Positions 1-39,871 of a stretch of 39,871 bases of DNA are shown here, in pieces. Each line of letters begins with the position of its first letter. Position 1 is the first letter of the stretch. Origin of the DNA: an uncultured Clostridia bacterium (GTDB lineage: Bacteria; Bacillota; Clostridia; Christensenellales; Aristaeellaceae); contig CAMKEI010000018.1 of assembly GCA_946411525.1 (NCBI GenBank), positions 1-39,871 of the forward strand, written 5' to 3'. Below the pieces are notes generated by a model. The model made no database searches and was not told where the DNA came from. It worked only from the letters and a program-made list of their open reading frames with translations. Made by a program: the position numbers and the translations under genes.

Positions 1-2078
1 ACAAAGGTGCACCAGGGCAGCCAGTGGTAACGGCTCCGGTATTCCTGTTCGCTGAAATGAGCGCCCTCATTCACCAGGCCGGGGTACCGGTAATTGCTTC
101 CGTCCGTATCGTTGGCCTGTTTGCAGTTGCGGTTCAGGAACTCCGCAAAATCGCGGTAATGGCTGTCATCCGTCAGAAGATAAAGCCTGTAATAGGCGTA
201 GCTGCAGGCGGCCATGTAGATGTCTCCGCCCGCCGTACCTACGGACACATTGCTTTGTCCGCTGATATGATTCCGGTTGAAAGGATGTGCCGGATAAGGA
301 ACGTTCACGGGGAAATGCCAGATAAAGGTGAATGTTTCCGTATAGTCCGCAGCCCCGCAGGAAGCTTCCAGCCATTTAGTCTCGCCGGTAATATCATAAA
401 GGGCCATGAACGCGAACATGGCGTAGATTCCGGATTCCTTATCCATAATATCGGAGGTGTCGCAGGGACCGCCCCGGTATTCGAACAGCCTGTACTGATG
501 CTGCCATGCCCATTCGCCTGCTCTGACAGCCGCATTCAGATACGCTTTGTTTTTCGTCACCAGGTACAGCTGTGCAAGAAAACGCACGACACACGCAGTG
601 CTGGCTTTGGAATCCATGCAGCAGGACCCGTCGTCGTGATAGGATCGGTAAAAACTGCCGTCCCCGTTCTGTTTGTTTACCAGCCAGTCAGCAGTGCGTA
701 TGCAGTAATCCAGCCAGTTGTCATGTCGGATCCTGCGTTTCATTTCAAAAACGTACGCGTCCAGAACAGCCTCCAGGCCGTCGCCGATCTGCCGTACCCA
801 CAGGGGCTGCGGTTCGCTTTGATGCGTGGAAAGATGAACCCATAACCTTGGGAAGCCCGCGTCAGTCATCGTGTAATCGGTCCAGTATGCCAGAATGCCC
901 AGTCCCTTTCTGACCGCTTCCGGGTCTTCCCTGAGCCTTCCCCAGCGAAGAAGCTGGTATCCGATACCCGCCTGCTGCCCCACAAAGCCGATCTCCGCGG
1001 AAAACGAATTCGGATCAAAATCCGGCAGCTGCGCTACAAAAGGCGTACCCCATGCTTCACCGAACTGCCTGGTCACATCCCGGAGAAATCGCATCATATG
1101 ATCGAACAGCTGCGCGTTGTCCACATCGAAGAGTCTGTCCTTCAGGCGCGGATATACTTCTCTCCAGGTTGCGCGCATCATGGTACCGAAATCCCCGTAG
1201 CAGCCGAATGTGACACCGACAGCGTAGTGCTGGCGGAAACCCTCGCGCATCGGATGCACCCAGGTAATATTACTCAGCGGCTGCTGTGTGCTGACCGGCC
1301 CCCAGTTCCTGTAGGGCTGCTGCCCGTTAACCGCGGGGTAGATATAGTCAATGGATATCCCGTCGCAGACCGTGTCGGGAAGCGGGGTTGCCATCATATG
1401 CCCGTAATAGGTATAGGTGAGCGCCTCAGGGCGCGCCTTGCTGACGCCGAACGATCCCACCGTCATGAGCGGATCCACATACGCATAGTTTTCGGTCGCT
1501 GTACGGTCTGTGGAAGGAAGCGTCGCGTCGGCAGCCCAACGGGAAATCGCGACAGTCTCTCCTCCCGCTTTGTGCCGCATTGCGAACATGGGCAGGCCGG
1601 AATAGGTTTCCTTTCTCCAGTAGTACTGAAGGTTCATGTTTTTCCCCGGTGCGAAATCGGCTGCGTATCGGTTGTCAAGATACCATTGTCCCGGACTGAA
1701 ATAATCATAATCGCGCAACTCGTCAGACGCCGCCATGCAGAGGGATATCTTGGTCTGGAACCCCAGATCGTCAGGGTTCGCCTTTTGCACTTCTGCGTCC
1801 CGCGCGATCCTGAGCGTCCTTCCGTCGTGAACTTCGTATGTGTCGCGGACAAACACTTCCGAGCCGTTTTTCGTGACAAATACGGCCTCACCCTTCACGG
1901 TGCCGTTTTCCTCATGCACACGGTCGTACGCGATATCCCGGAACTCGTTGATTGCCGCATAGGTTTTCACAGATACATAAACCGGCCTGGCATTGAAATA
2001 CAGCGTCTTTCCGTTCCGGTTCACCTGGATTCCGCCGTTTTCGAAATATACGGTGTATTCTCCAAGGCTGATCCCCAT
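1..2078 (-). CDS. large unassigned protein, probable alpha/alpha-barrel carbohydrate-active enzyme (C-terminus cut by window edge)
   Basis: An open frame of 692 codons runs from an ATG at 2078 off the left edge, so its C-terminus is missing. The start is chosen because a GGGGGAGG ribosome site lies about 10 bases upstream; an in-frame GTG three codons earlier sits too close to that site. There is no signal peptide, so the protein is probably cytoplasmic. The first ~300 residues look beta-rich. From ~350 onward there are repeated aromatic helical segments, including a QNGDGSF turn near 480, typical of alpha/alpha toroid enzymes acting on polysaccharides. I do not recognise a named family. It begins 33 bases after the GH78 rhamnosidase stop and is almost certainly co-transcribed with it, so a role in rhamnose-containing glycans is an inference from context. 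Confidence 0.8.
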   Translation of the reverse strand, partial: MGISLGEYTVYFENGGIQVNRNGKTLYFNARPVYVSVKTYAAINEFRDIAYDRVHEENGTVKGEAVFVTKNGSEVFVRDTYEVHDGRTLRIARDAEVQKANPDDLGFQTKISLCMAASDELRDYDYFSPGQWYLDNRYAADFAPGKNMNLQYYWRKETYSGLPMFAMRHKAGGETVAISRWAADATLPSTDRTATENYAYVDPLMTVGSFGVSKARPEALTYTYYGHMMATPLPDTVCDGISIDYIYPAVNGQQPYRNWGPVSTQQPLSNITWVHPMREGFRQHYAVGVTFGCYGDFGTMMRATWREVYPRLKDRLFDVDNAQLFDHMMRFLRDVTRQFGEAWGTPFVAQLPDFDPNSFSAEIGFVGQQAGIGYQLLRWGRLREDPEAVRKGLGILAYWTDYTMTDAGFPRLWVHLSTHQSEPQPLWVRQIGDGLEAVLDAYVFEMKRRIRHDNWLDYCIRTADWLVNKQNGDGSFYRSYHDDGSCCMDSKASTACVVRFLAQLYLVTKNKAYLNAAVRAGEWAWQHQYRLFEYRGGPCDTSDIMDKESGIYAMFAFMALYDITGETKWLEASCGAADYTETFTFIWHFPVNVPYPAHPFNRNHISGQSNVSVGTAGGDIYMAACSYAYYRLYLLTDDSHYRDFAEFLNRNCKQANDTDGSNYRYPGLVNEGAHFSEQEYRSRYHWLPWCTF

Positions 2079-2111
2079 CTTTCGCACATCCTCCCCCTGA
2101 TATCTGCCCTT

Positions 2112-4325
2112 TTATACTGCATTGTTACCTGCAGGGTTTCTCCGGATTTCCTGCCCGCCAAACAGTACATAGCTCCCCTTTTCGACCACCCTGCTCTGTC
2201 CGTCCAGCACAATCTCCGTCTGCACCGGAGTGTCGATTTCATAGCGGATACCGTTCCCTGTATATTTCCAGAAGGATCTGATCCGTCCGTGAACCGAGTC
2301 CAGCACAGCGCTCATGTGTTTTACGCGCGGATCAGGCTGCGGCGCAATCCGCGCTCTGGCGAATCCCGGCTCAGCCGGCTGGATTCCGCAGGCAGTGCTG
2401 AACACCCAGTCCCCCACGGACCCGTAAGCGTAATGGTTATAGGAGTTCATATCATCATCCCAGAAAGTGCCGTCCGGCTTGATTCCGTCCCAGTGTTCCC
2501 ACATGGTGGTAGCTCCTTTTGAAACAGAATACAGCCATCCCGGATACTCCTTTCGCAGCAGCAGGGACCAGGCGATGTCGGAATGACCGTACCTGCTGAG
2601 TTCATGCAGAAGATACGGAGTCCCCACCAGGCCGGTCTGCAGCTTTGTTCCGCAGGCGAGGATCTGGTCAGCCAAAGCATCGGCCAGAGCCTGCGGCTGA
2701 TCTGTCAGATTAAAATGCAGTGCCAGCACTTTTTCAGTCTGAGTGTTCAGCTGTCCGCCGAACCGTTCCCGGAAAGCGGCGGTAATCCGGCTGTGCAGTG
2801 CCTCATACGCTCTGACATCCCGATGAAGAATTCTGCCGGCCATGATCACAATATGAACGGAATTGGCATAAAAAGCGCTGCAGATCAGGTCATCGTTGCT
2901 GTATCCCCGTTTGGCCAGCTCAATCGTGGCCGGATGATAGTCCTCCGGAGCGTCCAGTGCCAGCCAGTCCCCGTAAGTCCAGCATCCCGTCCATAAATCC
3001 TTTGCTGTGGATACAGTGGGAATATACTCAATCCATTTCTCCATGGCGTCATACATATCGGACAGGAACGAAATATCCCCGTACGTCTGATACAGCTGCC
3101 AGGGAATAATCGTGACAGCGTCTGACCACGCGCCTCCGCCGGGTTTATAGGCAGTCAGGCTCGGAATGACTTCCGGCACCCAGCCGTTATCATGCTGTGC
3201 CGCCCGCATATCCGCCAGCCATTTCCGGAAAAACTGCCGGACGTCATACTGCAGTGTGGCAGTCCTGCAGAAGATCTGTCCGTCCCCTGTCCAGCCGTAC
3301 CGTTCATCCCGCTGGGGGCAGTCTGTCGGAATGTCCAGGTAATTCCCTTTTTGGCTCCAGACGATATTGCTGAAAAGCTGGTTCAGCATAGGATCACTGC
3401 TGTTCAGCCACCCGGTTCGTTTCATCTCCGAATGCAGCACCACTGCGTGGATCTGATCGGCGGTAAATCCTTCAGGTGCTTCGTCAATCCGCAGGTACCG
3501 GAATCCGAAGAATGTAAACCTCGGTTTATAGTACTGCCGGCCTTCCCTGCAGATATAATGAAGTTGACTCCTGGCGGAGCGGTAATTCGCCGTATAAAAG
3601 TTCCCTTCTCTGTCCAGCACTTCCGCGGTTGACACGGACAGCTTTTCTCCTGCGCGGGCCTCAGTTTCGAAAACCATATATCCGGTCAGATTCTGACCGA
3701 AATCGATCACCCATTCGCCCCGCGGCGTCCTGAAGGAAGCGCACGGAAAAACCGTTTCCTGTTCATGTACTTCCGGTCCTTCCTGCGGAATCAGGTTGTC
3801 TTTCGGAAAATCACAGATTCTGGCCGGTTCAAAACAGGGCATCCGGGTCATATCCACATCTTCACCGATAAATATGCCGCTCAGTGTCACAGTGCTTTCA
3901 GACACTTCCCAGGTGTCGTCCGTCAGAATAAACTCCTCGCTTCCGTCGTCCCGGATCAGATGCAGGGCAGCGATCAGCATCGCGGGCAGGAATTCATCCG
4001 GATTTTCCGTTCCGGTCCACGGTGCGTTTGTCCGGCGGAACCAGCCGTTCGCCACGGTAATCTCCAGTGTATTGTCTTCGCCCAGCAGATCCGTTACGTC
4101 ATAGGACTGAACCTGCAGCCGTCTTCGGTATTCTGTCCAGCCGGGAGCAAGAATAAAGTCTCCGACCCTGCGGCCGTTCAGCACAGCTTCGTAAACGCCG
4201 TCGCATGTCACCTCCAGAGCCGCGGAACGAACAGGCTTCCCGCCTGTAAATTGTTTACGGAATACGGGCACCGCTGTGGAAGCCGCCCCCTCCATCGTGA
4301 TCCAAGATGCGTTCTGAATCAGCAT
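2112..4325 (-). CDS. GH78 alpha-L-rhamnosidase
   Basis: Hydrolyses terminal alpha-L-rhamnose from plant glycans or flavonoid glycosides; no signal peptide, so it probably acts on imported oligosaccharides. The 737-residue protein has the family order: N-terminal beta domains with the carbohydrate-binding-like region (about 1-210), linker, alpha/alpha six-hairpin catalytic domain (about 300-640) and C-terminal beta domain. The hallmark DCPQRDERYGWTGD starts at residue 335 and holds the presumed general acid Glu341. The second catalytic glutamate is expected at Glu610 in GATTMWEHW. The ATG at 4325 is preferred to the GTG/ATG pair at 4343/4340 because GGGAGGG lies seven bases upstream of it. It leads an operon with the unassigned protein downstream and is divergent from the ribokinase-family gene. 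Confidence 0.93.
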   Translation of the reverse strand: MLIQNASWITMEGAASTAVPVFRKQFTGGKPVRSAALEVTCDGVYEAVLNGRRVGDFILAPGWTEYRRRLQVQSYDVTDLLGEDNTLEITVANGWFRRTNAPWTGTENPDEFLPAMLIAALHLIRDDGSEEFILTDDTWEVSESTVTLSGIFIGEDVDMTRMPCFEPARICDFPKDNLIPQEGPEVHEQETVFPCASFRTPRGEWVIDFGQNLTGYMVFETEARAGEKLSVSTAEVLDREGNFYTANYRSARSQLHYICREGRQYYKPRFTFFGFRYLRIDEAPEGFTADQIHAVVLHSEMKRTGWLNSSDPMLNQLFSNIVWSQKGNYLDIPTDCPQRDERYGWTGDGQIFCRTATLQYDVRQFFRKWLADMRAAQHDNGWVPEVIPSLTAYKPGGGAWSDAVTIIPWQLYQTYGDISFLSDMYDAMEKWIEYIPTVSTAKDLWTGCWTYGDWLALDAPEDYHPATIELAKRGYSNDDLICSAFYANSVHIVIMAGRILHRDVRAYEALHSRITAAFRERFGGQLNTQTEKVLALHFNLTDQPQALADALADQILACGTKLQTGLVGTPYLLHELSRYGHSDIAWSLLLRKEYPGWLYSVSKGATTMWEHWDGIKPDGTFWDDDMNSYNHYAYGSVGDWVFSTACGIQPAEPGFARARIAPQPDPRVKHMSAVLDSVHGRIRSFWKYTGNGIRYEIDTPVQTEIVLDGQSRVVEKGSYVLFGGQEIRRNPAGNNAV

Positions 4326-4375
4326 TCCTGTCCCTCCCATCACGCACGTTCTTTTTTCAGTTCTGTTCTGAGATG

Positions 4376-4406
4376 ATTCTATCGCCTTAAGCTGACTCTA
4401 AGTCAA
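4376..4406 (-). promoter_or_regulatory. MerR-type promoter of the GH78 operon
   Basis: Read on the minus strand, -35 TTGACT (4401-4406) and -10 TAGAAT (4376-4381) are separated by 19 bases, the stretched spacing typical of MerR-family activated promoters. The spacer carries a perfect CTTAGAGT half-site (4395-4402) and a degraded opposite half. The same 12-mer TTGACTTAGAGT, also with a 19-base spacer, precedes the aldo/keto reductase at 35192. Confidence 0.55.
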
Positions 4407-4436
4407 TAGCTTATTTTGAAAAGATTGTTTTTCCTC

Positions 4437-4467
4437 TTGACGGGGCATGATGGAAATGTTTTATGAT
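4437..4467 (+). promoter_or_regulatory. probable promoter of the ribokinase-family gene
   Basis: TTGACG (4437-4442) is followed by TATGAT (4462-4467) with a 19-base gap; a shifted TTATGA gives 18. It lies 57 bases upstream of the ATG at 4524 in the divergent intergenic region. Confidence 0.4.
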
Positions 4468-4523
4468 ATACGGAAAGAACTGTAAAAAGTCCCGGATCCG
4501 TCGGTCCGGGAGAGGAGAAAAGT

Positions 4524-5405
4524 ATGCGGGTTCTGAATTTCGGCTCCCTGAATCTTGATTATGTCTATGATGTCGATCATTTTGTCCGGCCGGGAGAAAC
4601 GCTTGCTGTTCTGTCGCGGACCGTAAAAGCCGGAGGCAAAGGACTGAACCAGTCCGTGGCGCTGTCAAGGGCAGGCGCCCCTGTCTTCCATGCCGGCTGT
4701 CTGGGCGCCGGCGGTGATTTCCTGAAAACAATCCTTGAAACGAACGGAGTGAACACAGGTTTCCTGCTGCCCGTTCCGGAAGCGCAGGGGCATACTGTCA
4801 TTCAGGTGAATGCGGCGGGAGAAAACTGCATCCTGCTCTGCGGGGGATCCAACCGCTGCGTTCCGGAAGACCATATCCGCCGGGTAATGGACAGTTTCAA
4901 TCCGGGGGACTGGCTGATCCTGCAGAACGAGATCAACGGACTTCCGTTGATCGTGGAGCTTGCTTCTGCCCGGGGTATGCATATTGTTCTGAATCCCTCT
5001 CCCTGTGACGAGGCGATAAATGAAATCGATCTGTCAAAAGTGGATTGGCTTCTGACCAATGAGATCGAAGCCGCGCAGCTGTCCGGAAACGGGGATCCGG
5101 AAACGGCATGGAAGCAGCTTCATGCGCGCCACGGCGGTCTGTCGCTGCTGATTACGCTTGGCAGCCGGGGAAGCATGGCATGGCAGGTGGCAGACGATAC
5201 CGTAACATTTCACCGGGAAAAAGCGCAGAACGTGAAGGCAGTGGATACGACGGCCGCAGGTGACACCTACACCGGTTATTTCGTTGCCGGTCTTATGGAA
5301 GGCCTGCCGCTTTCCGTCTGTATGAAACAGGCAGGCCTGGCTGCCGCGATTGCCGTGACCCGGCCCGGCGCCGCCGATTCAATTCCCTGGAAGCATGAGA
5401 TATAA
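4524..5405 (+). CDS. ribokinase-like PfkB-family carbohydrate kinase
   Basis: ATP-dependent sugar kinase of the PfkB/ribokinase fold, 293 residues, close to the usual ~300. The N-terminal GSLNLDYVYDV strand, the GGKGLNQSVALSRAG segment (ribokinase GGKGANQA-type sugar contact) and the C-terminal anion-hole motif DTTAAGDTYTGYF (residues 241-253, catalytic base Asp247) are intact. RBS GGAGAGGAG precedes the ATG. It is divergent from the GH78 operon and convergent with the next gene, leaving only 14 bases between stops, with no obvious hairpin. The substrate cannot be fixed: ribose is the default, but glycan-derived deoxysugars or nucleosides are possible. L-rhamnulose is normally phosphorylated by FGGY kinases, so a direct role in rhamnose use is not implied. 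Confidence 0.85.
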   Translation: MRVLNFGSLNLDYVYDVDHFVRPGETLAVLSRTVKAGGKGLNQSVALSRAGAPVFHAGCLGAGGDFLKTILETNGVNTGFLLPVPEAQGHTVIQVNAAGENCILLCGGSNRCVPEDHIRRVMDSFNPGDWLILQNEINGLPLIVELASARGMHIVLNPSPCDEAINEIDLSKVDWLLTNEIEAAQLSGNGDPETAWKQLHARHGGLSLLITLGSRGSMAWQVADDTVTFHREKAQNVKAVDTTAAGDTYTGYFVAGLMEGLPLSVCMKQAGLAAAIAVTRPGAADSIPWKHEI

Positions 5406-5419
5406 CCGGCGTCTGACTG

Positions 5420-6514
5420 CTACGCGCGCCGGATCCTGGCGATAGCGGGATTGGTGAACTCCTCTTCTCCCGTTACTTCCCGGATCACGCTGATGTCTTT
5501 GGGGAAGGTTACGTTTTCCTCCCCGCCGTACAGCTCAATCTCCATCAGCGCCTGATCCTGCCATTGAGGATAAATGTCAATATTGTAATACAATCCGTTT
5601 TCACTCAGGCAGTATCTCTGTTTCCGGATCGGCCGGTAATCCGGATCCGCCTGCATCAGCAGCTCGAGATACTCGTTTTTTGTCAGCCGCTCCTCCATTT
5701 CGATCCGTTTGCCGTCAACCATCCGTTTCCTGGTTTTATAGTACAGATAATGTCCGTCCCTTCCGCGCTGGCGGATCCGGATCATCTCTCCCGGAATCTC
5801 GCTCTTCAGGTATGCCTGCAGAATCTCCACCCGCTGGCAGTTCGGACGCTTTTCCAGCTCCCCTGTGTCAGGATAACGGATCAGATACTTTCGTTTCGTC
5901 TCCAGCGGCCGCGGCTCACCCAGGAACGCGGCGATTTCCGTGATGAGGGCCATCATTTTGCCGTTAAAATCATACCGATTGTCGATGATCCGCAGATGCG
6001 GATGCCCTGTCCAGGAAGCAATCAGTCCGTCATCCACACGGATGGCTTCCTCCACCGTCTCGTAGCGCGCTGCATTGTTCGCCAGCGTATACAATTCCTC
6101 GGCACCTTTGGCCGCCGTAACCAGATGGAACACCGCGTCATAATGGTCCCGCAGTTCGATTTCGTTGGTTCCGAGCTGGTCCAGCACATACCGGAATTCT
6201 TCGTCGTTCATATATGCCCTGTTGTCCAGCGTTCCCCGGTCGCAGACGATCAGAACCTTCTCCGCGTCAAATGTTTTCGCCACCGCTTCAAAAACCTGCT
6301 CTTTTGCAAGCATCAGTTTTGTGATCTGCAGCTGGTACTCCCGGTTATTTTTGGTAAATTTCCAGGGTGCTCCGCCGCTGATCAGCTCCGTTGCGGTTTC
6401 GCTGACAAAAAGCACCATATAGCCGTCCTTGGTAAAGGCGTTCTGAATCCAGCTCATGGCGGTCGTTTTTCCTGCGCACGGGCCGCCTGTAATAACAATC
6501 TTTGTGATTATCAT
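5420..6514 (-). CDS. P-loop ATPase/kinase fused to CYTH-like domain (Ttd14-like)
   Basis: A 364-residue two-domain protein. Residues 1-200 form a P-loop NTPase of the AAA_28/NadR-kinase type: Walker A GGPCAGKT at 10-17, and a second acidic strand VLIVCDRGTLDNRAYM. Residues ~205-350 look like a CYTH/triphosphate-tunnel domain: an ExE-like opening KRKYLIRYP, several alternating charged beta strands (MIRIRQRG, YYKTRKRM, MEERLTKNEY) and a terminal MEIELYG. The same pairing occurs in the eukaryotic TRPL-translocation-defect protein Ttd14 and in uncharacterised bacterial proteins. The biochemical role is unknown; phosphate-ester or polyphosphate binding is an inference from the fold. GGGGGAT precedes the ATG at 6514. 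It appears to be a single-gene unit. Confidence 0.8.
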   Translation of the reverse strand: MIITKIVITGGPCAGKTTAMSWIQNAFTKDGYMVLFVSETATELISGGAPWKFTKNNREYQLQITKLMLAKEQVFEAVAKTFDAEKVLIVCDRGTLDNRAYMNDEEFRYVLDQLGTNEIELRDHYDAVFHLVTAAKGAEELYTLANNAARYETVEEAIRVDDGLIASWTGHPHLRIIDNRYDFNGKMMALITEIAAFLGEPRPLETKRKYLIRYPDTGELEKRPNCQRVEILQAYLKSEIPGEMIRIRQRGRDGHYLYYKTRKRMVDGKRIEMEERLTKNEYLELLMQADPDYRPIRKQRYCLSENGLYYNIDIYPQWQDQALMEIELYGGEENVTFPKDISVIREVTGEEEFTNPAIARIRRA

Positions 6515-6602
6515 ATTGTTTATCCCCCGTATTTATGGACAGGTCTTTTTTCATATCATACCACAGGTCCGGCAGGAAAAACAGCGCTCAGGCGCTTGCT
6601 GT

Positions 6603-7121
6603 TTATGGTGTTTCCTCGTTTATCAGCCGGTCCAGATACGGCTTGTACCTTGGATACTGGATTTTCAGCACGGGTTCCTCGCGGATCAGGCTGAGAAACG
6701 ACCGGGTATCCATCCACCGGTAATCGGCCGTCTCCCCTTCCTGCAGCCGGACCGCGTCCCTGGCGCAGTTCACGACAGCCAGATACGCATAGATAACCGA
6801 CCTGCTTCTCGGTTTCCATGTGATTCCGATCAGCTCCAGCCTGTCCGCGCTCAGTCCTGTTTCTTCCTGCATTTCTCTTCGGGCAGCCTCTTCCGGCGTC
6901 TCGCCGGCCAGGGCGGATCCGCCCGCGCTGGCTTCCCAGCAGCCCGGATAGATGTCCTTGCGGGGATCCCGGAATGTCAGGAGAAACGCTCCGTCCTCAT
7001 GCCGGATCAGGATATCGCAGACAATATGGTATCTGCCTTCCGGTATCTCTCTCGCGCGGGAGCGCTCCCAGGTTTCTCCGGTTTTGTTCCCCCGTTCGTC
7101 ATACAGATCCCATATCTCCAA
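6603..7121 (-). CDS. Nudix hydrolase (IDI-like/YfcD-type subgroup)
   Basis: A 172-residue Nudix protein. The Nudix box spans residues 68-90 (G..E..REMQEETGL) with the metal-binding glutamates Glu83, Glu86 and Glu87 in place. The N-terminus, MEIWDLYDERGNKTG, matches the subgroup related to isopentenyl-diphosphate isomerase and YfcD, whose true substrates are mostly unknown. The start is a TTG at 7121: AAGGAGG lies seven bases upstream and no in-frame ATG fits. It follows the DUF3795-protein gene in the same direction with an 82-base gap. Confidence 0.85.
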   Translation of the reverse strand: MEIWDLYDERGNKTGETWERSRAREIPEGRYHIVCDILIRHEDGAFLLTFRDPRKDIYPGCWEASAGGSALAGETPEEAARREMQEETGLSADRLELIGITWKPRSRSVIYAYLAVVNCARDAVRLQEGETADYRWMDTRSFLSLIREEPVLKIQYPRYKPYLDRLINEETP

Positions 7122-7203
7122 GGCAAGGCCTCCTTTTCATTCGGCAGACCCGGCTGTCTGCCTTTCATCGCTTCCCGCTCTCCCGCCCGGACACTGTCAT
7201 GGT

Positions 7204-8259
7204 TCAGTTCTCTTCCAGAATACATAATCCTTCTGCATAATCATGGCCCAGGAGTTCCTGCGTTCTGGAAAAGTCATATCTCTCATGGAGCCGGTCATGC
7301 GCCTGAAGGAAAGCCTTCTTTCCATGTTTTCTGATATAGAGAGCCTGCGCTTTCGCCGCGTTCGCGCCGTCGTTTGTCGGACTGTAAAAACCCTTTTCAC
7401 AGGATTCGAGAACATCGCACTCATAGCAGCCGTCCAGGCCTTTCTCCTGACAGCAGGATGCGTTGGGACACTTTCCGTCCGGTGAAACCGTTGCGAAAGA
7501 GCATGCATTATATGCCGTCCTGCAGGATCCGCACCATTCTCCGAGAAAACAGTGGTTGCAGGAAAATCCGCAGTACGCAATGGGATCGACGCCTTTCCGT
7601 GCCGTCCGGCAAAGTTTGTTCTTGATGCGGCGCATCGCTTCAATATGCATGATCCAGTGCCTGCTGAACGGCATCCTGATCAGGCCCATGACGTCCTTTC
7701 CGCACCAGTAGGAGATCAGCCAGTATGCCGACTCATCTTCACTGATGCATCCGGTTTCCTGCAGTCTGGTATTCGTTTCATCCCCGAATCTGCGTTTCAT
7801 GTCTGAATACTGCAGCTTCTCCAGGATCCTGTCGGTAGACTCCTGCACCTCCTGCGCATACAGGTATAGATGCTGAATGTCCAGCGCTTTGGAAAACGCC
7901 GCGATCTCATCCCCGGACAGTTCGTTTCCGGTTGTGATAATCGGAGAATGAATAGTGTCACAAAAACCCCGGGCAAACAGAATCTGCTGATCTCCGGCAA
8001 TCATCTCATGCGCGACGATGTCTTCGATTCTGAAGATATGCCAGATGGAATACGCCAGTGTTTTACTGTGATAGCCTTCCGCGCCGGCAAAAGGCATCCG
8101 GCTGAATGCTTCTTCCGGAAAAGTCTTCACAATCTGAGTGATCTGGTCAAACAGTTCCTTCCGCAGTTCGATCAGTTTCTTGATCGCTTCCCCGAATGTG
8201 GCTTCTTTTGAAATCAGTTTCTGTATCTCTTTATTCTTCTCTGACCAGCCTTTATCCAT
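7204..8259 (-). CDS. DinB-like domain fused to cysteine-rich DUF3795 domain
   Basis: A 351-residue protein of two parts. Residues ~15-200 are helical and DinB-like, with spaced histidines (SIWHIFRIEDIVAHEMI near 75-95, and RHWIMHIEAM near 210) that could hold a metal as in DinB/YfiT proteins. Residues ~225-330 are a DUF3795-type cysteine-rich module (YCGFSCNHCFLGEWCGSC, CPNASCCQEKGLDGCYECD) that probably binds zinc or an Fe-S cluster. The ATG at 8259 is chosen because GGGAGGAGGG sits about eight bases upstream; a longer frame to 8346 would overlap the preceding tfoX-like gene and has no ribosome site. DUF3795 proteins have no established function. Confidence 0.8.
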   Translation of the reverse strand: MDKGWSEKNKEIQKLISKEATFGEAIKKLIELRKELFDQITQIVKTFPEEAFSRMPFAGAEGYHSKTLAYSIWHIFRIEDIVAHEMIAGDQQILFARGFCDTIHSPIITTGNELSGDEIAAFSKALDIQHLYLYAQEVQESTDRILEKLQYSDMKRRFGDETNTRLQETGCISEDESAYWLISYWCGKDVMGLIRMPFSRHWIMHIEAMRRIKNKLCRTARKGVDPIAYCGFSCNHCFLGEWCGSCRTAYNACSFATVSPDGKCPNASCCQEKGLDGCYECDVLESCEKGFYSPTNDGANAAKAQALYIRKHGKKAFLQAHDRLHERYDFSRTQELLGHDYAEGLCILEEN

Positions 8260-8308
8260 GGACGTTCCCTCCTCCCGGCAGCTGTCCCCATATGTCAGTT
8301 CCTCTCTG

Positions 8309-8626
8309 TCACATTCTCTTCTGCTTTGGCGCCGGCAGTTCGTCATACATTGCTTTCAGCAGTTCTTTCAGGAATTCCCTGTTGTCTACATTGTCCACAA
8401 GCAGCATCTCTTTCGCGCCTTCATAGGGCAGTTCACGGTCCGCGTCCGGCATCATTGCTGCCGCTGACCTCGTGGGTTTGACCAGAAACCGGTCGTCATA
8501 AATGCCGCCGATAATCTTCCCGTGACAGTAAAGGATGTATTCTCCCATCATGGGCTTGAAAGTAATCCCATCCAGTTCCGAAAGCTGCTCCAGGATAAAA
8601 TCCAGGTATTCCCTGCTTGATGCCAT
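8309..8626 (-). CDS. TfoX N-terminal domain protein
   Basis: A 105-residue protein consisting only of the TfoX_N domain: the conserved core FKPMMGEYILYCHGKIIGG followed by DDRFLVKPT is clear. In Proteobacteria TfoX regulates competence. Stand-alone Firmicute versions are small cytoplasmic proteins of unknown function, often in runs of accessory enzymes, and should not be taken as evidence of competence. It starts two bases after the CatA-like gene stops, so the two are translationally linked, and ends 49 bases before the DinB/DUF3795 start. Confidence 0.88.
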   Translation of the reverse strand: MASSREYLDFILEQLSELDGITFKPMMGEYILYCHGKIIGGIYDDRFLVKPTRSAAAMMPDADRELPYEGAKEMLLVDNVDNREFLKELLKAMYDELPAPKQKRM

Positions 8627-8628
8627 CT

Positions 8629-9285
8629 TTATCTCTCCCTGCAGAATGTTTTGATTTCCTGATCCAGCAGCACGAATACCCTGGCCAGCAGATAGCCGTC
8701 CGCGATAGCGTGGTTCAGCCTGACGCTCACAGGCATCATCAGGCTGCCGTTTTCTTCCCGGTATTTCCCCCAGTTCACAATCGGAGCAAAATACAGATGG
8801 CCGTCAGGAAGCTCAATGTTCATAGAATCATAGGACAGCCAGGGAATGAAGGAAGCGTCAAACCAGTTCGGATGGCTGGCGGCGTCCAGCAGGTATTCGC
8901 GCGTCTTCTTGGCCCGTTCCACGTCTTTCAGCGCAGCGGCATAAAAAGCGTCGTAATCCTCATGCCAACTGGTATATACCGGTGTGCAGGTCTCAGTATC
9001 CTCATGGAAAACGTACTGGGTCGGATGAATACGGTCATAGCAGATCAGCTCATTGGTCTGCCAGAGATATCCCATCCTGTAATCCTCCCGGGAATTGAGC
9101 ACCTTGGTCAGGATGTAGAGAAAATTCAGGTAGAATCGGGTTTCGGTATCCTTAGAATACTTCACCAGATCCGTCACGTCCGTCCGGGCCGTCATCGATG
9201 TCGAGCACCTGCAGTCCTCCGAGAAATGGCGGAAAACGCCTTTACGGTAATAGGTTTCCCTGTCAACAATGCGATAGCTGTCCAT
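8629..9285 (-). CDS. CatA-like (chloramphenicol acetyltransferase family) acetyltransferase
   Basis: A 218-residue CAT-fold acyltransferase, matching the ~215-residue family length. The catalytic motif near the C-terminus reads NHAIADGYLLA, with catalytic His192 and structural Asp196. The classical HHAVCDGFH has a second His in front and a trailing His that here are Asn and Leu. Conserved features further up include RFYLNFLYILTKVLN, TFCSxHED-like acidic stretches and FIPWLSYDSMNIELP. The family includes real resistance enzymes and many intrinsic relatives that acetylate other hydroxyls. The motif divergence and chromosomal context argue for the second kind, so no resistance phenotype is claimed. 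It is the first gene of a tight run with the TfoX-N gene. Confidence 0.82.
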   Translation of the reverse strand: MDSYRIVDRETYYRKGVFRHFSEDCRCSTSMTARTDVTDLVKYSKDTETRFYLNFLYILTKVLNSREDYRMGYLWQTNELICYDRIHPTQYVFHEDTETCTPVYTSWHEDYDAFYAAALKDVERAKKTREYLLDAASHPNWFDASFIPWLSYDSMNIELPDGHLYFAPIVNWGKYREENGSLMMPVSVRLNHAIADGYLLARVFVLLDQEIKTFCRER

Positions 9286-9425
9286 ACTGTAACCTCTTTG
9301 CCTGTATGTTATCCTGCCGGGAGGGCGGAATAGGATTGTTTCCTCCTGTTCCGGATAAGCCGCCGGCGCCTTCCTGTCGTCGGGAATGAAGTCCGCTGCT
9401 GAGCAATGTGCCTTTCGTACGGCGT

Positions 9426-10139
9426 TCAGTCCGTATCAACGATCAGGATCTGTTCCCTGTCAAACGGAATCCCGGCTGTTACTTTTTTGTTCTGAAACCG
9501 GAATGAGCCGCCATGGTTTACCGGATCCGCATCAATCGGATTGATCATCAGCGTATCCCTTGCCGCCAGGGATGCCTGGGCCGCATACTCGTCCAGGATG
9601 CCGTTTTTCCATTCCTCGACAGTGTAATTGACGTATACCGGCCAGATCAGCAGATGTTCTGTTCTGAACCGTTCCGGAAAGTCCCACAGATCCCCGCAGA
9701 GAGAGAGCATAATATCCTTTCCGAAAAGCCGGAATTCTCCCGTCCCGGTTCCTTCACGATAGTGGCCGTCCGTTTTCGGATACTCCTTCCATCCCCTGGA
9801 GATCCTCCGGTAATTATGCACAATTTCCCCGTCCGCCAGAACGATGCAGGACGAATACAGGTGCTCCCCATCTTTTTCGATGTATCCGGTCAGCAGGGCT
9901 GTTCCGTATTGAACCGTCAGCCGGCGCAGACGGCTGATCGCCTCCGAGGACTGCTCCGTCGCTGTATGACGGTCGGTTTCATAATCCCAGCAAAGGGAAT
10001 CAAAGCCCTGCAGAAACGCTTCTCCAAAGCAGAGCAGATCAGCTTTCCCCTGTGTTTCCCGTAAGGCGCGTTCGATCTGTCCGAGATTGAACGGCATATT
10101 CCGGTTCTTACATCTGTAGGAAACCAGTCCGATTCTCAT
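9426..10139 (-). CDS. carbon-nitrogen hydrolase (nitrilase superfamily) with variant active site
   Basis: A 237-residue nitrilase-fold protein. The catalytic Glu is at residue 40 (CFGEAFLQGF) and the nucleophile Cys at 148 (LSLCGDLWDFPERF). The loop that normally provides the catalytic lysine (YRKxHL) reads NYRRIS here, placing Arg112 where Lys is expected. The chain is also shorter than the usual ~260-290 residues, losing part of the C-terminal region. It may be a non-catalytic or altered member; alternatively a nearby Lys (WKEY, 118) could substitute. It stands alone between the CatA-like gene (140-base gap) and a Nudix gene (30 bases upstream). Confidence 0.82.
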   Translation of the reverse strand: MRIGLVSYRCKNRNMPFNLGQIERALRETQGKADLLCFGEAFLQGFDSLCWDYETDRHTATEQSSEAISRLRRLTVQYGTALLTGYIEKDGEHLYSSCIVLADGEIVHNYRRISRGWKEYPKTDGHYREGTGTGEFRLFGKDIMLSLCGDLWDFPERFRTEHLLIWPVYVNYTVEEWKNGILDEYAAQASLAARDTLMINPIDADPVNHGGSFRFQNKKVTAGIPFDREQILIVDTD

Positions 10140-10169
10140 ATTGTACTTCTTTCCGCGTAAACGCCGTGG

Positions 10170-10619
10170 TTATTTCAGTATGGGCTTCCAGTCATCCGCC
10201 GCGTCCAGGAACAGCTCTGTATACTCACCGTCCGCCATGATCCGCATCAGGCCGTCCATATGCCAGATCCAGTTGGTTTTCAGTACTTCTTCCTTTTCCA
10301 GCCAGAAAACACGGCCTTCACGGGAGGACCTCAGTTCACCGGAAAATGTGTCCGCCGTAAAGAGGAAGACGATATACCGCGATCCGTCCCCGTTGATCCA
10401 TTCCTTAATGCCGCAGAGCCGGGGATGTTCGATGGCGAGCCCCGTTTCTTCCTTCATCTCGCGGATGACGGCGTCTGTGACCGGTTCATGTTCCTCCACA
10501 TGACCGCCGGGAAAAATGATCCCGTCCGCGCCTTTGCCGACCTTCTCCTCCACCAGCACTTTCGTTCCGTTCCGGATCATGCAAAGATTGGTAAGAATTA
10601 CCTGTTCAGTACGCTCCAT
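10170..10619 (-). CDS. Nudix hydrolase (MutT/8-oxo-dGTPase-like)
   Basis: A 149-residue Nudix hydrolase. The complete box lies at residues 38-60 (GGHVEEHEP...REMKEETGL), preceded by the typical ADGIIFPGG strand-turn and followed by SRYIVFLFTADTFSGEL. It resembles Firmicute MutT/YtkD-like proteins annotated as 8-oxo-dGTP diphosphatases, but substrate is not predictable from motif alone. The start ATG at 10619 has GGCGGGG nine bases upstream; an ATG two codons earlier is possible, and longer frames lack a ribosome site. It is followed 30 bases later by the nitrilase-like gene, so the two may be co-transcribed. Confidence 0.83.
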   Translation of the reverse strand: MERTEQVILTNLCMIRNGTKVLVEEKVGKGADGIIFPGGHVEEHEPVTDAVIREMKEETGLAIEHPRLCGIKEWINGDGSRYIVFLFTADTFSGELRSSREGRVFWLEKEEVLKTNWIWHMDGLMRIMADGEYTELFLDAADDWKPILK

Positions 10620-10746
10620 ATTCATCATCCCCGCCCATCCGGAAAATGGTTTTTTGTCTGTCAGTTTTCCCCGGCTTTCAGCTCGTATTTTACCAGACAG
10701 ACAGCCCTCCGTCAAAGAGAAGCAAAACGTTTCCGGACCTGATGCA

Positions 10747-10778
10747 AAAGTCCCTCAGGCGGATGCCTGAGGGACTTT
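10747..10778 (-). terminator. rho-independent terminator after the PLMP-like gene
   Basis: A perfect 14-bp stem with loop GGAT (arms 10747-10760 and 10765-10778). Read on the minus strand the stem ends in a short T run, six bases beyond the stop of the gene at 10785. The near-symmetric flanks could also stop plus-strand transcription. Confidence 0.85.
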
Positions 10779-10784
10779 CCGGAC

Positions 10785-11390
10785 TTAGACCTGCTTCAGC
10801 AGGTCTTTGTAGAGGGCGGTGATCTCTTTCAGCGCCTCAACGCTGCCGCCGCCGTTTTCATCCGAGTAATCCAGGGAAGGAATGACGTCGTTCATGTTGT
10901 CCAGAATCATACGTGTTCTTGCCGTTTTTGCTTCTTCGGAAGGAGCGGAAAAATAATCGCTGTAGATCCTTTCCAGGAATCTGAGCTGCTGCTGGCAGGT
11001 CGTTTCTCTTGCTACAAAAGCGTCGCTGGTCGCCGCTGCGATATGCCCTCCGTCGTCTTCACCCGCCTGATTCGCAATCTGTTCCATCGTTGCGAGCAGT
11101 TCGTTCATGTTGAGCATATCCTTCCGGATGGCGTCCATACGGATCAGAAGCCCCTCAAGCGTCAGTCCTTCCGTCCGGGAAATGTTCTGTTCGGAGCCGG
11201 TTGCCGTCTGTTCATTGTCCATTTCGTTGTCCTCCGTTTGTTCCGGCGGGCACGCAAGACAGATCGTTTGTTCGTCCAGCCAGCGTGCCCTGCCTTTTTT
11301 CACAAGACCGTTGGCTCTTTTCAGCCAGGTTGGTTCATAAGCTGTCCCGTTTTCGTCCACCACTGCAATGTTTTTTTCGATGGGTATCAT
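10785..11390 (-). CDS. hypothetical protein with IscB PLMP-like N-terminus and helical C-terminus
   Basis: A 201-residue protein, not assignable to a characterised family. Residues 8-50 (AVVDENGTAYEPTWLKR, LVKKGRARWLDEQTICLACPP) resemble in pattern and spacing the N-terminal PLMP/RRXRR segment of IscB-type proteins: V.V....G....PT, then LLK.GKAR.......I.L. Residues 50-75 are an acidic, polar linker, and 76-201 are predicted helices with heptad-like leucines (LEGLLIRMDAIRKDMLNMNELLATME), a probable coiled coil. There is no RuvC or HNH motif, so it is not a nuclease. Similar Clostridia proteins exist as hypotheticals. RBS AAGGGGG precedes the ATG at 11390, and a strong terminator follows, so it is a monocistronic gene. 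Confidence 0.75.
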   Translation of the reverse strand: MIPIEKNIAVVDENGTAYEPTWLKRANGLVKKGRARWLDEQTICLACPPEQTEDNEMDNEQTATGSEQNISRTEGLTLEGLLIRMDAIRKDMLNMNELLATMEQIANQAGEDDGGHIAAATSDAFVARETTCQQQLRFLERIYSDYFSAPSEEAKTARTRMILDNMNDVIPSLDYSDENGGGSVEALKEITALYKDLLKQV

Positions 11391-11496
11391 CCCCCTTGCG
11401 GTGTATGCCTGCTGTTTTTTTCTATGGGTGCCCTCCCCAAGGCCATATATTGATTGTAGGTGAACAGGATTGCTCCGTCAAGGGCGGTTTTCTTTA

Positions 11497-11525
11497 TTGA
11501 CAATATCCTGAACAGGAATCATTAT
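11497..11525 (+). promoter_or_regulatory. promoter with palindromic operator upstream of GH43
   Basis: A consensus -35 TTGACA (11497-11502) is followed after 17 bases by CATTAT (11520-11525), or after 20 by TATTAT. The spacer contains a perfect inverted repeat, TCCTG-AA-CAGGA (11506-11517), placed where a repressor would block RNA polymerase. Related AACAGG words recur at ~11464 and ~11550. Confidence 0.6.
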
Positions 11526-11566
11526 TATCCTGTCAGTCCGGAATATGCAGAACAGGGGCGATGAAT

Positions 11567-13054
11567 ATGGCGGAAGGGTTAAATCCGCTGACCGGGATGG
11601 ACTATCCGGATCCGGATGTCATTCGCGTCGGGGACACCTATTACATGATCAGCACGACCATGCACTTCTTCCCGGGTGCGGGCATTCTCAGGTCTCATGA
11701 CCTGATTCACTGGGAAATCTGCTCATACATCTATAACTCCCTGGAACATACGCCGGGCGAAATCCTGGAAGGCGAGCAGACGGTCTACGGTCACGGGATG
11801 TGGGCCGCGTCCCTCCGGTATCACGCCGGCCGGTTTTATGCGGCCTTCATTGCCCATGAATGGCCGAAGACCTTTCTTTTTACGTCGGAAAGCATCGAAG
11901 GCCCCTGGACAAAACAGCATATCGAAGGGATCTATCACGATCCTTCCCTGCTGTTCGATGATGACGGCCGAGTCTATATCGTCTACGGCAACAGGGATAT
12001 CCGGCTGACGGAATTGCAGGAAGACCTGTCCGGTCCGAAAGAAGGCGGGCTTGACCGGATCATTGTCCGGGACGCGCCGGGCGACTTCCTGGGATATGAA
12101 GGCTCACATCTGTATAAGATCAATGGAAAATATGTCCTGTTCCTGATTCATTCCCGGCAGCGGGAATGGTTCCGGACCGAGGCCTGCTTTGTGACAGACG
12201 ATCTGGAAGGCGTCTGGGCCGGCGGAGACGTTTTCTCCTCCGATCTGGACGGCAGGCGCAGCGGCGTCGCCCAGGGCGGCGTCGTGGACACGCCGGACGG
12301 CGGATGGTTCGCCGTACTGTTTCAGGACTGCGGTGCTGTCGGTCGCATTCCCGTACTCGTGCCGGTTGCCTGGAACCGCTTCGGTTATCCCGTCTTCGGC
12401 GAAGCAGTACGCGAACTGTCCGATGCATGCACCTGTCCCGGCTGGACTGCGCGTCCCCTGTACGCATGCGACGATTTTACGGAACCCGTGCTGAAGGATG
12501 TGTGGCAGTTTAACCATGAGCCCCGGGAACGCTGCTGGGAAACCGGAAACGGTGCCTATGTAATCCGGACGGATAAGATCAGCCGGACCGTGGAGTTTGC
12601 CCGGAACACGCTCACACAGCGCACGGTGCTTCCCGGCTGTTCAGCGGAAGTCACTGTCAACGCGGAAAACACCTGTCCGGGAGATGTGGCCGGTCTGTGC
12701 CTGCTTATCGGTTGCTACGGCCTGATCGGCCTCACCCGGGACGCGGAAAAATACGCGCTGGTCATGAAAGCCCGGAAGCCCCGCGAAAAGGAAGAACACG
12801 AATACGCCCGGATCCCGTGGAATAAAAAAACAGTCCGGCTGCGGGCAGCAGTCCGCTTTGCCGGGCATGAAGGCCACGTCTGTTTTGAATACCTTTGCGG
12901 TCAGGAATGGAAGCCTCTGGGACCTGTCCATAAAATGGTCTATACGCTGGATCACTTTGCGGGCTGCCGGTTCGGCCTGTTCCTCTATTCAACAGAAGAA
13001 GCCGGCGGCACGGCGTCCTTCAGCCGTTTCACTTACCTGCCGGATACTGACTGA
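11567..13054 (+). CDS. GH43-family glycoside hydrolase (beta-xylosidase / alpha-L-arabinofuranosidase type)
   Basis: Inverting five-bladed beta-propeller glycosidase of 495 residues with no signal peptide, so it likely trims imported xylo- or arabino-oligosaccharides in the cytoplasm. The three catalytic carboxylates are visible: base Asp15 in YPDPD, pKa-modulating Asp125 in YHDPSLLFDDDG, and acid Glu178 in GYEGSHLYK. The propeller covers ~1-290, and residues ~300-490 form a beta-sandwich like the C2 domain of xylosidase-type GH43 members. The ATG at 11567 is preferred to the ATG two codons earlier, which would sit only two bases from the GGGGCG ribosome site. The 3' end overlaps the convergent phosphodiesterase gene by 26 bases. 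Confidence 0.9.
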   Translation: MAEGLNPLTGMDYPDPDVIRVGDTYYMISTTMHFFPGAGILRSHDLIHWEICSYIYNSLEHTPGEILEGEQTVYGHGMWAASLRYHAGRFYAAFIAHEWPKTFLFTSESIEGPWTKQHIEGIYHDPSLLFDDDGRVYIVYGNRDIRLTELQEDLSGPKEGGLDRIIVRDAPGDFLGYEGSHLYKINGKYVLFLIHSRQREWFRTEACFVTDDLEGVWAGGDVFSSDLDGRRSGVAQGGVVDTPDGGWFAVLFQDCGAVGRIPVLVPVAWNRFGYPVFGEAVRELSDACTCPGWTARPLYACDDFTEPVLKDVWQFNHEPRERCWETGNGAYVIRTDKISRTVEFARNTLTQRTVLPGCSAEVTVNAENTCPGDVAGLCLLIGCYGLIGLTRDAEKYALVMKARKPREKEEHEYARIPWNKKTVRLRAAVRFAGHEGHVCFEYLCGQEWKPLGPVHKMVYTLDHFAGCRFGLFLYSTEEAGGTASFSRFTYLPDTD

Positions 13055-13577
13055 ATACCGCTCCGTCCAGCGTTTTCCAGGTGAAGGTTTCCCCCTCCAT
13101 CATCATATAGCTGTGCGGCGTACCGTTCTTGGGGATGGAAACGGAGCCCGGATTCATGTACATATACGGACCGCATGCCTCACAGGCCGGTATATGCGTA
13201 TGTCCGTGCAGCAGGATGTCTCCCGCCTTCATCGGCGGGAGATGTTCTTTGTTGAACACATGCCCGTGGGTGATAAAGACCATGCGGTCCCCCAGGGGCA
13301 TCAGCGCGTATTCCGCCAGTACCGGAAAACGGAAAACCATCTGGTCCACTTCGGCTTCACAGTTGCCCCGGACGCAGAAGAGCGCATCCCGGTACGCGTT
13401 GAGCATCTCTATCACCTGCTTCGGCTCGTATTCCTCCGGCAGGTCGTTCCGCGGGCCGTGATACAGCAGATCGCCGAGCAGCAGAAGTCTCCCGGCTTTT
13501 TCTTTTTCATAGCTTTCCAGCAGCTTTCGGCAGTATTTTGCCGAGCCGTGGATATCCGACGCAATCATCATTCTCAT
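13029..13577 (-). CDS. YfcE/MJ0936-type metallophosphoesterase
   Basis: A 182-residue calcineurin-like phosphodiesterase, the usual length for YfcE (~184). All metal motifs are present: SDIHG (Asp8, His10), LLGDLLYHG (Asp36), RGNCEAEVD, HGH and HGHTH, then the MNPGSVSIPKNG signature. The family hydrolyses phosphodiesters in vitro; the physiological substrate is unknown. The ATG at 13577 is chosen because GGCGGGGA lies seven bases upstream. Its last 26 bases overlap the convergent GH43 gene, so no separate terminator exists between them. Confidence 0.9.
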   Translation of the reverse strand: MRMMIASDIHGSAKYCRKLLESYEKEKAGRLLLLGDLLYHGPRNDLPEEYEPKQVIEMLNAYRDALFCVRGNCEAEVDQMVFRFPVLAEYALMPLGDRMVFITHGHVFNKEHLPPMKAGDILLHGHTHIPACEACGPYMYMNPGSVSIPKNGTPHSYMMMEGETFTWKTLDGAVFSQYPAGK

Positions 13578-13723
13578 AACAGATCCCCGCCTGACGCCTT
13601 TCTTTCCCATAGTCAGGCTTCCCCTTTGTTTCAGATGATCAGTTCTCTTTTTCGCTTTCTCTTCCGCGTTTTCCTGCCCGGGCCCCTCTTCTCCTGATTG
13701 TACGTACTTTTTGCGTCCGTCTC

Positions 13724-13752
13724 TTGTTTTTCACGGTCAGAAAGCATATAGT
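13724..13752 (+). promoter_or_regulatory. probable promoter of the secreted esterase gene
   Basis: TTGTTT (13724-13729), a 17-base spacer and TATAGT (13747-13752) stand 34 bases upstream of the ATG at 13786. Confidence 0.45.
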
Positions 13753-13767
13753 GGAGTCATCCGATAA

Positions 13768-14706
<939 letters not shown>

Positions 14707-14945
14707 TACCGGTCTTCCGCCGGTTACATTATTTCGGTATTGTCATTTTCAGCAACCTGTACGGACACAAATGGCCCCGTTGTCTCTTTTTGGCCGGATA
14801 TGACATGTATGATCAAACCTGTACAATTTGTCCGCCAAATCGCCTGAATCTCGATTGTATCCGCTCCCGGACGCTGTATCATGGATACCGGAGGAAGACA
14901 GTGACTGCTCCTCCGTGCATTCTGATCGCAAAGGAGTTGATACAG

Positions 14946-15194
14946 ATGAAGATCAGAAACAATGACGAACTGAAACTTTTTGAAGAAACGCTTGACCGCT
15001 GCAGTGCCTCCGTTCTGGTTGTCACACCGCAGGGTAATCAATATGATCTGACCGATCCTGCCCAGCGTTATCTGGGCATCGCGGAAATGCTCCGGGAAGG
15101 CGGAGAAGCAGAACCCGAGGTGTTCACTTCTTCTCCCGCGGACGATATGCAGTTCTTTGATTACCTGAATACTGTCGAAAAGATCAGCGCGTAA
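14946..15194 (+). CDS. hypothetical 82-residue protein
   Basis: A small cytoplasmic acidic protein starting at an ATG with AAGGAG nine bases upstream and followed by a strong terminator, so the reading frame is credible. The sequence has helix (NDELKLFEETLDRC), a strand ASVLVVTPQGNQYDL, then helix DPAQRYLGIAEML and an acidic tail. The amphipathic helix-strand layout is like small PRC/SPOR-sized Firmicute proteins, but I recognise no family. Longer in-frame extension upstream lacks a ribosome site and is not credible. The 239-base gap upstream holds no other gene. Confidence 0.7.
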   Translation: MKIRNNDELKLFEETLDRCSASVLVVTPQGNQYDLTDPAQRYLGIAEMLREGGEAEPEVFTSSPADDMQFFDYLNTVEKISA

Positions 15195-15210
15195 ACTTCA
15201 GCTCATAGGC

Positions 15211-15246
15211 AAAGCCCTCCGGTTCTTTCCCGAACCGGAGGGCTTT
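15211..15246. terminator. bidirectional rho-independent terminator
   Basis: A perfect 15-bp stem (15211-15225 with 15232-15246, loop TTTCCC) flanked by A and T runs sits 16 bases past the stop of the 82-residue protein gene and 16 bases past the stop of the convergent yitT-like gene. It probably serves both. Confidence 0.9.
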
Positions 15247-15262
15247 GATGTTTCTGCCGCAT

Positions 15263-16123
15263 TCAGTTGATCCCCCGGAATCCCTTGCCGATGATTTCCG
15301 TGCTGGAAGTGATGATCAGGAATGCCGCGGGATCCTGGCGGCGGATATAATTCCGCAGCTGCACCGCTTCATGCCTGGAAACCACCGTCATCAGCACGCT
15401 CTTCCCTTCATGCGTATAGACGCCTTCACCCTGCAGCCTGGTTGCACCGCGGTGGAGCGAGCCGGTAATGAACTGTTCAATGGGATCCGGATCAGAGGTA
15501 ATGATCTGAAAGCACTTCCTGGTCATCAGGTTATCCAGGACCAGATCCATAAACAGCGACTTGATGATCAGTCCCAGGATGGAGAACAGCCCGGTCTCCA
15601 TGCCAAAGGCCAGACATGCAGACAGCGTGATGATAATATCGCTGCACAGCAGCGCAATTCCGATGTTCAGCGCGGTATACTTCCGAAGGATCATTGCCAG
15701 AATATCTGTGCCGCCGGAAGAAGCGTCAACATTGAACAGCATCGCGGAGCCGACCGCAGGAAGCCCGACTGCGAACATCAGTTCGACAAGCGGCTGGGAG
15801 GTCATGGGGGCGTCCATCGGACAGACAACTTCCAGCAGCTGAAGTGTGCCGGACATCAGCAGGGATGCGTAAACTGTCCGGATTCCGAAGGATTTCCCCA
15901 GCACCGCAAAGCCCAGGATCAGGAGCGCGATGTTGATGATCGTCACCAGGGTGCCGGGGGTGATGGAAGGGATATAATGGCCCAGCACGATCGCGATGCC
16001 CGTTACACCGCCGGTAGAGAAATGATTCGGGAACTTGAAGAAATAGATTCCCACCGTCATGATCAGAATACCGGCTGTAATCAGCAGCCATTCCCGGACG
16101 GTAGTCATTTTTTCTTTTGTCAT
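15263..16123 (-). CDS. YitT-family membrane protein (DUF161/DUF2179)
   Basis: A 286-residue integral membrane protein. About five or six hydrophobic segments fill residues 10-200 (WLLITAGILIMTVGIYFF, VTIINIALLILGFAVLG, VELMFAVGLPAVGSAMLF and others), with the YitT signatures STGGVTGIAI and DASSGGTDILA. The soluble C-terminal DUF2179 domain (about 215-286) reads IITSDPDPIEQFIT, GATRLQGEGVYT and VVSRHEAVQLRNYIRRQDPAAFLI. Function is unknown for the family; a transport role is often assumed. GGAGGAG precedes the ATG. The 253-base stretch upstream (16124-16376) holds only the terminator of the next gene and no coding sequence. Confidence 0.92.
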   Translation of the reverse strand: MTKEKMTTVREWLLITAGILIMTVGIYFFKFPNHFSTGGVTGIAIVLGHYIPSITPGTLVTIINIALLILGFAVLGKSFGIRTVYASLLMSGTLQLLEVVCPMDAPMTSQPLVELMFAVGLPAVGSAMLFNVDASSGGTDILAMILRKYTALNIGIALLCSDIIITLSACLAFGMETGLFSILGLIIKSLFMDLVLDNLMTRKCFQIITSDPDPIEQFITGSLHRGATRLQGEGVYTHEGKSVLMTVVSRHEAVQLRNYIRRQDPAAFLIITSSTEIIGKGFRGIN

Positions 16124-16305
16124 CTTGTTTTCTTTCTCCTCCGCTGATTCTTTTGTTGTGTCTGCCCGTCAGGTGACCTTCTTCTGAAAAATGGATCTTC
16201 AGGCCATTGTCAGAAGATATCAGGCAGTTGCCGGCGGATTTGTTTCCGGCTTCCCCGGTATCTTTTGCCTCATGCGTCGTATCATTGTCACGCTGTCCAA
16301 GGCAG

Positions 16306-16341
16306 AAAAAACCTCAGGAGCAATAAAGCTCCTGAAGTTTT
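16306..16341 (-). terminator. rho-independent terminator after the cyclase fragment
   Basis: Read on the minus strand, a CTTCAGGAGC / GCTCCTGAGG stem with a six-base loop is followed by TTTTTT, a canonical terminator. It ends the unit starting at 16664. A second small hairpin (CCGGCTTTTCAGCCGG on the minus strand) lies just before it, at ~16344-16359. Confidence 0.88.
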
Positions 16342-16376
16342 CTCCGGCTGAAAAGCCGGAAACATAGATGAGCCGG

Positions 16377-16664
16377 TTACTCCTCCACGATGGCTACACA
16401 GCGGATCTGGGCGCCGTTGGCGTCCTTCAGCATGGTGGGGAGGCCGACAAATTCGACGTATTTCGTCTTCGGGAGTGAGCAGAAATTGCTCATGTACTCA
16501 ATCATCATGATATCGTACTTCAGGCAGTGGCGGTGAGTGGTCAGATAGCAGTGCCGCTCATCCACACCGAACCGGAGTTTGCGGATATCGTAATCCTGCG
16601 GGAAATCGAAGCCGATGACATGGGGCTTCAGGGAAGTCAGGAAATCCGCGGCTTCCTTGGTCAT
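16377..16664 (-). pseudogene. C-terminal fragment of a cyclase/kynurenine-formamidase-family protein
   Basis: The 95 encoded residues match only the C-terminal third of the Cyclase family (metal-dependent hydrolases related to KynB and isatin hydrolase): KPHVIGFDFPQDYDIR, then EYMSNFCSLPK, VEFVGLPTMLKDANGAQIRCVAIVEE. The defining HxGTHxDxPxH metal site, which lies in the first half of a ~210-250 residue protein, is absent and is not found upstream in any frame. No ribosome binding site precedes the ATG, yet a near-consensus promoter sits so close that the transcript would be leaderless. It is most likely a decayed remnant, but expression as a small protein cannot be excluded. Confidence 0.65.
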
Positions 16665-16672
16665 GTAGCATC

Positions 16673-16702
16673 AGTATAACAAACAAATTTTACCAGTGTC
16701 AA
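16673..16702 (-). promoter_or_regulatory. strong promoter directly upstream of the cyclase fragment
   Basis: On the minus strand TTGACA (16697-16702) is followed after 18 bases by TATACT (16673-16678), or after 17 by TTATAC. Only eight bases separate the -10 from the ATG at 16664, so transcription should begin at or within three bases of the start codon. Confidence 0.65.
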
Positions 16703-16755
16703 GGTAATATTTTCCATTTCCTCTCACCGGCGGGATCCATGGGGCGCGCCGCAGT

Positions 16756-17763
16756 TCAGAATATGCGGCCTTCCGAACCGGCTTTGTTGACACCGTTTTC
16801 CCAGAGATCGGCGTTTTTCCCCATTTTCGCCTTGAGCGTGCCGGACAGCGCATCCAGTTTTTCCAGCAGGTCTCCGGGGACGCTTGCCTCATAGGCGTCG
16901 AGATTCGCTTCCAGCTGCGCGATGCTGCGGCAGCCGGTCAGGATGCTGCCCACGCACTTCCGGCTCTTCAGGAACCCGAAAGCAAGCGCGGACATTGAAA
17001 GGCCGTTCTCCCCGCTGAGTCTTCGCAGTTCATCCAGGAACGCGAAAATATCCTGCTCAAAACCATGATCAGTATGGCGTCCGACGCCCCATTTGCTGTC
17101 ATACATGCGGTTTGCCCGGCGGTTCATGGGCACATCCTCCGGGGTCCTGAACTTGCCGGTCAGAAGCCCCTGCGCAAGCGGACTGTATGCCCAGACCGGG
17201 ATATGTTCCTCCTCAAGGACCGGACTCAGCTGTTCTTCCGCGAGACGCCAGATGAGGGAATAGGGCATCTGGTTCAGGACAACATTCCTCCCGCGCAGTG
17301 TTTCAGCACAGGAAAGCCCGTAATTGCAGACGCTGACCATACGGATCTTTCCCCGGACCTTCAGTTCCTCGAAAGCGTCGAAGGTCTCGTCAGGATCGAT
17401 ATCTGGATTGGGCCAGTGGATCTGGCAGATGTCCAGATAATCCGTTTTCATCCTCCGGAGGGAGGCCTCGCATGCCGCAATCACGTCGTCATGGCGCAGA
17501 TGGCTGGAATAGATCTTGTCCGCCAGGATAACCTTGTCGCGCCGCCCGGCAATGGCCTCTCCGACGACCTGCTCGGCGCGTCCGTCGCCGTAACGCTCGG
17601 CCGTATCAATCAGGTTGATTCCCCGTTCGATAGCTTCCCGGAGGGTTGCCACCGCAGAATCCCTGTCGCAGGAACCCCAGAGGCTGACGTCCGCGTAGGA
17701 CCAGGTTCCGAGGCTGAGCCCGGATATTCTGGTTTTTCCGTCATTCAGCAGCGTATAATCCAT
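16756..17763 (-). CDS. aldo/keto reductase
   Basis: A 335-residue NAD(P)H-dependent aldo/keto reductase (TIM barrel). The catalytic tetrad is complete: Asp53 and Tyr58 in NLIDTAERYGDG, Lys83 in ILADKI and His116 in CQIHWPN. The C-terminal coenzyme site SILTGCRSIAQLEAN is typical. It belongs to the general AKR/Tas-like group without an Fe-S tail. The ATG at 17763 is preferred over an in-frame GTG three codons earlier because AGAGGTG precedes it. It lies downstream of the transketolase pair beyond a large inverted repeat, and so probably uses a short read-through or its own promoter. In this context it may reduce or oxidise a sugar-derived carbonyl in the catabolic locus. Confidence 0.9.
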   Translation of the reverse strand: MDYTLLNDGKTRISGLSLGTWSYADVSLWGSCDRDSAVATLREAIERGINLIDTAERYGDGRAEQVVGEAIAGRRDKVILADKIYSSHLRHDDVIAACEASLRRMKTDYLDICQIHWPNPDIDPDETFDAFEELKVRGKIRMVSVCNYGLSCAETLRGRNVVLNQMPYSLIWRLAEEQLSPVLEEEHIPVWAYSPLAQGLLTGKFRTPEDVPMNRRANRMYDSKWGVGRHTDHGFEQDIFAFLDELRRLSGENGLSMSALAFGFLKSRKCVGSILTGCRSIAQLEANLDAYEASVPGDLLEKLDALSGTLKAKMGKNADLWENGVNKAGSEGRIF

Positions 17764-17779
17764 GAATAACACCTCTTGA

Positions 17780-17900
17780 TAAAAACAGCCTCAAAACACT
17801 TGTTCATACGCCGGACTGATCAGTAACAGTGAGAGCGGAGTGACGCTACGCACTGTGGAGTATTACGTATGAAACAGTTGATGTTTTGAGGCAGTTTTTT
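17780..17900. repeat. 121-base imperfect inverted-repeat element between transketolase and aldo/keto reductase genes
   Basis: Two ~30-base arms (about 17780-17810 and 17866-17900) pair almost completely: GCCTCAAAACA with TGTTTTGAGGC and CATACG with CGTATG. A nested hairpin, ACAGTG...CACTGT, lies inside. On the minus strand the outer stem is followed by GTTTTTAT, so it can act as a terminator between the two genes. Size and symmetry also fit a MITE-like repeat. No open reading frame lies inside. Confidence 0.6.
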
Positions 17901-17912
17901 GAGTTTACCGTT

Positions 17913-18848
17913 TTATTTCCTGGCGATGGTTTCCTTCACCTTTCCGGCGATGGCAGCAGCGTCCAGCCCGTATTTCTCGAGCAGCTTGCTGTAGGGGCCG
18001 CACTCACCGTGCCTGTCCTGCATACCGACAAAGCCCATCGGCGCGCCGATGCCGCTTTCCGCCAATGCCTCGGCAACCGCGCCGCCCAGGCCGCCGATAA
18101 TGCTGTGTTCCTCGGCGGAGATGATAGCGCCGGTCTCCTTTGCGCAGCGGGCGACCAGTTCCTTGTCAAGAGGCTTGATGCAGAACATATCCACAACGCG
18201 CAGGCTGATGCCTTCCTTCTCCAGTTCCTCAGCGGCCTTCAGCGCGTTGCCGACCATGATGCCGCATCCGATGACCGTCGCGTCTTTGCCTTCACGCACA
18301 ATGCGTCCTTTGCCTTCCTCGAAGGTTTCTCCGGGCTGGTAGACATCCGGGAACGCGTCGCGGGAGAAGCGCAGGTACATGGGGGAAGGATCCTCGATGG
18401 CGTTCTTCACAACCCAGTCGGTCTGGACTGCGTCGCAGGGTACGAAGACCTTAAACCGCGGCAGCGTGCGCATGATGGCGATATCCTCCAGCGCGTGATG
18501 GGTTGGACCGTCGTAAGCGTCGGACAGGCCGCCGTAGGCGCCGCACATCTTCACCGGGATATCGGCGTAGGAACCGAACGCCCGCGCGGGCAGCAGGCCA
18601 AGTGTAGTGACGAACACCGCGAAAGTGTTCACGAAGGGGATTTTCCCCGCGGCGGCCATGCCGCAGGCGCAGGCAGTCATGCCCGCTTCGGCAATGCCCA
18701 TATTGAAGAACCGGTCGGGGCACGCCTTGCCGAAAACAGCGGATTTTGTGGAACCGCTGACGTCCGCGTCCAGTACGACGACATCCTTGTTCAGCTGGCC
18801 GTATTTAGCCAGTGATTCGCCGTATACATCACGAATTGCCTTAGCCAT
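17913..18848 (-). CDS. transketolase, C-terminal subunit
   Basis: A 311-residue half-transketolase that pairs with the N-terminal subunit encoded just before it; together they transfer two-carbon ketol units using thiamine diphosphate. It contains the pyrimidine-binding domain, with the cofactor-activating Glu54 in MGIAEAGM and the DAYDGPTHHALEDIA loop, then the C-terminal transketolase domain (IGCGIMVGNALKAAEEL, EEHSIIGGLG). Start ATG shares one base with the stop of the upstream subunit (TAATG), giving coupled translation. Split transketolases of this kind serve both central metabolism and dedicated sugar pathways such as apiose use; co-location with a GntR regulator and carboxylate genes suggests a dedicated role here. 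Confidence 0.93.
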   Translation of the reverse strand: MAKAIRDVYGESLAKYGQLNKDVVVLDADVSGSTKSAVFGKACPDRFFNMGIAEAGMTACACGMAAAGKIPFVNTFAVFVTTLGLLPARAFGSYADIPVKMCGAYGGLSDAYDGPTHHALEDIAIMRTLPRFKVFVPCDAVQTDWVVKNAIEDPSPMYLRFSRDAFPDVYQPGETFEEGKGRIVREGKDATVIGCGIMVGNALKAAEELEKEGISLRVVDMFCIKPLDKELVARCAKETGAIISAEEHSIIGGLGGAVAEALAESGIGAPMGFVGMQDRHGECGPYSKLLEKYGLDAAAIAGKVKETIARK

Positions 18849-19681
18849 TACAGAACACCTCCCAGTTCCTTCATCGCCTGCTCATAGCTGGCGTCGTCGA
18901 TCGCCTTGCCGTGCCAGGCGTTTTTGCCTTCCATGAATGAAACGCCCTTGCCCTTGACGGTGTGCGCCAGGATAATGGTCGGCACGCCCTTGACGGTCTT
19001 GGCGGTTTCCAGCGCCTCATAGAGTGCCTCGATATCGTGCCCGTCGCACTGGATCACATGCCAGCCAAAGGACGCGAACCGTTCGGGGATATTGTGCATA
19101 GGCATGATATCCTCGGTCACGCCGTCCAGCTGTACGCCGTTCCAGTCCAGAATGGCGCACAGGTTGTCCGCCTTGAACTTCACGGCGGCCATCAGGCCTT
19201 CCCATATGGTTCCCTCGTTGATTTCACCGTCGCCCAGCACGCAGTAAACACGCTTGTCCAGGCCGTCCAGCTTCATGGCGAGAGCCATGCCCAGCGCTGC
19301 GGACAGGCCGATGCCCAGCGGGCCGGAAGTGATTTCCACGCCGGGAGTGTCCAGCGGGTTGGGATGGCCCTGCAGCCGGGAATCCAGGCAGCGCAGCGTC
19401 GCCATCTCCTCCACGGGGAAGAAGCCTTTTTCAGCCAGCACGCGGTACAGCGCCGGCGCGGCGTGTCCCTTGCCGAGCACAAGGCGGTCGCGGTCCGGTT
19501 TCTTCGGGTTCGCCGGATCCACGTCCATCTGTGTGAAGTACAGGGTGGTCAGGATTTCCAGCACGGACAGCGATCCGCCGGGATGGCCGGTCTGCCGCTG
19601 GTGCAGCGTCTCGATCAGGTCGATTCGGAACTGATGGCAGAGCTTTTCAAGCCTTGCCTTCTCTTCCACGGGTAATTTCAT
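18848..19681 (-). CDS. transketolase, N-terminal subunit
   Basis: A 277-residue protein covering the diphosphate-binding domain of transketolase. Visible features are TGHPGGSLS at 31-39, GKGHAAPALY at 70-79, GHPNPLDTPGVEITSGPLG at 105-123, and the thiamine diphosphate motif GDGEINEG (150-157) ending at Asn181 (DWNGVQLDG). The ATG at 19681 is set by AAGGAGG nine bases upstream; a longer frame to 19786 would run into the gntR 3' end and lacks a ribosome site. It follows gntR by 61 bases and overlaps the C-terminal subunit gene by one base, making a gntR-tktN-tktC operon. Confidence 0.94.
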   Translation of the reverse strand: MKLPVEEKARLEKLCHQFRIDLIETLHQRQTGHPGGSLSVLEILTTLYFTQMDVDPANPKKPDRDRLVLGKGHAAPALYRVLAEKGFFPVEEMATLRCLDSRLQGHPNPLDTPGVEITSGPLGIGLSAALGMALAMKLDGLDKRVYCVLGDGEINEGTIWEGLMAAVKFKADNLCAILDWNGVQLDGVTEDIMPMHNIPERFASFGWHVIQCDGHDIEALYEALETAKTVKGVPTIILAHTVKGKGVSFMEGKNAWHGKAIDDASYEQAMKELGGVL

Positions 19682-19742
19682 GGGTTGCCGCCTCCTTATA
19701 AATATGATGTCATTTCCGCGCAACCGGCACGGAACAGGGAAA

Positions 19743-20426
19743 TCATTTTGTGTCGCTGCTGCAGACAGCGCGCATCGCTTCGTCAATATGCTCCAGCATA
19801 TGACGACGGGCAGCTTCCATGTCGCGGCTCTGGATCGCCAGGAATATCTGCCGGTGGAAATACACGCCTGTCTTCTTCATGTGGCTGACGTTCTGCATGA
19901 ACATCTCGGAATAGGTGGGTTTCATCACGTCGAATATACCCTGGATGATCATATTGCCGCTGCAGCGTGCAATCAGCTGATGGAACCGCATGTCATACTC
20001 GGCGGTTTCCTTGTCGGTTACAGCCTGTGCCATACCCGTAATGCTCTCCTCGATCTCAGCCGCGTCTTCGGCGGTGGCGCGGATAGCGGCCAGGGCAGCG
20101 GATTCGCTTTCGATGATCTTGCGGAATTCAAACACGTCCAGCCGGCTGGCGCCGTTGATGTGAAGCACGGCCTCAGCGTGTTCCCGGGGCATGTTGTTGG
20201 TGACAAAAGTTCCTTTGCCCTGGAAGCTCTGCGCCAGCCCCAGCCCGTTCAGCCGCTCGATGGCGCTGCGGACGGTCGACCGGCTGGCGTCCAGTTCCCG
20301 GCACAGTTCAGCCTCTGACGGCAGCTTGTCGCCTGTTTTCCACCGGCCGGTACGGATGCCGTCCGCCAGATACTGATACACGCTGTCTGACAAGCGTTTG
20401 AGAGACTGCGGGGCAATCTGCCTCAT
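19743..20426 (-). CDS. GntR-family transcriptional regulator (FadR/FCD subfamily)
   Basis: A 227-residue repressor or activator with an N-terminal winged helix (about 8-80; KLPSEAELCRELDASRSTVRSAIERLNGLGL and QGKGTFV) and a helical FCD ligand domain (about 100-220). FCD metal/ligand residues are present: FEFRKIIESESAALAA, DMRFHQLIARCSGN and a later His-rich stretch. FadR-subfamily proteins sense carboxylates such as sugar acids, which fits the surrounding Tct and dehydrogenase genes. The ATG at 20426 has GTGGAGG six bases upstream. It heads the transketolase operon and faces the large divergent control region, where several TTGT-type repeats could be its operators. Confidence 0.92.
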   Translation of the reverse strand: MRQIAPQSLKRLSDSVYQYLADGIRTGRWKTGDKLPSEAELCRELDASRSTVRSAIERLNGLGLAQSFQGKGTFVTNNMPREHAEAVLHINGASRLDVFEFRKIIESESAALAAIRATAEDAAEIEESITGMAQAVTDKETAEYDMRFHQLIARCSGNMIIQGIFDVMKPTYSEMFMQNVSHMKKTGVYFHRQIFLAIQSRDMEAARRHMLEHIDEAMRAVCSSDTK

Positions 20427-20443
20427 GTTAACCTCCACAAATG

Positions 20444-20454
20444 TTCAGACAAAT
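20444..20454 (-). promoter_or_regulatory. putative GntR operator, inverted copy of ATTTGTCTGAA
   Basis: The 11-mer ATTTGTCTGAA occurs here on the minus strand, between the gntR promoter and its ribosome site, and again on the plus strand at 20740-20750. This suggests autoregulation. Confidence 0.4.
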
Positions 20455-20503
20455 TATGCGATATGTCAGTAAAAAAACCAACAAACAAAACACTTCTGGT
20501 AAA

Positions 20504-20532
20504 AATATAAGCGAAAAGCAGCTGCTTGTCAA
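20504..20532 (-). promoter_or_regulatory. promoter of gntR-transketolase operon
   Basis: On the minus strand a consensus TTGACA (20527-20532), an exact 17-base spacer and TATATT (20504-20509), about 80 bases before the gntR ATG. Confidence 0.7.
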
Positions 20533-20575
20533 GGGTTTTGTCCTGCAGCGGGAAATGTTATATGTCGTAATAAAG

Positions 20576-20586
20576 TTGTCATACAA
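20576..20586. promoter_or_regulatory. palindromic putative GntR operator TTGTCATACAA
   Basis: TTGT-CAT-ACAA is a perfect inverted repeat of the TNGTNNNACNA form known for FadR-subfamily regulators, placed between the two divergent promoters. Confidence 0.5.
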
Positions 20587-20739
20587 CAACTAGTAAAAAA
20601 AGGAGACATGTCAAATAAGCCAGGGCGTGTTGTGAGGAATAACCCATGAAAAAGTAGCAATCCGGGCGGTATTGTCCAAGTCCTTTAAAGCTTATTAACA
20701 AATGCGTAACGAAATATAATCACGCCCGCCGGTCAACAG

Positions 20740-20750
20740 ATTTGTCTGAA
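20740..20750 (+). promoter_or_regulatory. putative GntR operator ATTTGTCTGAA
   Basis: Exact second copy of the 11-mer seen in the gntR leader, 20 bases upstream of the -35 of the rightward promoter. Looser relatives lie further right, in the leader: TTGTCATTCAA (20862-20872), TTGTATGACCT (20943-20953) and TTTGTATGAA (20965-20974). Confidence 0.4.
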
Positions 20751-20769
20751 AATCGTATGATAAATTCTA

Positions 20770-20798
20770 TTGACACCACTTGTAGGATATGATATGAT
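20770..20798 (+). promoter_or_regulatory. promoter of the rightward catabolic operon
   Basis: TTGACA (20770-20775), a 17-base spacer, and TATGAT (20793-20798). Transcription should start near 20805, leaving a leader of ~218 bases before the first ATG at 21023. The whole stretch 20427-21022 encodes no credible protein; it carries the two promoters, the repeats listed and this long leader. Confidence 0.75.
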
Positions 20799-21022
20799 GG
20801 GTTCAGCAATTGACAAAAAGATCGGACCGGGTTCAGGAACTAACAATCTGCAGCTTGCAACTTGTCATTCAACTTCCGGTACGCGGAACAGAGAAAATGG
20901 TGCCTTCCATCCAATGAATCAAACGTATTCGTCTCTTTTAACTTGTATGACCTGTTTTAAATGATTTGTATGAAAAGCGCCTTCAAATGTGCTTTCAAAT
21001 AGTGAAAGGAGAGGAACTTGTC

Positions 21023-21913
21023 ATGAAAGATTCCATCCACAAGTATTTTCAGGTAGGAACGATCCAGTGGATGAGCTATCCCAAGCGCGATCCCATGGAG
21101 TCCCTGAAAGCCATCTGCCGTGACGATTACTTTGACGCCATCGAACTGAAAGGATATGGCGAGAAGAACGCCGAGGCGAAGGCCTTGCTTGACCAGAGTC
21201 ACCTGAAGGTATGCTACGGCGCGCAGCCCCGGCTGCTGGGGCCGAAGCTGAACCCCAACGCCATCGACGAAGCTGAGCGCCTGAAGGCTGAAGCCACGCT
21301 GATCGAGGCCGTGGATGAGGCGGAGTTCCTCGGTGCGAGGGGGATCGCTTTCCTGGCCGGCAAATGGGAACAGGAAACCAAGGATCAGGCCTATGCCCAG
21401 CTGCTGAAGACCACGCGCAGTGTCTGCGATTATGCCGCCAAAAAAGGCATGAACGTCGAACTGGAAGTATTCGACTTCGACATGGACAAGGCTGCGCTGA
21501 TCGGCCCCGCCCCCTATGCCGCCCGGTTCGCCGCGGACATGCGTACGACCCACAGCAATTTCGGCCTGTTGGTGGACCTGAGCCACTTCCCCACCACCTA
21601 CGAAACCAGCCAGTTTGTGATCCGCACGCTGCGCCCCTACATCACCCATTTCCACTTCGGCAACGCCGTGGTCAAACCCGGATGTGACGGTTACGGCGAC
21701 CTGCATCCCCGCTTCGGCTATCCCAACAGCGCCAATGACACGCCTGAGCTGCTGGACTATCTGCGGGTGCTGAAGCAGGAGGGCTTCTTCGACGCCGAAA
21801 AGCCCTATGTCCTGTCAATGGAAGTGACGCTCCGGCCCGGTGAGGACGAGGACATTGTGTTGGCAAACACGAAACGGGTGCTGAACCGCGCGTGGGCGCT
21901 GCTTGAAGACTGA
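21023..21913 (+). CDS. sugar phosphate isomerase/epimerase-like TIM barrel (copy A1)
   Basis: A 296-residue AP-endonuclease-2/xylose-isomerase-like TIM barrel. The four expected metal ligands are Glu148 (LEVFDFD), Asp185 (LVDLSHFP), His211 (THFHFGN) and Glu267 (SMEVTL), so it should be an active divalent-metal enzyme (isomerase, epimerase or the decarboxylases that share this fold). It is the first gene of the rightward operon, with AAAGGAGAGG before the ATG. It is a paralogue of the gene at 29055: both share SKYF/HKYF starts, the GPAPLAARFAA-type segment, GYGDxHPRFGxP and an identical LNRAWALLED C-terminus. Reaction and substrate are unknown. Confidence 0.88.
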   Translation: MKDSIHKYFQVGTIQWMSYPKRDPMESLKAICRDDYFDAIELKGYGEKNAEAKALLDQSHLKVCYGAQPRLLGPKLNPNAIDEAERLKAEATLIEAVDEAEFLGARGIAFLAGKWEQETKDQAYAQLLKTTRSVCDYAAKKGMNVELEVFDFDMDKAALIGPAPYAARFAADMRTTHSNFGLLVDLSHFPTTYETSQFVIRTLRPYITHFHFGNAVVKPGCDGYGDLHPRFGYPNSANDTPELLDYLRVLKQEGFFDAEKPYVLSMEVTLRPGEDEDIVLANTKRVLNRAWALLED

Positions 21914-21954
21914 GAACGACCGACATCATTAGTTAAGGAAAGGAAGCTGGTTTT

Positions 21955-22920
21955 ATGAAGATCGTTATTCTGGATGCGTATACTGAGAACCCCGGTGACC
22001 TGAGCTGGGCGCCCCTGGCAGAACTCGGCGAACTGACCGTTTATGACCGGACCTCCTATGCGGAGGATCCGATTATCGCGGAGCGCATCGGAGACGCTGA
22101 GGTCGTCATCATCAACAAGACTCCCATCAGCCGCGAGACGATTGACAAGTGCCCCAACATGAAGCTGATCGCTGTGCTGGCTACAGGCTACAACGTGGTG
22201 GATTACAATTATGCGAAGGAAAAGGGCATCCCGGTGGTTAACGTGCCCACCTACGGCACCATGTCCGTAAGCCAGTATTCCATCGCGCTGCTCCTGGAAA
22301 TCTGCCATCACATCGGCCATCACAGCGCCAGTGTTTATGCCGGCAACTGGGCCAACAACGTTGACTGGTGTTACTGGGATTATCCGCTGATTGAGCTGGA
22401 CGGCAAGACCATCGGTATCGTGGGCTTCGGCCGGATCGGCCAGGCTGAGGGCCGCATCGCCAAGGCCATGGGCATGAAGGTGCTTGCCTATGACCTCTAT
22501 CCCAACGACTTCGGCCGTGAAATCGGAGAGTATGTGGATCTGGATCGTCTGCTGGCCGAATCCGATGTCATTACGCTGCACTGCAACCTGACTCCTGAAA
22601 ACACCGGCATGATCAACAAGGACAGCATCGCCAAGATGAAGGACGGCGCGATCCTGATCAACAACGCCCGTGGCCAGCTGATTGTGGAACAGGATGTGGC
22701 GGACGCGCTGAACAGCGGCAAGCTGGCCGGCGCCGGCCTCGACGTGGTGTACACTGAGCCCATCAAGGCGGACAACCCGCTGCTGAAGGCGAAGAACTGC
22801 ATCATCACGCCCCATATCTCCTGGGCTCCCAAAGAGAGCCGCCAGCGCATCCTGGATTGCACCGTGGCGAACGTCAAGGCGTTTATCGAGGGCAATCCCG
22901 TGAATGTGGTCAACAAGTAA
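21955..22920 (+). CDS. D-isomer-specific 2-hydroxyacid dehydrogenase
   Basis: A 321-residue NAD(P)-dependent dehydrogenase of the glycerate/hydroxypyruvate/D-lactate group. The Rossmann motif GFGRIGQ lies at 157-163; the catalytic residues are Arg239 (NNARGQ), Glu268 (VYTEPI) and His287 (ITPHISWAP). Closest in character to glycerate dehydrogenase-type (HprA) members, with ATGYNVVDYNYA in the substrate loop. It likely interconverts a 2-oxo acid and a D-2-hydroxy acid formed in the pathway, for instance disposing of a hydroxypyruvate- or glyoxylate-like product; this is inference. It lies 41 bases after the TIM-barrel gene and 48 bases before the PdxA-family gene. Confidence 0.92.
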   Translation: MKIVILDAYTENPGDLSWAPLAELGELTVYDRTSYAEDPIIAERIGDAEVVIINKTPISRETIDKCPNMKLIAVLATGYNVVDYNYAKEKGIPVVNVPTYGTMSVSQYSIALLLEICHHIGHHSASVYAGNWANNVDWCYWDYPLIELDGKTIGIVGFGRIGQAEGRIAKAMGMKVLAYDLYPNDFGREIGEYVDLDRLLAESDVITLHCNLTPENTGMINKDSIAKMKDGAILINNARGQLIVEQDVADALNSGKLAGAGLDVVYTEPIKADNPLLKAKNCIITPHISWAPKESRQRILDCTVANVKAFIEGNPVNVVNK

Positions 22921-22968
22921 GCCTTCCCCCGACCGACACAAATGATTGAAGGAAAGGAAAGAATCACA

Positions 22969-23973
22969 ATGAGTAACAAACCGATTATCGGCATACTGAT
23001 GGGCGATTCCGCGGGCGTCGGCCCGGAACTGGTGGCAAAGCTGGCAGCGAGCAAATTCTATGACGAATACTGCCGGCCGATCATCATCGGCGATGTGCGC
23101 ATCTTTGAAAACGCGCTGAAGGTCGTGGGCGGTGAAGCAAATCATTATGTGATCGCTTCCGCGGCCGAGGCGGACTGGGAGAAGGGACTGCCCGTGCTTG
23201 ACCAGCACGACCAGGATCCCGCCGAAGTGAAGATGGGTGAGTTCAACATGGTCTGCGCGAAGAGCGTGAACAACACGCTGGAGCTGGCCGTAAACATGTG
23301 CAAGAACGGCGAGATCGAAGGCTTCTGCTTCGCGCCTTTCAACAAGAACGGCATGAAGCTTGCCGGCTGCAAGTATGAAAGCGAGCACCATGTGATGGCT
23401 CACCTGTTCGGCGTACAGGATCAGCCCTTCGGTGAAATCAACGTCGCTGCCGGCATGTGGACCACCCGTACCACCAGCCACATCCCGATCAAGGAGGTTT
23501 CCAACAATCTGACCGTCGAACGCATCTTCCGCGCCATTACCCTGTGCCATACGACGCTGAAAATGGCAGGATTTGAGAACCCGCGTATCGGCGTGGCGGC
23601 GCTGAATCCCCACTGCGGCGAAGGCGGCCTCTGCGGCAGGGAGGAGATTGACGTGATCACTCCCGCAATCCAGAAGGGCATCGAAGCGGGCATGAATCCC
23701 TCCGGTCCCTACTCCTCCGATATCCTGTTTGTCAAGGCTTTCCGGGGCGATTTCGATGGCGTGGTGACCATGTACCACGACCAGGGCCAGATCGCACTGA
23801 AGCTGAAGGGATTCGACGGCGGCATCACCATTGCCGGCGGCCAGCCTGTTCCGGTTGTTACCTGCGGCCATGGTACCGCCTATGACATCGCGGGCAAGAA
23901 TATCGTTTCCCCGGCATCCTTTGAAAACGCTGTAAAGATGTGCAGCCAGATGGCGGTTCATAACCGCAGATAA
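22969..23973 (+). CDS. PdxA-family dehydrogenase (PdxA2/TphB-like)
   Basis: A 334-residue NAD-dependent oxidative decarboxylase family member. The three metal-binding histidines align with those of E. coli PdxA: His171 (TTSHIPI), His215 (LNPHCGEGG) and His270 (MYHDQGQIALK). GDSAGVGPE marks the N-terminus. Biosynthetic pyridoxine use is unlikely: the gene sits inside a carboxylate-uptake operon, whereas catabolic paralogues oxidise 4-phospho-D-threonate/erythronate (PdxA2) or a non-phosphorylated diol-dicarboxylate (TphB). The usual DUF1537 kinase partner of PdxA2 is absent here. The start ATG at 22969 has GGAAAGGAAAG upstream; an in-frame ATG at 22942 lacks a site. The tctB gene follows after 13 bases. 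Confidence 0.9.
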   Translation: MSNKPIIGILMGDSAGVGPELVAKLAASKFYDEYCRPIIIGDVRIFENALKVVGGEANHYVIASAAEADWEKGLPVLDQHDQDPAEVKMGEFNMVCAKSVNNTLELAVNMCKNGEIEGFCFAPFNKNGMKLAGCKYESEHHVMAHLFGVQDQPFGEINVAAGMWTTRTTSHIPIKEVSNNLTVERIFRAITLCHTTLKMAGFENPRIGVAALNPHCGEGGLCGREEIDVITPAIQKGIEAGMNPSGPYSSDILFVKAFRGDFDGVVTMYHDQGQIALKLKGFDGGITIAGGQPVPVVTCGHGTAYDIAGKNIVSPASFENAVKMCSQMAVHNRR

Positions 23974-23986
23974 GGGAGGTTTCTGT

Positions 23987-24448
23987 ATGAAGAAACTCGG
24001 CACCAGGCAAATCGTGCCGCTGATTATCGCAGCTATCTGTACTGTTTTCCTGATTACCGGACTCAATAAATTTGGTTTCTGGAACGCAAAGAAGCTTTCT
24101 CCTACACCGGCTTTCGTTCCCAGTATCATCTGTGTGCTGCTGATTGCGATCTGCCTGATTACCGTGATCACGAGCCTGAAGAAGGAAGGCAAAGCCAAGT
24201 ACAGCAAGGATGAGTTCCTTATCATCCTTGCCGGCGCGGCCGTTGTCGGATGCACCTACCTGATCGGTATGCTGCCCGCCCTGGGCCTGTTCGTGATCCT
24301 GTGGCTGAGGCTGGTGGAGCACACACCGTGGAAGACCGTGCTCATCATCTTCGCCATTATCGCGGCGCTGGTGATCGGTGTGTTTGTGCTGTGGCTTGGC
24401 GTCAGATTCCCGACAGGACTGATCTACAACGCCATATTCAATCAATAG
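23987..24448 (+). CDS. tctB: tripartite tricarboxylate transporter, small membrane subunit (TctB, system 1)
   Basis: A 153-residue membrane protein with four hydrophobic segments (IVPLIIAAICTVFLITG, FVPSIICVLLIAICLITVI, FLIILAGAAVVGCTYLIGM with a following stretch, and VLIIFAIIAALVIGVFVLW), matching the TctB layout. It forms the small membrane component of a secondary carboxylate importer with the TctA and TctC products encoded next. GGGAGG precedes the ATG. It is located between the PdxA-family gene (13 bases) and tctA (15 bases), clearly co-transcribed. Confidence 0.9.
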   Translation: MKKLGTRQIVPLIIAAICTVFLITGLNKFGFWNAKKLSPTPAFVPSIICVLLIAICLITVITSLKKEGKAKYSKDEFLIILAGAAVVGCTYLIGMLPALGLFVILWLRLVEHTPWKTVLIIFAIIAALVIGVFVLWLGVRFPTGLIYNAIFNQ

Positions 24449-24463
24449 AAAGGAGTGTGAATT

Positions 24464-25981
24464 ATGGACAACCTGCAAAATCTGCTGATGGGCTTTGCCA
24501 CCGTGTTCACGCTCGAACGCCTGGCGGTGTGCGGGCTCGGCGCCATCCTGGGACTGATCGTCGGTGCGATGCCCGGCATCGGTTCGCTGGCCGGCTGCGC
24601 ATTGCTGCTGCCGCTGACCTACAAGTTTGAACCCACGGCTGCCATCATCATGCTTGGAGCCCTGTACTACAGCAATATGTACGGAGGCGCGTTCTCGGCC
24701 ATCCTGCTGAACGTGCCCGGCGATTCCCCCGCCGTTATGACCACGCTGGACGGTTATCCCATGGCCAAGAAAGGCCAGCCCGGCCAGGCGCTGCTGACGG
24801 CCAACGTTTCCAGCTGCATCGGCGGCATCCTCGGCATGATCATCCTCACTTTCATGGGGCCCATGCTGGCCAACTTCGGCCTGAAGTTCGGCCCTGCGGA
24901 GATGACCACACTGATGATCATGGCCATGACGTCCATCGGCTGGCTGCTGGGCGACGATCCGCTGAGAGGCACCATCTCGACGCTGATCGGTTTCGTGCTG
25001 GCGTCCATCGGTATGGATACGCTCACCGGCGCGCCGCGCTACAATTTCGGCTCGCTGCACCTGATGGGCGGTATTCCGTTTGTGCCGTTCGTTATCGGCG
25101 CTGTCGGTTTCTCTCAGGTGATCAGTTTGATGATGGAGCGTTACAACGGTGTGGAAATGCCCAAGGACAAGCTGACCATTAGGGGCAGCCTGCTGAACAG
25201 AAGCCAGATAAAGCGCCTGCTTCCCCCGGCGATCCGTTCGGGCATCGCAGGTACCTTTATCGGCGTGCTGCCGGGCTCCGGCGCCACAGCGGCCTCCTTC
25301 CTCGGCTATGCCATGCAGAAGGGTTTCAAAAACAAGGAACCCCTGGGTTCCGGCGCTGTAGAAGGCATCGCGGCCTGTGAAGCGGCCAATAACGCCGCCG
25401 CGGCCGGCTCCTTCGCGCCGCTGCTGGCACTGGGAATTCCCGGATCAGGAACCGGTGCGGTCCTGCTGGGCGGTCTGATGATGTGGGGCCTGAATCCCGG
25501 CCCGCTGCTGTTCACCAATAACCCGGAATTTGCCTGGGGCCTGATCGCTTCCCTGTTCATCGCCAACATCGTGGCGCTGCTCATCGCGATGTCGATTATC
25601 CCGAATCTGGTCAAAATCCTGGCTGTGCCGGTCAAGTACATGATTCCGATCATTACGACGATCTGCTTTGTCGGCGCTTATGCCACCAGTCAGTCGATGT
25701 ACGGCGTAATTGTCATGGTCCTCTCCGGTATCGCCGGCTTCTTCTTCAAGAAAGCGGACCTGCCGGTGGCTCCGATGCTGCTGACCTTCGTGCTGTCGCC
25801 GATCTTTGAACAGAACATGCGGCGCGCGTTCATCTCTTCCGGCGGAAGCCTGGACATCTTCGTGGGTTCTCCGCTGTCCACGGCGTTCCTGGTAATCACA
25901 CTGCTCCTGGTCTGCTCGCCTGCCATCAAGGCGGCAGTCAAAAAGATCCGCGGTCCCAAGGCGGCTCAGACCAAAGAATAA
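24464..25981 (+). CDS. tctA: tripartite tricarboxylate transporter permease (TctA, system 1)
   Basis: A 505-residue permease of the usual length (~500). TctA signatures are clear: GAMPGIGSLAGCALLLPLTY near 30-50, YYSNMYGGAFSAILLNVPGDSPA near 70-92, and the repeated half GVLPGSGATAASFLGYA with ALGIPGSGTGAVLLGGLMMWGLNPGP. About 10-12 membrane segments. It takes a carboxylate delivered by the periplasmic-type binding protein TctC and imports it by cation symport. RBS AAAGGAG precedes the ATG. The order here is B-A-C, unlike the C-B-A order of the second system at 31257-34377. Confidence 0.95.
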   Translation: MDNLQNLLMGFATVFTLERLAVCGLGAILGLIVGAMPGIGSLAGCALLLPLTYKFEPTAAIIMLGALYYSNMYGGAFSAILLNVPGDSPAVMTTLDGYPMAKKGQPGQALLTANVSSCIGGILGMIILTFMGPMLANFGLKFGPAEMTTLMIMAMTSIGWLLGDDPLRGTISTLIGFVLASIGMDTLTGAPRYNFGSLHLMGGIPFVPFVIGAVGFSQVISLMMERYNGVEMPKDKLTIRGSLLNRSQIKRLLPPAIRSGIAGTFIGVLPGSGATAASFLGYAMQKGFKNKEPLGSGAVEGIAACEAANNAAAAGSFAPLLALGIPGSGTGAVLLGGLMMWGLNPGPLLFTNNPEFAWGLIASLFIANIVALLIAMSIIPNLVKILAVPVKYMIPIITTICFVGAYATSQSMYGVIVMVLSGIAGFFFKKADLPVAPMLLTFVLSPIFEQNMRRAFISSGGSLDIFVGSPLSTAFLVITLLLVCSPAIKAAVKKIRGPKAAQTKE

Positions 25982-26040
25982 TGATCCCCTGTTTCATCCG
26001 GGCGGATGCCCGTGAATATTATAAAGAAAGGAAGAATCCC

Positions 26041-27003
26041 ATGAAGAAAATCCTTGCCATCCTCCTCGTCATCACGATGATGACCACCGCGGCGGTCTGC
26101 GCTCTCGCAGACTTTGAACCCAGCGGAAACATTGAATGGTACATCACCTCCAGCCCCGGCGGCGGCAGCGACATCTACACCCGCAAGATCATCGAGATCA
26201 TCCAGGCCAACGGCTGGGTGACCAACACTTTCCTGCCCACCAACCTGACCGACGGCGGCGGTGAAGTCGGCCGCAACAAGGTTGCCTATACGCAGGGAAA
26301 AAACGCTGACACCACCATCCTGACCTTCAACTCCGGTGACCTGATGCCCATGGTGGTCAACACGGACAACCGGATCGAAAACTTCACCCCCATTGCCATG
26401 ATGGCCATGGACAAGCAGCTGCTGTTCAAGGGTGAGCACACGCCTTACAATTCCTTCGCGGAAGTTCTGGAAGCCATCAAGGAAGGCAAGTCCGTCACCA
26501 TCGGCGGTTCCAAGGGTGACGACGTCGCCACCTATCAGGCGCTGGCGGCGGAACTGGGTGTGGAAGAAACCCAGCTGCCCTACATTACCTATGACGGCAC
26601 CGGCGAAGCCATCACCATGCTGCTGGGCGGCCACATCGATCTGCTGATTTCCAAGCCCGCCGCTGCTTCCGAGTATGTCGAAGCCGGCAGCATCCAGCCC
26701 GTCCTGGCCCTGTCCACCGAACGCTACGGCGGCAACCTGGCTGACGCGCCCACCCTGTCCGAAGTCGGTGACTATAAAGATGTTGAAGTGCCTGTATGGC
26801 GCGGCATCGTCGGTCCCGCGGGCATGAGCGAGGAAGCTGCAATTTTCTGGAGTGGCATCTTCAAGCAGGTCAGCGAGTCCGAGCAGTGGAAGACCGAGTA
26901 CCTGGACAAGTATAAGCTCATCAACAACTTCATGGACTATCAGACCGTAAAGGAATACATGACCAAGTACCAGGAGGATTACCTGGCCAGCCTGGATGAG
27001 TAA
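26041..27003 (+). CDS. tctC: TctC-type extracytoplasmic carboxylate-binding protein (system 1)
   Basis: A 320-residue solute receptor of the TctC/Bug family. A signal peptide covers residues 1-23 (MKKILAILLVITMMTTAAVC, cleavage after ALA before DF); no lipobox is obvious, which is unusual for a Gram-positive receptor and leaves the anchoring unclear. Bug-fold segments include SSPGGGSDIYTRKI, NLTDGGGEVGRNK, GSKGDDVATYQAL, LLGGHIDLLISKPAA and VPVWRGIVGPAGM. Bug proteins bind a carboxylate through two bridging waters; the ligand is unknown. The ATG at 26041 has AAAGGAAG upstream. Terminator-like hairpins follow it. Confidence 0.92.
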   Translation: MKKILAILLVITMMTTAAVCALADFEPSGNIEWYITSSPGGGSDIYTRKIIEIIQANGWVTNTFLPTNLTDGGGEVGRNKVAYTQGKNADTTILTFNSGDLMPMVVNTDNRIENFTPIAMMAMDKQLLFKGEHTPYNSFAEVLEAIKEGKSVTIGGSKGDDVATYQALAAELGVEETQLPYITYDGTGEAITMLLGGHIDLLISKPAAASEYVEAGSIQPVLALSTERYGGNLADAPTLSEVGDYKDVEVPVWRGIVGPAGMSEEAAIFWSGIFKQVSESEQWKTEYLDKYKLINNFMDYQTVKEYMTKYQEDYLASLDE

Positions 27004-27021
27004 TTCACAGTTTCCGACACA

Positions 27022-27089
27022 GGCCCTGCGCAGATCTGCGCAGGGCCCTATGGATATCCGGCGGCATCGTCCAGGTGCCGCCGGATATC
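27022..27089 (+). terminator. two tandem hairpins between tctC and cupin gene
   Basis: The first is a perfect 26-base palindrome (27022-27047, CCCTGCGCAGATCTGCGCAGGG core). The second has 14-bp arms (27053-27066 and 27076-27089). Neither is followed by a long T run, so partial termination or RNA processing that protects the tctC transcript is more likely than complete termination. Confidence 0.55.
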
Positions 27090-27120
27090 ATCAAAAAGTG
27101 AAATGTGAGGGGATTGCCGA

Positions 27121-27543
27121 ATGTATTATTACATTAATGATCCCGCGGCGGGCATTTCGGTTCCCGACCCCTACAGGAGAGTCATGACGCCCTTGTTTAT
27201 GGGAGACGATCCCGATATTCACGGTGTGGGCTTCTCCATCCATATCACTGAATGGGAACCGGGCTGCGCAGTGGATAACCATGCGCATGCCGATGCCACA
27301 GAAGCCATGTACTGCCTGTCTGGAACCGGCATAGCCACAACTGACGGAGAAGACCATCCCTTTATACCTGGTTCCATGATCGTTGCCCCGCCGGGGGTGT
27401 TTCACAGAATTGAGAATACAGGGACAGAGAAATTGCGTGTACTCTGCATCTTTTCTCCGCCGGTCACCGGCCGGTCTCTGCGGGACCGGGCGTATGCTGC
27501 GGTCGCCGATGCAGAAAAGAGCGGCGCAGATACCGCCGGTTAA
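27121..27543 (+). CDS. cupin-domain protein
   Basis: A 140-residue single-domain cupin. Motif 1 is visible around residues 52-70 (CAVDNHAHADATEAMYCLSGTG) with His58, His60 and Glu65 as likely metal ligands. Motif 2 is around residues 80-98 (FIPGSMIVAPPGVFHRIENTG), with the fourth ligand in PPGVFH. Small cupins of this kind in sugar-acid loci act as isomerases, epimerases or binding proteins; the exact role is not predictable. GAGGGG precedes the ATG. It is the first gene after the tandem hairpins and is followed 13 bases later by the second TIM barrel. Confidence 0.85.
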   Translation: MYYYINDPAAGISVPDPYRRVMTPLFMGDDPDIHGVGFSIHITEWEPGCAVDNHAHADATEAMYCLSGTGIATTDGEDHPFIPGSMIVAPPGVFHRIENTGTEKLRVLCIFSPPVTGRSLRDRAYAAVADAEKSGADTAG

Positions 27544-27556
27544 GGAGAGAATAACG

Positions 27557-28399
27557 ATGAAAATTTGCTATCAGGTGGCGACGCCGGACGTTGCTATCGC
27601 TGAATCTGTTACTGCATACCAGGGGCCGCTGGACAGGACGTTCGGGGACATTGCTGCTTTCGGCTACGACGGTGTGGAGCTGATGACCATTGACCCGATG
27701 AAGCTGGACTGGGCGCTGGTGAAAAAGACAGCGGAAGACCTGGGGATCGTTGTGGGCCTGGTCTGCACCGGAGAAATCTTTGGGCAGCTCGGCCTGAGCT
27801 TTGCTGATCCCGACGCCGGACGCCGTGCGGAATGCATCGCGCGCGTGAAAGGCATCATTGATTTCGCTGCCAGCCAGAATGCCAAGATCAATATCGGCCG
27901 CGTGCGCGGCCAGTACCGCCCCGGCATACCCCATGAGCAGACAGAGGAATGGGCTGTGGAGGCCTTCCGGGATATCAGTGATTACGCTGCACCGAAGGGT
28001 GTAATGATCGCCGTGGAAAACGTGACCATCATGCAGACAAACTTTATCAACACCATGGCGGAGGCGCGGCGGTTCGTTGAGCTGACGGATCGGCCCAACT
28101 TCAAAGCCATGATCGATGTATTCCATCTGAATATTGAGGAGAAGGATATCTACCAGGCCATCCGTGACTATGCCGATATCAATGTGCATGTGCACCTTGC
28201 TGACAATAACCGCCGCTATCCGGGACACTGCGGAATGGATTTCGAAAAGATCATTCAGACCTTCCATGATACAGGCTACGACGACCTGTTCTGCACCGAA
28301 GTCTTTCAGTACCCGTCCATGGAGGAATGCGCGAAGCGCGCCATCGCGTATCTGGCGCCAATCTTTGAAAAGGTCTACGGAAGGAGGCCGAAGGCATGA
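27557..28399 (+). CDS. sugar phosphate isomerase/epimerase-like TIM barrel (copy B)
   Basis: A 280-residue AP-endonuclease-2-fold enzyme, distinct from the A1/A2 pair. Metal ligands are Glu154 (AVENVT), Asp187 (MIDVFHLN), His213 (VHVHLADNN) and Glu248 (FCTEVF), with the conserved RYPGHCGMDFEKII segment typical of hydroxypyruvate-isomerase/epimerase-like members. AAGGAGAG lies before the ATG at 27557; a longer frame that starts inside the cupin gene has no ribosome site. The stop overlaps the next start by four bases (ATGA), so translation is coupled to the racemase-family gene. Confidence 0.9.
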   Translation: MKICYQVATPDVAIAESVTAYQGPLDRTFGDIAAFGYDGVELMTIDPMKLDWALVKKTAEDLGIVVGLVCTGEIFGQLGLSFADPDAGRRAECIARVKGIIDFAASQNAKINIGRVRGQYRPGIPHEQTEEWAVEAFRDISDYAAPKGVMIAVENVTIMQTNFINTMAEARRFVELTDRPNFKAMIDVFHLNIEEKDIYQAIRDYADINVHVHLADNNRRYPGHCGMDFEKIIQTFHDTGYDDLFCTEVFQYPSMEECAKRAIAYLAPIFEKVYGRRPKA

Positions 28400-29058
28400 A
28401 GCGCGTCGCGTGTATCCATACCGTCTACAGCGTCATCGCCGATTTCACCGGACAGCTGCGTTCGGCGCTGGGCGAAGACGTGAAGATCCACACGCTGTAC
28501 GACGATTTTCTGGCCACTGATCCGGCGGATACGGGGAAGTTCTCACCGATCAACCATGACCGCCTTCGGCTTGACATGCGGGCTCAGGCGCTGACCGGAG
28601 CGGATATCATCGTGGTCAGCTGTTCCACACTGTCACCTTCTGTACGGCTCCTTCGCCCGGAATTCAACGTGCCGGTGGTGGCCATCGATGACGCCATGGT
28701 GCGCGAAGCTGTCGCCAGGGGAAGCCGTATCGGTCTGTTGGCGACGGCCAACAGCACCGTTGAGCCTTCCCGCAGCGCACTGCTGGCTGCCGCGAAGGCC
28801 GCCGGCAAGGATGTGGATGTTCGGATCATCTGTGATGAGGATGCGATCCGCGCGCTGAAAGCGGGAGACCGCCCCAGACACGACCGCATGGTGCTGGAAA
28901 TGGCCGCACAGTTTGCCGACCGCGATGTCATCGTGCTGGCGCAGGCGTCGATGGCGCATATGGAGAAGGCTGTGGCTGAACAGATGGGCATTGCCACGCT
29001 CTCCTCGCCGGCCCGCTGCATTGCTGAAATTAAAACTATACTGGAGGCGATACCGTGA
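28396..29058 (+). CDS. aspartate/glutamate racemase-superfamily protein with one active-site cysteine
   Basis: A 220-residue member of the Asp/Glu/hydantoin racemase and arylmalonate decarboxylase superfamily. The first catalytic cysteine is Cys76 in VVSCSTLSPSV. Where racemases carry the second cysteine (LGCT), this protein has LAQASM with Gln183, so two-base racemisation is not expected. Single-cysteine members include decarboxylases and maleate-isomerase relatives, which fits a carboxylate pathway. Interior features are AIDDAMVREAVARGSRIGLLAT and RPRHDRMV. It overlaps both neighbours by four bases (ATGA and GTGA) and is thus translationally coupled to the TIM barrels either side. Confidence 0.85.
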   Translation: MKRVACIHTVYSVIADFTGQLRSALGEDVKIHTLYDDFLATDPADTGKFSPINHDRLRLDMRAQALTGADIIVVSCSTLSPSVRLLRPEFNVPVVAIDDAMVREAVARGSRIGLLATANSTVEPSRSALLAAAKAAGKDVDVRIICDEDAIRALKAGDRPRHDRMVLEMAAQFADRDVIVLAQASMAHMEKAVAEQMGIATLSSPARCIAEIKTILEAIP

Positions 29059-29966
29059 AAGACCCTGTCAGCAAATATTTCCGGATCGGACTGGTTGCCG
29101 GCATGGCTTACGCGCCGGCGCTGAAGGAGCTGGGCTGGGCGGAAATTACCCGGCGTATCGCGGCGGATGATTTTTTTGACGTGATCGAGGTCAATCCGCT
29201 GCCTGATAATGAATCACGCGAAGCGGTGCGGACGGTCGCAGGCATGGGCCACCTGCTTCTTTGTCAGAATGCCCATGGGCGGCTGATGGCCGCGGGACTG
29301 AATCCCAATGATCCGGATGAAGCCGGACGGATGAAGGCGGAGGCCGCGCTGATCGATGGTGTGGACGAAGCCGCGTCTTTAGGCATTTCCGCAATGGGAA
29401 TGCTGGCTGGGAAATGGACGCCGGAAACCCGGGAAACCTGCTTTGGACAGCTGAAAAAAACGGTCCTGAATGTATGCCGCTGTGCGCAGGCGAAGGGAAT
29501 TACCGTCGAGCTGGAGGTGTTTGATCACGACATCGCCAAAAAAGCGCTGCTCGGTCCCGCGCCGCTGGCAGCGAGGTTCGCCGCGGAGGTACGTGCCGAG
29601 GTGAATAACTTCGGCCTGATGGTTGATCTGTCACATATTCCGATGACCTATGAAACACCCGCGCAGGTGATTCCGGTGCTGAAACCGTACATCACACACC
29701 TGCACATGGGGAATACCGTCATTTTTGATCCTCAGGCGCCGGCCTACGGCGACGAGCATCCGCGCTTCGGCTTTCCGGGCAGTGAAAACGACGTGCCCCA
29801 GTTGACAGATTTTCTGCGCGAGCTGAGGAAAAATGGTTTCTTCGACGCGGAGAAGCCCTGTACGCTGACCTTTGAAATCAAGCCATGGACTGACGAGGAC
29901 ATCGATATTGTGATCGCCAACGCAAAACGGACGCTGAACCGTGCCTGGGCTTTGCTGGAAGACTGA
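29055..29966 (+). CDS. sugar phosphate isomerase/epimerase-like TIM barrel (copy A2, paralogue of A1)
   Basis: A 303-residue paralogue of the enzyme at 21023, with the same four metal ligands in register: Glu154 (LEVFDHD), Asp191 (MVDLSHIP), His217 (LHMGN) and Glu274 (TFEIKPW). Start is a GTG at 29055 that shares four bases with the preceding stop; GGAGG lies seven bases upstream. Divergence from A1 is concentrated in the first ~75 residues and the loop after His217, the parts that usually shape the substrate pocket, so it probably handles a related but different compound. It is the last gene of the rightward operon and is followed by a perfect-palindrome terminator. Confidence 0.9.
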   Translation: MKDPVSKYFRIGLVAGMAYAPALKELGWAEITRRIAADDFFDVIEVNPLPDNESREAVRTVAGMGHLLLCQNAHGRLMAAGLNPNDPDEAGRMKAEAALIDGVDEAASLGISAMGMLAGKWTPETRETCFGQLKKTVLNVCRCAQAKGITVELEVFDHDIAKKALLGPAPLAARFAAEVRAEVNNFGLMVDLSHIPMTYETPAQVIPVLKPYITHLHMGNTVIFDPQAPAYGDEHPRFGFPGSENDVPQLTDFLRELRKNGFFDAEKPCTLTFEIKPWTDEDIDIVIANAKRTLNRAWALLED

Positions 29967-29993
29967 TGGTGAATCTGTGAGAACCCATACAAA

Positions 29994-30023
29994 AACCACC
30001 CTGAACCGCGGTTCAGGGTGGTT
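29994..30023. terminator. bidirectional terminator between the convergent catabolic units
   Basis: A 30-base perfect palindrome (AACCACCCTGAACCGC and its complement) with a T run on the minus strand side and a weaker one on the plus side. It separates the TIM-barrel A2 gene and the amidohydrolase gene. Confidence 0.88.
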
Positions 30024-30037
30024 GCTGTTTATGGACG

Positions 30038-31222
30038 TCAGCTTTCCAGCCGGATGGTTTTTCCGTGTTTCATGACAAAACGGACCCGGGACAGAGCATG
30101 CGGATCTTCCAGGGGGTCGCCGTCCACGGCAAGGAAGTCCGCCAGATAGCCGGAAGCGATCCGGCCCTTGATATCATGCAGGCCGGTCATGGCGGCTGCG
30201 TTGACGGTGACTGCCTTCAGGGCGTCCAGCTTCGACGCGCCGCCGGCAACTGCGTATTCCACTTCCTTGTACAGCATACCGTGATAGGCGTCCGTACCGA
30301 GGGTAAAACGGATCTTTCCGCTCTGGTAGACGCGGTTGATGCATTCCGTTGAATACGCCCGGGCTTTGCGCATTTTCTCGTTCTGGGCGGGCGGCGTATA
30401 GGCTTCCCGTCCTTCATCCAGAACAATGCCGGATGTCATGTCCACCCATCCGCCAAATTCATTCTCAAGGACCCTGATCTGCTCCGGAGATACGCTGTAC
30501 AGGTGATCAATGACATCGATGCCCACCTGAATGCAGATATCCAGGCCGCGTCCGCCAACGCAGTGGGCAGTGGTCCGGATGTTTGTGGACTTTGCCTCGC
30601 TGACGACGACCGACGCTTCTTCCGGCGTGATGAAACAGGGAATGAATTCGTCCGGGGAAGCCGCAGGTGTACCCGGGGTCATGAAAATCTTCAGATGATC
30701 CACCTTCCGGTACATGTTCTCCCGGCTGGTTTTCCGGAACTCTTCCACGCCGCAGTGAGGGAGTCCCACGAACCCGTGGCCGTGAGCGGCGCGCATGCCG
30801 ATGCCGCAGACCAGCAGGTCGGGACCGTCCACGCGTCCTTCTGCGATCATCTGCTTCATCTTTACATCGATGTAATTGCGGTCGCCCATGCAGCGCGCCG
30901 TAGTGACGCCGGAGAGGAGATCTTTTTTCAGGCCGTTGATTGCCAGTACGGTGTGCTCGCATTCAGACAGCTCCATCATGCCCAGATGCCCTTCCAGCCC
31001 GGCGTCAAGCGCCAGGTGATTATGGCATTCGAACAGGCCGGGAAGCAGCGTCGCGTCGCCAAGGTCAATGGTATCGACCTGATCCCTGATTGCCTCATAT
31101 TCGGCCGGGGAGAGGATGTCAAGGATCCTGTCTTCCTGCACCAGGACGCATGCGCGTTCCTGTTTTTTCAGGTTTTCACCGACAAGGACTCTGCCGGCAA
31201 GGATCACGTTCATTTTATTCAT
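30038..31222 (-). CDS. metal-dependent amidohydrolase (imidazolonepropionase/prolidase-like)
   Basis: A 394-residue amidohydrolase. The metal-site residues are His67 and His69 (LFECHNHL), Lys178 (DHLKIFMTPG), His220 (TTAHCVGG), His240 (IDHLYS) and Asp311 (LGTDAYHG). Lys178 suggests a carboxylated-lysine, two-metal centre like that of the prolidase (Sgx9260-like) group. The N- and C-terminal small beta domain is intact (TIDLGDATLLPGL; GYLADFLAVDGDPL). It should hydrolyse an amide, lactam or lactone. It is the last gene of the second, leftward tctC-B-A unit, 34 bases after tctA, implying the imported compound carries such a bond. Substrate unknown. Start ATG has AGGAGCG upstream. Confidence 0.88.
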   Translation of the reverse strand: MNKMNVILAGRVLVGENLKKQERACVLVQEDRILDILSPAEYEAIRDQVDTIDLGDATLLPGLFECHNHLALDAGLEGHLGMMELSECEHTVLAINGLKKDLLSGVTTARCMGDRNYIDVKMKQMIAEGRVDGPDLLVCGIGMRAAHGHGFVGLPHCGVEEFRKTSRENMYRKVDHLKIFMTPGTPAASPDEFIPCFITPEEASVVVSEAKSTNIRTTAHCVGGRGLDICIQVGIDVIDHLYSVSPEQIRVLENEFGGWVDMTSGIVLDEGREAYTPPAQNEKMRKARAYSTECINRVYQSGKIRFTLGTDAYHGMLYKEVEYAVAGGASKLDALKAVTVNAAAMTGLHDIKGRIASGYLADFLAVDGDPLEDPHALSRVRFVMKHGKTIRLES

Positions 31223-31256
31223 GATTCCAGCGCTCCTGTCTCATTGAAGTAATACC

Positions 31257-32765
31257 TTACTGTTCCTTCAGTTCTGCCGCTTCCTTTGCCTTTTTGTTCT
31301 TACGCAGCTTCATCTTGATCAGCGGATACACAAAGGAAAAGACGGTGAACAGGGTCAGCGCGGTAAACAGCGGCCGGGAGAACAGATCCAGCATACGGCC
31401 TTCATACATGGTCAGTGTGCGGGCAAGCGATTGCTCCATATTGGTGCCCAGCAGCAGCGCCAGCGCTACAGGTGAAGTGGGGAAATTGTTTCGTTGCATC
31501 AGGTAACCCAGCAGGCCGGCGCCGAACATCACCCATACATCGAAGATGCTCTTGCTGGTGGCATAGGTGCCCACCACCGCCAGAACCACAATGGTGGTGG
31601 CGAGAATGGATTTCGGGATGTACAGGATCAGGCTGCCGAACTTGCAGTAAATCATGCCGACGATATACATCAGCAGATTAATCAGGATAAATCCGATAAT
31701 CATCGTGTACACGACGCTCGCGTGCTGAGAGAACAGGGTCGGGCCCGGCCGGATGCCGTGGATAATCATGGCGCCCAGGAAGATCGCCGCGGGAGCCGAT
31801 CCGGGAATGCCCAGCGTCAGCAGCGGGATCAGCGATCCGCCGGTGGCGCCGTTATTTCCAGCTTCTGAAGCCACAATGCCTTCCACCGCGCCGCTGCCGA
31901 ATTTTTCGGGATGCTTGGATGCCTTCTTGGCTTCATTATAAGCCATGAACGCCGCAATATCCGGGCCGGCGGCCGGAATGATACCGATGCAGATGCCGAT
32001 CACCGCCGAACGGATGCCGTTGATCAGGTTGCCGAAGATCTCCTTCAGCGGCAATTTCATGGAGCCGACAGTACCGGTCTCCGTCATCTTGCCGTGCGGA
32101 TCTTCCAGCATCTTGAACACTTCCGGCAGGGAGAACAGCCCGATAAGCACCGGGACTACGGAGAAACCCCCGATCAGTTCCTTGAATCCGTAGGTAAACC
32201 GCGGGAATCCCTGAACTGGATCCTGCCCGAAGGTGGCCAGGACCAGGGAAATGATGGCGACCATCACACCCTTGAACAGGTTGTCTTCCGACAGCATAAT
32301 CACGACGGACAGGCCGAAAACAGCGACCATCATCTGCTCCGGCTGGCCCACCATCTTGGCGATCTGGGCCAGCAGCGGAGCGCAGATCAGAAGCGCGACG
32401 GCGCTCAGCGCTCCGCCGAAAACGGAGGACAGCGTCACATGATGCAGCGCGCGGCCGGCTTCACCCTTACGGACCAGGGCCTTGCCTTCCAGAGCGGTCG
32501 GCGCGCTTGCCGGCGTACCGGGAATACCCACCAGCACCGCCGGAATGGAGCCGCCGAAAACGCCGCCGCAGTACAGCGCGGAAAGCAGCAGCAGCGCCGC
32601 GCCGGGCTCCATCACATAGGTAAAGGGAACGAATATAGCCACAGCCATGGTCGCGGAAAAGCCCGGAAGCGCGCCGAATAGCACACCGACAAACAGGCCG
32701 CCGAGACATATCAGGATATTCATCGGCTGCAGCACGTTGGTAAAACCGAGTAAAATATCAGCCAT
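31257..32765 (-). CDS. tctA: tripartite tricarboxylate transporter permease (TctA, system 2)
   Basis: A 502-residue TctA-family permease with the same two-fold repeat as system 1: FGALPGFSATMAVAIFVPFTY and YCGGVFGGSIPAVLVGIPGTPAS in the first half, GIIPAAGPDIAAFMAYNEAKK and LLTLGIPGSAPAAIFLGAMIIHGIRPGP in the second. A charged lysine-rich tail (KLRKNKKAKEAAELKEQ) ends the protein. It is clearly diverged from system 1 rather than a recent duplicate. AGGGGGT precedes the ATG. It lies 16 bases after tctB2. Confidence 0.94.
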   Translation of the reverse strand: MADILLGFTNVLQPMNILICLGGLFVGVLFGALPGFSATMAVAIFVPFTYVMEPGAALLLLSALYCGGVFGGSIPAVLVGIPGTPASAPTALEGKALVRKGEAGRALHHVTLSSVFGGALSAVALLICAPLLAQIAKMVGQPEQMMVAVFGLSVVIMLSEDNLFKGVMVAIISLVLATFGQDPVQGFPRFTYGFKELIGGFSVVPVLIGLFSLPEVFKMLEDPHGKMTETGTVGSMKLPLKEIFGNLINGIRSAVIGICIGIIPAAGPDIAAFMAYNEAKKASKHPEKFGSGAVEGIVASEAGNNGATGGSLIPLLTLGIPGSAPAAIFLGAMIIHGIRPGPTLFSQHASVVYTMIIGFILINLLMYIVGMIYCKFGSLILYIPKSILATTIVVLAVVGTYATSKSIFDVWVMFGAGLLGYLMQRNNFPTSPVALALLLGTNMEQSLARTLTMYEGRMLDLFSRPLFTALTLFTVFSFVYPLIKMKLRKNKKAKEAAELKEQ

Positions 32766-32781
32766 GTCTTTGACCCCCTAT

Positions 32782-33240
32782 TCAGAATGCGATGTTGATC
32801 CACTTGCCTCTGGGCAGCACGACGCCCAGGAAATTGGTAAATACGAAATACAGCAGGCAGGTGAGAGCAACGGCAAGGATGATCATCAGGATCTTGTTTT
32901 TCAGCCTCAGGAAAAGCAGGGAGACAATCATGAAAACGACTGTGGAAATAATATAGCCCAGCTTGTCCATCAGCCAGATATAGGCGATGATCATCAGACA
33001 GTAAGGCACGATGGTCTTGGCCTGTTCCAGTACCTTGCTTTCAACCGCTTCCTCATTTTTCAGGCGAAGCAGGTTCCGGATCAGCAGATACAGCGTCATG
33101 ACGGTGGCAATGATCAGCAGTCCCAGGGGGAAGCCCCGGGAAATCTCCGGTATAGCCGGGACCTGTACGAACAATGTACCGAGGAAGATCAGCACGACAA
33201 TGCTGATAATCACATCCGGCATACTCTTCTTCATCTTCAT
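32782..33240 (-). CDS. tctB: tripartite tricarboxylate transporter small subunit (TctB, system 2)
   Basis: A 152-residue protein with four hydrophobic segments (DVIISIVVLIFLGTLFV, GLLIIATVMTLYLLI, IVPYCLMIIAYIWLM with the following GYIISTVVFMIVSLLFL, and ILMIILAVALTCLLYFVF). This is the TctB layout. Its position between tctC2 and tctA2 supports the call. AGGAGC lies about 12 bases before the ATG at 33240, a rather long spacing, so translation may start weakly or at the ATG two codons downstream. Confidence 0.88.
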   Translation of the reverse strand: MKMKKSMPDVIISIVVLIFLGTLFVQVPAIPEISRGFPLGLLIIATVMTLYLLIRNLLRLKNEEAVESKVLEQAKTIVPYCLMIIAYIWLMDKLGYIISTVVFMIVSLLFLRLKNKILMIILAVALTCLLYFVFTNFLGVVLPRGKWINIAF

Positions 33241-33305
33241 AATTCTAAGCAGCTCCTATATATTATCAGTTCAAAGACTGTCCGGGCGTTCTGAACCTCA
33301 AGAAA

Positions 33306-33345
33306 AGCGGATCATGATCTCAGGCCGGCTGTATCATGATCCGCT
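33306..33345 (-). terminator. intercistronic hairpin between tctC2 and tctB2
   Basis: A 13-bp perfect stem (AGCGGATCATGAT and its complement, 14-base loop) followed on the minus strand by TTTTCTT. It lies between the receptor gene and the membrane-subunit genes, so it would make the receptor transcript more abundant than the permease transcript. Confidence 0.65.
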
Positions 33346-33417
33346 GGTGCTGTTTGTTATGACTGATCAATCATGATGAGACAGTCTGTAAAAGCCTTTG
33401 CTGGAGTCGGACAGGAA

Positions 33418-34377
33418 TTACTGATCCTTGTTGGCTTCGTAGGCGGCCTTCACAGCCTCATGGTTTTCGGCAAAATAAACCTGGAAATCGTCGTAGCCCA
33501 TGTAATCCACTGTCACGCCGGCTTTTGCGGCTTTTTCAATGAATTCGGCGTTCCCGCAGGCACGGCCGACCGCTTCCGCGAACTCTTTCAGGGCTTCTTC
33601 GGGTGCGCCGGCTTTGGCGGCGAAACCACGCCACATGGTGGATTCAAATCCTTCGTAGCCAAGCTCGGCAACAGTGGGAACGTCGGGGAGCTGCGGGTTG
33701 CGCTCAGCGCTGGTGATGGCAATCCCTACAGCTTCGTTCGCGTCGAGGGCAGGCAGCGCTTCGGACACAAAGGGCGTCGCGACCGTGCAGTCACCGTTCA
33801 TGATGTCGGTCATGGCGGTGGCGCCGCCGTCATACACCAGGCGCTTATAGCTGGTGCCCGTAGCTTTTTCAAACTCAATCTTCAGGAAATCCCAGTGGGT
33901 CCAGGCGCCGCCGATGCCCCAGAGGGTTTTTCCGTCCTGGCCGGCCGCGATCAGATCTTCCAGATTCTTGATACCGGAGGCATTGGAAGCGACAATGACG
34001 TGTGGGTCAGCCGCGAAGCGGGCGACGGGAGCAAAATCTTCCAGCCCGTAGGTCACACCATCCAGCATGATGTTGCCGTTGGTGTCGGTGTTTGCGATAT
34101 AAGCCAGCGTCATGCCGTCAGCGTCCCCGGACAGCAACTGGTTCAGACCGATGGATCCGCCGCCGCCCGTGACGTTGATCACCGTGATGTTGCAGTTCAG
34201 TTCAGCCTTGACGTACTCGAGGATCAGCCGGCAGGCTACGTCGGCGCCGCCGCCTTCCTTCCAGGGAACGATGACCTCAACGGTCTTGCCCTCGTAGAAT
34301 CCCTCCGCGCTGGCTATCCCCATCGCGGATACGATCAATGCGAGTACCAGAACAATTGCGATACAGGTTTTCCTCAT
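33418..34377 (-). CDS. tctC: TctC-type extracytoplasmic carboxylate-binding protein (system 2)
   Basis: A 319-residue Bug/TctC receptor. Signal peptide at 1-24 (LALIVSAMGIASA, cleavage before EGFYEG), no lipobox. Fold markers are VEVIVPWKEGGGADVACRLI, NVTGGGGSIGLNQLL, VTYGLEDFAPVARFAADPHVIVA, GGATAMTDIMNGDCTVAT and VPTVAELGYEGFESTMWRGF. The binding loop with Cys and acidic residues differs from the system 1 receptor, so another ligand is likely. The ATG at 34377 has GGGAGGT seven bases upstream; an earlier in-frame ATG overlaps that site. First gene of the leftward unit with an attenuator hairpin downstream. Confidence 0.92.
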   Translation of the reverse strand: MRKTCIAIVLVLALIVSAMGIASAEGFYEGKTVEVIVPWKEGGGADVACRLILEYVKAELNCNITVINVTGGGGSIGLNQLLSGDADGMTLAYIANTDTNGNIMLDGVTYGLEDFAPVARFAADPHVIVASNASGIKNLEDLIAAGQDGKTLWGIGGAWTHWDFLKIEFEKATGTSYKRLVYDGGATAMTDIMNGDCTVATPFVSEALPALDANEAVGIAITSAERNPQLPDVPTVAELGYEGFESTMWRGFAAKAGAPEEALKEFAEAVGRACGNAEFIEKAAKAGVTVDYMGYDDFQVYFAENHEAVKAAYEANKDQ

Positions 34378-34433
34378 GATGCTACCTCCCATTATTCATT
34401 TTTACACAACAGTTAACCTGTTTTGTTTATTAT

Positions 34434-34463
34434 ATTATACATAATTTCCCAGATAGAATGCAA
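34434..34463 (-). promoter_or_regulatory. promoter of the second Tct operon
   Basis: On the minus strand, TTGCAT (34458-34463) and TATAAT (34434-34439) lie 18 bases apart with an extended -10 TG. Just downstream is an AACAG-GTTAA-CTGTT inverted repeat (34408-34422) that could be an operator. Confidence 0.65.
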
Positions 34464-34560
34464 GACGAAGTTTGAAATATTTTCCTTTTTGTCCGTATGA
34501 TCACGAACATTTTCACTCGACCGTATTCCGGTAAGGAACAGCTTCGGCTTTTTGCACGCA

Positions 34561-34591
34561 AGAAGACTTCCCGATCTTCGGGAAGTCTTCT
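34561..34591. terminator. hairpin terminator after the small membrane protein gene
   Basis: A perfect 14-bp stem with loop TCT, 20 bases past the stop at 34611 on the minus strand. The T run on either side is short, so efficiency is uncertain. Confidence 0.6.
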
Positions 34592-34610
34592 GCGGTTTTG
34601 TTGTTCAGTT

Positions 34611-34940
34611 CTATTTTGCCTTCCTGCAGGAATCCCGGACCAGAATGAAAGCCACCACCATCACGACGACTGCAGTCAGCGCGAAAATCCTGATCAGTTC
34701 CGGTGCAATCAGGTTCATGGATAAGCTCAGCGTCACTGTGATGCAGAGTACGCCGCTCATGATATTCATGACAGCAGAAAGGATCCGGTACCTTTGTCTT
34801 CCCTTTTCCGGGAACGTCTTCAAAGCGGCTTCTTCCCTGTCGGAGAGTTTTTTGGTAATGAGTATTATGATCCCTTTGGCGATGCAGAAGCCGCCCAGTG
34901 CGAGAAACAGATACCATCCGTACTGACTGAAAAAATCCAT
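34611..34940 (-). CDS. small three-helix membrane protein, DUF3784-like
   Basis: A 109-residue protein with three predicted membrane helices (WYLFLALGGFCIAKGIIILI at 9-28, an amphipathic middle helix ILSAVMNIMSGVLCITVTL, and IFALTAVVVMVVAFILV near 85-101) and a charged loop TKKLSDREEAALKTFPEKGRQRYR after the first helix. This pattern matches small Firmicute DUF3784-type proteins, whose function is not known. RBS AAGGATG precedes the ATG. It is monocistronic, between a hairpin downstream and the divergent aldo/keto reductase gene upstream. Confidence 0.7.
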   Translation of the reverse strand: MDFFSQYGWYLFLALGGFCIAKGIIILITKKLSDREEAALKTFPEKGRQRYRILSAVMNIMSGVLCITVTLSLSMNLIAPELIRIFALTAVVVMVVAFILVRDSCRKAK

Positions 34941-35109
34941 AATATCATCCTTATCAGATATAATACTCCCGGTTCTTTGATATTCAGATCATATCACGAT
35001 TGCCGGATATCGTCCACAGGAAGCGGATGAAAACTGCGTCCGGGTTGCACACTGCACCGTAACTTCCGTCGCTTTGGTATTATTTCGTAAAGTTTTTATG
35101 CTCAGACAG

Positions 35110-35140
35110 TTGACTTAGAGTAAACTTTAAGGAGTACATT
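35110..35140 (+). promoter_or_regulatory. MerR-type promoter and operator of the Fe-S aldo/keto reductase
   Basis: TTGACT (35110-35115) and TACATT (35135-35140) are 19 bases apart, and the spacer is filled by the dyad CTTAGAGTAAACTTTAAG (35114-35131, one mismatch from perfect symmetry). This is the arrangement used by MerR-family activators such as the AdhR-type aldehyde sensors. No MerR gene is in the window. Confidence 0.75.
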
Positions 35141-35191
35141 TTTAGCAGAGCAGAAAAAACGATCCGACTCATGATCTGAAGGAGGATTATC

Positions 35192-36328
35192 ATGAAATAC
35201 CGCACGATGGGCAAACTCGGCATTCAGGCTTCCGCCTTCGGCCTGGGCTGTATGCGATTCAACGGCAAAGCTTCCGGGGACAGCACCGTCGATGAACAGA
35301 AAGCGGTTTCCCTGATCCGCCGGGCAATCGACGGCGGCGTTACCTACATCGACACCGCCTATGTCTATCTGGACAGGACCTCCGAAATCATCCTCGGCAA
35401 GGCGCTGCTGGACGGCTACCGGGAGAAGGTAACCATCGCCACCAAGGTCCCGCCGGACCTGGTCAACAGCCGCGAGGACCTGGAAAGGATCCTGGACGAG
35501 GAACTGCGGAAGCTGCAGACAGATCATATCGATTTCTATCTCATGCACGCCATGAACAGACAGAAATGGGAACATATGAAGGCCATCGGTGCATGTGAAT
35601 TCTTTGACGATATGAAGCGGGCCGGAAAGATCCGCTACAAGTGCTTCTCCTTTCACAGCTCCTATGAGGATTTTGAGTATATCCTGAACGACTGGGACTG
35701 GGATATGTGCCAGATCCAGTACAATTTCATGGATATCAGCAATCAGGCCGGGACGAAGGGCCTTGAGCTCGCAGGCAGCAAGGGCATCCCGGTTGTCATT
35801 ATGGAAGGCCTGCTCGGCGGACGGCTGGCCAGCGCGCCGGATAATGTCCAGGCGCTCTACGACGCCTTTCCTGTGAAGCGCTCCGCCGTAGAGTGGGCTT
35901 TCCGCTGGCTTTGTAACCATCCGGAGGTCGGAGTGGTGCTCTCCGGTTGTAATGAACCGGAACAGATCGATGAAAACCTGCGCATCTTCGACACCGTGGA
36001 AGCGGGCATTATGAGTGAGGAAGAGCTGAAGCTCATGGACAGCGTGCGCGAAGCCTATATCAGCCGGACAAAAATCGGCTGCACCGGCTGCCGCTACTGC
36101 ATGCCCTGCCCCAACGGCGTGAACATCCCCGGCATCTTCTCCGCCTGGAACAACTGGTCTCTCTATAACGCCGATCCGAAATCCGACTGGCAGTTCCGCA
36201 TGATCCGCGATAAAAGCAACGGCGCGGACAACTGTGTGTCCTGCGCCGCCTGTGAAGCTGCCTGTCCTCAGCGTCTGAACATTATCGAAAGCCTGCAGTC
36301 CGCCTGGAGCGACCTGACCAACGCCTGA
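35192..36328 (+). CDS. aldo/keto reductase with C-terminal [4Fe-4S] ferredoxin domain
   Basis: A 378-residue protein. Residues 1-290 form an AKR barrel with the full tetrad Asp54, Tyr59 (YIDTAYVYL), Lys85 (ATKV) and His119 (YLMHA). Residues 290-378 carry two cysteine clusters, Cys297/300/303/306 (CTGCRYCMPCP) and Cys348/351/354/358 (CVSCAACEAACP), that bind two [4Fe-4S] centres. This is the widespread clostridial ferredoxin-fused AKR group of unclear substrate, often linked to aldehyde or electrophile stress. AAGGAGG precedes the ATG. The MerR-type operator 50-80 bases upstream supports stress-induced expression. Its stop directly abuts the stop of the convergent next gene, with no spacer. 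Confidence 0.93.
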   Translation: MKYRTMGKLGIQASAFGLGCMRFNGKASGDSTVDEQKAVSLIRRAIDGGVTYIDTAYVYLDRTSEIILGKALLDGYREKVTIATKVPPDLVNSREDLERILDEELRKLQTDHIDFYLMHAMNRQKWEHMKAIGACEFFDDMKRAGKIRYKCFSFHSSYEDFEYILNDWDWDMCQIQYNFMDISNQAGTKGLELAGSKGIPVVIMEGLLGGRLASAPDNVQALYDAFPVKRSAVEWAFRWLCNHPEVGVVLSGCNEPEQIDENLRIFDTVEAGIMSEEELKLMDSVREAYISRTKIGCTGCRYCMPCPNGVNIPGIFSAWNNWSLYNADPKSDWQFRMIRDKSNGADNCVSCAACEAACPQRLNIIESLQSAWSDLTNA

Positions 36329-37366
36329 TTATTCCCAGACTTCTTCCGGCAGATCGTCCAGGTTGAACGAAGAATGATCAAACCGCTTGTATCCTGTCCA
36401 CAGCACCCGGATCTGTCCATGATACGGGATCTCGCATTTGATCCACCAGATGCTGCCGTCCCATGCTTTAGCCAGTACTTTAATGTACTGGTTTTTTACA
36501 TTGTATGTGCCGCCGCCGGCATACTGCGTGCCGGGCCCTTTGCGGGTAGCGAGCCTGTCTGTCGTCAGGCCGTAGGTCTCCCTGCTGCCGGTCTGTTCCG
36601 ACTGCTGCCCGGGCAAATCCGTTTCTCCGTTCAGCGCAGCAGCCGCCTGCTCCCAGGTATAATGGAATCCGTAGCTTTGCCTGTCATCCGCGATATAATG
36701 GGATATGCACTGCTCCCTGCTTTTGTCCAGTTCCTTTTCCACGACGCGGTAAGTATCCTCGCTGACTTGAGCGCCGTTCAGGTAATACCGGTCTTCGCTT
36801 TCTCCGGAAAGCTCAACCTCCAGCATCAGTGAGTTTCGCGGCTCATACAGTCCGTAGCCGCTGCTGAAGTCAAACTGCCGCTTCCATTCCAGTTCCATTT
36901 CAAAGTACCGGACCAGCAGCCCGCCGGACGTTTTGTATATCTCAAATCCCATCAGGTCATCATAATCCGGCCAGGTGATACCCGGCACATACAGAATACA
37001 GCTCCCTGTGCCGTTGTCTGCGCTGTAGACCAGGAGATCTCCCCGCATCTCGTCTTCCGCGTATTCCAGGATCAGCAGTTCCGGAACACCGTCCCCGGTC
37101 AGATCGGACAGGCCGACCGGACAGCATGGAATGACATAATCGGTCTGATTCTCCGTAAACTCGATTTTCCTGTCCTGATAGGCATGGATCGCCTCGGACC
37201 GCGCCTGAAGGATCTGCAGATAAACACTGCTCCGGTCTCCCTGATACACCGTCGGATCGGCAATCTGTCCGTCTTCGTCAGCATATACATATGTTTCTGT
37301 TGCGCACGCTGTTCCGGTCAGCAGCAGGCACAGCACCAGCGCCACCGCTGTCCTGATTGTCCTCAT
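36329..37366 (-). CDS. secreted protein with C-terminal SH3-like domain
   Basis: A 345-residue exported protein. The start is the ATG at 37366, with AAGGAGG nine bases upstream; a longer frame to 37417 lacks one. Signal peptide is residues 1-22 (AVALVLCLLLTGTACA); the TGTAC stretch is not a good lipobox. Residues ~75-150 resemble VCBS/FG-GAP-like calcium-loop repeats (LSDLTGDGVPELLIL), a feature of Clostridia surface or stress-sensing proteins of unknown role. Residues ~265-330 form an SH3-like beta barrel (TTDRLATRKGPGTQY, IKVLAKAWDGSIWWIKCEI), often used to bind cell-wall peptides. No catalytic motif seen. Confidence 0.78.
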   Translation of the reverse strand: MRTIRTAVALVLCLLLTGTACATETYVYADEDGQIADPTVYQGDRSSVYLQILQARSEAIHAYQDRKIEFTENQTDYVIPCCPVGLSDLTGDGVPELLILEYAEDEMRGDLLVYSADNGTGSCILYVPGITWPDYDDLMGFEIYKTSGGLLVRYFEMELEWKRQFDFSSGYGLYEPRNSLMLEVELSGESEDRYYLNGAQVSEDTYRVVEKELDKSREQCISHYIADDRQSYGFHYTWEQAAAALNGETDLPGQQSEQTGSRETYGLTTDRLATRKGPGTQYAGGGTYNVKNQYIKVLAKAWDGSIWWIKCEIPYHGQIRVLWTGYKRFDHSSFNLDDLPEEVWE

Positions 37367-37456
37367 GGCGTCAGCCTCCTTGCCCTTTTGTCCGGTTTTC
37401 CTTTTACCTTCTGTCACAGTACATCATACCGGACAGGCCGTCCCTGTGCAAGTGCT

Positions 37457-38107
37457 TTACAGGCTCAGATCCGCTTCCTCAAACTTTTTTGCGCTGTGCT
37501 GGATACTGAGGGCAGTCCCGCCTGTGAACAGCGCCAGCCCGCCGAGGGTGAACAGCAGCTTATCGCTCATATGCTGCGGATCCGGCTGATCCAGGATATC
37601 CTGCAGGAACGGGATCGTATAGGTGCCGACCACCTCTATCACGATCCATACGAACACTGCCGCCGCGGCGGCCATGAAGGCCTTCCCGGGTTTATTGATA
37701 TCCCGGTAATACAGCGGGAAGAAAAGCATATTGAAGATCGCAAAGATGATCATCCCTTCCCCGATCAGTGCCACGCCGGCGTCCAGTCCGGCCGGATTCG
37801 GCATATTCCCGATCAGGCTCTTGATCAGGATAAACACACCCATCAGGATCAGGTCGGTCACTTCCAGCAAGGCGCAGAAGAGAATCCGCGCCTGTACCGC
37901 GCCGCGGCGGGAAACAGGCAGCGTCAGCGTATAGGTGGCGTCGTGGTTCTCCCGTGCCGTCAGGCAGATAAAATAGATCGCAAGTCCCATATAGAAACAG
38001 CTCACGCCGTAGGGATAACCGGGCACCAGAATCAGCGCGGCGCAGAGGAGCATGATGTATCCCGTGGGATGCATGCACAGTTTCCACTCTTTCATCAGCA
38101 TTTTCAT
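37457..38107 (-). CDS. ABC-2 type transporter permease
   Basis: A 216-residue membrane protein with six hydrophobic segments (YIMLLCAALILVPGYPYGVSCFYMG, ILFCALLEVTDLILMGVFIL, MIIFAIFNMLFFPLYY, AFMAAAAAVFVWIVIEVV, LLFTLGGLALFTGG). The LTARENHDATYTLTLPVSRRGAVQARIL motif is diagnostic for Firmicute ABC-2 permeases of the XRE-AbrB-linked bacteriocin/drug-export type. Start ATG shares four bases with the stop of the ATPase gene, so they are coupled. It is the last gene of the operon led by the XRE-AbrB regulator. Substrate unknown. Confidence 0.9.
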   Translation of the reverse strand: MKMLMKEWKLCMHPTGYIMLLCAALILVPGYPYGVSCFYMGLAIYFICLTARENHDATYTLTLPVSRRGAVQARILFCALLEVTDLILMGVFILIKSLIGNMPNPAGLDAGVALIGEGMIIFAIFNMLFFPLYYRDINKPGKAFMAAAAAVFVWIVIEVVGTYTIPFLQDILDQPDPQHMSDKLLFTLGGLALFTGGTALSIQHSAKKFEEADLSL

Positions 38108-38958
38108 TCCTCATCCGCCTCCTTCTCCAGATGGATCATGATCTCTTCCAGGCTGGCTTCCCGGGTCGTGACGCCTTCAGCGTCTTCCTTCCGGATCAGC
38201 AGGGTATATCCGTCCTTTGTCCTGCATTTTCCGTGAGCGGCCCGCTTCAGTTCAGCCGGGATCTCTCCCCCGCACTCAGCGATTCGCCAGGCGTCACCGA
38301 ACCGCTCCAGGTCGTCGTCCGCCTTCAGGCGCCCCCGCTGCAGGAACAAAATCCGGTCCGCGCACTTCTCCAGGTCGGAGGTGATGTGCGTGGAAAAGAA
38401 CACCGTCTTTCCTTCGTCTTTCAGCCGCAGGAAGACCTCAACCAGTTCTTCCCGGCTGACAGGGTCCAGTCCGCTCGTCGGCTCATCCAGGATCAGCAGT
38501 TCCGCGCCGTGGCTCAGTGCCAGCGCCAGGGCGTATTTGATTTTCATGCCGTTCGACAATTCCGCCGGCGTCTTTTCTCCATCCAGGCCGAAGGCGCTCA
38601 TATACTTCCGGTAGGCGTCGTCATCCCATACCGGATAAAAGGTTTTGGTCACCGCAGTGATCGCTTTCAGCTTCTTCCGGGTGTAATAGGTCATGCCGGC
38701 GGACACGAACCCGAGCCTTTCCTTGATCTCCCGGTCATGTTCCGCCCACGGCAGTCCGAAAAAAGAAATCTCTCCGCTGTCCGGATGAACAAAAGACAGC
38801 ATGGAATTGATGGTCGTGGTTTTCCCGGCGCCGTTCCGGCCGATAAAGCCGGTAATGCTTGCCGGTTTCAGTTCAAAGGAGACATCTTCCAGCCGGAATG
38901 CCGGATAGTATTTGCTCAGTCCCTGCACCTTCAGGGGGCTTCTCATTTCAGAACCCAT
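38104..38958 (-). CDS. ABC transporter ATP-binding protein
   Basis: A 284-residue ATPase. Walker A GRNGAGKT is at 40-47, the signature reads LSNGMKIK at 134-141 (canonical LSGGMKQK), Walker B plus catalytic Glu is LLILDEPTSGLD at 154-165, and the switch His191 sits in FFSTHI. The ~70-residue C-terminal tail is the usual extension of the exporter type. GGAGGG lies eight bases before the ATG. The gene overlaps the regulator stop by 11 bases and the permease start by four, so the three form a coupled operon. Confidence 0.94.
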   Translation of the reverse strand: MGSEMRSPLKVQGLSKYYPAFRLEDVSFELKPASITGFIGRNGAGKTTTINSMLSFVHPDSGEISFFGLPWAEHDREIKERLGFVSAGMTYYTRKKLKAITAVTKTFYPVWDDDAYRKYMSAFGLDGEKTPAELSNGMKIKYALALALSHGAELLILDEPTSGLDPVSREELVEVFLRLKDEGKTVFFSTHITSDLEKCADRILFLQRGRLKADDDLERFGDAWRIAECGGEIPAELKRAAHGKCRTKDGYTLLIRKEDAEGVTTREASLEEIMIHLEKEADEE

Positions 38959-39364
38959 TTTTTATTCCCTCCGCGACAGTCATAAAGAAGCTGGCGTCCA
39001 CCAGCGCGATCCCGCTGTTCTCATCCCCGAGCACCATCAGCTGATCCCCGGGGTTGATGTTGAACACGCGCCGCGCGCGGACCGGAATCACAATCTGTCC
39101 CTTGTCGCCTACCGTGACCACGCCGAACATGTGTTTCCCCTTCATCCCCGGTCTGTTGTCCAGCTCGTTTTCCGGTGCGTTGACCAGGTCATCCAGCATT
39201 ACTCCCAGTACGGAAGCCAGTTTCCCGGACATTTCCAGATCCGGAGTGCTCTCTTCCGTTTCCCATTTGGCGATCGTCTGGCGGGCGACGCCCACCGCCT
39301 CAGCCAGCGCCTCCTGGGTCAGGCCTCTCTGTTTCCGTAGTTTCTGAAGGTTCTTCCCGATCAT
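38948..39364 (-). CDS. XRE-family helix-turn-helix regulator fused to an AbrB/SpoVT domain
   Basis: A 138-residue regulator. Residues 3-60 are an XRE/Cro helix-turn-helix (GLTQEALAEAVGVARQTIAKWE), and residues 80-122 an AbrB/SpoVT-like swapped-hairpin domain (GVVTVGDKGQIVIPVRARRVFNINPGDQLMVLGDE), both of which can contact DNA. This fusion occurs in Firmicutes next to ABC exporters that it presumably controls. The ATG at 39364 has AGGTGGG about eight bases upstream; a longer frame to 39415 is less likely because the promoter lies within it. It heads the operon with the ATPase and permease. Confidence 0.9.
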   Translation of the reverse strand: MIGKNLQKLRKQRGLTQEALAEAVGVARQTIAKWETEESTPDLEMSGKLASVLGVMLDDLVNAPENELDNRPGMKGKHMFGVVTVGDKGQIVIPVRARRVFNINPGDQLMVLGDENSGIALVDASFFMTVAEGIKNGF

Positions 39365-39386
39365 ACATTTCCCACCTTTCGAAAAC

Positions 39387-39415
39387 ATCATATTTCCGGA
39401 TTCTTTGTATGTCAA
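39387..39415 (-). promoter_or_regulatory. promoter of the XRE-AbrB/ABC operon
   Basis: On the minus strand a perfect TTGACA (39410-39415), a 17-base spacer and TATGAT (39387-39392) just before the regulator ATG at 39364, the best promoter match in the right part of the window. Confidence 0.75.
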
Positions 39416-39560
39416 TCAACACAGGCCGACAATTCAAAACGGAAATGTTAATAACCGGTGACATTTGAAACAAGCCATTCAAAAAACATCCCGATGCTTG
39501 AAAACACAGGATGGTTGTGATAACTTAAAATGTGATTTTTTCGAAGGAAGGATGTTCATC

Positions 39561-39871
39561 ATGAAGTCTTATCTTGAGATGACCGCGGAAGAACTGACTC
39601 AGGAACTGGACGAGCTGAAAAAGGAATACAGAAAGGTTCAGGCCATGGACATGCAACTGAACATGAGCCGGGGTATTCCCTGCCTCGATCAGCTGGATCT
39701 TTCCATGGGCATGATGGACGTGCTGGATTCTTCCTCCGATCTGACCTGTGAGGACGGAACTGACTGCCGCAATTACGGTCAGCTGACCGGGATTGAGGAA
39801 GCCCGCGAACTGCTGGGCGATATGATGGAGAACAATCCCAAGGACATCATCATCTACGGGAACTCCTCCCT
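39561..39871 (+). CDS. PLP-dependent aminotransferase (Asp-aminotransferase-like, PF12897 type), N-terminal part
   Basis: The first 103 residues of a gene cut by the right edge. The segment MTAEELTQELDELKKEYR, NMSRGIPCLDQLDLSMGMMDVL and DCRNYGQLTGIEEARELLGDMMENNPKDIIIYGNSS matches the N-terminus of the aspartate-aminotransferase-like (1c) family, in which SRG.P...QLDLS and the YG...G.EAR stretch contact substrate and cofactor. The PLP lysine would be in the missing part. GGAAGGAT precedes the ATG at 39561. A weak promoter (TTGAAA at 39498 and a poor -10) may lie in the 196-base gap before it. Confidence 0.85.
   Translation, partial: MKSYLEMTAEELTQELDELKKEYRKVQAMDMQLNMSRGIPCLDQLDLSMGMMDVLDSSSDLTCEDGTDCRNYGQLTGIEEARELLGDMMENNPKDIIIYGNSS

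Follow-up and report, generated by a model that had tools for sequence, protein, structure and literature searches.

A GntR-centred locus of an uncultured Clostridia bacterium that probably cleaves a sugar diacid with an adapted split transketolase

Which compound is taken up and broken down by a locus that combines a split transketolase, a PdxA-family dehydrogenase and two Tct transporters? We addressed this question in a 39,871-nucleotide stretch of DNA (the window) from an uncultured Clostridia bacterium of the gut, the source genome being 85% complete. ORF calling together with Pfam and NCBIfam profiles, with gene starts picked by ribosome-binding-site-like sequence, delineated a GntR-centred locus of 18 genes at positions 16756-34392. 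A sequence-only reading had counted seventeen, and the families that it named were all present where it had placed them. Our analysis suggests that the locus probably imports a sugar diacid, cuts it by a specially adapted transketolase and yields glycerate.

On the minus strand, the GntR-FCD regulator (19743..20426; PF00392, PF07729) is followed by the N half (ThDP domain, 18848..19681; PF00456) and the C half (17913..18848; PF02779, PF02780) of the split transketolase (TK), and the final gene of this operon encodes an aldo/keto reductase (AKR, 16756..17763; PF00248), which was not seen at the equivalent place in the relatives compared. A divergent promoter region (20504..20798), recognised by consensus matches only, contains two sigma-70-like matches that flank GntR and TIM1, TTGACA-17-TATATT on the minus strand (20532-20504) and TTGACA-17-TATGAT on the plus strand (20770-20798), each agreeing with the consensus at 11 of 12 positions, as well as the palindrome AGTTGTCATACAACAACT (20574-20591). 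The plus-strand operon encodes an AP_endonuc_2 TIM barrel (TIM1, 21023..21913; PF01261), a D-2-hydroxyacid dehydrogenase (HADH, 21955..22920; PF02826, PF00389), PdxA (22969..23973; PF04166), the first transporter (TctB, 23987..24448, PF07331; TctA, 24464..25981, PF01970; the binding protein TctC, 26041..27003, PF03401), a small cupin (27121..27543; PF07883) with a 61% relative in locus L092, a second AP_endonuc_2 barrel (TIM2, 27557..28399), an Asp/Glu racemase-superfamily enzyme (Rac, 28396..29058; PF01177) and a third barrel, TIM3 (29055..29966; PF01261), a paralogue of TIM1 with 52% identity. A 13-pair hairpin (29994..30023), terminator-like on both strands, separates this operon from a convergent minus-strand operon, which encodes an amidohydrolase resembling Xaa-Pro dipeptidase and imidazolonepropionase (AHase, 30038..31222; PF01979) and the second transporter, Tct2 (TctA, 31257..32765, PF01970; TctB, 32782..33240, PF07331; the binding protein TctC, 33418..34377, PF03401). 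Because of the hairpin and the convergent orientation, the AHase-Tct2 operon is probably a transcription unit of its own.

This layout could also mean that two or three unrelated catabolic units (TK, TIM1 and HADH; PdxA, Tct, TIM2 and Rac; AHase and Tct2) are merely adjacent. We consider that unlikely. In its favour, the units are probably transcribed separately, the hairpin dividing the convergent ones, and in genome G477 the upstream module lies apart from a TK that is not next to TIM1. However, [Clostridium] citroniae L109, L077, L079 and others have TIM2-Rac-TK-TIM1-HADH as one continuous series of genes, and AHase-Tct2 accompany PdxA-Tct-TIM2-Rac both in the window and in L163, whose genome belongs to a different family within the class. 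The gene arrangement is not random, since other genomes have blocks of it in the same order.

We then considered the transketolase. The ThDP and catalytic positions, which we take to be His26, 66, 100, 261, Glu411, Asp469 and His473 of E. coli TktA, are kept in the two halves, and the nearest solved chain is that of a split transketolase (6yaj). The headgroup motif is RSFYR, with Tyr in place of His461 of TktA, as compared with RSFHR in canonical TK; 28 of the 32 aligned locus TKs share RSFYR, and Tyr461 is missing in the other four. In eight genomes, all five split TKs adjoining a TIM1-family gene carried RSFYR, as against none of 20 other split TKs, one of which (L136, RSYHR) adjoins an HADH relative. 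The TK of G477 mentioned above also carries RSFYR, in a genome with up to 16 split-TK matches. Position 461 has been used before to alter the donor, since the TktA variant R358I/H461S/R520Q was engineered for 5-keto-gluconate; the gain in activity was only 55.3%, so wild-type TktA is not inert on this compound (PMC12016104). Based on motif and context, the window TK should yield tartronate semialdehyde by cleaving a non-phosphorylated 4-keto-pentonate.

The same logic of split TK, isomerase and non-phosphorylated donor is seen in the sulfo-TK pathway (PMC11659671), and the locus could serve sulfoquinovose or a related sulfonate. A 2-phosphosulfolactate phosphatase-family gene before TIM1 in L056 would fit this, as would the sole NCBIfam match of Rac, to cysteate racemase, at 23 bits against a cut-off of 190. 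Against it, the headgroup motif reported for sulfo-TK is RAFDR (PMC11659671) and that of the window is RSFYR, three of the genomes compared here (L139, L150, L153) encode RAFDR paralogues separately, and not one sulfonate-specific gene scored above its cut-off among the 18 proteins. We therefore regard a sulfonate pathway as very improbable, and return to a carboxylate substrate.

To trace the fate of the cleavage product, TIM1 was compared across 89 related loci, with many of the loci related to one another. All but five were fetched with TIM1, so that TIM1 neighbours are conditioned on TIM1, and partner counts refer to the DNA available per locus, some contigs with neither partner being only 3-8 kb. 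On this basis, TIM1 and HADH were partnered by a Gcl-like gene in 18 loci, by split TK in 35, by neither in 36 and by both in none, with an HADH relative in all 18 Gcl loci and in 32 of the 35 TK loci. On the TIM1 tree (85 rows) the two contexts are intermingled, and the starred branches alone require the Gcl context to have changed at least 7 times and the TK context 11 times. TIM1 and HADH are a portable module, and the exchange of carboligase for TK, along with the mixed contexts on the tree, makes it most likely that TIM1 converts tartronate semialdehyde to hydroxypyruvate. We propose that TIM1 is a tartronate semialdehyde/hydroxypyruvate isomerase of a family outside the Hyi model, and HADH a hydroxypyruvate reductase. 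TIM1 showed no convincing similarity to Hyi (BLASTP E 0.05); neither TIM1 nor TIM3 matched the Hyi model (TIGR03234), and TIM2 scored 66.5 bits against a cut-off of 353. A pattern-limited scan of the genome collection retrieved 131 relatives of TIM1.

Near an allantoinase gene, Enterococcus gilvus carries IclR, Gcl-like, TIM, HADH and glycerate kinase genes, a set that parallels E. coli allR-gcl-hyi-glxR. The product of the Gcl-like enzymes is presumed, since they have Glu at the position of Val51 in E. coli Gcl and the E. gilvus protein scores 636 bits, under the Gcl cut-off of 791. L106 also encodes a tartronate semialdehyde reductase, over its cut-off, as well as a protein of cluster c22 (glycerate 2-kinase), and a sugar-diacid regulator was detected in L104 (profile scan) and L103 (by cluster). 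In L101, a transaldolase/FSA-family gene adjoins TIM1-HADH, and TK is absent from that stretch.

The genes predicted to act upstream were found in TK loci and not in Gcl loci: TIM2 in 20 of 35 TK loci, Rac in 12 and PdxA in 12 (one of these, L070, being an unrelated kinase fusion), as compared with none of the 18 Gcl loci in each case. The upstream part of the pathway varies, since 15 of the TK loci are without TIM2 and 23 without Rac. Some TK loci without window-type PdxA have another dehydrogenase that could oxidise the penultimate carbon instead: L070, L033 and L182 encode one of the Zn-ADH family, and L028 encodes a KduD/gluconate 5-dehydrogenase-like SDR. The window PdxA has SEH, Thr and Val in place of GHT, Asn283 and Arg292, the phosphate-site residues of E. 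coli PdxA, and the kinase-fused PdxA of L070 retains GHT/Asn/Arg. PdxA probably decarboxylates a Tct-imported hexarate to a 4-keto-pentonate. We infer a hexarate as the substrate; D-glucarate is carried by Tct-type transporters, according to a 2026 report (PMC13390454). A PdxA-seeded search gave two loci with 56-62% identity. One of these, L163, has PdxA, Tct, TIM2, TIM3, Rac, AHase and Tct2, and TK, TIM1 and HADH are all absent within 19.9 kb; at another site, its genome encodes an RSFYR TK accompanied by a Zn-ADH.

PdxA also bears on two other substrates. The window protein is 42.2% and 39.5% identical to the PdxA of plasmid loci L114 and L115, which likewise are without the phosphate-site residues. 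Both encode SMP-30, YncE and L-rhamnonate dehydratase, to which L114 adds cytochrome b561 and L115 an amidohydrolase; their combined gene set is reportedly that of the Cupriavidus ascorbate pathway of Stack 2020. The substrate might thus be the branched 2-carboxy-pentonate of ascorbate (dehydroascorbate) breakdown, with AHase opening the lactone, PdxA removing a carboxylate, and the pentonate being oxidised and then cut by TK. This seems doubtful to us: cytochrome b561, SMP-30 lactonase and YncE are absent from the 18 proteins (Pfam), and the redox-neutral PdxA step would leave HADH without NADH and require an extra pentonate 4-dehydrogenase. Pacificitalea has a 42.8% identical PdxA alongside Tct and a gene annotated as tartrate dehydrogenase, and hydroxypyruvate is a classical transketolase donor, both consistent with a tartrate-like C4 diacid from which PdxA would give hydroxypyruvate directly, for reduction by HADH and use by TK as ketol donor. 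Such a pathway would leave no job for TIM2, a barrel found in 20 of 35 TK loci and in none of the 18 Gcl loci, and would not explain the altered position 461, as hydroxypyruvate is without a headgroup; we judge it improbable.

Under the hexarate reading, Tct would import a hexarate, or a lactone or amide of it that AHase is proposed to open. PdxA would use NAD+ to oxidise the beta carbon relative to one carboxylate and release CO2, giving HOCH2-CO-CHOH-CHOH-COO-, a 4-keto-pentonate, as suggested by the chemistry of the family and the missing phosphate site. TIM2, which resembles IolO and ketose-3-epimerases (NCBIfam IolO, 207 bits, cut-off 300; nearest solved structure TM_0416, 2zvr), is proposed to epimerise this keto-acid at C3, adjoining the ketone, and Rac at the carbon adjoining the carboxylate, together giving the threo isomer needed by TK. 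Rac had been described as a single-cysteine enzyme, in agreement with the alignment, where the first active-site cysteine is kept (C76) and the second is alanine (A184) in all 14 rows, L020 and L078 among them apparently being one contig. TK would then transfer the C2 ketol, for instance to glyceraldehyde-3-phosphate (G3P), giving xylulose-5-phosphate (Xu5P) and tartronate semialdehyde, as supported by context and motif. TIM1 would form hydroxypyruvate, supported by the carboligase-like swap, and HADH would reduce it to D-glycerate, re-oxidising the NADH from the PdxA step, with a glycerate 2-kinase encoded elsewhere in the genome completing the route, as supported by context. The net conversion would be hexarate + G3P to CO2 + Xu5P + D-glycerate, redox neutral and with balanced cofactors; TIM3, the cupin and AKR stand outside these steps.

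We are fairly confident of the joint action of TIM1 and of HADH with the kinase, and somewhat less so of TK cleavage to tartronate semialdehyde; action of PdxA on a hexarate falls a little short of an even prospect. The whole chain is no likelier than its weakest step, and the full kinase-independent 'carboxy-transketolase' route for a sugar diacid is offered tentatively. The uptake, isomerisation and oxidation or decarboxylation of a polyhydroxy-carboxylate put forward by the sequence-only reading fit the comparative data, although TK, which it had placed at the end, probably acts in mid-route. The gene-neighbourhood comparison that it suggested showed TK swapping with a glyoxylate carboligase-like enzyme, which supports a glycerate route after TK, and the route probably ends as glycerate via TIM1, HADH and a glycerate 2-kinase on another contig. 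The candidate for that kinase is a DUF4147-family protein, over the family cut-off, at G000:C7; its best NCBIfam match is glycerate 2-kinase, at 244 bits, under the cut-off of 550. A PF02595-type glycerate kinase was not found in the 85% complete genome.

It is also possible, if not quite an even chance, that a family of carboxylate-transketolase pathways exists in gut and rumen Clostridia, in which a dedicated RSFYR TK (or a transaldolase) cuts non-phosphorylated keto-aldonates, formed from diacids by PdxA or from aldonates by Zn-ADH/SDR, and a new isomerase family converts tartronate semialdehyde to hydroxypyruvate, without sugar-acid kinase, dehydratase or KDG aldolase. No such pathway was found in the open-licence literature, in line with the earlier statement that the locus matched none known. 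If true, this would give anaerobes of the gut and rumen one more route for using sugar diacids and aldonates, make Tyr at TktA position 461 a marker that picks such TKs among the many split paralogues per genome, assign a function to the TIM1 family, and provide natural enzymes for a cut of keto-aldonates now made by an engineered E. coli enzyme (PMC12016104).

Known systems resemble the locus in part. D-Apiose/apionate pathways are defined by apionate/isoapionate kinase or a RuBisCO-like enzyme, both absent from the 18 proteins (Pfam), as the sequence-only reading had said of the kinases. The aldarate dehydratase and keto-deoxyglucarate aldolase of the classical glucarate/galactarate pathway are absent from the locus (Pfam); a galactarate-dehydratase-like gene, under its cut-off, lies on contig C7 of the same genome. 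In the PdxA/DUF1537 tetronate and PdxA-dependent ascorbate pathways, PdxA-family oxidation adjoining a carboxylate is followed by decarboxylation, a sequence that the locus would share. Unlike the former, it has no DUF1537 kinase, and its PdxA phosphate-site residues are replaced; no four-carbon acid sugar kinase domain was detected among the 18 proteins (Pfam), which upholds the earlier claim that a tetronate kinase is absent. Unlike the latter, it is without cytochrome b561/SMP-30/YncE. TK action on a non-phosphorylated keto-aldonate has also been proposed for the cleavage of 5-keto-D-gluconate to tartaric semialdehyde in Gluconobacter and grapevine, where it is engineered or putative (PMC11066805, PMC12016104), whereas here a dedicated natural enzyme and a C5 keto-acid are proposed.

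With the allantoin/glyoxylate glycerate pathway of E. coli (allR-gcl-hyi-glxR), the locus would share tartronate semialdehyde, hydroxypyruvate, D-glycerate and glycerate kinase, and the Gcl-context relatives have a parallel gene set. However, TK here replaces the carboligase and TIM1 is outside the Hyi family; no glyoxylate carboligase was found among the 18 proteins (Pfam/NCBIfam), and a search of the genome with the E. gilvus Gcl-like protein, run without a positive control, was empty. The sulfo-TK (SqwGH, SqwI) and sulfo-TAL pathways of anaerobic gut Firmicutes share with the locus a split TK, a proposed non-phosphorylated acidic ketose donor, G3P as acceptor and an isomerase that takes the leftover aldehyde, and transaldolase can replace TK in L101 as sulfo-TAL does for sulfo-TK. 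No Pfam or NCBIfam name among the 18 proteins is that of a sulfoquinovose isomerase, SqwI, sulfoacetaldehyde reductase or sulfonate exporter. The locus appears to work like the sulfo-TK pathway yet not to be a member of it, having a presumed carboxylate, RSFYR and upstream PdxA and Tct where the other has a sulfonate and RAFDR, and a product that would enter central metabolism as glycerate rather than be excreted. It would be the sugar-acid counterpart of this recently found sulfoquinovose pathway.

The genes of the locus (16756-34392) were examined as open reading frames with Pfam and NCBIfam models. All the families named in the sequence-only reading were present, with its count of 17 genes corrected to 18. 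The window makes up contig C18 of a genome of 2.45 Mb, 85% complete. Matches to consensus promoters and hairpins suggest that the genes are likely organised in three transcription units. The first, on the minus strand, contains the GntR regulator, the two halves of a split transketolase and the aldo/keto reductase. The second, on the plus strand and divergent from GntR, contains the TIM barrel TIM1, a D-2-hydroxyacid dehydrogenase (HADH), PdxA, TctBAC, the cupin, TIM2, an Asp/Glu racemase homologue (Rac) and TIM3, while the third, on the minus strand and convergent with the second, contains TctC2, TctB2, TctA2 and the amidohydrolase. As consensus matches only, two strong promoter-like sites lie in the GntR/TIM1 divergence, and a 13-pair hairpin separates the convergent units. 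A common GntR operator for the Tct2-amidohydrolase operon was rejected, as the palindrome separating GntR from TIM1 (20574-20591) had no obvious copy upstream of TctC2 when the listed palindromes were inspected by eye. The interval between TctC1 and the cupin harbors two long hairpins (27023-27083), perfect or near-perfect and without a T run, which are possibly an mRNA-processing or attenuation element.

A relative of TIM1 with 69% identity was found by tblastn in Enterococcus gilvus, together with genes for an IclR regulator, a glyoxylate carboligase (Gcl)-like enzyme, a D-2-hydroxyacid dehydrogenase, a glycerate kinase and a cupin, with an allantoinase nearby. This set mirrors allR-gcl-hyi-glxR of E. 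coli; its Gcl-like enzyme scored 636 against a cut-off of 791, the Gcl model still being its top match. We refer to two contexts in the 89 loci compared (80 and a further 12 fetched, each of 3 to 21 kb, minus the near-duplicates L020, L066 and L067). Split transketolase was present in 35 loci, a Gcl-like enzyme in 18 and neither in 36, and no locus contained both within the stretches compared; L107 was not counted with the Gcl loci because its enzyme is acetolactate-synthase-like. An HADH relative was present in 32/35 transketolase loci and in all 18 Gcl loci. TIM1 and the dehydrogenase are thus a portable module. The contexts were intermixed when 85 TIM1 rows (36 transketolase, 18 Gcl, 31 neither) were placed on a tree, with the starred branches alone requiring 7 Gcl and 11 transketolase changes. 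The labels were nevertheless more clustered than in 500 shuffles, of which 0 and 3 gave counts as low. TIM1 of the window is ~92% identical to proteins of either context (L035, Gcl; L036, transketolase).

The simplest reading is that TIM1 catalyses one reaction in both contexts, turning tartronate semialdehyde into hydroxypyruvate, which would then be reduced to D-glycerate. This reading is supported by the gene content of L106, which encodes a tartronate semialdehyde reductase above the NCBIfam cut-off and a member of gene cluster c22, and of L103 and L104, where a sugar-diacid regulator cluster occurs together with c22; the scanned member of c22 is a glycerate-2-kinase relative, under the cut-off. 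A caveat on the carboligase reading is the Glu found in the Gcl-like enzymes at the position of E. coli Gcl Val51. Modelled with AlphaFold (mean pLDDT 86.8), TIM1 matched ketose 3-epimerases and YgbM of E. coli (1k77), and its sequence had no match in the PDB at E 0.1. TIM1, TIM2 and TIM3 all carry a Glu-Asp-His-Glu pattern, the metal site of the superfamily. That TIM1 is a plain Hyi orthologue was rejected, with the Hyi model unmatched and a BLASTP E of 0.05.

In the genome as a whole, a search that had no positive control gave no match to a Gcl-like query. Three transketolase-type pyrimidine domains were found, belonging to the window enzyme, a second split enzyme on contig C41, and a third protein which, recognised by eye, we take to be DXS. 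Contig C7 carries another sugar-acid locus (L122:7455-13142), with a DUF4147 glycerate 2-kinase-family gene, a nickel-dependent lactate racemase (LarA), a galactarate dehydratase-like gene and GntP in a row.

The transketolase halves of the window retain all the catalytic residues compared; in the locus relatives, Arg replaces His100 in L033, and Asn replaces Asp469 in L065 and L067. Five residues form the headgroup motif, which reads RSFYR, with Tyr at the position of E. coli TktA His461, in 28 of 32 aligned locus C halves. The others read RSYHR (L059, L095) or RSFDR (the near-identical L065 and L067), and the 32 also include L020 and L078, apparently one contig. Among 33 relatives having a C half, L043 and L100 were excluded by a length filter; L100 reads RSFYR in a separate alignment. 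In the nearest solved split enzyme, 6yaj, the fourth residue is His. One report associates RSFHR with phosphate transketolases and RAFDR with sulfofructose transketolase (PMC11659671).

As a control, 38 transketolase rows from eight genomes were collected, of which 25 were aligned, 8 without a locus and 5 full-length frames being left out. RSFYR was found in 5/5 enzymes adjoining a TIM1-family gene, and Tyr in 0/20 others, one of which (L136, RSYHR) adjoins an HADH relative. In the 5.5 Mb genome of locus L163 there were 16 transketolase matches; for 15 of these the reading frame was as long as a split half (315-380 aa). Ten of the 16 were aligned, and a single one carried RSFYR. This enzyme is not beside TIM1 (adjacency being within about 1.5 kb); its neighbours are TRAP binding proteins, a PrpR-type regulator and a zinc alcohol dehydrogenase. 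Several Clostridia (L132, L134, L137, L143, L152, L172-L174) encode a further split class, RSFSR, distinct from the canonical, sulfo and RSFYR enzymes.

If the transketolase stands in for the carboligase, it should yield tartronate semialdehyde, and a C5 donor, HOCH2-CO-CHOH-CHOH-COO-, would therefore be needed. E. coli TktA R358I/H461S/R520Q, engineered for 5-keto-gluconate, is reported to have gained 55.3% in activity on that donor (PMC12016104), which makes position 461 a plausible, though not all-or-none, switch.

Genes for the proposed upstream steps occurred in transketolase loci but not in Gcl loci: TIM2 was present in 20/35, Rac in 12/35 and PdxA in 12/35 transketolase loci, and each in 0/18 Gcl loci (p of 2e-5 and 0.004 by Fisher tests, only indicative because the loci are related). 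One of the 12 PdxA genes, in a Spirochaetales MAG (L070), is an unrelated fusion in one frame with an N-terminal DUF1537 sugar-acid-kinase-like stretch, the kinase part being recognised by eye. PdxA of the window type has Ser-Glu-His in place of E. coli Gly-His-Thr in 14/14 rows, and Thr for Asn283 and Val/Ile for Arg292 in all 13 rows reaching these positions; the L070 fusion retains the classical, phosphate-binding residues. Acting on a hexarate, such a PdxA would give exactly the C5 donor. TIM2 and Rac could jointly set both stereocentres of the keto acid. Rac is predicted to have a hydantoin/glutamate racemase fold (mean pLDDT 93.5) and has a single Cys in 14/14 aligned rows; its sole NCBIfam match, cysteate racemase, is far below cut-off. 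Other transketolase loci have an alcohol dehydrogenase instead of a window-type PdxA, of the zinc type in L070, L033 (by cluster) and L182, or a KduD/gluconate 5-dehydrogenase-like SDR (L028), and these could yield the same donor from a pentonate. A transaldolase/FSA-family gene adjoins TIM1-HADH in L101 and, acting on a 5-keto-hexonate, could likewise give tartronate semialdehyde. D-glucarate is carried by Tct-type transporters, according to a 2026 report (PMC13390454).

So that the comparison leaned less on TIM1, PdxA was used as the query (E 1e-60) against 391 genomes of the class, and six matched, including the own genome. Both PdxA relatives at 56-62% identity lie in relatives of the locus. 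L162, which shares its length and hits with L097 and is apparently that contig, has the full set, and L163 (19.9 kb) has PdxA, Tct1, TIM2, TIM3, Rac, the amidohydrolase and Tct2, and lacks the transketolase, TIM1 and HADH. The amidohydrolase-Tct2 genes therefore seem part of the upstream module, which can itself stand apart from the transketolase module. Three relatives at 34-38% had none of the locus gene set, and these loci, the E. coli UxaA-PdxA locus and a Thermus plasmid locus gave no clue to substrate. Matches to the UxaA-PdxA pair occurred in 449 of the 5426 E. coli genomes searched, and in 446 they covered 80% or more of it; in strain 4/1-1 (L116:8085-13114), DHDPS-UxaA-PdxA-MFS lies beside IclR, near tRNA-Leu. 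In L112, too, PdxA of this pair is without the phosphate-site residues.

These results support the pathway proposed from sequence, in which a polyhydroxy-carboxylate is taken up and processed with transketolase at the end. In searches of open-licence literature we recognised no paper describing this gene set. Known tetronate and apiose pathways were rejected, their kinases being absent from the locus. A 2-phosphosulfolactate phosphatase-family gene lies immediately 5' of TIM1-HADH-transketolase-TIM2 in one relative (L056:8977-9927). The model we favour is a redox-neutral analogue, for carboxylates, of the sulfo-transketolase pathway, running from hexarate through PdxA, transketolase, TIM1 and HADH to D-glycerate. 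Glycerate as exit is its firmest part and hexarate as substrate its weakest. The full chain is offered tentatively, as somewhat doubtful, because its weakest step falls a little short of an even chance and the engineered TktA gained only 55.3% (PMC12016104). The locus would work like the sulfo-transketolase pathway, but it was not assigned to that pathway because its headgroup motif is RSFYR and not RAFDR.
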